From Hirudinaria manillensis (taxonomy: Eukaryota > Annelida > Clitellata > Hirudinida > Hirudinidae), in assembly GCA_034509925.1 (NCBI GenBank), contig CM067531.1, forward strand, positions 1,048,501 through 1,112,500: a stretch of 64,000 bases of DNA, given 5' to 3'. The notes below the pieces were generated by a model. That model was given only the letters and a program-made list of their open reading frames with translations, was not told the origin of the DNA and did not search any database. Numbering within the stretch: position 1 is the first letter of the stretch; every line of letters starts with the position of its first letter. The position numbers were made by a program, and so were the translations under genes. Below, one piece after another: positions 1-64,000 of this stretch.

Positions 1-874
1 TCGCAATTGACTGTGCAATTCAATAGAATTAGAAATTGTAAGTTATAGTTTTTGAAAACGAAAGTCAAAATATAATCCAGTCAATTCTTTCACATTCAGA
101 GAATTATCAGATAATATCAAATAATTATAAAACTACTTGAAAACAAGTATTGTAAAGTGTTTTAATGGATTACTTTTTATATAAATCAAGTAACAAAGCG
201 CTATATTTGCTAAATTTGACATAATCTTTATAGTGAAACTTCAGAGAAGAATACTTGTAGGTATTGATGGAAAGATTGTGGTCTTTCATGAAGGGTATGT
301 ATAAGTCAGGAATTAAAATAACTAGAACAAAAATTCAGATGAAAATGCTTAAAATGTGGAAAAAGCATGCTACATAGTAAATTTCATAATTTGACCTTAA
401 CCCTGTTTTATAAAATGTGTTCCAATTTCAATAAAATTTAAGGTATTTTATAGAACTAAGACTTAAGAATTGCGATGTTCAGATGTTTTGCAAATTTTTA
501 TGTTAATTGTATTAACTTGTAAGATCGCTCTTTCACAACATCAGACTGAAATCCAGATTCACTGAATACGTTTTCTATCCAAGTAACCAAAAACTTTAAC
601 AGGCAGTGAGATAACTAGTGATTGTGAGCTATGACAAAAATATGTCATTGACAGATGACATCAATGATATCGGAATGAGACAATCGCAATGCGCCATATA
701 CTTCGAAGTTAATCTTCTATGGTAATTTTTTTTGCAGTTAAATTTTCAAAATATTAACGTTATTATGACGTACGGTCATTTTAAAATATCTCTTAATTAA
801 ATGATTAAAAAGAGTTTATTAAAATTATTAAGTTTTTAAAATGAAATCAAAATTTATATACGTGGATTGAACAT
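1..874. other. Left-edge non-coding stretch
   Basis: No exon of the receptor family or other convincing gene is seen on either strand. The stretch is AT-rich and lies just 3' of the R1 remnant. Confidence 0.5.
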
Positions 875-1565
875 TTAAAATGCTAGTCCTTCACAAACGT
901 TCGGAGGATCGAATATTCTTCTCGACATTTCATAAATTGGACTCTGAGGTGAAACCAAAGAAACAGGACTGATATTATTTAAGTTGATATCCGTGCCTGG
1001 CTGTTCAATTTCCAAAATGCACATGTGAGTCACATCTTCTCAGTTTCGTTTTGACCTAAACCAAAGGTAATTAATTTAATAAAGCTAATTTAATAAAGTT
1101 ATTAATTAACTTTCCCATTTGCGATTAAAAGTGGAATCGTGGAATAGAAATTTCTTTATAAGCATTCTCCAAATTGTATGAGCATAATTGTTACAATCAC
1201 AATAGCCAGACAGATATCAAGCCTGCAATTAAAAATATTTGATTTAAAGCTTCACAATTTTAGGAAAAACCTAATTTGAAGTGCGACCCAAGTATAAAGT
1301 ACTAACCAGTTACATTTCCAATACAGATATCAGTTCTTTTAACCGACCTGTCCATTACAAACAACGTACAAATGGTTGAGATCATCTTTCCTGAAATGGT
1401 TCCTGAAATGAATATAGCAGTCATTAGAATCATCATCATCATCTCTCCATTCCCAAGCCAAACATTCTGATTGTTCACAATGAATTAAACATTCATCTGT
1501 TGTATCCCTTCGAAAAAGGGATCCTGAATATCTTTTTTTGTAAATCGTCAAATTTGAATTACAAA
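875..1565 (-). pseudogene. R1: 5'-truncated CTLD-PAN receptor pseudogene, paralogue of R3
   Basis: Only the 3' half of a family member is present. A PAN/apple exon lies at 1307..1565, a degraded TM exon at about 1095..1222 and a tail exon at 875..1055. The PAN exon opens in frame (VCNSNL as in R3, then six-cysteine motifs SECLAWEW and CYIH), but a net one-base insertion after CYIH shifts the frame before the conserved LYVMDRSVK stretch. The TM exon also needs a frame change: its hydrophobic run and its downstream basic part are in different frames. The tail begins R-S-K-R-N and then hits TGA at 1040..1042; the remaining frame to 875 still resembles the R3 tail (LNN...SPIYEM). No CTLD exon is found upstream, although intron sequence just 5' of the PAN exon resembles the matching R3 intron. 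I infer a partial duplication of R3 that then decayed. Confidence 0.75.
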
Positions 1566-2080
1566 CTGAAATTAGTGTGTCATGTTATTGAACATCCAAA
1601 GAAACAAATAATTTAATTTTAATGGTTTTTGTTATTCTAAGAAGGAGAGACCTCATCATGTTTATTTTGCTTTCACTCTACAAACTGCACAAGTGACTCA
1701 TAGGTTTTCCACAATTATTTCTAAGCAAAACAATTACTCAAAGTGTTATTTGTATTAGAATATACTAACGTTAATTTTTGGTATAGGATTAAAAAGACAA
1801 TTTTTGACTAGCTTTTAGCATATTTTCTCTTAAGAATATCTCTTAATTATCCAAATTCTCTGACAAAAAAGCAAACACAACCATATTAATTTTTATTGCT
1901 AAATATTCAAAGTAATGACATTCATTGTGTAACAACAAATTGTATTTTAAATAAGAAAAACATCCTAAAATGTAGGAATTCAAAATGGCCAATAATAATA
2001 AAAATAAAATGGATACATGATTCGGTATTTGTTAAGCCAAGCAATAACTTCTGAATAAATATGAGGAGAACTTTAAACGG
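1566..2080. other. Gap between R1 and R2
   Basis: This is where the CTLD exons of R1 should lie. The first few dozen bases are similar to the R3 intron that follows its exon 2; beyond that I see no coding signal. Confidence 0.45.
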
Positions 2081-3983
2081 TCATCTTTGGGGTATTTGAA
2101 GAGGAGTATAAATGTGGGTCTGGTTAGCAGTATGTTCAGCATCCACATCTCCTGGTTTATTACCGTGAGTGGTACTGTAAATGCTCATGTCATGCGATCT
2201 GGAGATGAGAATTGTTTAAGTGATTAATCGCATTTGAAGAGAATTCGCTTTAAAATAGTAGCAGAAATATTTATCTAGTAATTCAAAATGGTTTATTTTT
2301 GGAATTAATAAAGTTAAAATTATATTAATCTTAAAGTCTGTCATTTGTAAAGAATTGACCTCTGTTTGTGTCTTTTCCATAGTAGTAGGCCAAAACAGAA
2401 ACACAGTGCGATCGCGATGAACGGAATTATCATAATTTCAGTTATATCTGAAAATGGGTTTATTACTGAGATTTAGAATGAAATTAATTGATTATTAATT
2501 TTTTTTAAATAAATGATAATAATGTAAAATTACATTATCTTGAAAATTTAATACTGACTTAGATAGCAAAATTGTCTACTTGCATCTGGATCCGTGATGT
2601 TTTCCTCTTAAGAATAGAAAAATATGATTTAAATTTTGTTAGCTAATAAATCAAGCATGTCCATAAATTACATTTATTACAAAATAAATAAAATTAAATA
2701 ATATAAATTGGATAATAAAATAAAACTAAATGAAATATCAAAGCAGTTAAAAATAATTTAAATTCTTATGCCGTTTTAATTCCAAAATATTTAATATAAA
2801 GTAACACGTAATATGTTAAAATTATAACATAATGAGGATGAATAAATTGATTAACTTGCCTACCTCTGACATTCCCAATGCATATTTCAGGTATTTTAAC
2901 TGATTTATCCATTACAAACAGCATGCCAATGCCATCAATCATATTTCCAGAGATTACCTTATGAATCCAACATCCGTTGTTATCAAAATCAGACTTCCAT
3001 TCCCAAGCCTCACATTGTGATTGTTCACATAATTCCAAACATTTTAATTTTGATAAGTTTACATGAAAGATTGAATTGCTATCATATCTCTTCCGTTCAT
3101 ATGCTGTGATATTTGAGTGACAGCCTTAATGATTAGAAATTTAATAAACGGTTCATTATTAAGAATAATAAATGTCTAAAATGATACAATATTAACTGAT
3201 TAAACCAAAATTAAGGCATAACAAAAAATAAACGAATGTTGCATTAAATTTTAATAAATGTGTTTAAGTATTAAGTTCTCTAACCAATCGAGCAAATGAA
3301 TGCAAACTGTCGGTTTTTATCATTTCTTGAATTCTCTGAACGTTGATAAATCTGTGCAACTCCATCGTCATCACTTGATAGAAAGCATATGTTGCCGTGA
3401 TTATCTGAAATCAGTTTTAACATGATACAAATTTAAAATAATTTTAAAAAGTTATTTTACATAAACCTGATTGGTGATTCATACTAGCAGATTTGCATCG
3501 CATGATATCAGATTTTAGTGGATCACTTAGTGGATTGATTATAAATCTATTAAACGTTTTAGATGCGTTTATTTAGAAATGATTATTTCAAAACTTGGAA
3601 AAGAAATAAATTAGATTATTGTAATAATAACTTGATGTGTTTTTAGTCCATCCGCAATTGCTTCCAACTATTCCATCATTCAAAATCAACTTTGTATCCT
3701 TTGGAAAAGAATGTTTGGAAAGAAATCCTTCCACATTCTTTAAATTTCTATTGTCAACAAGTTCCAGAAGCCAGCTTCCATGTTTTGCATCCTCGCAATA
3801 TTTCTGAGCCTCTTTGACATTATTAACGGTCACATTTGGTCCGAACGAAAACAAGCAATAAGTATCATATTCATAGCAACTGGAATAAATAATTCCGCAG
3901 ACACATGCGTAGCTTGTTAATATCGCAAATAGCAGGATATTATTTAGCCTGAGATTCCTCTTCGATAATTTTATGAAATCCAT
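2081..3983 (-). CDS. R2: CTLD-PAN transmembrane receptor, class A
   Basis: Six exons join into one 321-residue frame: 3632..3983, 3285..3404, 2864..3124, 2580..2606, 2360..2447, 2081..2198. The protein has a signal peptide (about residues 1-30, hydrophobic LLFAILTSYACVCG), a CTLD-like domain to about 157 (CYEYDTYCLFSFG, EAQKYCEDAKHG, W-K/T-N near the end of exon 1, then FAFICSIG), a six-cysteine PAN/apple domain at 158-244 (CLELCEQSQCEAWEW, GCWIH, ICIGN), a linker with an NIT glycosylation site, a TM helix at about 257-279 and a 40-residue tail. Tail tyrosines sit in SIYST and HIYTPL; the latter is YxxL but lacks the ITIM -2 residue. Exon 1 ends TCA-A rather than the usual TCA-G, keeping the GT donor. 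No Ca-binding EPN/QPD/WND motif is visible, so sugar binding of the classical type is unlikely. The role as a recognition receptor is inferred. Confidence 0.85.
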
Positions 3984-4393
3984 TAGGTATGTGAAAAAAC
4001 CACTTTGATATTATTGAGATATTAAATATTTGATAAAATATTTAATGAAACGTATAATATTCCTCCTCAACAAATTAAACACCGATATATCGCTTCCCGA
4101 ATTTTAGTCATTAATTTCGGTTAAACCCAGCTAAACCAGATATTTTAAAGCAATTAAGTAAAGTTGTCATTCTTTTCACTTTCTATTTCAGGCAAGATCG
4201 GCCTAAACTCCCAGCCAATTGATAATTCAAGAAACAGGAAAACATTAAAAGAGACGTACTTGTTTATAAAATTCATTTCATTTCTAGATTCGAAATTACT
4301 AAAAATATGTTAAAATTTGTTTATAAGTTAAAAATACGTTTAATTGTCAGAATGTTATTCAGTGTAGCACTCAAGCTGCCATTCATTGATTAG

Positions 4394-6077
4394 TTAAAAA
4401 GGTATTTTTTCATAAGTTTCAGATCTATCTGATACTGTCTGATCTCTCGTCTGCTTTACATAAATTGCACTTTGATGAACAATACTTGGAGTCAAAGATA
4501 AATAACTGTTATTGAGTGGTTCTTCGTTTGGTTGTCCACTTTGCGTAACAGATTTTTGAGTCAATGTATCCCTCTTTGGCTTTTTCCTGCAAATTACTTT
4601 ATTTAATTATCAGCCAATTAACTTTTGTAGTTTTACAGCAAAATTTAACTTGAGATTGAAAGTGGAATTATAATGAAACCTTAGCTAATTCATATTTACT
4701 TTGTTTTAAGCTGTTTCAAAATACTTCCAATGGTCGATATTATTCCAATTAAAAGAAATAAAGGAACCAGAGTGGAAATCAAAATTATTGTGGCTAAAAG
4801 AGAACAAATTTAAAATCATGTAATATTTAAAATAATTCTCAATTCAAAATTGTACCAAGACATTATAAAGTTTTTACTTGAATTTGAGGCCGAAACATCT
4901 GGCTCTAAAAAATAAATTCATTTGTTTCTTTAAAGTTCTATAATTCATTAGATTCAGAAACAAATTCTGTGGTAACAATTCTTAGAAATTTGAGAAGTTA
5001 ATAATACATTATTCTATTTTTTATTATTACCATTGTAAGGTAAATAAAAGTACTAACCAGTTACATTTCCAATACATACGTCAGTTCTTTTAACCGATCT
5101 GTCCATTACATATAAAGTACCAATGGATGAGGTCATATTTCCTGTGATGGTTTTGTGAATATAGCAGCCATTTGAAGAATAATCATCTTCATCATCTCTC
5201 CATTCCCAAGCCGAACATTCTGATTGTTCGCAATAAGCTAAACATTCATCTTTTGTGGTATCCCTTCGCAAGGAGGATACTGGGTATTTTGATTTTTCAA
5301 ATATCTTCAAATTGGAATTGCAAACTGAAATTAGTGACAAAATTTCGCCTTATTGAACGTCCGAAGCAACAAGTACATAGATTTAGAGAAGGAATATATA
5401 GAAGAAATATATAGAAGAGAGGATCGGGGTCTTCTTAGTAATTTAATTTTAAAAATTCATATTTTCAGTAAATTATTTAATCTGGAATCTTTACCGGTCA
5501 TGCAAATAAGTTGATATTCATTGCCTTCAGGTATCATTGCTGCTTTTTGTCGGTAAAATTTGACATCACCATTGTCAATGACTGAGTGGGTAGTATCATT
5601 AGTACATTCTAAGAGTATTTAAAAATTAATTTATTATTGAATTTAATACATTTATAAATGAGCCATCAAACTTTTGTATTTGGCTCAGAAAAGATTTTAT
5701 TTTAAAAGTCATAATTTTTTTAAAGCTAAGTAACTTTTTAAAACAGTAAGACCTGATTTATTTTTAATCCACTTCCAATTGTTTCCAATTCTCTCCGCAT
5801 TTAAAATCAACTTTGTATTCTCTGGAAATTGATGCTTGGAGAGAAATACTTTGACATTTTTTAAAGTCCGTTTATCAACAATTTCAAGAAGCCAGCTTCC
5901 ATTTTTTGCATCCGCACAAAACTTCTGTGCCTCTTTGACATTATTGACAACCACATTCGGTCCGAACGAAAACAAACAATAAGTTTCATAATCGTAACAA
6001 GTTGCATGTAGGACTGATGAAACATTGATAAAACAACTTTTTGTCAAAAATATAAAAAGTAAAATGTTTAGATACAT
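4394..6077 (-). CDS. R3: CTLD-PAN transmembrane receptor, class A
   Basis: Six exons give 339 residues: 5753..6077, 5495..5608, 5058..5324, 4878..4904, 4700..4793, 4394..4586. A signal peptide precedes CYDYETYCLFSFG; the CTLD-like domain closes with YQLICMTG at about residue 146. The PAN domain (147-235) carries ECLAYCEQSECSAWEW and GCYIH, with Y replacing the usual W after the fifth cysteine. The TM helix is at about 247-270. The lysine-rich tail of 64 residues holds three tyrosines: NSYLSL, SAIYVKQ and ETYEKI, so two YxxL/I motifs without a perfect ITIM. R1 is a truncated relative of this gene. The start codon at 6077 places the hydrophobic core immediately after it, supporting the choice. 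Confidence 0.85.
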
Positions 6078-7287
6078 AGCTTTTAATGAAGTAGAATGTA
6101 CATTCAGTATTGTTAATAAGTGTTAATAAGGCTAGTTCATCTCCTGAAGTCAGTAGCTTATAATTAATTGTCAATTGTATAATTGATGCCCAATTATTTT
6201 GCTCGTTTTTGGTGCTGTAAGTAGTAGTTTCATTGAACTTCAAAAATAAATATTAGCTTTAAAAAGAAAAGCTCTTCTGCCTGCATTAAATATTACCGGG
6301 AAGGAAATTTAATTAACATAATGAGCCATGATTGAATCCTAAACCTGATATTAACTCGTGAAACTTACATATTGATGAAATGAATAAAATGCATTTTATA
6401 CTATTTCAACGAAACCATTTTGAATTAAAGTAATATTTTGACATTTTTTTTTTGTGAAAATCAATTTATTCTGACAAAATGTATTATTGTTTGTGTAATA
6501 TTAACTTACTAATATTTGTTACTCTGAAAGATTCGAAAATATTATGATTAAGTATATTTTTTTAATTTTTTAAATTGATCAAGTAATGGCAAGTGTCAAG
6601 ATCCTTTCGCTGTTGAAGATTCTTTTCAATGATCTTAGCCAGGTAAATAATCGAAGAATTAATTTCAGTTTAAAACAATGTTTTGGTCCCTAGGTTTTGT
6701 GCAATCAATTTTGATAAATTTTAAACGTTGTGATAACGAAGCTTAATTATAACTCATTTTGCACTCATTTCAATCTTATCTGCTAAAAAGATTACTTATG
6801 TCGCAGAAAGATGGAAGTTTGTTTGTTTTTGTTTTATATAAAAATTAATAACTTAATGACTTGATGGATGGAAGTGAAAGAAAAGAACACCGAGGTGCTT
6901 AACTTAAGAAGTAGTAGTTTTTAGAAACCCAAATGCAAGGAGCAAATGTTCAGAATATTTATTGAATTTATTTTCCTGAGATTTTTCATTTTGATAATCT
7001 AGCTTAACATAATAAGTAGATACTTGTGTTACAATTAACTGCAACATACGATACTATTATTACCATCGTCCTTGAATATGGAGGGGCAATACATTGAAAA
7101 AAAAACGCAAACTAAATCCAAAAAACATTCCTGTAATATCACAAATTAGTGATAACACATTTTAAAAGAAGGTATTACTATAGCATCATTAAATTTTTTT
7201 TTACTTAACTTTCAATGAAAATAAATTATGAAACCAAACAATAGAAAGTTTAGTTTACAGAAGCTGTTCCAAAAAGCTTGTCAAAAG
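6078..7287. other. Intergenic spacer R3-R4
   Basis: AT-rich sequence without recognisable exons on either strand. Confidence 0.5.
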
Positions 7288-9190
7288 TCAGGCAGTAATT
7301 CTTTTAGAAACAAGGTTTACAAGAGATGCGTAAATATGATCATCTTCTGGTTTCAAACCATTTGCCATTCTGTTGACCTGCGTCTTTGAACTTCCGAGAA
7401 AGGATCCAGAAGAGACTTCTGGTGTATGGACAGTTACATTGGTCATATTTTCATTTCGATGATCTGGTAGCATTGCTTGTCTAGCATTAAAACAAATTGA
7501 CATGAACAAGTATTTACCATGGTAAATGAATGCAGTTATTGTTATGGTCATTGTAATAGAAGGTTTTAATTGAATCATTATCTTCAATAATTGTCTCAAT
7601 TTAAAATTAAAATTAAATCATTTTCTTTCTTCTATAATCCAATCTTACCTTTTTCTAAGCCAGAATAAATTAATAATTATCAACATCATTGCCAATATTA
7701 CAATGCAAGATATCATGTAAACTATAGAAATATCTGCAAATATGATTAAAGTGAATCAATGATTATAAAATTTAAAAATCAAAATAAATGTTAAAATATT
7801 AAATTTTGATTCTTAAAATATAGAACGAGAAATTTTTAATTTGTTGCAGTATTGGATAGACTGTTACATTTCTTTAAAATAATATAAAACTAATATTGAT
7901 TTTATAAATTAGAATTCATTTAATCTTACAAAGTTTAATTGGTTTTGCCAACCTGCGTTGTTAACGCATATAGAGGTTGATTTTACAGATTTGTCCAATA
8001 CATAGAGGATCCCATGGAGATTTTCAGTCATGTGTTTTTCTTTAATAGTTTTGTGAATCCAACAACCGGATTTAGAATCCCATTCCCAGGCTGCACAATC
8101 CGTCGTCTCACACTTCTCCAAACATTCTTCCTTGGTTTTATTTTTATGTTTGACTCCGAAAATATACCTTTTCTGGTGATATTCCGTGATTTTCGAGGGG
8201 CAATCTTTGGCACAAGTTAGATAAATAGTTATAGTAGTTAGATAAATTGGTTGTAATATTTATAAAAGTCAGATAAATAGGTTGTAATAGTCAGATAAAT
8301 AGGTTATCTGTTCAGATATGGCTTTAATTAGATATTAAATATTAAATACAAAAAATGATTAGCTCCTTCCTACAAAAATACTGAACACATCTTCAATTGC
8401 ATTAGGGCTCGCTTTTATTACCGTTCTCCCAATTACAAAATAATCTATCGCGAATTTACACGTGAATTTATAATTAAGTAAAGAAAGTATATTATGCATT
8501 ATTACATCTTGGAACAAAGTAATATAATACTATAGTTAAGTATTAACTAAATCTAACTGATCATGCAGATTATGGAAAATTTGATGCGTTCGTTTCGACT
8601 TCCTTCTGAATTTCTTCTTCGCCTGTAAAACTTTTGTTCATTGTTTCCATTTGAAATGGTTTGAATTTCAGGTATCTCAGTAGCGTCTGCGAATATTCAG
8701 AAAATATGTTTTTAAAATTAATTATGGAAATATTATAAATTCATCGCTAAACTTTCGGTAAATAATTATTTTTACTTATAACCTTGATATCACAAAAAAA
8801 AAATTATGTTATTTTCAAGATTTTATTATTAATAAAATACAAATAACTCCATAAAAGTTTATCACCCAATTTCTCTGACATCCATTTAGACGAGTTTCGA
8901 AGTTTTTCATTGCTCAAAATCAAATTTACATTCTCTGGAAAAGAATGAGTCGTTAGAAATTCCTCGACTTTCTTTAAAATGTTTCTGTTAACAATTTCAA
9001 CAGGCCAGCTTTCCTGGTTTGTTTTCGAACAGATTTTCTGAGCCTCACTGATATTGTTAATCAGAACTGTCGGTCCCATAGAAAACAAGCAGTAAGATTC
9101 AAATTCATAGCAAGTCGATTGGAAGGTTCCACTGACAAGACCGTAACTTGTAAATAACAAGATGACTTCAAACATTGCTAAAGATGACAC
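7288..9190 (-). CDS. R4: CTLD-PAN transmembrane receptor, divergent class A
   Basis: Five exons give 327 residues: 8866..9190, 8558..8686, 7953..8204, 7649..7733, 7288..7480. The linker exon found in relatives was not seen; phases still fit when the PAN exon joins the TM exon directly. The CTLD-like part is the most divergent of class A (CYEFESYCLFSMGP, EAQKICSKTNQESWPVEIV, ending IICMI). The PAN domain has ECLEKCETTDCAAWEW and SGCWIHKTIKEKH, close to R5 and R6. TM at about 238-258. The tail ends near HIYASLVNL, a YxxL motif with H at -2. Start could be Met1 (9190) or Met6 (9175). The second intron contains a short minisatellite. Confidence 0.82.
8215..8310. repeat. Short minisatellite in R4 intron 2
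   Basis: Imperfect tandem copies of a unit resembling GTTAGATAAATAGGTTGTAAT lie between the PAN exon and exon 2 of R4, each about 20-30 bp. Confidence 0.6.
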
Positions 9191-11511
9191 AAAAAATTGC
9201 CTTTTTAAGAATAACTGATTAATTTATCCCTCTGCGGTCAATTAGGGCAACTAATTAAACCGGATTATAAAAAATAAGTATTTTAGTTAAAAGCCCGATT
9301 TGAACGAGTGTTGATTGATAATAATGGCTGAATAATTACATAAATTTATATCATTATAAATAATCACGGGTTTTCAATTATCATAGATTTTGTTTCATTT
9401 TCACATGTAGTGCAATTAATTCATCTTAATTAAATTAAATAGAAGACACACTGATACCGACCTCCAGCGGATAAATTTAAAATATCCATCAAATCATTCA
9501 TCGCTAAAATATTATCTTTATTTTTTAATATAAGTTTCAAAAAATATTTAACAATATAATTTGACAGTTTCAATTTTCAAATGCAAATTTTCTTTAAAGT
9601 TCGTCAAATATTTTCAACCAATCCCGACCTCAGGTAATTTGCCAACAAATCAACATAAACATTAAAATATGTTCACGTGAATCGTAAGTTCTAAACAGCT
9701 AAATTACCTTTTGTAGATTTTTCTGCTTGGACATCATAGTTGGAAAGTCCAACTTGAAATATTTTCGTTTTACTCTCACATTGCCATTTATAATACTTAG
9801 GATTATAATGATTAGGCGCAAAATATTTTTTAACAGGTGGAATATCACTTCTGAATTGTTTTTTTTTATATTTTTATTTTTTTTCTTAATTGTTTTGGTT
9901 AAAGTTTGAGCTCCAATAAAAATTTATTTCATGGAGAAACAGGAAGAAATCATAGCGCTAAGTGAAAACCCAGAGAGCAATTATTACGTTGCATAAGTAT
10001 AAATAATAGCAATAATAGGTTTAAATTAAGTCTGTCTACAACTCAATTTACTTTCAAATTTGAGAGCCACATTTTATAAATTAATTTTTGTAAATATATT
10101 ACTTCCATACCTTGTAAATTAAAAATATGTTACAATATTTTAAATAATTTGAACAACACGTTGCTTTGGATAAGCGCAAATAATTCAAAAGACGACTTAA
10201 ATTTAATTTCTAAACCTGATCCAACAAATTATAATATTTAATAACAAATTTAATATTTTTAATATTTTCAAATTCAGTAAAACACAAATCACTGAGCTTT
10301 GAAAAGACTAGAATTAGTATTAGAATTAAAATTATCAAAAATAACAAGAAGCAATATCGATTGGCCATCATTAGCAATCCTGAAAGATGGATTTGTGATA
10401 CCCAAGATACAATTCATTTCGAATCGAATTTCGGACTTCCTTCTTTGAGCAGACAGACTTGAAAATGGCCTGGGAATCGCTGATACCTTTTCTTCAATTG
10501 CTGTGTCTAATTGGCTATAACTTAATTATAACTTGCAAGCATTATTGTTGTTGTTATTATTATTATTATTATTATCATTATTAATATTATTATTATTAAT
10601 AATAATTAATTATAAAATGAAGTAAAACAAAAATCATAGGCACAATGAATAAAAAATATTTAGACAATTATAAAAAAATCCTGAAATCACATTTAAAAAT
10701 AAAGCTATGCAATCGGACGCCAGCCATAAGTGGGTGTTTCTGCATCGATTCCAATTGCTAAGCAGCTTCATCTTTTAGAAACTGTGGAATGTGGAATCAT
10801 TTTTCTAGTGACATAAGAAGGTCTCCAAATCAGTGGCATGTCCCTAATTTGGTTGTGATCCTGATCCGTGTTGAGGGAAAGTTTGCGTGATTATGTCTGA
10901 CTGATTCTTATTCTTTATTATTTCTATAGACTGCATTTAATTCCTGTTTTCTTTTCTTATAAAGCCAATTGATTTCTTACAAGAAAAACGATTAATTTAG
11001 CAAGAAAAATAATTATTCAGAAATTGAATGTAACATTAGTGGGATTATGCTATTTTTTAAAAGTCATTAAACGTTTAACTAATGGTAAATAGTTATTATT
11101 GTTATTATTAATAATAATAACACTATTAATAATAATAGCACTAATAATAATAATGGCACTAATAATAATAATGGCACTAATAAAAAAGCAATCTGATGAG
11201 AATAGGCTATTGGTCATCGTTGATGTAAGAAAACAATCAGACAGGAAGTAATATAAATTAATGAAAGCTAATTAAAAATAAATTTTGTGATGACTCCAAC
11301 GGTTATAAATAGTTAATACAGCAGTTAATATACATAATAGCAGTTAAGGAAGGGTTGAATGTGAAATAAATCGTCATCTTAATCATAATCATAATCGGAG
11401 GTTGTAAACGACATTCAAGCACTTAAGTTGAATGTACATCATTATAAAAGGGTTAAATTGAACTTGGCATGACTTGGTTGTTGGCGTTAATTTTAAAGTT
11501 ATTTTGAAAAA
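9191..11511. other. Spacer between minus block R2-R4 and plus block R5-R6
   Basis: About 2.3 kb with no family exon that I can support. It holds several short trinucleotide runs (ATT/AAT types near 10550-10610 and 11095-11190). This is the head-to-head promoter region of R4 (minus) and R5 (plus), so upstream control elements may be here, but none is individually recognisable. Confidence 0.45.
11443..11450 (+). promoter_or_regulatory. Possible TATA box of R5
   Basis: TATAAAAG lies 62 bp upstream of the R5 start codon, a plausible core promoter position. AT-rich composition makes chance matches common. Confidence 0.35.
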
Positions 11512-13325
11512 ATGCTTAAAATATTAATTCTTCAAAATGCTATTTCTATGGTCAGTGGACTGTCATACTCGACATGTTATGAAACTTATTGTTTGTTTTC
11601 GTTAGGACCAAATGTGACCGTTAATGATGTCAGAGAGGCTCAGAAAATTTGCGAGGATGCAATACATGGAAGCTGGCTTCTGGAAATCGCTGATGTTAAG
11701 ATTTCAAGGAACGTGGATAAATTTCTTTCTGAACACTCCTTTCCGGAGAATACGAAATTGATTTTGAATGCTGAGCGACAGGAAGGGAAATGGATGTGGA
11801 TTAATAATAGGGCAGGTTAATCACGATTCTGATTTATACTTTATTGTAAATTATCTTTGAAATAGTAGAATAAATATATGGTAAATTAATGTAACTTAAA
11901 TGTGTCAGTTTGTTCGAATCCAAAATTAGTTACGAAAATTCTCGATATTTATAATTTTTCATTTATTTGTCTAAAAATTCATCCAGAAGTTAATAATACC
12001 AATGGCGTTTTTTTATACCACGATGGAGACATAAAATTCTACCAACCTCAGAATATTACAAGAGAGAGTAATATAGAAAAATATAACTTCACGACCTTTT
12101 GCATGACTGGTAAATTTATGATGAACCAATAAAAAAAATAAACCGTTAATAATTAATTGAATATGAATTTATTTTGGTAAAGGTTGTAAATCAAATTTCA
12201 TAAAGCATAAAGGCAAGAGGTTTCTTTATGGAGTTCATCATAAACCTGAAACCATGGTTGGATGTTTGGAAAAATGCAAAACTTACGATTGTGCTGCCTG
12301 GGAATGGGATCGTCGAACCGGTTGTTGGATCCATCCAACGATTAAAGAAAAGAATATGATTGATAATGAACATGGTGACCTTTACATATTCAACAGAACT
12401 ATAGAAATTGATTTATGTGTTGGCGATAAACCACGTTAGTGTGTTTCACGATTTCTTGATTGATTTATGCTCATTGTAATCATTTTACGTAAATCTTTAA
12501 CACAAAATACTTTATTATGATGACCGTGTTTAAATTTAATGATAATAATATTATTATTATAACAAGCGATTTAAGTAAACAACAGCTTTTGATCAATTTG
12601 TTTATATTTGAAATTTTGTAATTCATTAATTAATTTAATAACTTGAATTTCAAGATTGATATAAAAAATTGCCACCATTATTTTTAAATAACGATTTAAA
12701 TAACATTTATTTCAACAATAAAATTATTTACTCATCCTGCAGAGAACGGAAAAAGCAACTCGAATATTAAACTGGGTGAGTTAAAATTGCCGGCAATTCA
12801 TTATAATAATTTATTACTTTATTTATTATTTACTTTTTAATGACAGTAGTGGTCTATGCTATTCCTCCGATTGTACTCATAACAATGATATCTCTCATCG
12901 CCATCATATTCTGGAAAAGAATAGTAAAAAGGTCTTTATTTTTGTTTTAAGAATTCATTAAGAATGTCCTGTAATGTTAAATGATTTTAGTTTTATGTAT
13001 AGTTTAAAATACATTTTAAAATAATGAATTGTTATTATAATTAATATACCAAATGTTATATGTTATAATTAAATTATTACTTTGAAATGTTCAATAAAAA
13101 CCATTACTTTCGATTCGATTTAGGAGAGCTAGTGAAGGTAACAGAAGAATCTACTACTATTGTGAAAATCCATTAAAGTCTCGACAAATTAAGCCTCTCA
13201 CTGAGACCAACAATCTCACATATGTAGATTTAGCCTCAAACCAAAACCAATTGGGTAGCATCGATCGTCAGGTTTATAACTCGATCAAGGAAAGCATTTA
13301 TGTTAAGGAGACTGCAGTGAAATAA
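11512..13325 (+). CDS. R5: CTLD-PAN receptor with ITIM tail
   Basis: Six exons give 332 residues: 11512..11815, 11987..12109, 12183..12434, 12743..12775, 12847..12931, 13124..13325. The CTLD-like domain starts CYETYCLFSLG, two residues shorter than the family form CYEYETYC, and closes with FTTFCMTG at about 142. The PAN domain (143-226) has CLEKCKTYDCAAWEW and TGCWIHPTIKEKN. TM at about 240-260. The 67-residue tail contains LTYVDL, an exact ITIM consensus (I/V/L/S-x-Y-x-x-L/V/I), followed by QVYNSI and SIYVKE. In known families a phosphorylated ITIM recruits SH2 phosphatases such as SHP-1/2; an inhibitory role here is inferred from that. An AATAAA overlaps the stop region and may serve as polyadenylation signal. 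Confidence 0.87.
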
Positions 13326-14517
13326 AGGTGTATAAATTAATCAAGTTTTATATTCACTTTTGTACGAAACTTATAGACTCTAACCCCTTTCCTTTATTTG
13401 ATTAACTGTTCACTACTTCTAAAATTATAATTTAAAAATATAAATTAAAATATATTCTTTCACTTACTCTATAATTTAAGCTGAATTAAATTAATAACAT
13501 TAATGTTTTGTCTCAATGTTATACTTATCTCTGGGTTAAATATGGTTTTAGTTTCACTTTTGGGCACAATGATTGTTAATTATCCTCGTCTGCAATAACA
13601 ATAAAATACATAAATTATTGATGAAAAATAAAAACCAAGAATAAAAAATAATGCGAAAATGGAATGAAACCCGAATTGTTGCCAAAACAAAATTATATTT
13701 TTTGACGTAATTTCATAAAAATTCATGAAATTATTTAAAGAATGATTATTATCTTTTGCTGCCAGAAATTTAAATAGAATTAAATTGAATTAATTTCCTC
13801 GAATAAATTTACATAAAAAGTTGTAAAATTATAATGAGATGAAATTATTTATGCTATTACGTGTTCGAAAAGTTTCACTTATAGCATAATTATTTCCTTT
13901 GTTAATAAAGTAGAGTTTAAAGCGTTATTAACCGATTATAGTTTTCAAACAATAAACAAACCCTTAAATGGAAAATTGGCTCAATCAAATCTGTAATTGC
14001 GAAATAATTTTTTTTTTTAAATATGAGTTTATTAAGGTATCAAAGCAACTGAAAGAACAAATAGCGAATTGAACATGTACAATTCATCCTATGACTTTAA
14101 ACGTTCCCAAGAATAAAGGACGTACGACAATATAGCAACCTAAAATCGCCTATGGGCATTAGCCTCTCTGAGATAAATGGTTTTTAATAACACATAATAT
14201 TTTATATTAAACATAAGCTTTAAAATATTAACTGAGAACTACTAATTAGGCTTTCGTCAAAAGTTTGGCAGAAGCCATAATTAACAGAACTAACGTAATT
14301 GACATAAAAAACTCTGAGCTTGTTTTATTATGAAGGTTAACGAATCTCGCTGATTTCATAGATTTCAGAAAGTAGTCTTCAGAAGTGTTTATATTACATT
14401 TTATTAATAAGTTATTATTTGCCGTCTATATTATAACAACTCTGCGCTTCTTTTGATGGAATTAGTCATTTTGAACTTTCTGGCAATGTAAACTACGACA
14501 ACCAGACTGTAGCAATC
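13326..14517. other. Intergenic spacer R5-R6
   Basis: AT-rich, no exon recognised. It contains the 3' end of R5 and the promoter region of R6, which are in the same orientation. Confidence 0.5.
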
Positions 14518-16347
14518 ATGCGAACAACGTTTAGAGATTTAGTCATCGCGAGTTTAATAAGTTTAACGTTTGTCGATGGAGCCTTACTTTCGTCTTGTTA
14601 TGAATATGAAACTTATTGTTTGTTTTCGTTCGGACCAAATGTGACCGTTAATAATGTCAAAGAGGCTGAGAAGATTTGCGAGGATGCAAAAAATGGAAGC
14701 TGGCTTCTGGAAATTGTTGATGATAAAATTTTAAAAAATGTGGAAGGATTTCTTTCCAAACATTCCTTTCCAGAGGATGTAAAAGTAATTTTAAATTGTG
14801 AGAAAGTTGAAAATGACCGGAGGTGGATTACAAATAAATCAGGTGAGTATTAATTGTAATCTTTATTTTAACTCAATTTAATTTTATAGCGGATAATTAT
14901 TTAAAATTTTTATATTTGTAGTTAAAAGTGTCTTAATATATTTTTAAAAATAAAATTCCGCAGAATATAACATGGAAAACATTTTTTCAAAAGATGATCG
15001 AAGCATAAAATTCTATTGTCAATCCAATCAAACTGGAAACATTACAAACGAACACTTCATAGCCATTTGCATGACTGGTAAACCAAAATATCTAAGAGCA
15101 GTTTTAATCTAATAAGTTGAATTTGATTCAGTTGTATTAAACAATTACGCAATTTGCTAAAAATGCAATGTACCAATCAGAAATATCATTCATAACCATT
15201 GAGAATCAAAATACTAAAAACAAATCCTTAACATGTAGTATAATTTTAAATTAAATATTAATTAATTAAGATTGTTACTCCAAATTGACAAAACATGAAG
15301 GCAAGCGATTTCTTCACGGCCTTCAATTTAAAAATAGAACTGCGAATTGGTGTTTGAACAAATGCGAAAGTCTTGTATGCGAAGCCTGGGAATGGGATTC
15401 TCTGGGTTGTTGGATCCATAAAACGATTAAGGAAAAGAATATATCTGATAGACAAGATGGCACCTTGTACGTATTGGACAGATCTGTCAAGAAATTCGAG
15501 ACTTGTACAGGGATTAATGATATTGTTGTAGTTCGTTAGTATTTTATTACATTAATATTTTTTTACGATTTTTTACGAAAATTATCAAATTATCCAAATG
15601 TTAATTATCAAATAATCATAAATGATTTTAATAACTGGATTAGAAATTACATGAATTTATTAGCTGTTCATTTATTTACATATTCAGCATATATCAAATC
15701 AAAGACTTTGGGTATTAAACACGGTTAGTATTGCAATTAATTTTTATTTAAAATGTTACTAAAATTATTTATATACCTTTATCGTTTAGATTTATTGCTG
15801 GCTTCCATAACGCTATTCATTCTTCTTCTTTTGATAACATTCATTGCTGCCACTATATTTTGTCAAAGACTCCAAAACAGGCAAGTTTACAATTTAGTAA
15901 GAGGTCCCTCACATCCTCCGGCATTTATGTTATCGTCATTTAATTTCAATTGAATAAAAAAATTATTATAAGACTCCATGTCCATACAGTTGACATTTAT
16001 TGATACTATTTGCATTTATATCAAGGAGGATGATACCTGAAAGCAGAATAGCATATTACCGATCTAAAAAGCGAATAAAATCTTCATCAACATCCCTTCA
16101 AACTCTGCCGAAGTCCAATGCAGACGGATCAAAACAAAACGAATCAGCATCGCTTCAAACTTTGCCGAAGCCTAAGAAAGATGGATTAAAGCGAAATGAA
16201 ACTTCATCAACATCGCTTCAAAATCTGTCAAAAGCCAAAGCAGGTGGATTAACATATGTTGAATTGAAATACCCAACGACCGACGATAACAATGCAACTC
16301 CAGAATCCATTGAGAACAAAGAGAACGAGGAGAGCATTTATCTGTGA
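14518..16347 (+). CDS. R6: CTLD-PAN receptor with ITIM tail and internal tail repeats
   Basis: Six exons give 383 residues: 14518..14842, 14964..15077, 15271..15534, 15688..15723, 15790..15880, 16026..16347. Signal peptide, CTLD-like domain (CYEYETYCLFSFG to FIAICMTG, about 26-146), PAN domain (147-234; CLNKCESLVCEAWEW, GCWIHKTIKEKN), TM at about 248-268. The intron after the TM exon begins GC (AG|GCAAGT), a good match to the rarer GC-AG class. The tail is 107 residues, longest in the array, and contains three tandem copies of a SLQTLPK-like unit (SLQTLPKSNADGSK, SLQTLPKPKKDGLK, SLQNLSKAKAGG), then the ITIM LTYVEL and a terminal SIYL. R5 is its nearest neighbour in the same orientation and shares the PAN style and LTYV-acidic-L motif. 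Confidence 0.87.
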
Positions 16348-17421
16348 AACAGATTTTAGTGTTGCATTAATTGAGGATTTTATTTTTCGGAAAATGCAGT
16401 TTCGCTTTCGCTTTCTCGCTTTATTAAAGTGTATTAAAGTTTCCAAATCGTCTGTTATATCGATTCGATATTCTCGATTATATTACATTAAATATTACAT
16501 CAGCAATATGTCAAATGAATCAAGTTAACTTGACTTATCTGAACATATAGTTTATATAATGTACGAAATGTGAACAAACATTTTCATCGCTTCAACCTGC
16601 TTATATTGTCTCCTTTTAAGCTCTGAAGAAAAAATTCAATATTTTGCCTTTGCATTATAAAATATGACCTCATTTCATGAATATTGATTGATGGTCAAAT
16701 AAACAAGAAAATCAGAACAATTTAATTACGTTTACAAACTTGATGCAAAAGATTCTTAATACATCAAGAGACATTTAAGATTAAATCAAAACAGTTAAAA
16801 CAATTTTTGTAGTCTTTCAAACTAATGGCTTAATTAATCAGTTATTTAGAACAACCTCGGAGATTGGAGTTGTCAGTCGTAAAAGCGAATGTGAAAATAA
16901 AAATATAGATTGAACTGGCCCTAACAAGTCCTGAACCATTAAATAAATAATAGAACTTATTAACACGTCATCGAATGATTGATGACAAACTAATGACTCA
17001 TCGATTCCAAGTGCCACGTCAACTTTAATAAAGCCTGAGGCAGCCATATTATTGGACTTTATATTTCATTTATTATTAAACTTAAATAATTGATATAATA
17101 CAAAAAAAAAACATTTTATTGAGAGTATTTTTTAATAAATGCATTTACAAAATATGTAAATTACCAAACGATTAAAGATCTCTTTTCATTAAATTCATGC
17201 ATGAAATGTTTATTAGATTTGTTTTTAAAAGTAACTTTAAAACATTATAAACATTTGGAAATTGTACGTTTATTTGAGAAAAAAAATCAACATTCATCAC
17301 AAGACATCAAAAACATTTCCTTGAATATGAATATATTCAATATGAATAAAGGAAACGTAAGTCACTTTCAGAATCTAGCTAAAAGCTTAATGTAGCTCGC
17401 ATCGTTTAATAACTTTATGTC
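16348..17421. other. Intergenic spacer R6-R7 (tail to tail)
   Basis: Convergent 3' ends of R6 and R7. No exon recognised. Confidence 0.5.
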
Positions 17422-19769
17422 TCATACTGTCTGCGAGATAGGTTCATACAGGTGATATTCCGTCTCCAACTTTTGCTCTCCTCTTCCTTGATCAAACAAA
17501 CATCGATTATCGTTTCCAAGAGATGCACTTGGGATATTGACTGCAGCGTTCGTTGTTAGATAGAATTTTTCTTTCGAATTTAATTGTCTGAATGAAATTT
17601 GATAAGTAACTGATTCTTCCAATACAAATTTTTAAACATCTTAATTTGGAATTTTATAAACTGATAAAAACAATAATACAGATCAACATCATAAAAAAAA
17701 AACAGAAAAGTAGAAATCCTAGTCATATTACCTATTCTTATACTTTCTCCAAAGTACAAACATGACTACAAGTAAAACTACAGTTAGGAGAACCAGCGGA
17801 ATTAGGTGTACCAAAATCAAATCTAAAAGGAAAGAGCAAATTAATAAGTCATTTTATTAATTAATATTTAATAAATAATAATAATTATTAATAATACATT
17901 TGGAAATTGTTTCTCACATTTTCACATAATCGATTTGCTTAAGCAAATAAAGTTGAATAATGTCATGAAACTACACTGATAATGGGCTATTTTTTTTAAT
18001 GTATTATATTTAGTGCTCTTTAATGATATTTAGTGAAAATAATAACTCTGGCATACTCAGTTTTGAGATATTACAAACATTAGAATCCTGGTGTCTAAAG
18101 CCTGGGTCTGAAAAAAGGTAGTTGAATAATGCTATGAAACCACACTGATTATGGGCTATCTTTTTTCTAAATGTATTATACTTAGTGCTCTTTAGTGATA
18201 TTTAGTGAAAATAAAACTCTGGCATACTCAGTTCTGAGGTATTACAAACATTGGAATCCTGGTGTCTGAAGCCTGGAACTGATAAATGATAGTTCTTAAA
18301 ATACTCTCTCATTTATAAATCGTGAGTTTGTTAGCAATAATAAATGTTTGCTTAATAAATAAAATTTAATATTATGTTCATCTGCGTAATTAAATTTATT
18401 ATCACATTAATTTATCAAAAATAGATTTCATGTGAGGCCAAAATAAATGTACTTTTAAGTGCACCCATTCCAGTGCAAGCCACTTTTAATTGTGTAATTT
18501 TAACTATCACTATAAATAACATTTTCGATAATTTTATTTTTAATTAATTTATTAATAATTAAAACTGCTTTAAAAAGGTAACTTAATTGTTAAAATAGTT
18601 ATCTCATTAATTACCTGTGATTACTCCTAAACAGCCACCGGTTATCTTCATAGATTTGTCAACTATGTGAAGAGTCCTACCTGATCTTTCATACAAACCT
18701 TCGGCAAAATTGGATTTATTATGCATCCAACATCCATGGAACACCCCTTCCTCATAAATCCATTTCCATGCGTAACAATCTGAAACCTCACATTCTTCTC
18801 GACACTGTCTTTGAGTTAAACTTTTTTTTTGGCGACCAAACCTAATAGAAATGTTTGCTAATTCTGTAAATGTTGATCTGCAATCTGAAATCATAATTAT
18901 TAAAATAATTTCTTCAATAATTTAATTGCTACACTAATAATATTATCGAAAAAGAGGTCATCAATGATTAGATATAATTATTATTTTATTAAAGAACATA
19001 TTTGAGCTTGGACTTATGTTTGAATATTTGCACAACCAACATGAAAAACAACTTTATTTATTCGCATTTTAGACTTAAACATTGCAATAAATATGATTAA
19101 ATTTGGAGAATATTTAGTTTTACCTGCCATGCAAATGACAACAAAATTATTATATCCTTCCTTGTATTGCACTTTTTTCCACTGATCTTTGTAATATTTC
19201 ACTTCTCCGTTGACACGTAGCATTTTATCAGTTGTACCAATAATGTCTGTGTCATTAAAAAATTCAAATTAAAAATCAAAAAAAAAATTAATTATAAGTC
19301 TTTGCAATTAAATCAAACGATAATTTCAATTTTATCAATTCTATGACGTAGTTTTACCAAATCTATTGCGCTATATTTATTTATTTTTAAATTATTGGCT
19401 TATTTTTCCATCACCTGCTCCATCTCTTATCCATCTCCATGAATTTTTAACCATCTCGGCATTCAAGATGAACTTTGCATCAGCTGGAAAGAAGTGTTGT
19501 TGAAGAAATTTTTCCAACGAATTCAACACTCTTCCATCAGAGATTTCAAGAAGCCAACTTCCATGTTTTGCATCCTCGCAAATTTTCTGAGCCTCTTTGA
19601 CATTATTAACGGTCACATTTGGTCCGAACGAAAATAAACAATGAGTTTCATATTCATAACACGATAAATATAACTCTCCATATGCAAAAGTACAACTTGC
19701 TAAAATCGCAGTAATTGTAAATGTTCCAAACATTGCTTCTAAATTGCACAGCCTGAATCCAAAATTCAA
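17422..19769 (-). CDS. R7: CTLD-PAN receptor with duplicated linker exon; tail junction unresolved
   Basis: Exons 19415..19769, 19124..19246, 18615..18884, two linker exons 18246..18278 and 18075..18107, and TM exon 17732..17822 join in frame for 301 residues. The start may be 19769 or the Met at 19733, which sits directly before the hydrophobic core. The CTLD-like domain reads CYEYETHCLFSFG and closes VVICMAG. PAN has QCREECEVSDCYAWKW and HGCWMH. The two linker exons encode nearly the same PGFRHQDSNV peptide and lie in a tandem repeat. The TM reads LILVHLIPLVLL. A tail-like frame at 17422..about 17612 ends near TEYHLYEPISQTV, but its only good acceptor (GGAAG|AA) would need a phase-1 donor whereas the TM exon ends in phase 2. 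Either an unusual junction or a one-base lesion in the tail is implied. Confidence 0.7.
17951..18290. repeat. Tandem duplication carrying the R7 linker exon
   Basis: Two consecutive units of about 165-170 bp (about 17953-18115 and 18121-18285) share long stretches such as ATATTTAGTGAAAATAA and AACTCTGGCATACTCAGTT. Each includes one complete linker exon with acceptor and donor. Confidence 0.85.
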
Positions 19770-20339
19770 AAGTTAGTACTTTCTGATAATAATAATAGGG
19801 AATTTAAAAAGCGTTTAAAAATATTTGTTATTTAATTAAATTTATTTATAAATCATTAAAGTGAAATTACTTCACTTGATAATCAATGGCGAACGTCGAT
19901 AGTTCCGCAAAGATTGCCTTGCAAGACTTGAATGAATGGTCACAATTAATTATGTCAAAACTTTCGAAAAGAATTATTTGCTAAATGATACTTTCTGCTT
20001 GCAGTCAGCATTTACTTCCTTGTTATTAAGTGCTCGAAAACATAATTAGATAATCACGGCAACTTAATATCGTCTGGGTAATATTACTTGTGATGACTGA
20101 ATAATATCATAAAATGTTGTATTGTTTTCGGTGACCTGATTTACCATTGCATACAAGAAAAAAATTGTTTATTAATTAAATTAAATATAAATTGATTCTG
20201 GAAATATTATCTTTATTATTTTAAGAAAAAAATTTAAAACAAAAATGTCAAAATTAAAACTTTGAAATTGTTCGTTTATTTAACAAGAAGCACCAACTTG
20301 CCAAAAAACTAAAAAAATATTTTCTTAAAAATACTAAAA
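19770..20339. other. Spacer R7 to R8 fragment
   Basis: No exon recognised; upstream region of R7. Confidence 0.45.
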
Positions 20340-21160
20340 GTCACTGCGATAATAGACTTGCTTTTTAATTCTTCAAATGTTGACCTGCAGTCTCAAATAG
20401 TAATTATTAAAATAAATAATCTCTTCAATAAATTTAATTCCTACCTTAATAATGTTAGCGACAAAAATCGGCAAGGTTAAATCAATTTTATATTATTATA
20501 AATTAATTAAGATAATATTAATATTAAATTAGTTATTATATTATTTAAAATAATTACTATATTATCTTATTATAACAATATAATTATAATTTCGCTTGGA
20601 TATTCGTATCACTAACATGGGAATCACCTTAATTTATTTATTTATTGATTTATTTGGTTAGGATATATGCATTTTAGGCATTTAAATTAAATATTGATCT
20701 ATTTAGAAAATATTTCGTCCTACCTGCCATGCAAATTATAATAAAATTATTATCTCCTTCAATGTATTGCACTTTTTTCAACTGATCTTTGTAATATTTC
20801 ACTTCTCCGTTGTCACGTAGCATTTCATCAGTTTTACCATTAATGACTGAGTTAATAAAACATTTTAAATTACAATTCCTAACAAGTAATACAACTTCAA
20901 TTTTAATTTTATCGATTCTATGAAAGTTTGTAAAATCTATTGAGATATATTTAATGGGGTTTTTTCCATCACCTGTTCCATCTCGAATCCATCTCCAAGA
21001 GTTTTTAACCATCTCGGCATTCAAGATAAACTTTGCATCAGCTGGAAAGAAATGACGGTAAAAGAATTCGTCCAACGATTTTAACACTCTTTCGTCAGAG
21101 ATTTCAAGAAGCCGACTTCCAGGTTTTGCACTCCTTCCTGTTCTTTTCTGTTCTCATGTT
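20340..21160 (-). pseudogene. R8: partial duplicate of R7, truncated at both ends
   Basis: The right-hand end is a truncated exon 1 (20973..about 21145), reading AKPGSRLLEISDERVLKSL then HFFPADAKFILNAEMVKNSW, almost as in R7 but with no signal peptide or CYEYETYC segment. Exon 2 is intact at 20724..20846 with the same splice sites and closes IIICMAG. About 30 bases of the PAN exon start follow near 20355..20397 (acceptor GAG, C-R-S-T-F-E-E-L), after which similarity to R7 stops. Intron sequences between the blocks also match R7. No TM or tail follows, so no membrane receptor can be made. This is a segmental copy of the R7 middle part. Confidence 0.8.
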
Positions 21161-21392
21161 TGTGACTTTTTCTTAAAATTAACAACTAAACAGAATATTT
21201 TATTGAGTAATTCAAATCGCCAACAAATCGATAATCGATGTCGTTTATTAAATGCAATCGAGGCCAATCATTGGAAAATATTTTAAAAATTAAAAAAAAA
21301 AGAACAGTTGTTACATCCTTGAAATATAATGTGCACTGATTTTCCACGATCCTATCTGGAAGAAAACTTTGGGCTGCTAGAAGTACTTTTTT

Positions 21393-23464
21393 TTAGAGTG
21401 ATGAAAACAAATGGATGTAGTTGCGTTCCTGAGTGGTTTTGACAATCGTTTCACTCAAGCGATGATCTATTTCGTCATATTCGTGTGGTCCAGATATTAT
21501 TGTCTCGGACCTTACGTAGTTTACGCCGTGGCTGACTTCCTGTCTGTAAAAGATTTTCTTTTGCTTTCATAAGAGATTAGTTATTAAAAATTTTAATAAT
21601 TTCTTACAATTCATCTGCGATATAGATTTATTAATATTTAATGAAAAATATATTCATGAAAACGACAACGACATTGCTTACCTTTTTTTAAGTTTTCGCC
21701 AGAACATGATGGCAACCGAAATATTTATTGCCAGCAGCAGAATCAAAGGAATCACGTGAACAAGAATCAGTTCTAAAAATTGGTTTGAACGAAAAAGAAA
21801 TTCAAATCAGTGATTTAAGCCTAGACTCAGGAGTTAAGATTTGAAAAAAGTAGTTAATTGATTTTTTGAACCAAAAGGGATCTATTGAGCTCACTGCTTA
21901 AAGTTGCACTGGCAGCGTTCGGTTTCTCTGCAAATAAATAATTCCCTTTAAGAGTAATTTGTAAAAAGGACATGTTTAACATTACGTAATTAAAAGTGGT
22001 TTTTCAATATAATACAATTGGAAATTAATTTTGATTCGAAAAACCAAGCGAAAATTTTTACCCATCTCATCAGAATTGTCAGCAGTTAAATCTGGGAATT
22101 CTGGTGATATTAAACCTTTTTTTAAAAATCATATAAAACAATTTATAAATTAAATTTTATGATAAAAATTAATTTACTGTAACTTTTCGAGCAATCCCCT
22201 TATTGAAATATCCAAAGATGTGTATCAGCAAAACGTCCTAATAATATTATACCTACTACATATATCTAATATATAATAGCTATATTTATATTTAGCTATG
22301 TTTATATTTGATAATATAATTGATGAATAATTGTTACACATTATATACAACGTATATTTTTACAACATTTAATATTCTAACTTGCTATGTTGCCAACACA
22401 TTTGTCCGTCGTCTTCGCCGACCTGTCTAATTTGTAGAGTGTGTTTGAACTGCCAAAAGACACATTCCCTGTACCACTTGGGGAAATGTACCAGCAGCCA
22501 TACATTGAAATACGAGTCTCCCAATTCCACAACTCGCAATTCGATCGTTCGCACAATTCCCAACATTGATCCCTCGTAGCATTGTCGTTGTATTTTCCAA
22601 AGCTGATGTAATTGTTGTCTAATGTTTCTAATTTGGAATAGCATCCTTCAAACAATGAATTGCCTTAATGATTTATCTAACTAAAAAGCTAACTAATTAA
22701 TTAAGAAATTAAATTAAAATATTTTTCGACAAATAACCAGTGTAATAAAGATGTGATTGTAATTATGAATGCGTTTACCAATGGCGCAAACAACGGCAAA
22801 TTGATTGTCCGCACTTGATATAGATCCAGTCATCAATTTCTGGTAATACATTACGTTTCCTGAGAATTTTGTGATTTTAAAAACATCACTACTGATATCT
22901 GAAAGATAAAATCAAAGATTAGGTTTTGGTCTATTTTAATACTTTCATAGCTTAACGATGTACTTTAACACTTTTTAGGTTTATGTACTGCCTTCAAGTA
23001 ATAATAATAAATGATATTAATAATAATAAAAACAACAACAATAATAATATATATGTAATAATGATAAATGTTTTACCTGATTCACTTTTAATCCATGTCC
23101 ATTTATTCTCTACTTTTTTAGTACTCAAAATCAACTTTGTATCTTTTGAAAAAGAATGATTAGAGAGAAATTCATCCACATTCTTTAAATCCTTTCTTTC
23201 AACAATTTCCAGAAGCCAGCTCCCACGTTTTGCATCCTCGCAAATTTTCTGAGCCGCTTTGACATTATTAACGGTAACATTTGGTCCAAACGAAAACAAA
23301 CAATAGGTTTCATATTCATAACATGACGAAAATATTTCCCAGCTAAAACCGTAAATGCTAACTACAGTTAATATTACTAATTTATCAATCCACTTGCTCG
23401 AACATCTACAATCCAAAATCGATTTCAGAGAATTAAACAATGTAGCCATATTTTCAAAGAGCAC
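21393..23464 (-). CDS. R9: CTLD-PAN receptor with two linker exons
   Basis: Seven exons give 361 residues: 23077..23464, 22779..22898, 22382..22645, 22062..22100, 21895..21927, 21682..21772, 21393..21543. Start is Met1 (23464) or Met6 (23449); the leader is long before its hydrophobic core LVILTVVSIYGFSW. CTLD-like domain CYEYETYCLFSFG to FAVVCAIG (to about 169). The PAN domain (170-257) is unusual in having ELWNWET and GCWYISPSG in place of GCWIH. Two acidic linker exons follow, then a TM (LILVHVIPLILLLA) like that of R7. The 50-residue tail carries GPHEYDEI, reminiscent of the shared GPxGDxY motif, plus NYIHL close to the end. Tail signalling type is uncertain. Confidence 0.85.
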
Positions 23465-25105
23465 CTTGTGTTAACGTAACTCACTAAGAACGAGTTCATC
23501 TTTCTTGTACCTTGTTTCACAAGAAAATCTAATAATTGCACTCATTTAGCTCTCATCGATCGGTTATTATTTTCATTAACAAAGCAACTGTACTTATTTG
23601 CACCTACGTCTATAAACTCTGCTTTATTAATCTATTCTTTTACAATATGTACTTACGTTAATTCACTTTTATAAAACCTTACCAAATTTGGTGTCATCTA
23701 TAAAAGTCAAAATCATTGGAATATGACTTAGAACTTTCTGAAATCACTAATATCATTCATATAATTGCCCCCAATTACCCGCAATATGCAATTTTACAAA
23801 CTGATCCATCCATTTTGTAATTATGAAAACCTCTTGCCTCGATCTTTTATTTCTTTGGTCTAGAGAAAGAGCTTCTAAACAAAATTCTTTGTTTTGGGTT
23901 ATTATTACTATTATTATTAGCAGTAATAATATTACTTATATTATAATATTAATTATTACTATTAAAAGCAACCGATCAAGTAGTTATTTTTAACACTACT
24001 AATTTATTCATTACCCGAAACAAGCAGCAGTGATCTGCAGGGAGTCTATTTTCGACACTTGGTTGCACTGGCAGAAATCTTACAAAGTGCAGATTGTTCT
24101 TTGGAAAAGTATGATATAAAAACTTAAAACTTGATGTCTGTGATGCTGTAATCCCAATTGTAAAACTAAAAGAGCTTTTGTAATTATGCTTTAAGGCAAT
24201 TTCTTTGCAGGGACTTGTAACCTTCCTGAATAAAAAACGCTAGCTAAACAACAGTTAAAAATAAGCGATGTACAATGACTGCGGTAGCACAAGATTCACT
24301 GCAATTATTATTATTATCAATATTATCTGTAAATTATTATCTACGAATAAGGCGCAAGTGAAAGGGAAAATCCAATTTATGGACGTTCGGTTGGTAGCAT
24401 GCAATTCGTTATTCAAACTGTTCTCACCCTTACAAATGATTTTTTGTCGTTTTTAGTAATTACATATTTTTTAATTAATATTAAAACAATTGTTTTAAAT
24501 TAATAATAAATATTAATTCTGGTTATTTCTTGATATATCGAATATATAATAAAAAGGTGTTTTCTTGAGAATTGGAATAGTTGACAAATATATATCTTAC
24601 TGAAATTTCAAAAAATTAACACCTTGTCAAACAATAACATGACATTTCGTAATCTTTAACAGATCATGGGAATTTATTTTTAATAGGTTTCTGTTTCGCT
24701 TTTTGGTTAAAGAAATGGACTCAAAGCAAAGATTCATGATTCCACTAAGCAACAGAATTTGCAAAGCACTTCATCCTGTCTTCAGTTATTATTAAAGTAG
24801 TTAGTATTACCTAGGTACTTAGGCAATCTCCCCCGGTGTCCAGATAGACTGAAATAGAAACATCGTGGTGAAATCGTGTGAATGCTTAAAACCGAAATAG
24901 ATTCTTTATGGAAAAACCAAGATCATGTTTAGAATTCTAAACAAGATCCCATGCTTATTTTTAATCATTAGTAATTATGATTAGTAATGTCGATGAATAA
25001 CCATACCTAATAAACCACAGGTGTAAATCTTAAGACAGGTAAGGGATATATAAAAGTAGGACTTTTTTTGAACTCTTATTAAAAGTACATTGCCTAACAT
25101 CTACA
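23465..25105. other. Divergent promoter region R9 / R10
   Basis: About 1.6 kb between two divergently transcribed genes. A few trinucleotide runs near 23900-23960; no exon recognised. Confidence 0.5.
25047..25056 (+). promoter_or_regulatory. Probable TATA box of R10
   Basis: TATATAAAAG lies 59 bp upstream of the R10 start codon, a suitable spacing for a core promoter. Confidence 0.45.
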
Positions 25106-26827
25106 ATGTTGCTTTTAAAAATGAAAACACAATATTTATTAGTATTTATTGTTGTAATGCTATCCTTTTTGATAACAAACTCCAAAGCAAAAGAACAGCT
25201 TGGTTGGTGCAGTCCTTACGACATCTTCTGTTTGTTCTCTGAAGGAAATGAAGTCAGAGTTTCCAGTTTATCGGAAGCTCAATTGAAATGCAGTGAAATT
25301 AAAAACGACAGTTGGCCTGTTGAATTAGGAGATGAGAGAGTTAAAGAGGTTTTTATTGAATTCATTAACAACCATTCCATCTCCAATGTCATTCTCAACG
25401 CTTTCAATCGAAATGGAACCTGGTATTGGAAGAAAAACAACAACAGTGAGTTTATATTCTGATATAATCAAATAAATAATATTTATTTATTTCAGTTGTT
25501 GAAAATCACCAATTTTTATTAACAAGGTGTCGAAGGTATCCCAACTGTGAAGAACGATAATTTAGTTTTTAAAATTAATAGATTTTATTCGGATTATTCG
25601 GTGGTTTGTATGACGGGTGAGTTTATAATTCAAAGTATTAAAACATATTTTTGTATCAAACACTATTTTATGTTTAATTGTTTAAGACTTTTGTTCTATA
25701 ATCTTAGCCTAAGGAAAACTAAGTTTGTTAACTTTACCGATAAATGTTTAAATATTTATTAATGAATACATTTTATTTATTACAGCTAATATTAAAATTT
25801 CATTTGAAAAAAAAACAATCGTCATGAAATTTTGCAGATTGCCAAGCTTACTGGGAGGACATGTATGGAAGTTTTTTAAGCGATTCAAGAGTCCTTTCCT
25901 ACCCTGGTGGCGAGTCAGTTGAAAATTGTAAAGAGATTTGTGAAATGACGTCCACTTGTTTATCTATAGACTGGATCTACAGCCAAGCATTCCACGGATG
26001 TTGGATCCATGAATATTATTTTGACATTTCGAAATTAATAACAAGTAATGTAACGTCTCATCATATTGTCGATCGAAGAAATAAAACCAATGAAAATTGT
26101 ATTCGAGAAGGTCCTGTTCTTTTTTATATTTTTTTCAAGTGAAAATATAATTGTATTTATTATGATTAATCTAATTTCAGAATACTTTATAAATATTTAT
26201 CACAATTTTTACATAAACTTATTGTAAAATGTTCGACAGGCTTTGTGGACCGCCATGAACCCAAAATTTCGGTTTTACCAACTAATGATACAAGTGATTG
26301 TTACATATGAATTTTAATATTCACTTATTTATTTATTTTAATTTTTTTTTTACAGCAATTGCATTAACAATTGTAGTACCAATTCTCGTAGCCTTTGTCA
26401 TCGCAATTATAGCTGTTATTATTTTTATTGGCAGGAGGTGAGCACCAATTTATGACAGATTTTTGACAGATTAAACCGTAAAATATAAATAAAATTATGG
26501 AGATCACATAATGTTCCCCTAAGTAAACATATACATTAAGTAATTCAACAAAATTGATGTAGCACTTTGTTGTGATCACGTCGTGATCTTAGACTAAACA
26601 AGTTTGAGCTAAAGTGAAATTATTTATGTTTTTTTTACAGGAGAGCAAAAGAAAATGACTCGATTTATGACAGAACGATAGTCACAAATGTCAATAACCC
26701 GCCAGACCCTGATTACAATACACGCGTTTCTGAAGAAGATTACGAAGAACTGAGGAACAGCATCAATGAAATTAACCTGTACTCGCAGTTGTCCTGTCCA
26801 ACTTATGTTAACAACACAATCGCATGA
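25106..26827 (+). CDS. R10: class B CTLD-PAN receptor with ITAM-like tail
   Basis: Six exons give 343 residues: 25106..25445, 25527..25616, 25838..26110, 26240..26299, 26356..26437, 26641..26827. The class B CTLD-like part begins WCSPYDIFCLFSEGNEV and ends YSVVCMTG at about 143. The PAN domain (144-234) has CKEICEMTSTCLSIDW and HGCWIHEYYFD, then HHIVDRRNK and CI. A 20-residue linker and TM (about 256-277) precede a 62-residue tail with SIYDRT, EDYEEL, nine residues, LYSQL, and a final TYVNN. The YEEL-x9-YSQL pair with acidic residues before the first tyrosine resembles an ITAM (usual spacing 6-8, up to 12 in looser definitions); YVNN fits a Grb2 SH2 site (YxN). An activating role is inferred. 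The only class B copy on the plus strand. Confidence 0.87.
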
Positions 26828-27191
26828 CATTCCTGAAACCTGTGCTTAAATCAATCTTTTAAACATTATTGAAATAATAACTTAGAAAAATGCGTGAAAT
26901 TAAATCTTTTAAATTGCATCTAACATTTATAAATGATTAGTTAATTAATAAATATAATTAATTAAAATTAAAAATTTGAAAAATTCCTTGGAAAAAAAGA
27001 TTTGATTTGCATCCAAGCCACATTATTTTTTTATTCAAGGAAGATATATAATGGTTTTTCTTTTAAACAACTACATTAAAATATTGAAATTGACGGCTGA
27101 GATTATGAAAAGATGACTTCATAGTTTTTCAAACGATCAAAAATTCCGAAGAAATCCGAAGAAATTACTTTGCACATCAAACAATTCACCA

Positions 27192-29404
27192 TCAGCGATT
27201 CACTTGTGCGTACACATCACCCATAGGGCCAACCAGAGGCCCCTTAGGGTTTGAATTCAAGACCTTCTTGGGGTGCATCAGATCGGCATAAACGAGGCCA
27301 TTGATGCTCGCATTTAGATTTCCCACAATTGGCTCGGAAATCATAACGCCATAGTTGTCCGGAGGAATGTCAGATTTCTGGTTGACTTGACTGAATTTGC
27401 AAATAATAAATTAAATTATTACAAAATAAAGCTAATTTAAAAAATTATCATAAACCAAGTGAATTCACTTAAATTAAAGTCTAAATTTCATTTACATCTT
27501 TGACTATCATAAGTCATATCAGTGATAAGAAACAAGATAAGGTTAAATAAATAATTACTTGTTTGGAGCCCGTGAAGTTTGATTGCAGATATTAGAAGCA
27601 GCGATTATCGTCTGATCCCTTATAAGAAACCAGATAAAGACATTATTGGGAATAACGTTGGAAAAACATTAAACTGGATAAAAATAAATATTTAACTTAC
27701 ATTTAAGAAATTTTAATAATTTCCGAAATAATAATTGTTAAAATTGAATTTTAAATTCTGAAAATACCAAGAAAGTAGGAAATATAATTATCATTAATTG
27801 CAGTTCGTAAAAAATACCTATTTTTGCGTCTTCTCCAGAATACAAGAGCAAGAATGAGGCATGTGAACGCAATCATCAACGATATTACCAACAGGATGAT
27901 GACTACTGGAGCTTAAGAAATCAAGTATTAAACATATTGTAAGATAGAAAAGGATGTATATATATATATATATATTTATTTATTTATTAAATTATTTATT
28001 TATTTATTAAATTTGGTTCTCAAAAATATTTTCAAATAATTTATAATTTAATAAACATTGACATTTTATGTTATCCATGAAAGCTTGAAATAACCGTTTG
28101 AAAAATGTTGATCACCTGTGGAATCCTTTTGGAATGGATCTTAATAATAAAATAAGTTAAATATTAACTTTATATAATACAGGTGATATATTATTATTAT
28201 TATTTTTATTATTATTAAAATTACAATCTTCACTTATAAATTTATGTGAATTTAACAAGATTTAGTGCCATTAATTATTTATTTATTAAAATTGATTTGG
28301 CGATGTTTTACAAAATAACACACTTTAAAAATAGTTTCTTAAGTATATAACATTATTATATCAATTATGATATTATGATATTTAAGACTTACCTTTTACA
28401 TCACCCAAGCACTTCTCTGTTCTTGGAGACATATTCCTTACATAAAGTTCGCTATTGTCGTATGAACTCATGTTCGCAATGATTTTTTCGTGAATCCAAC
28501 AACCCTGATTATAACCAGGATTAGAATCCCGTTCATAAGCCTCGCATTTAACTTCATTACACAATTCCAGACATCGTTCTTTTGTTTGATTTTTACGATG
28601 CTTCGCACCGATGTATCTCATGTTTTTATGCAAGTCAAATTCGAAAGGGCAAGCGATTTAAACAAATCAAAATTGGCTCAAGTAATTAATAACATTGAAG
28701 TGAATTAAACTTGTTTTTGCTGAAAAATAAATACTCCAAGAACTTTCAGGTTACAATAATAATGCATAAATGTACATCATAGTATTTTGTATGTATATGT
28801 GAATATACATGAAACTTTGTTTTACCCGCCACGCAGATGAAATGGAACTTTTTGTCCTCCTCTTCACTATCCGTTGTTGAATGTTCAGCACCTGCATTGA
28901 AGTTCAATAACATTTTATTATTTTCTTAATAAAAACAAAACATACATTTATTTTAAATTACTCTTTAATTTATTTTAATACTGCATTTGGCCACTTAGTC
29001 AGACATTAATTTCTAAATTTATTTTAATTATTAAAGCAGAAAAATATCAAATTAAAGCAAAAATCTTCACAAATTATCACAAACAAATAACTACCGCTTG
29101 AATCCTTTTTGTTAAAATTATATTTCTTTCCACTTTTCAAAATCAACTTCGCGTCCACTGGAAAAGAATGATTGGGAAGAAATTCATTGACATTTATAAG
29201 GGTGTTATTATCAAGAAGCCTGCTTCCATTTTTTGCATCTTCGCAAATTTTCTGAGCCTCTTTAGCATTATTAACGGTCAAACTTGGTCCGAACGAAAAC
29301 AAACAATAAGTTTCATTGACGTAACAAGTCGAATATATCTCTCCTTTGATGAAGACATAATTTGCCAATATTGAAAAATACAAAATGCTTCGAAGCATGG
29401 CCAT
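27192..29404 (-). CDS. R11: CTLD-PAN receptor with ITIM tail; PAN exon acceptor looks broken
   Basis: Exons 29095..29404, 28826..28891, 28393..28653, 28116..28139, 27818..27911, 27192..27390 sum to 317 residues if the third is used. Exon 1 is shortened in the middle (SRLLDNNTL for SWLLEIVDNRTL) and exon 2 is only 66 bp, half the usual size, so the CTLD-like fold may be compromised. The PAN exon (CPFEFD, CLELCNEVKCEAYER, GCWIH) has CG instead of AG at its acceptor and an in-frame TAA a few codons upstream, so normal inclusion is doubtful. Skipping it would keep frame because flanking introns are phase 1, giving a CTLD-only receptor. TM at about 222-245. The tail has LVYADL (exact ITIM) and ends GPMGDVYAQVNR, the shared C-terminal motif. 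Confidence 0.7.
27959..27976. repeat. (TA)n microsatellite in R11 intron
   Basis: A short run of TA dinucleotides followed by TTTA repeats between the TM and linker exons of R11. Confidence 0.7.
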
Positions 29405-30470
29405 TTCAACGATACTTTGTACCTTATACAGCTAAATATTACAAATCTTCATTGAATCTTTTAGTAAGTAAACATTTTGCATCAAAGTTAAACAATTTTT
29501 TCCAAATAGAGCTAGCCCTTACAACTCATCCTGTTTGAGACTTATAAAATTTGACGTCCCTATTATCTACTAATATTAAGTTTTCTTTTAGGATGCGGAA
29601 CTCCGAAAAAAGTGAATTGTTTAATCACTGTTTACTCAAATTACTAATTCTTCTGAGATCATTAATAGCGATTAACAATGGTTTATCATCAACAATTATT
29701 TTAAGCGGGTCTTGTAATGTCAGGTAATAATAATAATAACAATAATATTAGTAATAATAATAATTATTAATATTATAATAAATATTATTATTATTATTAT
29801 TAATATATTATGTGCATTGTTATGTTAATATTTAACTTAATTACCAGCTCCTTCGAGAAGCAATTATTGGCACGCAAGGGTTTGGGTTCCTTGAGTTTGA
29901 ATATTTATGTTTTTTTCATTTATTAATTATTTCGTATAATAAATATTAAATATTTGTTTAACATTTTATGTCAATTCTTGATATAAATATATTAAACATT
30001 TAGTTTAAGGTTTCTCATGTATTTATATGGTATTATATAATTAAAAAATGTGAAATTAAGTTTTGATCTGACGACTTTGAAGTTTTAGTTGTAGTTTCAT
30101 GGAGGCTTATTGAGCGATAATTGGTTATAAAAAGATAAATAAACAATTTTTAGTTTTTATAAACTGAATTGCATGGACAAGGAAGAAGTATTTCAAAAAA
30201 TAAATAAATAAGGAAGTTATTAAAAGTAGCAACAACTTGAGAGGCGACATGTTCCAGCATCTTCAAACTATTATTATATAATTTTGCACTATCAGCTTAA
30301 TTGCATTCATCCATAATTCAAATAATTTCTTCAAAAGGTACTAATTTGACAATGATGTTAGGTGGCTTTGAAATTTCATGAGCTGGCTAAATGCAACTTA
30401 ATGACTCAACTGACCTCGGAGAAAAATAAAGCGAACATTTATAAAGAAAAATTTATTAATACCGAAAACA
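29405..30470. other. Divergent promoter region R11 / R12
   Basis: About 1 kb between divergent genes. It contains AAT/ATT runs near 29725-29800 and, at 30176..30230, a block shared with the upstream regions of R13 and R20. No exon recognised. Confidence 0.5.
30176..30230 (+). promoter_or_regulatory. Upstream block shared by R12, R13 and R20
   Basis: The sequence GACAAGGAAGAA, then a variable spacer, then GGAAGTTATTAAAA, lies about 240-295 bp upstream of the R12 start. The same arrangement occurs upstream of R13 (33552..33600) and R20 (54555..54604, minus). It may be a promoter element or only duplicated flank. Confidence 0.4.
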
Positions 30471-32451
30471 ATGTTGGCAGGCATATTTATTGCGATTTTA
30501 GTAAGCTTTAGTTTGGCAAAGGGAGAGGTATATTCGACATGTTATGAATATGAAACTTATTGTTTGTTTTCGTTTGGACGAAATGTGATCGTTAATAATG
30601 TCAAAGAGGCTCAGAAATATTGCGAGGATGCAAAACATGGAAGCTGGCTTCTTGAACTTGTTGATGATAGAACCTTAAAGAAGATGGAAGGATTTCTTTC
30701 CAGTCATTCTTTTCCAGAGGACACAAAGTTGATTTTGAATGCTGAACAATTTAATAGACAATGGAGGTGGATTAAAAATAAATCAGGTTATAATTTAAAG
30801 GAATTGTTATTTTATATTTAATATTACGGATTAAAATTAAATAGGTTATAATTTTAAAATCCATATTAAGAATCCATATTATATTAAGAAAATAATATTT
30901 TTTATTTCTAGCATTTTCCATGGGTTCTGGTACTAAAGACTTTAAATCGTTAAACGATACCCTAATTTATCATCGCCAAGACAAAGCAGGACAAAACAGC
31001 AATGAAAGCCATCAATTCTCATTTATTTGCATGACAGGTTACTGGTGTAAGATAGTTCAATTTATTAATAGGTCAAATTTTTATCTGAATTTATAATTAG
31101 TTTTCTAGTAATAAAAATAAAGATTACAATTTATTTCTGTGAATATCTCGAAATTAAGTTTTATTTTTGTTCAAAACCTCTCTTTTGATTAGATTTTTTT
31201 TTTGCTAGATTCCCTTAACGAAATTAAATTAGATTTGAATTATTAGAAATTATTGAATAAATACAGGATATATTGTGATTACAGAATGTTTCTCCAAATT
31301 CGAACAACATGATAAGTTGAGGCTCGTTCATCCATTGCAACTTCATCCAACTGAACATTGGAATTTAACAACAGCAGAATGTCGACATAAGTGTGAAGCT
31401 TCACCTTGTGAGGCTTATGAATGGAATTTCAAAACCGATCCTGGCTATTATTCGTGTTTGACTCATCAAAAAATAAATGGCAAAGCTTTCACTTATGATG
31501 AAAATGGCATCCTCTATGTCATAGATAGGTCTGTTAAAACGACTGACGTCTGTATTGGGGATACCAAAGGTAAGGAATTATAAAGTATATTAATAAATTA
31601 ATAATAAATACATTAATAAATTAATGTAGTCGTATTCATGCGTACGATTTAGAGATATGATAAATTGGTCTTTAACGTTTAGTTCCATGAATTACATACC
31701 ATTAAACACCATTTTTCTTATATTTTATTATAGTGTTATTAATGGTGAATAAACGTGATTTAATTTTTTTTATATGCAGATTTCTTATTTTCTCTTCGCT
31801 TTGGCTCAGGTAATTACTTTAAATATAATTTCACTGACAATTATAATAATAGAATATTATAATTATTATCAGTTATAGAATTAATAAAAATAATTCAATG
31901 TTTCCAGCGATCCTAATACCATCTGTATCCTTCATCTCTGTAATCATTTTCATTATTGCTGTCCATTTTTGCAAAAGGTAACAAAAACTATTTTTCCTTT
32001 ATTTTTGGTGTCAAAATGCCAAGATGGTGTCAAATAACCATTTAAATTCTCTTTTAATTCATAATAAATTTTTTTTTAGAGATTTGTTATAAAAATTCGA
32101 ACAATTCAATTATTACTTTGGTTATGTTACAAATTTTCAATTTTAATAATGAGTAATTTAAAATTTTATATTTTTGAAAACATATATTTGAAAAAATAAG
32201 CCGTTGCTAGAGTATCCTATTACAAAACTCCGATCCATTAATTGCTTTTCAGACGATCACAACAGAAAGTTGATCAAAGTCTAAGAAGACCGCCAGTTGT
32301 AAAAGAAAGTACAAGAATAACTGGGAACGAATATTATTCTAATTCAATAGAAGAACAATATTCAACTCCATCACCTGCGTATAAAAATTTGAACAGAAAA
32401 TTCAGCCTTGCACACAAATACAGGAATTTAGGTAGTCCAATCATGAATTAA
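30471..32451 (+). CDS. R12: CTLD-PAN receptor with paired YxNL tail
   Basis: Six exons give 341 residues: 30471..30786, 30912..31037, 31285..31569, 31780..31809, 31908..31977, 32253..32451. Signal peptide LAGIFIAILVSFSLAKG; CTLD-like domain CYEYETYCLFSFG to FSFICMTG (about 22-147). PAN domain (148-242) has CFSKFEQHDK, CRHKCEASPCEAYEW and, unusually, YSCLTHQK in place of GCWIH. The TM exon is short (about 23 codons, ILIPSVSFISVIIFIIAV). The 66-residue tail has two YxNL motifs, AYKNL and KYRNL, separated by nine residues, plus EYYSN and QYSTP. The pair has ITAM-like geometry, and each YxN could bind a Grb2-type SH2 domain. R13 is the closest relative and next neighbour. Confidence 0.87.
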
Positions 32452-33242
32452 TGCTGGCAAAAACATAACATTATGACAAGAATTTGAAGAACATTATTGT
32501 TGTGGGTAAAAGTAGTAATATTTATTATTTATTAAGTTAATATTCAGAATCTGTTTGAGGCTAGTGCAACGGCACATTCTTGGTAATAAAACCGCTTAAT
32601 GTCTCCGATTCCCAAAGTAGTCCTTAATTATATAGCAAGTAATTTAAGATACAACAATTATATATTTACGAACTCTTTGACTTGTCTCCGCTGATAAACA
32701 ATTTGCCACCAAATAAAGGATTCAAGACCCCTTAAAAGTGACACCGAAATACTAACCTAATCCAAAATAACAAGTTTCTTTTAAGAATTTTAGAAGCGAA
32801 ACATAACGAACTGGAATATTGACTTCATTAATCCTGTACTAGGTTGTAGTAATACCAATAAAGACAGGTTTTGTTAATCCTTTAACCATTTCTCATTTTT
32901 TTAACCCTTCACTCATTCTTGTCGATCGTCTGGATGGTATTATATTGGTTATATTAACAACTTAATATTATTGCCCGTGAATATCCTGGATAAACCGTTA
33001 TGAAGAATATCACATCACATTGTAATGCTTACTTCAATTGCAGTTAGGACATCTAATGTTTAAGTAATTGACTATTTATTTGACTTTCACCTTTTTTCAA
33101 ATCAAAAGATTAAAAAGGAAACATGCCAAGGGAAGATTCCTGCTGACGGATGTCCCACGTGAATGATAACTTTCGTAAGTGAAGGAAAGACGGATGAGGT
33201 GAATATTAAACTAAGAAAGTGATAGTGAATCAGTAATTAATT

Positions 33243-33373
33243 GTGTACAAAGGATGTATGTGAGATTTAAAAGAAAGATCATTTATGATAACCCCAAGAA
33301 ATTTAGAAGATGCCACAAGATCTAAAGGAGTGCCAGCAATAGAAATAAAAAGATCGTCTACGTAAAAGTAATA
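33243..33373 (-). mobile_element. Degenerate non-LTR reverse transcriptase fragment
   Basis: On the minus strand a short frame reads YYFYVDDLFIS, then SSKFLGVIINDLSFKSHI. YVDD is the catalytic box of reverse transcriptases, and KFLGV...LSFKSHI resembles the segment that follows it in LINE-like elements. In intact elements the two are further apart, so an internal deletion is likely. No longer frame surrounds it. A dead relic, too short to assign to a clade. Confidence 0.6.
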
Positions 33374-33551
33374 GTTAATCGATAATTAATTTTTTATGCA
33401 CACGTTTGAAAGAGCAAAGATTAATTTGATCAGATTTGTAAGTTGGAATGCTAGAACAAACAGTTGGAACCGAGCAAATGTTACATAATTTGTTCTTCCT
33501 GATGGCATTGCTACAAGACGATCTAATTTTCTATCTAATTTTAATTATAAG

Positions 33552-33600
33552 GACAAGGAAGAAATACATATAGAACTATGACGGAAGTTATTAAAATAGA
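33552..33600 (+). promoter_or_regulatory. Upstream block shared with R12 and R20 (R13 copy)
   Basis: GACAAGGAAGAAA, spacer, GGAAGTTATTAAAATAGA about 425-475 bp upstream of the R13 start. Confidence 0.4.
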
Positions 33601-34025
33601 GATAATTTATATAATGGTTGGCTGTTGATTGAAGCCTCCGATAATTGAATGCTGGACAACTTAAATAGCAGTTAGTTTTATTTTGACTTAATAAATTATT
33701 CTTTAAATAAAGATTATATCTAAAATTGACAAGATTAAGATTAGCTTATTAAAAACGTTTTCGTTACGGTTATTGAAAATAATTTCGGAATAAAAACAAA
33801 AAAAATAGAAAACGAAATTAGAAATTGAAGACGATGCTAGCAATTGCACTTATTTTTTAACTTTTCTATGTATCGGTTAGTTTTATTTAGAATTGGTAGA
33901 TTATTCTTTAAATAAAGGTTATATCTAAAACTGACAAAATTGTCTTGATTAAGGATAGTAAGACTGAACTGTTCTCGGAGTGGAAGATCAAATCAAATAT
34001 AAAAAGAAATTTGTTACTGAAGACA

Positions 34026-35920
34026 ATGCTAACAATTGTACTTGTTGCGGCTTTAACGAATTTTAGTTTTGCAAATGGAGACGTATATTCGACATGTTAT
34101 GAATATGAAACTTATTGTTTGTTTTCGTTCGGACCAAATGTGACCGTTAATAATGTCAAAGAGGCTCAGAAACATTGCGAGGATGCAAAACGTGGAAGCT
34201 GGCTTCTGGAAATTGTTGACAATAGAACTTTAAAGAATGTGGAAGAATTTCTTTCCAATCATTCCTTTCCAGACGATACAAAGTTGATTTTGAATGCTGA
34301 ACAATTTAGTCGTCAATCGAGGTGGATTAAAAATAAATCAGGTTATTAAAAATAATTTGTGATTTTAAAAGGCATACAATTGACATCAATTTTTTAACCT
34401 TTCTAGAATTTTCCCCAGATACAAACCAATTACAATTATTAAACGATTCGCTAATTTATCATCGTCTTGCAAGGCTTAACAACAATGAAAGCCATCAATT
34501 CTCATTTATTTGCATGACAGGTTACTGTTATAATGGTGTTGAAATTTTCATTTTGCGAAATTTTTGGTTTAACTTGCAAATGGATTTAAAAAATTGAAAT
34601 TATTTTTTTTAAATTTTATCTTCAATGAATATTTTATAATTTTGTTATAATTCCTAATGTTAAATGTTATCAAGTTGTTTCTTTTATAACTTTTAAAGAG
34701 TTAGTTTGATTATTATTAATTACTGAGATCAATATTATGATTACAGACTGCTTCTCTAAATTTGAACAACATGATAAGAAGAGAGTTTTTTATGCAACCA
34801 GACACGGAAATATAACAACTGAAGAATGTCGACAGAAATGTGAAGTTTCAGAATGTGAGGCTTTTGAATGGGATCCTACTCCCGATTCTAAGAATCCTCA
34901 TTTCTGTTGGATTCACAAAACAATAAAAGGAAAAACAGTGTTTGAAAGTAAAAATGGCACTCTATATTTAATAGATAGATCTGCAAAAACAACTAGCGTC
35001 TGCGTTGGGAACATCAAAGGTAATGTTGATTAATAAATTATTATATAAAAATTAAAAAAAAAATAGGCCTCATTAATAAAAGCTGCTCGTTAAGCTTTAA
35101 AATGTTTTGAACAATGGTTAAATATTTGAAGTTTCCTGCGATTTTTAGATTTATTTCTGTAGTGATATTAAATGATAATAACATCCGTAAAGATTACGGA
35201 GATAATTATTCTTATTAAGTGGCAGCAATGCTGATGATGATTAAAAATCATTTTGCTTTTTCCTATAGATATCCTATTTTCTCTTGAAAGTCTTTCAAAG
35301 TCCTCAAGTATTCATTTTATATAAATTTTGTTACAAAATCTTTACATAATAATAATAGTAATAACAATAATAAAATTATCTAATCATTAATATTTGCCAT
35401 ACTTTGCAATAATAAAGTTATTTCAATTATTATTTGCAAAAGTACCAGCGATTCTGATACCAGTCCTATCCATCGTCTTTCTTCTTGTAATCATTACCGT
35501 GATTGCTGTTCATTGTAAAAGGTAATTTATAGAAAGTTCTTCTTTTCTGAACTGGATGGGAAAAGTGATGTCAAATCACGATTATAAATGCTGTTTTTCA
35601 TTTTAAATGTTTTTTTAATTTGTCATGGTTATTACACTATTAGTCCTGTTATAGATATTTTATTTTAATAATTATTAATTCAAAATTTTGTATTTATAAA
35701 AAAACTACTACTAAATTATCCTAAAACTCCAACCTATGATTTGTTTCTCAGACGATCACAACAGAAAGTCGATGAAAGAACAAGAAGAACTGAAAAGGAC
35801 AAACAATCAACTTCAACACTCGAAAAGCATTCAACTCCACCAACTTTGTATGAAACTTTGAACAAAGATACAAGCGATGATCACATCTACAGGAATTTTT
35901 CGAAACCGAACAAAGCTTAA
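34026..35920 (+). CDS. R13: CTLD-PAN receptor with ITAM-like tail
   Basis: Six exons give 327 residues: 34026..34341, 34407..34520, 34747..35019, 35269..35307, 35449..35521, 35752..35920. The Met at 34026 is chosen because it begins the signal peptide (LTIVLVAALTNFSFANG) and aligns with R12 and R20; the frame stays open upstream to 33945. CTLD-like domain CYEYETYCLFSFG to FSFICMTG; PAN domain (144-234) with CFSKFEQHDKK, CRQKCEVSECEAFEW and FCWIHKTIKGK. TM ILIPVLSIVFLLVIITVI. The tail starts RRSQQKVD as in R12 and carries LYETL, nine residues, IYRNF: the same spacing as R12 and R10, with F at the last hydrophobic position. The ectodomain is close to that of R20, whose tail is inhibitory in type. 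Confidence 0.87.
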
Positions 35921-36556
<636 letters not shown>

Positions 36557-37073
36557 CTAATCGTTTTCGCTTCCATGGACTTTTGTTGAAGGTAGGCTGC
36601 TGACATAGAGGTTTGGCAAAGGATTCCCCTTCATGTTCAAGTCTTCCTTCCTTTTCGTTCCTGTTTGTCCATCTTTTTCTACCCCTTTCAGCCTGTTTTT
36701 CTGAATAATTAATGATTGAAATTTAAATTAAATATTAGTAAAATACTTAAAATAATATTAATAATTACTTAGACTGGTTTACTTAATTTTCTGAATCAAT
36801 TCTTTAAATTTGTTATCCGTTAAATGGATTGGTCGACTTATTTATTGTTTATGATGTTGAATAAACACTAATGACTGAAAATTGAATAGTTGATGCAAGA
36901 ATAATTAAGATCACTTTGCTAGAAGAGAACCAACGAAATATTCATATAACAATGAGGTAATGTATAATCAAAAGCTTGTTGTAACCTATTTTTGCGTCCT
37001 ATCCCACATGCAAGACAGACAATGAAACATGTGACTGCGAGTCCAATAATTATCACCGCAAGGACGATGAGGC
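36557..37073 (-). pseudogene. R14: orphan TM and tail exons
   Basis: A TM exon at 36986..37073 (GLIVLAVIIIGLAVTCF, then GRKNR) with acceptor in phase 1 and donor in phase 2 is followed by a tail exon at 36557..36692 with matching phase. The tail reads RLKGVEKDGQTG and includes NLYVSSLPST before a stop. The TM end resembles that of R11 (RRKNR). No CTLD or PAN exon is found between here and the R15 stop at 37787, so the gene is decapitated, unless these exons act as alternative 3' exons of R15. That alternative is possible because they lie downstream of R15 in the same orientation and the phases are compatible. Confidence 0.65.
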
Positions 37074-37786
37074 CTGCAGTTTAGAAAGCATTTACATAAA
37101 GTCTGAAACCTACGATGGTATTTTTTAAATTTACTTTACAAAATATTTATAGCTTTTACTTTTTACTTATTGGTAAATGTAATTTATAAATATATTCTGC
37201 ATTTGCAATTGCATATTTATTCAACGCCTCATCTTTCTTTACACTTCCTGCAAATACGTCAAAAGGTTGGTTTTCGTTCATTTAATTTGCTTGACCCGGA
37301 ATGAGGTTTGGCCAAAGCTGGTAATTTGTAATTTTATTTGAGTAACTTAATGATGTAATTATCAGTAATTATTTTACTCATGTTTTGTTCGTTTTGAAGT
37401 ATTTCAGACCGGAAGTCGAAGTGGCAAATCGAATTGTTTAATGTCAATAAATTTTCGAACGCAACCACATAGCTCGATTATGAATTTGCGTACATCAACG
37501 ACAGCATCTCACTAGGTATAAATAAAAGTATAATTAACAGCAATATTAAAATTTTAAATTAAAATTTAAACAAAGATATTTGATATTTTAAGAGTACTTT
37601 GCGAATTTATTGATTAATAATCCAAACTACAGACGAGATCATGCAGAGTTGCTTGAATAGCGCAGGTAAAGAGGCATATATATATTTATTTTTTTTTATA
37701 TTTTATTTCACAAAAAAAAATAATTTTTCAATCGAAACAGGTTTAATTATATTTTAATTACATTTTCGTTATCTGTTGTCGTTGTT
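37074..37786. other. Gap R14-R15
   Basis: No exon that I can support. A weak acceptor-like site near 37250 opens a short frame without family similarity. Confidence 0.4.
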
Positions 37787-39317
37787 TCATCCTCGTACAA
37801 CTTGCGAGTAAACGTCACCCAATGGTCCAATATTTTCCACAGGAGATTTGATTTCTTTCGAAGGGTGTGAAATGTTGACATACAAAAGACCGCTGGCATT
37901 TGTGGTGTCTTGGATCACTTCAACATAATAAGCTGAGTTTCCTTCTTCGATGATTTTGGAAGAAGATTTTGGAGGTTTTCCATATTTCTGGTCCTCTCTT
38001 CTAATTTTTCTCAAATTATCAGTATATTAGATTATTTCTCAATTAAATTAAAGACAAACATTTGTAAAATCAATATACTGCGTTAATCAATTTAATAAAA
38101 TTTAGAATATTTACTTTCTCTTACGACTTCTTATCCACAGCAAGGTTACGGATATCAATATCATTGATATCACAAGAACCGGCAAAATGATCCACAATGC
38201 GATGAAATCTATATTGTATCATGAAATAACTTATTAATTAAGTTCAATAATAATTTTTAAATTGCAATTTCACAAATTGATAATAGAACCGACGTTTACT
38301 ATGTCCTGATTTTTCTTTAAAATCCGACTCTTCAAGTTTTGGTTCTTAAATAAATACAAATTTTTAGCACTTAATTACTTCACAATAATCGCAAAATGGA
38401 GATTTACGTAAAATAAATTGTAAAGAAATATTTAATAATTTTGATTATGTTCTTATACAGTTTGGGCCACATTGGTACCACATTACAACATTGTTTTGTT
38501 AATGCTTGCCTGACAAATTGCCAACACAGATGTCCCACGTTTTAACAGATCTGTCCAACATATAAAGTGGATCATCCGGATTACTAATGAATCCATGAAT
38601 CCAGCAACCATTTAACGATGATTTCGATTTCCATTTCCACATCGCACATGGAATCTTTTCACATAAATCTAAACAATCCTTCTTGGTTTTCACTATTTTA
38701 TAATAATAGCTAGATACAATTCTAATATCTCCATGCAATGTAATTTTGGAATAGCAGTCTTAAAAACACAAAATAGATTGAGGTTAGAACACAATTGCAT
38801 TAGCAGTCATTAAGAATTTAAAAATTAATTTTACCTGTCATACAAACAATTGCGAATCGATCGCTCGCATTTATTCTTTCTCCCGTTTTACTTGGTGTAA
38901 ATAACTTCATACCATCAATTTCTTCGAAAAAGTGTCCCATAACTTTTATTTCTAGAAGCACTTAAACGAGTTTCAAATCCAATTAATATGAAATTACTTT
39001 TAATTACTAATTTTAAAAAATATTAAAAAAGCCATGACCTTTTTGATTTTTAATCCACTTCCAAGTATCTCCAACTTTCTCGGCATTCAAAATAAACTTT
39101 GTATCTTCTGGAAAAGAATGATTTGCAACAATTTTTTTCACGTTTCCTAAAACATTTTCGTCAACAAATTCAAGAAGCCAGCTTCCATGTTTTGCATCCT
39201 CGCAAATTTTCTGAGCCTCTTTGACATTATTAACGGTCACATTTGGTCCAAACAATAAGTTTCATATTTATAACAAGTAGCATACAGAGCCCCTAATACC
39301 AAACTGTAGTTTGACAT
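37787..39317 (-). pseudogene. R15: CTLD-PAN receptor with 10-bp deletion in exon 1
   Basis: All six exons are present: 39039..39317, 38835..38951, 38510..38758, 38300..38344, 38115..38208, 37787..38009. In exon 1 the ten bases that encode most of the LFSF part of CYEYETYCLFSFG are missing (YKYETYCL is followed directly by the GPNVT codons in another frame). Restoring ten bases would bring the total to a multiple of three, so the rest is intact. PAN: CLDLCEKIPCAMWKW, GCWIHGF. The intron after PAN begins GC (G|GCAAGC). The tail has LLYVNI (ITIM consensus with I) and ends with GPLGDVYSQV. Either a recent pseudogene, a null allele, or an assembly error; the intact remainder argues that the lesion is young. 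Confidence 0.8.
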
Positions 39318-40722
39318 AACTGTAAAACAAAGAAAGATGTTAAGCATTTACTTAATTTTAATGCTTCCAATCATCATTCAACTTTATTTGACTGTTAATT
39401 TTTAGATCCCCATACGTCCATGAAATTTCAGATAAGGATATAAATTTCAATTCCTCTTTCGCTATCAAAACTTAAATTAAACACTAATTGATGTAAAACG
39501 CGATGTTCATTTGCGTAACAAAATAATTTTCAATCGAATATTCACTAGATTATTTAATATTGATATTTGATATTTTGATATTTTTCCACAGAAATGTCAG
39601 AATTTAATTTTTAATTTACACAAATTTAGTTACAGGTAAATTGAGATTTAAAATACTATCTAAGCTTCCATCTTGGGAAAAGACGCCATAATTCTTTCGT
39701 GGCCGTCTCTCCTAATTATACGAAAAAAGAACCAATTAACAAATTCCCTGGATCGATAAACGATTAACCAACCACTGAGAATTGTGTGTTTGTATTTATT
39801 TCGTTGGTATTTTGTTGCACACCCCGCGATTCTTATTAAGATCTGAAGGCACTCCTTAATCCAATTACGGCTGTTGTTGTTGTTACTGTCGCCACTTACA
39901 AGAACTGTATTCCATTCGCCAATCCTGCTCCGACACGAGGAATACAGAAGTAAGAAAATTAATTGTTTATACTCCAATTACTTAAACCAATCTAACTTTA
40001 TTTTTATATTTAGACTGAGTGGCTATTGTGAAACTGTTAATTAAATCGTTAATTAAAAGTATTTGAAAAATATTTATTTAGTTTACCAGTTAAGGTAAAT
40101 AATGTTCCACTATATTTAATTCGCAATCATCATTAAAGACAAAGTGAAAATAAGATGTTCCTATTTTGAGAAGCCAATTATTTTTTTTTTAAATTGGCCA
40201 GAAGTGAAAGCTGTAATTAAACAATCAAATGAGATCAATGATTGCACATCGATGTACATCGGGCCTTGCCTACGTCCAGAATATGAGGTGTGTTGTCAAC
40301 AATAACATAAAAATAAGACAACGAAAAGCATGTTGTCCAAAGCTGTTACCGAATTCTGACTTGTATTTTATATTAAAATCTAATTCGATAGTATTAAATT
40401 AGTTATTATTAAAAAATAATAATTACATTATCATCATGAGCTGTGGTAAATAACATCATCATAATCTGTTAACATCCTGGTTGCCCCAACGTTATGAATT
40501 CTGTTTCGTCATATTTTAAAGTCAAAGTTAAATTGACCCTAGGAGTTTATTTTGTTGTTTTTAGGTCCATTTATTTCATTGTGTTATGTACATAATTGTT
40601 TGTTTAATATTGTACATGTCTAATTTGCTATTTTGATTGTTTCAGTTGCTTTAACACTTTAATAAACTCATAAAAAAATTTTTAATTAAAAGAGTAGATT
40701 TATAATAAACATGGCTGTTCTG
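39318..40722. other. Intergenic spacer R15-R16
   Basis: No family exon. An unrecognised 105-codon frame (39660..39977, minus) overlaps a slightly GC-richer patch; I cannot assign it and do not call it a gene. Confidence 0.45.
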
Positions 40723-42591
40723 TTATCGAAGCACTTCAGTGTAAACATCGCCCAATGGTCCGACATAATTCTTCGGAGTTTTGGAAGAATGGAAACACAA
40801 ATCAGCATAAGTCAGGTCGCTTGTGTTTGGTTGGTAAACGTCAACGTAATTGGATGGTGTTCCTCTTTGGCTAATTGCACTGTTTGGGGATTTCCCAGAT
40901 TTCTGGCCATCTATCCCAATTCTGAAAATAGACATTAAATTAGCATAACATAAATTAGCATTGCGGCTGCAAATATTTGTAGTTATCATTTCTCTAGAGA
41001 CTTATTTAGAAAAATTATTTATAAAACTTTAAAACTAAAAAGAAAATTTAAAACTGTTGGTTAATGGTTGTGGTTAATAATTTTAAATTTATTTATTTTT
41101 AATTGATTAAATAAACGCTTTACCTCTTCACACATTTTCTCCATATTATTACTGCAACAACCAGCGCCGTTGAAATAATGAGAAATGGCAAAATGATGAA
41201 GAGGACAATTAAACCTATTTTTGAAATAAAGATTAAATTTATTTTTTGAAAGTAATTTAACCACAAAAATAATCCTCTCTGCTGATACTATTTAACTTAT
41301 TTAATCAAATAATTTACTGCTTGAATACATTTTTCAAAACCATGGAGGAATACTTTTGTCATCTTCTGATTCTCCAGCATTATTTAATTCGTCACGTTCC
41401 GACCCTAAATAACCATAAATAAACATAAAATGTTCAATCTAATATTCATAATAATAGAAATTAAAAATGATAATCTCTGATAATATACACATTATGTAAA
41501 TTCATTAAGTTCTCCAGACAACTGCAAAAATCTTAAGATACTAAAATATCATTTTATAGTTCCATTAATGTTGCGTTATTAATAAAATGAATACCACATT
41601 TGTGCCAGTCATACCTGACATGTATCCAATACATTTGTCATTGGTTTTTGCAGATCTGTTCAATAAATATAAGGTGGAGGTAGGATTACTAAGTATTTGG
41701 ACCATTGAATCATGAATCCAACATCCATAAAACAGTTTATTCGTTTCCCAACTCCAAGCTGCACAACTTGATCGCTCACATATCTCTAAACATTGTTCTT
41801 TTGTTTTTAAAGGTTCGTAATTTCCGATTGCAGATTTTGTGCTTTCATGTTCAGTCATTTTGGAATAACATCCTTAAAAACATAATTTAATAATTGCTGC
41901 AACAATCAATCTGTATGTATATATATATATATATACCAACAAACAATCAATATATATATATATTTATAACGCAGAGACAAAAGCAAAACTCCAAAGATTT
42001 CAGTCTTTTACAAAAATTGTTACATTTACCTGTCATGCATATAATTATAAAACCCTCTCTTTTCATTTTATGTTTTCCTGTTTTCTTTGGTTTATATAAT
42101 TTTATTCCATTAATTTCATTCAGGAATTTTGTCGCGAGTGAAAATTCTGCAATTATTAAAAAATGCAAATATTAAAGATCGTTGCTAAAAAATATATTTT
42201 ATCATAATTAATGTTTTCAAAAGTTAAAAACCGGATACACATCACCATTTAGGCTTTTAATCCATTTCCACCTGTTTCTCACTTTTTCAGCATTCAATAT
42301 CAATGTTGTATCCTCTGGAAAAGAATGTTTAGCAACAAATTCATCCACATTCTTTAAAGTTCTATCATCAACAATTTCCAGAAGCCAGCTTCCATTTTTT
42401 GCATCCTCGCAAATTTTCTGAGCGTCACTGACATTATTAACGGTCACATTTGGTCCGAACGAAAACAAACAATAAGTTTCATATTCATAACATGTCGAAT
42501 ATAAGACTCCAAAGACGAAATTGTAAGTTGAAATAGTCGCAAAAAATAAAATAATTTTAAACCCCGTTATCTTTAAAACAAACATTTTCAC
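40723..42591 (-). CDS. R16: CTLD-PAN receptor with ITIM tail (pair of R18)
   Basis: Six exons give 353 residues: 42246..42591, 42030..42146, 41615..41872, 41354..41404, 41124..41214, 40723..40921. Signal peptide KIILFFATISTYNFVFG; CTLD-like domain CYEYETYCLFSFG to FIIICMTG with EINGIKLYKPKKTGKH (about 29-154). PAN domain (155-240) has CYSKMTEHESTKS, CLEICERSSCAAWSW and GCWIHDS. Acidic linker of 17 residues, TM LIVLFIILPFLIISTALVV. The 66-residue tail has DVYQPN, LTYADL (exact ITIM) and the shared end GPLGDVYTEVLR, giving two tyrosine motifs about 20 residues apart, the usual spacing of ITIM pairs. Ectodomain nearly identical to R18. Confidence 0.88.
41918..41963. repeat. (AT)n tracts in R16 intron
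   Basis: Two AT/TA dinucleotide tracts between exons 2 and 3 of R16. Confidence 0.8.
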
Positions 42592-43320
42592 AAATTTAAA
42601 TAATGCTTCAAATTAATCTGTTACCATACTAATGATTTGACAACTGCCTTTTTAAAAGTCTTTATAAGACCATAAAATATCACGTACGAACAAAATTGTC
42701 ATTTCCTATTTCGCTATCGCGGAACTAAACTATTAGCAATTTATAATCTAACTTTTGCTTTTTTAATCATGGTTATAATAAGCATAGGTTAATTCCTTGA
42801 TAAATGATTTTAGCTAGATGGATAACATGAAAATGTTGAATTTATATGTTCGGTTATTCTAACAATAACTTATTATAATTATTTTGTTTTATTAATTTAT
42901 TTTAATTTTAATTATATTTATTTTTAATTTTTTTTGAATAAATGTAAATAGCCATATAAATTTAAATTCATATAAACACTGAACTGCTTCTTAATTACTT
43001 GATTAACTTGTTTATTGTCTTTTCGTTCTTTGTGAAATGGTTCTACATTTATATGTTTAGAATCGAAATCATTAGTTGAGACCAATTAGGTATTACATCA
43101 AAGTCATAATAGGACTGTTGCCCAAAATAATTGTTCCTGATTCACATAGGATGACAAACATCTTTTGCAAATAATTACTTAATAAAAATCCATAGCTCGT
43201 CAAACTTCCAATTAAAAAACTATTATCTCCATAATTTTTACACATTCACAGGTATATTTATTAAACATATATTATTACAATTTCACATTTATATATATTA
43301 TATGTTGGTCCACATTGTCA
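42592..43320. other. Intergenic spacer R16-R17
   Basis: AT-rich, no exon recognised. Confidence 0.5.
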
Positions 43321-45146
43321 TCATTGTGTGGATATTTTATTATTCTTGTCTACTTCAGTATACTGCTGTCCAATTGGACCACATCTTTTTGGTCCTTTAA
43401 GCTCCTTTTCTACGTTGTAGTATGCATGTAATTCTGTTGTCGATGCGTTGTTTTCATTTTGTTGCGAGGAAGAATTTTTTATGTTCTGTGAGGGTTTGTA
43501 TGTTCCAAAATCTTCAGGATTATCAGATATTTCTTTTCTCCTAAAATAAATTTATATTAAAATAAGTATTCAAGTTGGAAATTCTGAAGTTAAAGTATCA
43601 ACATATCAACGTATATCTTAAATGCAGATGTAAAGGCTTGATCTTTACTTACCTTTTATAGAAGAAGACGACTAGGATGATGATTACTATTAATAAACTA
43701 ACGATTAATATGATCGGAACCAAAATCTGAACAAGGTTTTCTGTTAAGATAAATAAATTAATTAATTTTATTATTAAATTTAAAAGATTATTATATATAA
43801 TTTATTCATGAATATTCATTCATAAATTAATCGGTGTCAGATTGACTTGAATTACTTGAATCGTTAAGAAATTCTTTCTGGTCTGATTCCTTGGAATTGT
43901 CAAAAGCTACAAAACATTTACAAACAAAATTATTTCATTTGATTTTGAGAAATTTCATCGCTTATATTCGTCTAATATTAATTTTAAATGCACAAAAATC
44001 GTTGTTTATCATATTTTCTAATGTTTGTGTTCCTGATTTGATTCTATATGATAATACCTATTAAAGTTAATTATAATAACATTTTTGTAGCTCTTAAAGT
44101 AATAAATTTTAAATCTAAAATATAATTATATCTTCTATACATTATATAACTTATATATATTATATAGCTATAAGACCATATCCTGGTGTTAAAGCAGTTT
44201 ATTATACTGATAAATTCTAAAATGTACTTAAGCAAATTAAATCACAATCAGTTGAAGTAAACATAAGCTTATTGAAATGATTCTCACCTCTAGCAATGCA
44301 TATCTGAACTGTCTTTTCTGATCGATCAATTTTGTGGTGAGATGTTGTGTTTTCTCCCGCAAGTTTGGAAGCATTATATGGATATTTATGGATCCAACAG
44401 CCATGAAATGCAGCTCCAAAGGTCCAATCAACTGATGGACACGTGATGTTTTTCACGCAAAATTCTTGACATTTTTCAATTGTTGTTATGTCTAAGTGAT
44501 GATAAGAAGATTCTGCAAGCATCCGAGTTTGATTAATATCAGTCCAATTTGCCCGACAATCTGTGGAAAGTTAAATTAAGTTTTAAATTAGTTTTTCAAT
44601 TCAAATGAAACAAATCAGGTTAATGTCGAAGATAAATAAATATACATTAACTAATAAACAATCGTATCTCACTCACCCGTCAAGCAAACTACCGAATAGT
44701 TGGAATAAAATCCAGAATCACTATAAAGCATAAATGTGTCCCTCACATTGTAAAAGGTTTGAACTCCTTACAATAATTTCTGTATTCAGTATTTTAATTT
44801 AATCATATTATGATAACAACTTACTAGTATTGCTTTTCTTCCAATACCAGTTTCCATTTCGATTGAAAGCGTTGAGAATGACATTGGAGATGGAATGGTT
44901 GTTAATGAATTCAATAAAAACCTCTTTAACTCTTTCATCTCCTAATTCAACAGGCCAACTGTCGTTTTTAATTTCACTGCATTTCAATTGAGCTTCTGAT
45001 AAACTGGAGACTCTGACTTCATTTCCTTCAGAGAACAAACAAAATGTTTCGTAAGGACTACACCATCCGTAATGCTCAATACCTGTAGAATGAGCAGAGA
45101 ATAACAGTACGACAAATAATATATATTTCCGTATCATGTCCTTCAA
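43321..45146 (-). CDS. R17: class B CTLD-PAN receptor
   Basis: Six exons give 347 residues: 44825..45146, 44677..44766, 44288..44560, 43856..43906, 43653..43740, 43321..43540. CTLD-like domain starts WCSPYETFCLFSEGNEV and ends YSVVCLTG at about 137; the second half of exon 1 is almost identical in DNA to R10, R19 and R23. PAN domain (138-228): CRANWTDIN, CQEFCVKNITCPSVDW, HGCWIHKYPYNASKL, HHKIDR. Linker 17 residues, TM ILVPIILIVSLLIVIIIL. The 73-residue tail has AYYNVE and GPIGQQYTEVD, a variant of the shared GPxGDxYxxV motif placed ten residues from the end. R19 is the closest relative, with the same tail layout. Signalling sign uncertain: no exact ITIM. Confidence 0.87.
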
Positions 45147-45721
45147 GTACTCATTAAAGTAATTTTAAATTCTTTTCTTAAAATTAAATTCTACTTAATT
45201 CAAATTGATTTCTTTTGACAAAATCTTTCACAACGATTTATTGACATTGCGACAAGCCCTCTAGTAAATAGGTTGGCTCGATTTCTTTGTTAGTCAGAGC
45301 ACTCAGTGAGCTCTGAGCTCAACAATGCAATACAATCACTTAATTTCCAGCAGAATAATGGTTGGGTCTTGAGAAACTTTAAAATTTTGAAAGCTATTAT
45401 TGGCAACTACTTAATATTCTATGTGTAAATATACATCTCTGAAGAATCAGGATTCATATTTTCAAGCCAAATATCAGTTTTATTTGACAGTAAAGAATAT
45501 TGTCAAAGCTAAATGCATTGTAAAGTAATATTCAATAAAATTGTTACATCGATTAAAAGCCAGTTAACCAATTAACTTTTTAATTCATTGATATAATCGG
45601 ATTGAAGGGTTATGATTACAGAATAACAAATACGTTCGTAAATTTTGAAACATTTGCAATAAATTTTAATAATTCGTATATATTATTTTATTGAATTATT
45701 CGAGAATTAGAGTTAGGCTTT
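45147..45721. other. Spacer R17-R18
   Basis: No exon recognised. Confidence 0.5.
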
Positions 45722-48011
45722 TCACATCGTAACATTTACGTAGACTCTCTTTGCCAAATCTTGATACATGGTCTCGTAGTCATTGTTCATACTTCTGAGG
45801 TTTTCATAATTATTTAACCTCGTATCGTCCACAGTTGTGCTTCTATTCCAATTTCCCTCAGGATTTATGTGGCTGATGAAAATAATAAGTTTCAAATTGA
45901 TTTCTTTGTTCTTATTCTATAGTACAATCAATCGAGCAACGATAACAAATGTATGTAATTATTTTCAATTTTTAATTATTTTTTCTTATTTTTGTAATTA
46001 TTTTCTCATTTCAATTACCTCTATCCATTTATAATTAAGTTAGTTACTAAAACTTATGCATAATCACTGTTCAATGATTATATTACCAGTTAGTAGAATT
46101 TTTTAGCTATTTAATAGACATAAATATTAATAATAACCTATAAGTCGCAATTATAAATTATTATTATTATTTTTGTATATATCAACATGATAGTTTGTCA
46201 TCAATTCTTTAAATAAAATATAATTTTATTTTTTGTTAATTTTATTTATTTAAAATTTATTTAAAATCGAACTCTTAACCTCCTACATCTTCTCCACCAC
46301 ATTGTTGAACCAACCACTAGCGCTGAAATGGCAAGAACCGACAAAATGATGTACAGGACAACGAAACCTATATTCGGAATGTCATTTAAAATCATTTTTT
46401 AAAATATATTTATATAAAACAGGCTTATTATTTATCTCCATTTCAAAGTGCATCACTTAATTTAACAAATCTTAGTTCAAAAACTACAACTACACACTAC
46501 TGGGCTGCAAACCTTTATTATCTTCCGATTCCCCAGTAAAATCTGATCTTTCAAATCCTGGCTCTATAACAAACATATATTGTCTGTTACATATAATAAT
46601 GAATTTTTTTGAATATGTCTATAACACATTAACTATTATTTGATGTGCTAAGGCTGTGATGAAGATTTTCGATAAGATCATGCAAATTTATTAACAACTC
46701 TTGAGTAACAATATCAAACCATTGAAATATAACTATTTCGATACTATTAGCGTCTGAGGTCATGCTATTCATACCTGATATATTTCCAATACATTTCTCC
46801 TCTGTTTTTGCAGATTTCTTCAATAAATATAAGGTGGAAGAACGATTACTATATCTATGGTTAGTATTATATATTGGGCTTATTGATTCATGAATCCGAC
46901 ATCCTTGAAAAAACATATTCGTTTCCCAACTCCAAGCTGTACAACGTGATCGCTCACATATCTCTAAACATTCTTCTTTTGTTTTAAAAGGTCTGTAATT
47001 TCCGATCACAGATTTTGTGCTTTCAAATTCAGTCATTCCGGAATAACACTCTTAAAAACGTAATATATTAATTGCTGCAACAATCAATATATCTATATTA
47101 TTGGATTCCTGCATCCAGATAATTAATGAATAAATAAATTATATTGCTAATTAAATAATTTAACAAAAAAAATTATTGTTCAGGGTACTATTCAGAGTAT
47201 TTGGTTGTGAACCTCGACAAATAGAGTAATCTAGAAAAGCAGAGGCAGAGTAAGAGAAACATCAGATTCCAAGACTTAGACAATTAAGCATTGTATATCC
47301 CCCAAGCCATCTGAACGCTTTCAATAAACCTGACCTTCCATAATTAGTTTGAGGACTCCGGTTATTAAAATATGTATTTTAATATTATACATTGTATTAG
47401 AAACCGCAGCCAAATCTTCAATAGATTTACTTTACAGAAATTGTAACATTTACCTGTCATGCAAATAATTATAAATCCATATCTCTTGAATTTATATAGT
47501 CCTGTTTTCTTTGGTTTATATAATCTTATTCCATTAATTTCATACAGGAATTGTGACATGATTGAAAATTCTGCATTCATTAAAGAAGGCAAATATTAAG
47601 GATCGTTGCTAAACGATATATTCAAATCATAATTAATGTTATAAAAACATAAAAAACCAGACACACATCACCATTTTGGCTTTTAATCCATTTCCACTTG
47701 TTTTTAACTTTTTCAGCATTCAAAATCAATGTTGTATCCTCTAGAAAGGAATGTTTATCAACAAATTCATCCACATTCTTTAGAGTTCTATTATCAACAA
47801 TTTCCAAAAGCCAGCTTCCATTTTTTGCATCCTCGCAAATTTTATGAGCCTCTTTGACATTAGTAACGGTCACACTTGGTCCGAACGAAAACAAACAATA
47901 AGTTTCATATTCATAACATGTCGAGTATAAGACCCCAAAGACGAAATTGTAGGTTAAAATATTAGCAAAAAATAAACTAATTTTAATCATTGTTATCTTT
48001 AAAATAATCAT
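45722..48011 (-). CDS. R18: CTLD-PAN receptor with ITAM-like tail (pair of R16)
   Basis: Six exons give 340 residues: 47672..48011, 47454..47570, 46775..47050, 46513..46563, 46280..46367, 45722..45872. Signal peptide and CTLD-like domain are close to R16 (CYEYETYCLFSFG, EINGIRLYKPKKTGLY, FIIICMTG). PAN domain has CYSGMTEFESTKS, CLEICERSRCTAWSW and GCRIHES, with R replacing the near-invariant W of GCWIH, and a short insertion before LYLLKKSAK. The tail (49 residues) is unrelated to R16: NNYENLRSMNNDYETMYQDL, then RVYVNV. YENL-x6-YETM matches ITAM spacing with M at the end (YxxM also fits a PI3K p85 site); YVNV fits Grb2. An activating or adaptor-recruiting role is inferred. It most resembles the R10 tail in layout. 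Confidence 0.85.
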
Positions 48012-48523
48012 TTTTTCAACTTAATTAATTCTTGTCACTAGACTATTAACTTGGCTCTTAACCCTCAAATCCGTAAAGCACATCATTCATCTTCTATAAT
48101 TATGATGACTTAATGCACAGGCGAGAGTTTCATTTCCTATTTCTCTATCTGGGAAACACTTAACATTAGCAAATTACAGCCTATCTGTTACTTTCTTTTA
48201 CCTAACCATATATTCAACGAAGGTTAATTGTAATTTAAAGAAATTATTTTGAGTGCATTTATGACTAATTTTTTATTTAAAATAACTAATTTTATCAAAT
48301 TAAGTAACTTCTTTCAAATATCTATTGAATTTTTAATTAAAGTTACAAAAACACATAATTCCTAATACAATTATGATTAAAACTGAAAGCAACCTCTTGA
48401 AAAAAGTCGATTTTATTTTCCTATCAACAAATAAATTTTTTAATAATAAAAATTTCTAAATAATAAAATGCATTTTCAATTGGCTGGCATTGGGTTCTCC
48501 ATGTTTGTTGGTTCATACTGCCA
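48012..48523. other. Spacer R18-R19
   Basis: No exon recognised. Confidence 0.5.
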
Positions 48524-50406
48524 TCAAAAGACGATTTTCTTATCACTTATGTCGACCTCTGTATACTGGTCACCCCTCGGACCAAGGTATCTGTTTGGTT
48601 CTTGTTTAATTTCTTCTGAATTGTAGTAAATATGTATTTGCTTTGTCGGTGCTTTGTTTGTATCTTGTTGCGACTGGGAATTTTCTCCGTTTTCTGATAC
48701 TTTGCAGGCCCCGCAATCTTCGGTATTGATGGATTTCTTGGTTCTCCTGATAATAAAATTCAAGTCACGAGTATTTAAATTATTGTTGAATTCAGAAATT
48801 TTTTTATCTTATAGATTAATATGCATCTCATACCTTACCTCTTGTAAAGGATGACGATCAAGATGATGATAATTAAAATACTGCTAATCAAAATAATTGG
48901 AACTAATATTTCGACTAGTTTTGCTGTAAATATAAATTAATTCTGTAAAATTATTTAAATTAAATATTAATAATTAATGAAGTTACAACGATTATTAAAA
49001 TTACAGTACCTGGTTTAGTCTGTGATTCAGCTTCAGTTGATTTCTCAAGAAAGATGAAGTCTAAAAAATGGTTTAATACGAAAATTATTGAATAATATCT
49101 TGTAGGATTATTCTCTTTTAAATCTCCGACAATTCGTTTTTGTCAATTTCAGAATTTGTTTACTTAAAATAAAGATGTTATTTAAATATATTATTTAGTT
49201 TTAATAAATATTTATCTCTATCATGTCTCAAATTTTGTGTAAGCTATCTATTCCTAAACGTGTCCATTTTCATATAATTTTGTTTGTTAGTTTGTTTTTT
49301 TAATCAAAACAAAAATAACTTCTGCTAAAGAATTGTCAAAGCATTAATTGGAAAAATGTAACCTTTGCCGATGCATATTTCAGTCGACTTTACTGTCCGT
49401 TCAATTGAATAGTGAGATATATTTTTATTAGAAACGAGTTGAGAAGCATTATATGGATACTTATGAATCCAGCAACCATGAAATTGTGTTCCATAAGTCC
49501 AATCAATTGATGAACAATTGATGTCCTTCTCACAAAATTCTAAGCAATTTTCTATTGACTCTAAAGTGGGATGGTGTGAGTTTATATCTTCCTTTTGTAA
49601 CTGACTCTGATTAAGAACAGTCCAATTAGCCCGACAATCTGTTTCCGTAGAATTGGTGTGTTTACTTTACCACTTGATTGACGTTCGAGATGATTTGTTC
49701 GATGTTTTACCGCGGGCCACGGTAATGACAACAGAGATTAATTGTGTTCAAAACGAGGCTTGCAATGCCATTAGCGCTTCGGAGGACATGGAGAAAAGGC
49801 ATCTAGGAGCCACGTCAAATACAGAAATCGAAAGTTAATTTAAGCAAAAATACAGATGGTTTTCAGGTTGGAGTTAAATTATTTTTTAAAAACAGTCATA
49901 TAAATACAAACTCACCAGTCATGCAAACTACCGAATAATAGGAATACATTTCGGAATTGTTATAAAATAAAGATCTTTCATAATTTGAACAAATGGAACA
50001 CCTTGGTAAAGTAATTTCTGTTACAATTAAACATACATAAAAATGTAACGTTGGCTTAATCATATCGTGATAACAACTCACTAGTATTGTTTTTCTTCCA
50101 ATACCAGGTTCCATTTCGATTGAAAGCGTTGAGAATGACATTGGAGATGGAATGGTTGTTAATGAATTCAATAAAAACCTCTTTAACTCTCTCATCTCCT
50201 AATTCAACAGGCCAACTGTCGTTTTTAATTTCACTGCATTTCAATTGAGCTTCTGATAAACTGGAGACTCTGACTTCATTCCCTTCAGAGAACAAACAGA
50301 ATGTGTCGTAAGAACTACACCATCCGTAAAGTTCTTTCGATGACGTAATTTGTATAAAAAATAATAGTATAACTAAAGATGGAGACAGTATTTTCATTTT
50401 ACGCAA
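48524..50406 (-). CDS. R19: class B CTLD-PAN receptor
   Basis: Six exons give 353 residues: 50082..50406, 49916..50017, 49363..49638, 49010..49060, 48839..48923, 48524..48746. Start is Met1 (50406) or Met4 (50397). CTLD-like part WCSSYDTFCLFSEGNEV to YSVVCMTG (to 142). The PAN exon has no internal Met early on but is fully open: CRANWTVLN, CLEFCEKDINCSSIDW, HGCWIHKYPYNASQL, ICIG. TM ILVPIILISSILIIIIL. The 74-residue tail has HIYYNSEE and GPRGDQYTEVDIS, the shared motif, as in R17. The intron between exons 2 and 3 holds a GC-richer insert (49641..49845). Confidence 0.87.
49641..49845. other. GC-richer insert in R19 intron 2
   Basis: About 200 bp of clearly higher GC content interrupts the AT-rich intron. 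It is open on the plus strand for 61 codons (from 49653), with no family resemblance. I do not recognise it; a small inserted element or a captured fragment is possible. Confidence 0.4.
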
Positions 50407-51867
50407 TATTCCGATTCATAATAAATGTATAGTAGAACATAATTATCGAAAGTTTTCTCCGGTTTTATATATTTATTATAAGCGAATTGAGCGAACAATG
50501 AAAGGCTTTAGTAAAGTACGGACAGCTTGCTCAATCAGGTCCAATTAAAGCTTTTAATTACAAGTTAGTAACATATCCTTAATATAATTATTATTGCGAT
50601 GTGCCAGTCACACGAAAATCGACGGGAATTTTTAAATGACTAATACCAAATACTTCCATATTGCTAAAAGTTAAGCCTACTAAAATAGGGATGGGCAATA
50701 GTATAGCTAATCGTAGAACAGAAAAATTAATTTTGAAATTAATGGCAAATTCATCTGCATCTTAAAATGACTACTCTAATTGAATTATTATATTAAATTC
50801 GAATATTTGCGCACATTTATGTTTTTTTTCTCGTGTTTTCTATGCTTGAAGCCATGATGTTTTGACAACACAATCAGGAAGTAAGGCGTCCAATTGAGTT
50901 TTTGATGAATCGTAAGTAAGAAACATGTGAGAAAATCCCAGACAAAACAATCAAAATATTACGACATTTATTTTGTCAGTTAAGGATTGCTATAATTAGA
51001 AATCGTAAATAACTTGCAAAAAATATTAATAAAATCCTCCTAAAATTCCACCGGGACGTATCGACTTAAAACATGAAAACAATAATAATAATAATAATAA
51101 TAACACAAATAAATTCTAAACTATAGTATCAACTAAGTACAAATTAATTACTGATTTAAAATATTAGCCACAATTAATATCATTTCTAATGAAACTGTTA
51201 TCTTGAGTATTTTTAACATTGGTTTTTACTTGAAACATTTTCACTTTCGTTATAAAAAACCCTTCAATTTTATTTAGTGTAAAACTTCTTTTGGAAACAA
51301 ATCGTTTAAATGAAAATAAACCGTAAATAAATAAATTTATATTATTATTAACATTAATTATTTTTAATCAGCCAAATAATGACAACTATCAAAACCATTA
51401 AATAATATTTAATTATAATATTTAATTTAGTAAATCCCATTTTGTAGGCAGCAAAGCATCGTCACCATAACATTGCATGTAGCGAAGAACAGCTAAACAA
51501 GGAAGAACAGCTGAGTAGAAATCGAAATTGTCCACAAAACATTTGCAAATGACAAATCAAGGACAGCAACTGACTGAATAATAATTACCGAATGAGAAAC
51601 AAAAACATTCACAGATTGAAGAAATATCAAAGGCAAATATTATTTAAATACAGGGTAGGCTTTAGATTCCCAGTTTATCAACAAACATTTATGAAACTCA
51701 TTAACTAGTTAGCTAATTTCTATAAATTGTTGTATCCGATATCTCGTAAATTGTTGAATATTACAATAGAATATATAAATTTATTATCATAATAGGTAGG
51801 CATTATTTGGATAGAACTATGAAAAATTGACCTGTTAGCAATAAAAATGTTTGACATAATAATTTAT
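50407..51867. other. Intergenic spacer R19-R20
   Basis: AT-rich, with an AAT run near 51078-51101. No exon recognised. Confidence 0.5.
50463..50471 (-). promoter_or_regulatory. Possible TATA box of R19
   Basis: TATATAAAA on the minus strand lies about 57 bp upstream of the R19 start codon, the same spacing as the TATA box of its relative R10. Confidence 0.4.
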
Positions 51868-54276
51868 TTATTTGCGATTCACTTGAGCGTAAATATCGCC
51901 CATTGGTCCAATGATGGACGATTCCTTTACGGTTTCTTTGCCTTTTCGAAAGAACAGATCAGCGTATACAATGCAGTTGCTGTTCTTGTTTGGTTGTTCA
52001 CTTTCAACACGATTTGTTTTTGGTGATGACGACGACGATGATACTATTTGGAATTGTCCGGACGGTGTAACAGGAAATATAGTAGCGACGTTTGATTTCT
52101 TACCCTCTTTCCTAGGTTTAAGAAGTTACTAACTTTATTATTATTAACTACCAAAGTAAAATATTATTGTAATATCATTTATAATGGCGGCGAAAATGAT
52201 GATCAGGAAGTATTTATATTTGTCGGTGAGGTTAAATCATTTGTTCAACTTCCTTATGGAATTCAAAACTAATCATAAGATTTCCAAAAACAATTATGGG
52301 TATTTGATAATTATCGCAATTTAACTTAATAATAAAATTTTAATTTACATCGTTAATTAGTCGATTATAAACACAAGAAATTTTAAGTAAGCAGAAATAT
52401 AAAGTTGGTTTGTGGATAAACATGTTTTTAAATTATTTATGTTTATGAGGTTGAAATGAATGGGACTGTTTTTACTACAAAACGCATATCATTTTTTGGG
52501 ATTTAAGCAATAATTCCAAACAAAACCTCTTCTTGATTCTCCTCCAAATAATGATAATGACTACAATAACAACCAGCACTATCAGTGTCAGAATCCCCAA
52601 AATGATATAGAGGGTTTTCAAATCTGTGGCAAGAATTAATCGAATTATTGCATTAAATATCTGAAAATATATCTGTCAAAAATCACAAATCGACAAAAAA
52701 AAATAAATTCCACCAGAAAAAAATGTTAGATTATTAGACCACCAATAGAATTTAATTTCAAAAATGTTTTCTGTAACAATTAAAATTAATTCCATTTGTA
52801 TCCAAAAAGCAAGAAAAAGGGAAAAATTCATTAATGTTTATTTTGATAAATTTATTTTATTTATATAAAACTTTATTTAAAAATTAAAATCAATGAAATC
52901 GAGAAAAATAAAACGAATTGATTGTTCTGACCGAAGTTCGAGGCACTGTAACCATTTAAATGCGACTTCCCACTTGGCGGTTCTTAAGAAATCAGAATGT
53001 TATTTTGATGTTAACATGTTTTAACACGCAGTTTTTATAAGCATGAATCATTTTAATTGTAAAGAAATATATAATATAAAATATGAATTATAAAAGGGCG
53101 ATTATATTAAGACATAATGTTTTTTAAATAAATATTCTTTTTTTTATAATTATTAGCTAATAAGAGCATTTGCAAATACATGTGTCGATTAATAAATAAA
53201 TAAATAAATTAATTAATTAATAATTGTTCTTATATTTTAATCACATTTCTTAATAACAATTTGATTAATCATCTGCCTACCCGTGACGTTCCCAACGCAG
53301 ATGTTAGTTGTTTTTGCAGACCTATCTATTTTATAAAGAGTGCCATTTGGATTTCCATACATAATTTTTCCTTGTATTGTTTTGTGAATCCAACAGAAAT
53401 GATGATACGCAGGATCGGGAGCAGAATCCCATTCAAAAGCCTCACATTCTGAAACTTCACATTTCTGCCGACATTCTTCAGTTGTTATATTTCCGTGTCC
53501 AGTTGCATCAAGAAACCTGCTCTTAGCATGTTGTTTAAATTTAGAGAAGCATTCTGTAATCATAATATTAGTCTCATTAATTAATAATGAAACTAACAGA
53601 GCTAAACATTACAAACAAAATAAATTGCTAACAAACAAGAATTAAAATTAATTATATTCATTGAAAATAAAATCAAAAATATAATTTATATTTTTTAAAG
53701 CCAATTCAATTTATAAATTTTGAAAGCTAAACTAAATATCTCGCCAAATAACAAATTCAATCACATAATAACAGTTACCTGTCATGCAAATAAATGAGAA
53801 TTGATGGCTTTCATTGTTGTTAAACCTTGCCAGACGATGATAAATTAGAGTATCGTTTGACAAATTTAAATGGTTTTTATCTGGGGAAAATTCTAGAAAA
53901 GTTAAAAAAATGGTTTTGTCAACTATTTGCATTTTAAAATCACAAAATATTTTTAATAACCTGATTCATTTTTAATCCACCTCCATCGACTATTAAATTG
54001 TTCAGCGTTCAAAATCAACTTTGTATCCTCTGGAAAAGAATGACTGGAAAGAAATCCTTCCACATTCTTTAGAATTCCGTCATCAACAATTTCCAGAAGC
54101 CAGCTTCCATTTTTTGCATCGTCGCAAATTTTCTGAGCGCCACTGACATTATTAACGGTCACATTTGGTCCGAACGAAAACAAACAATAAGTTTCATATT
54201 CATAACATGTCGAATATACGTCTCCCTTTGCAAAACCAAAACTTGTTAAAGTCGCAATAAGTACAATTGCTAACAT
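51868..54276 (-). CDS. R20: CTLD-PAN receptor with ITIM tail (pair of R12/R13)
   Basis: Six exons give 357 residues: 53961..54276, 53779..53892, 53281..53553, 52953..52982, 52527..52623, 51868..52111. Signal peptide LAIVLIATLTSFGFAKG and the CTLD-like domain (CYEYETYCLFSFG, NDTLIYHRLARFNNNESHQFSFICMTG region) are close to R13, as is the PAN domain (CFSKFKQHAKS, CRQKCEVSECEAFEW, FCWIHKTIQGK). The TM and tail are instead of the R11/R16 type: TM LYIILGILTLIVLVVIVV, tail with a serine run, IVYADL (exact ITIM) and the end GPMGDIYAQVNRK. Ectodomain from one branch and tail from another suggest exon shuffling by recombination. The upstream flank shares a block with R12 and R13. Confidence 0.88.
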
Positions 54277-54554
54277 CGCATTCAGTAATAAATTTCTTTT
54301 TCTGGTCGATTTGTTTTTATTCCGACGCTATTTGAGTCTTGTTAACTGCAGTGATAACCTATTGAATTAGATATATTTTTACATATAAAATTAGAAATAA
54401 ATTTTTGGTAAAAGATGTATTTAAATCTCGCAAGTAAAATTGTAAAGAAAACTAATATAAATTCATTTTAATCCTCAGATATTTCAGAAGTCATCGGCCA
54501 TTTGAATCGTCCGAAGAAATCAATTATAGCATGTCATGTGTCGTTGAAATCGAA

Positions 54555-54604
54555 CTCTATTTTAATAACTTCCTTCATTTCTTAGCATGTTTTCTTCCTT
54601 GTCC
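54555..54604 (-). promoter_or_regulatory. Upstream block shared with R12 and R13 (R20 copy)
   Basis: Minus strand GGACAAGGAAGAAA, spacer, GGAAGTTATTAAAATAGAG, about 280-330 bp upstream of the R20 start. Confidence 0.4.
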
Positions 54605-54810
54605 ATGAATTATCGTGACTAGATTTTGTCTTGAACGTAAGGCTTTCAGAAAGTTTCGATTGAATGTTATGACTTTAGTTGACCTAATCGAAATATAAAG
54701 ACAAATATTTAATCGATGTATAGATGGATGGACTAGTTCCAAGTACTTCAAGTGCTGCAATATTGTTTTGTCCACAGATCTAGAGATGACGAATTAAGAC
54801 CACCAGTAAT

Positions 54811-54850
54811 ACGAATCCATTGATTGATTTGTGAATCAAACAACCGTATA
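54811..54850 (-). pseudogene. Relic of a PAN exon
   Basis: The minus strand reads GCLIHKSING, matching the GCWIHKTI core of PAN exons (W to L), flanked by no further family sequence. Very short, hence low confidence. Confidence 0.35.
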
Positions 54851-55432
54851 ATTAATTCAGTAATAACGCCACTTACATACTTACAATGATATTATCGCAT
54901 AATTAATAAAAATGCCATTATGATATTACATTGATACGTGAACAAAGTTGTTATTGTCTCATTGAAAGAGAAAAAGCATTAACATCTGAGTTTATTAAGA
55001 GAATGTCATAATACCATCATTAAATCTTATATTACCTTGTAACGTTGCACACAAAACCAAAGAAATACACATTAAGGCTTAACCAAACAAGCAATTACGA
55101 TTGCAGAGTATTGCTACCAGCAACATTGGTTCTGTGGTTCAAATTAAATTAAATTGAATTGGTATAGCGCGCACTCAGACAATTACATATGTATATAACG
55201 CTTCTCTCGAAGGACTTTGTGACGTGCAATCTTCCGTCGCTCGTTAGCCAATTGTCATTTACGTAAGCGTAGATATTAAATTAATAGATAGTTAAATATT
55301 GATGAGTGAATGATAGCTGAGACATATTATTGATATTACAGTAAGAAAATAAGCAAAGACTGCGTTTGAAGATCAACTTAAATGTTTTGTTTACAATGCA
55401 AAAAAAATTATTGCTCGAAAATTTTATTACAC

Positions 55433-55544
55433 CTCCTTTTACTGATTTTCCAGTAAATTATGAGACCAATAATTATCATCGCCAGAGGCACAATTACCAG
55501 AAGGACGAGAAATGGGGTCAAGAGTTTCGTGGCTGCCTTCATGA
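55433..55544 (-). pseudogene. R21: orphan TM exon
   Basis: A 112-bp exon-like block encodes MKAATKLLTPFLVLLVIVPL and continues AMIIIGLIIYWKISKRR. It has a phase-1 acceptor (TTAAG) and a phase-2 donor (AG|GTGTAA), exactly the family signature for the TM exon. No PAN exon upstream or tail exon downstream was found. It could be a decayed copy or an alternative TM exon for R22. Confidence 0.6.
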
Positions 55545-55890
55545 CTTAAGTCATTATAATCTCTAAGCCTCGAATAAAAATAATGTTATAGCAGAGCGTT
55601 ACGTTGTCAATTGTTAACCAAAGAGTTTTGAATTGATTCGTTTAAATAACTCATATTGTTGTGCCTTGTTTAAGCAACCCAAACACTTCTAAAGAACTCG
55701 ACTTGAATAAACATGTGTGTATAGGTTACTTTCAATAAAAACGCAGACATCAAAGATTCGTAAAATCAAATAAAAGCCATAAAATCATTTTGTGTCAAAA
55801 AAGGAAAAAATATTCGGTTATATAATAACGAGGCAATAATAACAACAATAATAACAGTTATAATAATTATGATAATATTAATAACGAATC

Positions 55891-57240
55891 TTATCGAGCT
55901 GGATCACCCTCAAATTGCCACAGGTGCATGTAAACATGCTCATCACGGAGTGGAGTGATGTAATAAATATCATCTTCCCTGGAAGAACCTAGAGTTTTTC
56001 CAATGGTTGGAACCTCCGTGTACGACGGAATTTCATACGAGTACGTTGTTTTCTCAATGGAACCGCTGGAAGATAGGGAAGGATTCCTGAGGATGGGTGG
56101 TTAGGGGGCTATGTTAATGATTATCCTATTACAGCGCTTAAATAATTAAAGATATGTTGGAAATTAACAAATATAGAAAAATCGACACAAGTGAAAACAG
56201 GCGGAATTATTTCATTAAAAACTCCTTAAATTACCTTTTAACCTTTCTTCTCCATAGCACCATAGCAACCACAAACACAATTGCAACTACGACAACCGGT
56301 ACGATTATGCAGGGCAGAATTGTTCCTATAAATTAAAATAATTTAATTAACAAGCAGCAAATATTATTCGACCGTGAATTAATTTCTCTTTCTCATAATT
56401 TCTTAAAGGTTTAAACCAATCAATTATTTTTCGTTTTAATAAGTTGTAAGTTTCAAGTTCCAAAAGAAATTGTCATGATTGAAAGAATGTTATTATTATT
56501 ATATTATTATTATTATTATTATTACTATTATTATTATTATTTTTATTTTATTCCTGTTATTGTCTAAAAATGTTAATAATTCATACCAAATCGTATCTGG
56601 TTAAATGATGGTTCTGCAATGATAATGACTCTGAATGATAAGAAATTCTAGTAACGATTATGACTCTTAAATTTTATCCTCAACGAGCTTACCTTTTATA
56701 AACCCCACACACTTGCTGATAGACTTTGTAGTTCTATTTATTGTGTACAATATCCCGCCTATGTTTTCGCTCATATTTTTTCCAGAAATTGACGGATGAT
56801 TCCAGCATGCATCCTGGGCTCATTCATAAGCATCACAAGGTGAATTCTCGCATTCCTCTAAACATTCTTGCTGTGTTTTATTGTCGTGACGGGTGCCGCT
56901 AAATATTACAACCTGATTCTCTTTTAATCCAGCTCCAGACATTTCCAACTTTTTCAGCATTCAAAATTATCTTTGTGTCCTTTGGAAAAGAGCGATTTGA
57001 AAGAAATTCATCCACATTCTTTAAGGTTCTATTATCAACAATTTCAAGAAGCCAGTTTCCATGTTTTGCATCCTCGCAAATTTCCTGAGCCTCTTTAACA
57101 TTATTAACGGTCACATCGTGTCCGAAAGAAAACAGACAATAAGTTTCATATTCATAACAACTCGAATATAAGGTTCCAGTGACGAAAATATGACATGTTA
57201 AAGTCACAACAAAAAGAATTCTGCGAAACATTTGTTTCAT
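55891..57240 (-). pseudogene. R22: receptor pseudogene lacking CTLD exon 2, with stop in PAN
   Basis: Exon 1 (56913..57240) is intact: CYEYETYCLFSFGHDV, EAQEICEDAKHGNW, WSWIKRESG. About 20 bases after its donor, sequence of the middle of a PAN exon begins (GTRHDNKTQQECLEECENS, to 56693), so exon 2 and the PAN start are deleted. Within PAN the W codon of the AYEW motif is TGA. Downstream TM (56235..56325, ILPCIIVPVVVVAIVFVV) and tail (55891..56086) are intact, the tail holding TYSYEI, SYTEV, IYYIT and HVYMHL. The preserved TM and tail suggest recent loss. No functional receptor can be produced from the PAN frame. Confidence 0.8.
56490..56545. repeat. (ATT)n microsatellite in R22
   Basis: Imperfect ATT/TTA run between the PAN remnant and TM exon of R22. 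Confidence 0.85.
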
Positions 57241-57759
57241 GAGACAATTTCTTTTAATTTGTTTGATTCTCAGTAATTGTACACCGAAGACAGCGTTCCA
57301 ACCGTGGTTAGTCAGGAAAATAATTGTAAAAGAATATCACCATCATGCTTTGTTCATTCTTCAAATCAATTCAAGGCTCCTCAGAGCTTTTAGCTACTAA
57401 TACTGGTAAATCCAAACTTTGAATGAAAATTATGAATAGCTCTGAGACGTTGCATTGTTGTGCCACTGCTATTTTGTTGTTACAAAGTTGTTTATAATAT
57501 CGCAACGGGAAATATTTTTTCGTAAGGTTTAAATTAACTTCTAAGTCGTTGTAGGTGATATTAGCGAATCAAATAGGTTTGTAATTAGGTTTAAAGATAT
57601 GGGTGGGGGTTCACAAGGACTTTTTCAAATGAATCATTTGATTAAATATTGCACGACACAGAAAACCATGTAAAACGAATTAAGAAAAAATTGTTCTAAA
57701 AAATTGGAATCGGGAATTCCCAGAAACGAGATATTTTTTCGTCGACATTTCCATAAGCA
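57241..57759. other. Spacer R22-R23
   Basis: No exon recognised. Confidence 0.5.
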
Positions 57760-60000
<2,241 letters not shown>

Positions 60001-60550
60001 TTAAAGTATTATTCAATAAGTCTAAAATGCCTTCGAAACTTTAGGTCATCCCCTCAAACGATTAAATAAAAGAGTTTCTTCAAACTGCACGTCGAACGAC
60101 AAAATAACAAAGAATGGAAATTAAATTCACTTTCAAGGCAATATTTTATTCTCTTCTTAAAGATGTAATGACTTGAACTAAAAAGAAAACCTTAATTGTT
60201 CATTCAGTTCAAAGCGCCTTATGAAATCAACTTTCACTTTAAAGAACGAGATATCCAAAGTGAAATGTTCATTGAATACATAGATATTATAAGCACGGGA
60301 GCCCCTTTAACATTGAGTTAAACAAAACTCTTTAATACCCTAACCCTAACCCTAACCCTAACCCTAACCCTAACCCTAACCCTAACCCTAACCTGACTTT
60401 AAAAACCTAATTCGCAAATTAGTGTAAAACAATAACATCATGCAATTTCTTTTTCAAACAACAATCATTAGGACATCTTTGAGTATCGTTTGAGAATTAT
60501 TTTTACTTAACAAAATAAATAAAAATATTTAATGTCTTTGTCTTCCTGGA
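60001..60550. other. Spacer R23-R24 with telomere-type repeat
   Basis: Contains the CCCTAA array at 60338..60392; no exon recognised. Confidence 0.6.
60338..60392. repeat. Interstitial telomere-type repeat (CCCTAA)n
   Basis: About nine perfect head-to-tail CCCTAA units, equal to TTAGGG on the minus strand, in the 3' flank of R24. Confidence 0.95.
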
Positions 60551-61949
60551 TCATGGTCTAAAGAAGATCAACAAAATGATTTCAAATAAACAGGTGAATC
60601 CACTAAGAAATCCTATGAAAACGAGTTAAAATGTTAATTAAAAACTAGTTAAAATATATTTAAAATCATTATTCGGATAATTATAGAGCTATTGCTGTTA
60701 ATATTATACCTATGTTTTTATTATTATCACCACCGCCGTCATCATCATCATCAACATCATCAATATCATCATCATCATCATCGTCATCGTCATCATCAAT
60801 TATGGATTGGATAAATGTATAGAAACCTGTTTCACTTGACCCTAACAAAAAAGAAAAATAAATTTTATATTATAATATCAATAAAAATATTTTATAATAC
60901 TATATAATGTATATTATTCCACAATTAGCATATTTTATTTAATTTTTAAAAAAATGAGAATAAACAAGCAAAATATCGTTCAATCGATTGTATCAATTAT
61001 TGCGTACCAAAAATACAGTGGTCGGCGTCTTTCTTGGATCGACTCATCAAAGCGTGCTGATTGGTTCCATCGTGGGGTACCAACTGTGCCTCACTGAACT
61101 TATTCGAGTAAATCCAGCATCCTTGGTGAGCCTTTACGTAGGTGAATCCGACCGAGGTGCAATCCGGTTGTCTTTCGCAATACTTTTCGCATTTCTCTTT
61201 GTCATCGATCTGGATTTCCCGCCTATCTGCTTTTACGATATTGGCATTTATGTTTTGATCATTGTAAACTTTCCATTCTGCTCTGCATTCTGCACGAAAT
61301 AAAAAAGATAAAAATAAGGACATTTCGCAAGATTACAGAATTAAAAGTATATTATGCCACGGCATTTATTATTTTAAAGTTATGAAAACATAGTGGAATG
61401 CCACAAACCTGTCATGCAAATGACAGCGTATCTTTGAGACTCAGAATTATTTAAATATACCAATTCACTTCCATTGAACCCAATACCCAGAGACTCTGGA
61501 ACTGTAGTCATCGTTTCTTTTATTATTATTATTATTATTATCGTTATTTTTTTATTATTATTATTATGGTAGAGGTTAATAAAATCGCAATTATAAGACT
61601 TATCGCTATTGTCTAGTAATTTACCAAGTGTGTTTTGCTTTATCCAGATCCACTTTCCATCAGCGTTCCTTTTGGCGTTCAGGATGACATTGGAGATGGA
61701 ATGGTCGATGAAATCATCGATATTTTTTCTAGCATTACTGTCTGCTATTTCAAGGGGCCAACTGCCCGGAATTGTTTTGTTGCATTGATAGGTTGCAGCC
61801 GACAAATCATTTACAAACTGGTTAGTCTCGTTTCGGAACAAGCAAAATACTTCGTAAGGATTGCACCAAGTTTTAATTTTTGCATTGACAGATATCTGCA
61901 TTTGCAGATAGACTACCATCGTAGTCAAGTATAAAACTTGTGTCCCCAT
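60551..61949 (-). CDS. R24: divergent class B receptor, polyaspartate stalk, no signalling tail
   Basis: Five exons give 297 residues: 61625..61949, 61409..61501, 61008..61289, 60710..60841, 60551..60612. CTLD-like part WCNPYEVFCLFRNETN, DLSAATYQCNK, HSISNVILNAKR, ending YAVICMTG. PAN (about 140-233): CRAEWKVYN, KCEKYCERQPDCTSVGF, GCWIYSNKF, HCIFG. The fourth exon is unusually long and encodes an acidic stalk rich in consecutive Asp (GAT microsatellite), with GGG near its end. The last exon encodes GFLSGFTCLFEIILLIFFRP and stops, so there is a short TM helix with a central Glu and no tyrosine tail. Intron 1 (123 bp) is open and in frame, so retention would insert 41 residues. Coding GC is higher than in neighbours. 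It may signal through a partner or be a decoy; inferred only. Confidence 0.78.
60724..60797. repeat. (GAT)n tract inside R24 coding exon
   Basis: Trinucleotide run on the minus strand encoding most of the Asp-rich stalk of R24; length is likely variable between alleles. Confidence 0.85.
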
Positions 61950-63334
61950 TCTGTGACTCTAATTTTTTTTATATTGTAGTGCGTTTCTCCAGCAATTTTT
62001 GTGAGATTCTGCGTAGCATAGGATTACCGAGGATATGAATTACGATCGCCATTTCAATAGGACCTCTGATTATTAAACTACAATTTGTTTTACAAAGAAA
62101 TCGCTAGCATATAAACATTTACATTGTAATAGGAAAATGCTTAGATGACGTCATCGTAGATGAAATATAGAAAGATAGGGACAAACACAAATTGAAAATA
62201 ACGTATTAGTTAGAAGGGCCAACGTATTTATTAGTATATAGAAAGAAATATAAACATAGTAGTAATAGTATACAATAAAATACACCACGTACAAACATAT
62301 AATAGTATATTATTTAGATTATTATATATTAATAGTCTGTAACAGATGGATCTCATGATGTTAAGTCATTTAGTTATCAGAAGTTAATCACTCAACCAGT
62401 TTTGAGGTGATTTAATGTTTAATTTGAGGAATGTTAATGTATAATATAAATTTTAATAAATATAAATTAGTAAATATGAATATTAATATAAATTATACAT
62501 TTAAAAATAAATTTCTTTCGTAAGACTTCACTGATGTCCAATCAGGTATAAACTGGGAATTTTGCATTATAAATTAGTTTAAAATTTCTTTTACATTATA
62601 TTTGTAAGAATATCATTTTTTATTTTCGTTTTAATCAATCCCTTGACAATCCACGAGAATTCCTGAGATTTATATATTTCTTTTTTCAATCCTTAGAGAT
62701 GAAACCTAAAGTGGTCTTTTTTAAACTTACGAGATTTATATAATTAATACCAATTATTTCTAATTATTTTCATAAATAAATTCTTTAAATTAATTAAATC
62801 TTTAAACTTCTTCATTTTAATAACACAAAATTTATTTTTAACTTTTTCTTTAACTCAGTTTTAAAATCCATCTCGGGCGTCAGAAAATGCATTGCATTTT
62901 TTACTATTATTATTTAAATTTAATTAAAAATAATAATGAATTCTTAGGATGAACAACAACCCAGTAGTTTCCAGCCTTTCTTGACTACAATATGTCGGTT
63001 CATCTTTTGAGATCACGACCTTGAAGGTGGTACTTCAACACTTGACTCTTTCCTGATAATTTCCAACGTGCGTCAATACTATGTTATATCATATTATATC
63101 ATAAAAATAATGTTTTAATTAAATAGAAAATAATTATTATCAATTGCAATATTGTTATTATTCAAAAATACGTATCTTAGCAAATCAGAGCTTCTTCTTT
63201 GCCTGACAGTAAATGCCAATTTAGTGTATCAAAGATATAGAAACGTAAGGAAGCGCATTGAATTAATCAACAATTATTTGCTCATTTGTTTTATTTATTT
63301 ATTTCTTATTTTAAACTATTAAATTATTAATTTA
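61950..63334. other. Spacer R24-R25
   Basis: No firm exon. A short frame beginning at an acceptor near 63053 (RKESSVEVPPSRS, then stop) could be a tail-like exon but is too short to support. Confidence 0.4.
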
Positions 63335-63916
63335 CTAAATTAATTTATCAGGGAAAATAAAGCCATACAAATCGCGAACGACTGCCTTCATCTTCTTCCT
63401 CCTTCTGTTGAATTAAAAAATATTAAACATATTTTTTAATTAAAAACTTTTAAATTAAAAAGCAAACTTGTCTATTATGATATCGAGAAATTTCTTTTTC
63501 TTGCATTTATATTGTGGCTACTGATAATATCTATTGAAATAGGTCCTAAAATGTCTAGGAATGATTTTATTAATCTCTATACCGGTGATAATTTATGTTG
63601 ATAAATAAGTACATAAGTACAAGAAGATAGGTACAGGCCCTTTGTAGGACTATTGAAGGTGAAAGAATTTCATGCATCTGATTGTGCTTAAAGAGAATAA
63701 TTTTAATTTATGTATAATATATTATAATAAATAATAATACCCAGCATACATTACATATTATTATATATCATAAATAGTATATATTATGGATTTCTCATAA
63801 TTAACATTTTTACATTAGATAGCTTTATACGTGCCTTCTCAACAGCAAAATCACTCCTACGGCCACAGTTATGGTGATCAAAATCAGTAGCAGTGTTATC
63901 ATCAATGTAATGTTAA
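63335..63916 (-). CDS. R25: 3' end of another receptor, running off the window
   Basis: A TM exon starts at 63916 with a phase-1 acceptor and encodes NITLMITLLLILITITVAVG then VILLLRR. Read straight on it stops after HV (TAA at 63825..63827), giving a receptor with almost no tail. Alternatively AG|GCACGT could act as a GC donor to a small exon at 63335..63404 encoding RRRKKMKAVVRDLYGFIF and a stop. The ectodomain exons would lie beyond 64000. Family membership rests on the TM exon phases and position only. Confidence 0.5.
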
Positions 63917-64000
63917 CTGGAGAATCAAAACATTTATTTCGAGTTAAAAGAAGATAATTGCTTATTATCTTAAATATATATCTTAAAAATGTCTTAAATA

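Follow-up and report, generated by a model that had tools for sequence, protein, structure and literature searches.

Vertebrate paired receptors, KIR and LILR included, are encoded by clustered genes, and the lectins of the NK gene complex (Ly49, the Dectin-1 cluster) are likewise clustered, signal through tyrosines and carry CTLDs without sugar motifs. The fullest descriptions of paired ITIM/ITAM receptors come from vertebrates, where the ectodomains are of the Ig or type II lectin kind. According to the accessible text of the cited papers, CEACAM1/CEACAM3, Siglec-11/16 and CD300A/C bear ITIM-type or ITAM-type tails on ectodomains that resemble one another, and undergo gene conversion between members (PMC5112662, PMC5701461, PMC12447643). 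For tunicates, the available part of one source reports a Halocynthia haemocyte glycoprotein with two ITAMs and CiCD94-1, a CTLD protein without sugar binding, and terms a Botryllus CD94 orthologue type II (PMC5465252).

We compared these systems with a receptor array in a window of 64,000 nucleotides (the whole stretch analysed) from Hirudinaria manillensis. Its predicted likeness to clustered ITIM/ITAM receptors was borne out. Clustering is common to the array and to vertebrate paired receptors, and so, probably, are similar ectodomains with ITIM- or ITAM-type tails and gene conversion, as far as the partial texts describe the latter. However, the ectodomains of those receptors are Ig-like and those of the array combine a CTLD with a PAN domain; conversion spans the extracellular region in Siglec-11/16, by the portion of the source available, whereas here it would cover part of one CTLD exon only. 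The array shares clustering, predicted tyrosine signalling and a CTLD without sugar motifs with the NK complex lectins, and Ly49 appears among its weak profile hits, but those lectins are type II and lack PAN while the array genes are type I and carry it. Tunicates resemble the array's host in having proteins with ITAM or ITIM motifs and, separately, a CTLD reported not to bind sugar, yet the accessible text describes neither CTLD-PAN pairing nor ITIM/ITAM ectodomain twins (PMC5465252). The Alr genes of Hydractinia are, in the available excerpt, also a large clustered invertebrate family (PMC11999971); they differ in having Ig-like domains and an allorecognition role. We recognised no CTLD-PAN family with an ITIM/ITAM or allorecognition role in the literature, judged mostly from the openings of abstracts. 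On the literature alone, the homogenised CTLD-a tract and the ectodomain twins with unrelated tails appear to be new.

Six-frame scans of the window revealed 21 CTLD-a exons (16 on the minus strand, five on the plus strand) and 21 PAN exons. Whole exons scored E 3e-10 to 2e-65, with values as high as 2.6e-4 for the remains of broken units. Together they define 22 units, of which 18 keep both the CTLD-a and the PAN exon open and four are broken, rather than the "about 25" receptors of the original prediction; the tandem array itself, amplified from one gene design, was confirmed, as was the presence on both strands of live copies alongside fragments and pseudogenes. Recognisable receptor exons span 1305 to 61958. 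The units share one layout, namely a signal peptide, a CTLD-like domain encoded by two exons, one PAN/apple exon, a TM segment and a tyrosine tail, and exon scans, spliced models and a tyrosine-blind tail search all agreed with this predicted architecture. Exon 2 was recovered in 18 of 21 units, and a hydrophobic TM frame is present in 19, the exceptions being G7, G21 and the orphan PAN. When every CTLD-a of 75 residues or more was joined to the following PAN of that minimum length on the same strand within 1.5 kb, 36 genes resulted across all retrieved sequence, 18 of them inside the window. The family forms four clusters located almost only on chromosome C6, each containing CTLD-a and PAN exons (matches on C6: 49/51 and 51/52 for CTLD-a, 41/43 for PAN).

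Minus-strand units in which CTLD-a and PAN are open include G1 (2079..4010; CTLD-a 3630-3896, exon 2 3285-3404, PAN 2862-3125, TM frame from 2472, tail exon from 2198), G2 (4394..6122; CTLD-a 5751-6017, exon 2 5495-5608, PAN 5056-5325, TM 4809-4699, tail 4588-4397), G6 (17420..19772; CTLD-a 19413-19679, exon 2 19124-19246, PAN 18613-18885, TM 17853-17731, tail from 17587) and G8 (21393..23470; CTLD-a 23075-23341, exon 2 22779-22898, PAN 22380-22646, TM 21806-21681, tail 21545-21396). G3 (7288..9223, minus) has a divergent CTLD-a (8864-9130), PAN 7951-8205, TM 7755-7648 and a tail from 7480; its exon 2 was not found. In G10 (27192..29431, minus) the 3' end of CTLD-a (29093-29344) is altered, followed by exon 2 28826-28924, PAN 28391-28654, a TM frame from 27912 and a tail (27390-27195) with LVYADL and GPMGDVYAQV. 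The broken units are all on the minus strand: U0 (1305..1566), an orphan fragment consisting of a frameshifted PAN exon for which no upstream CTLD-a was found; G7 (20724..21153), a fragment with a truncated CTLD-a (20971-21153) and exon 2 but no PAN; G13 (37787..39347), with a frameshifted CTLD-a (39037-39293), exon 2 38835-38951, PAN 38508-38759, TM 38218-38114 and a tail with LLYVNI and GPLGDVYSQV; and G19 (55891..57336), with CTLD-a 56911-57177, a frameshifted PAN (56691-56939), no exon 2 found, and TM (56332-56234) and tail still present.

A search for tails that ignored tyrosines yielded tails for 16 of the 19 TM-bearing units, a count that includes a G8 pick which is the exon 2 of the neighbouring fragment and a G20 pick that is probably in the wrong frame; it leaves out G2, G5 and G13, which lack a phase-2 donor. 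YxxPhi motifs occur 30 times in these tails versus 11.8±3.0 after shuffling (0/5000 as high), and 15 of 16 tails have at least one. ITIM-type motifs number 9 versus 3.6±1.8 (41/5000). ITAM spacing is found in 3/16 tails versus 0.27 expected (9/5000), the pattern being the standard one but chosen after the tails had been looked at. Seven of the 16 match neither the strict ITIM nor the strict ITAM pattern. Tyrosine motifs in the tails thus exceed chance by the tyrosine-blind search. That search replaced an earlier tyrosine-filtered count, which we rejected as evidence because its YxxPhi density (3.11 per 100 residues) was identical in decoys (209 ORFs passing the same filter). The tails of G2, G5, G8 and G13 were recovered only with the filter. 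Among plus-strand units, G4 (11497..13325; CTLD-a 11557-11817, exon 2 11987-12109, PAN 12182-12430, TM frame from 12810, tail from 13124) carries the ITIM-type motif LTYVDL and G5 (14518..16347; CTLD-a 14578-14844, exon 2 14964-15077, PAN 15270-15521, TM frame from 15741, tail to 16347) carries LTYVEL.

Two pairs of units, the only ones seen, have closely related ectodomains (81-88% DNA identity) and unrelated tails. G12 (34026..35920, plus) and G14 (40723..42585, minus) each have an open spliced model, the two that read through out of four made by hand: 34026-34341, 34407-34520, 34747-35019, 35443-35521 and 35752-35920 for the former; 42585-42246, 42146-42030, 41872-41615, 41404-41354, 41214-41124 and 40921-40723 for the latter. 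G12 aligns at 83% with its ectodomain paralogue G18 (51868..54327, minus; CTLD-a 53959-54225, exon 2 53779-53892, PAN 53279-53554, TM in 52675-52540, tail from 52111) over a stretch that starts ahead of the CTLD and ends shortly after the PAN, with TM and tail unaligned. By contrast, its alignment with G11 (30414..32451, plus; CTLD-a 30522-30788, exon 2 30912-31037, PAN 31284-31571, TM to 31978) continues through TM and tail. G14 and its ectodomain paralogue G16 (45722..48020, minus; CTLD-a 47670-47936, exon 2 47454-47570, PAN 46773-47051, TM frame from 46398, tail from 45872) are 88% and 81% identical in the ectodomain and 71% in the TM, and their tails do not align. The tail of G18 is ITIM-type (IVYADL, GPMGDIYAQV), and that of G12, of the G11 class (32253-32448 in G11, ITAM spacing YKNL-x9-YRNL), holds only a near-ITAM (YETL-x9-YRNF) and also matches the ITIM pattern (TLYETL). 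G14 has an ITIM-type tail (SNYVDV, LTYADL) that ends in GPLGDVYTEVLR, and G16 has ITAM spacing (YENL-x10-YQDL) plus an ITIM match (TMYQDL). As read from these motifs, the ITIM/ITAM split between twins is not a clean one.

Paired innate receptors are the best reading of the array. We lean, by a narrow margin over even chances, towards a chromosome-specific type I immune-type receptor family evolving as paired receptors, whose most likely role would lie in innate defence against a changing target, whether partner, microbe or non-self tissue. The PAN would read a variable, probably protein, ligand, and the CTLD, without EPN/QPD/WND, might do a constant job (a shared partner, dimerisation or a constant ligand). 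Ligand binding could lead to phosphorylation of the tail; ITIM-type tails (LxYADL, GPxGxxYxxV) would then recruit an SH2-SH2-phosphatase, and an SH2 kinase would go to those with ITAM spacing, which may let cells weigh stop against go. SHP-type genes are general to animals, and we found two such loci here, where two SH2 exons and phosphatase exons lie consecutively. Reassortment of ectodomains and tails, together with exon-limited gene conversion, would keep matched pairs supplied. More tentatively, and short of an even bet, an invertebrate may have arrived, independently of vertebrates, at immune defence by paired receptors with CTLD-PAN as their chassis, with a conversion-fixed constant CTLD, a variable PAN and ITIM-type/ITAM-type tails reshuffled through recombination next to the PAN exon. 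If true, the same tail logic on an invertebrate CTLD-PAN family would mean that the logic recurs and not the domain, and a constant/variable split within one ectodomain, maintained by exon-limited conversion, would be unusual. The array would also offer a specific place in the genome at which self/non-self discrimination in invertebrates could be tested.

Gamete-recognition, adhesion and chemosensory families also duplicate and diverge fast, and the genome holds 85 SH2 exon matches. Both would suit non-immune receptors of these kinds, with tails read by ordinary SH2 adaptors; we regard this as unlikely, and prefer immune paired receptors because the excess of ITAM spacing over chance and the unrelated tails carried by ectodomain twins fit them better. 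Slightly less probable still is an allorecognition (fusion/rejection) locus in which the PAN is a polymorphic self tag or the receptor for one, as with the Ig-like Alr of Hydractinia; this is the original prediction in its strongest version. It draws on the clustered, diversified, type I, tyrosine-tailed genes nearly confined to one chromosome, comparable with the 41-gene Alr family in the accessible part of its description (PMC11999971), but the plant SRK PAN among the fold matches carries no weight since many PAN proteins match.

Homogenisation of the CTLD-a exon also counts towards the paired-receptor reading. In 40-bp windows, a CTLD-a tract of 80-160 bp keeps 98-100% identity between copies that have mostly diverged in their introns and PAN exons, and its boundary lies inside or close to the exon. 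Fourfold-site differences are fewer in CTLD-a than in PAN (536/2305 versus 655/1188 for type a, 213/1055 versus 300/573 for type b), in 113/120 and 52/55 pairs, which are not independent. The CTLD-a exon remains alike between copies as the PAN diverges. Type b in the window comprises G9 (25043..26827, plus; CTLD-a 25190-25447, exon 2 25527-25616, PAN 25837-26112, TM to 26438, tail from 26641 with ITAM spacing YEEL-x9-YSQL) and three minus-strand units: G15 (43321..45164; CTLD-a 44823-45080, exon 2 44677-44766, PAN 44286-44561, TM to 43652, tail from 43540 with GPIGQQYTEV), G17 (48524..50415; CTLD-a 50080-50337, exon 2 49916-50017, PAN 49361-49639, TM 48936-48838, tail from 48746 with GPRGDQYTEV) and G20 (57760..60000; CTLD-a 59677-59934, PAN 58837-59115, exon 2 not found, TM frame 58409-58233). 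The G20 tail (57936-57763, VIYDDL) comes from the tyrosine-filtered search; a frame of equal length ranks second longest in the tyrosine-blind one. The tract is most simply explained by gene conversion, given its near-identity beside diverged introns and PAN exons. Selection on the nucleotides themselves, as a splicing or recombination element, seems improbable. The tract's ends, and the 17 genome matches of the stretch of the type-b exon that contains it (50088..50270, minus), all in the C6 receptor clusters, would fit such an element, as would the different parts of the exon kept alike in types a and b. On the other hand, Rfam at gathering scores matched no family in the window, its single hit around the tract being at chance level and outside it, and the tract exists as two sequences held by two copy groups, consistent with conversion within groups.

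The second ectodomain module is firmly a PAN/apple domain, as predicted from its six cysteines. Two of the five copies submitted passed the curated Pfam PAN_1 cut-off of 21.4 bits (25.2 and 28.6 bits), another scored 19.9, and 22386-22643 and the PAN within spliced G14 gave no match. The 28.6-bit copy belongs to the divergent G21 (61003..61958, minus; CTLD-a 61626-61883, exon 2 61409-61495, PAN 61003-61290), in which neither TM nor tail was found. Five cysteines are invariant and one nearly so in a 19-row alignment. The structure model (pLDDT 82.5) best matched apple/PAN proteins in the PDB, namely leech anti-platelet protein and the HGF N domain (TMq 0.43-0.67 across 50 rows, none with E <= 0.001). 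PAN dN/dS exceeds 1 in two of the five closest pairs, and medians over all pairs are 0.42 and 0.29 (about equal in CTLD-a, 0.45 and 0.27), so positive selection on the PAN is only hinted at.

The first domain is likely CTLD-like. CTLDs make up nine of the ten weak profile hits in the PDB (E 0.011 to 0.45, Ly49 chains among them), and hhalign matched the exon to Pfam-positive Lectin_C exons in its neighbourhood (84%, E 7e-6, versus 2.7% for a PAN control). An unrelated cysteine-containing domain, which would fit the absence of a Pfam Lectin_C match in three window entries and five relatives and the poor CTLD model (pLDDT 38.9, from a query that still carried an intron), is very improbable against these hits. 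Pfam profiles and modelling recovered the PAN/apple half of the predicted pair, so that structure prediction did not come out against both folds, and the CTLD half is supported by the PDB profile hits and hhalign. Sugar-binding C-type lectins carry EPN/QPD and WND motifs, which were present in 0/16 exon-2 peptides.

About 34 kb to the left of the window (L067) lie CTLD-only type I genes that resemble the array in a CTLD split apparently at the same place (by eye), a TM and a tyrosine tail; both of their exons submitted to Pfam exceeded the Lectin_C cut-off. They differ in a Thr-rich stalk and in that PAN was not seen. Elsewhere in the same genome (L016), both domain types stand side by side as in the array, but, by eye, in reversed order, with PAN before CTLD.

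The original prediction of a tandem array of some 25 receptors in the window (G000:C6:1048501-1112500; GC 27-31% in 4-kb windows; genome of 148.4 Mb in 23 contigs) holds for the array, and its number is slightly too high: we counted 22 units. Six-frame scans of the window found 21 exons for the first part of the CTLD-like domain (CTLD-a) and 21 PAN exons. With a gene defined as a CTLD-a exon plus the next PAN exon at most 1.5 kb away, and matches below 75 residues left out, there are 18 CTLD-PAN genes in the window and 36 across all retrieved sequence. The other four units are the truncated G7, G13 with a frameshifted CTLD, G19 with a broken PAN and the orphan PAN exon U0. Two of four hand-spliced models have an intact reading frame, G12 (316 residues, five exons) and G14 (351 residues, six exons); their introns are in phase 1 as far as the TM exon, which closes with a basic stretch and a phase-2 boundary. 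All remaining units are exon finds without full gene models. Exon 2, carrying the last cysteine (ICMTG-like), was located in 18 of 21 units. The exon search of the window did not recognise exon 2 in G3 and G20 or find a TM segment and tail for G21, and the end of CTLD-a is altered in G10; hence, the functionality of all 18 genes is not certain. Long TTA/ATT trinucleotide runs occur within the array (window 36340-36500 and ~59180-59374) and are possible sites of unequal exchange.

The proposed PAN/apple domain was confirmed. PAN exons have six conserved cysteines, two of five copies submitted pass the Pfam PAN_1 cut-off, and the structure model has a pLDDT of 82.5. In PDB this model comes closest to leech anti-platelet protein and HGF N-domain fragments, followed by plasminogen, prekallikrein, factor XI and plant SRK, all PAN/apple proteins; a fungal copper oxidase is also among the matches, none of which reaches E 0.001. 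The claim of a CTLD fared less clearly, as none of the three window entries and five relatives submitted has a Pfam match for this domain. Of ten weak PDB matches to the exon profile (E 0.011-0.7), nine are CTLDs. Some 34 kb to the left of the window, at C6:1005501-1014500 (L067), CTLD exons of three genes exceed the Lectin_C cut-off, and hhalign aligns the window CTLD profile with them at 84% (E 7e-6; PAN control 2.7%), the L067 alignment consisting of three similar rows. Short of proof, these profile comparisons make it likely that the first domain is a CTLD.

Genome searches placed 49 of 51 and 51 of 52 CTLD-a matches, and 41 of 43 PAN matches, on C6. Almost all of them fall at 1.04-1.13, 1.34-1.35, 1.55-1.60 and 2.36-2.39 Mb, and each of these four clusters contains both exons. 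In trees of 27 genes, CTLD and PAN recover an identical pair of clades (a and b), and the union of the domains is thus older than the array. Inside each clade, the correlation between distances in CTLD and in PAN is weak (Mantel rho 0.17 and 0.35; 334/2000 and 155/2000 permutations as high). The first cluster is bordered on its right by a frame (positions 2848-3177 of C6:1126191-1129427) that resembles a fatty acyl-CoA reductase.

Fourfold sites differ less in CTLD-a than in PAN of the same genes (type a, 0.233 versus 0.551; type b, 0.202 versus 0.524), as seen in 113/120 and 52/55 pairs, which are not independent. We scanned identity in 40-bp windows for eleven chosen pairs, seven of type b and four of type a. 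Five type-b pairs share 80-160 bp of CTLD-a at 98-100% identity (in G17 within window 50088-50270, minus strand), whereas identity in upstream sequence, introns and PAN is mostly 40-65%; such near-identity is seen even between copies 500 kb apart. In the other two, PAN or the entire gene is similar too. One type-a pair has a short stretch (80 bp, 98-100%), and the other three are alike in patches or over the length of the gene. All 17 genome matches to the tract lie inside receptor clusters, and it matches no Rfam family. Exon-limited gene conversion is the simplest account of it. In blocks of 15 codons, the most similar fourfold sites lie at codons 15-45 (0.14, 0.19) and in the last block (0.11) for type a, and at codons 45-60 (0.06) and in the blocks from there to the exon end (0.13, 0.14) for type b, so the blocks kept alike differ between types. 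For the five closest PAN pairs dN/dS is 0.73, 0.75, 1.07, 0.94 and 1.32, and CTLD-a is lower in every pair (0.39, 0.33, 0.87, 0.19, 0.40). Positive selection on PAN is only hinted at, since medians over all pairs are nearly equal (PAN 0.42 and 0.29; CTLD-a 0.45 and 0.27).

A tyrosine-filtered tail list was dropped as motif evidence, its counts proving nothing. Tails were instead defined blind to tyrosine: from the TM donor onwards, the longest frame that follows a reasonable acceptor was taken. Sixteen such tails contain 30 YxxPhi motifs (shuffles, 11.8±3.0; 0/5000 as high), or 2.75 per 100 residues versus 1.15 in frames from 400 random starts. Tblastn revealed a tail class with GPxGxxYxxV near the C-terminal end (G10, G13, G14, G15, G17, G18) that spans both clades, preceded by [LI]xYADL in G10, G14 and G18; an RRSQQKV class joins G11 and G12. 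ITAM spacing, a pattern picked after the tails were inspected, occurs in three of 16 (G9, G11, G16; 0.27 expected, 9/5000 as high).

G12 and G18 share 83% DNA identity from before the CTLD to just beyond PAN, where the alignment ends; that of G11 and G12 extends across TM and tail. Identity between G14 and G16 is 88% and 81% in the ectodomain and 71% in TM, with tails unaligned. These alignments show that tails have been reassorted among ectodomain twins. Tails are ITIM-type in G14 and G18; that of G16 combines ITAM spacing with an ITIM match, and the near-ITAM tail of G12 (ending YRNF) is formally an ITIM match, a pattern that suggests a possible stop/go polarity. Two genome loci have two SH2 exons followed by phosphatase exons; genes of this kind occur in animals generally and therefore permit, rather than support, the pathway. 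The second locus (C8:5848501-5853500) contains a long, probably intronic, (SIHP)n-coding minisatellite at ~3480-4120, between phosphatase exons. The layout of G12/G18 and G14/G16 is the same as that described for CEACAM1/CEACAM3 (PMC5112662). We lean towards reading the array as paired immune-type receptors on a new ectodomain. More tentatively, an invertebrate paired-receptor immune system might have been built independently on CTLD-PAN, with constant CTLD, variable PAN and reassorted tails. Neither reading is put higher, because G12 and G16 match ITIM too and ITAM/ITIM proteins have already been reported from one invertebrate group, the tunicates (PMC5465252). Allorecognition is one use the receptors could have, and an improbable one. 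In the open-access literature searched, we recognised no described family of CTLD-PAN receptors with an ITIM/ITAM or allorecognition role.

Related genes lie elsewhere. The three L067 genes are CTLD-only, with Thr-rich stalks, TM segments and tyrosine tails (YENV, YISL and YYEV in one gene; YENA, YVSL and YEAL in another), and are likely sister receptors; a frame beside them looks like a Hes-type bHLH. A genome search with Pfam PAN_1 listed 53 matches, one of them in the window. At C7:2013379-2016567 a PAN-like exon precedes a CTLD, the reverse of the window order, and more PAN matches occur at C7:1.78-2.05 Mb, C3:8.85-8.93 Mb and elsewhere.
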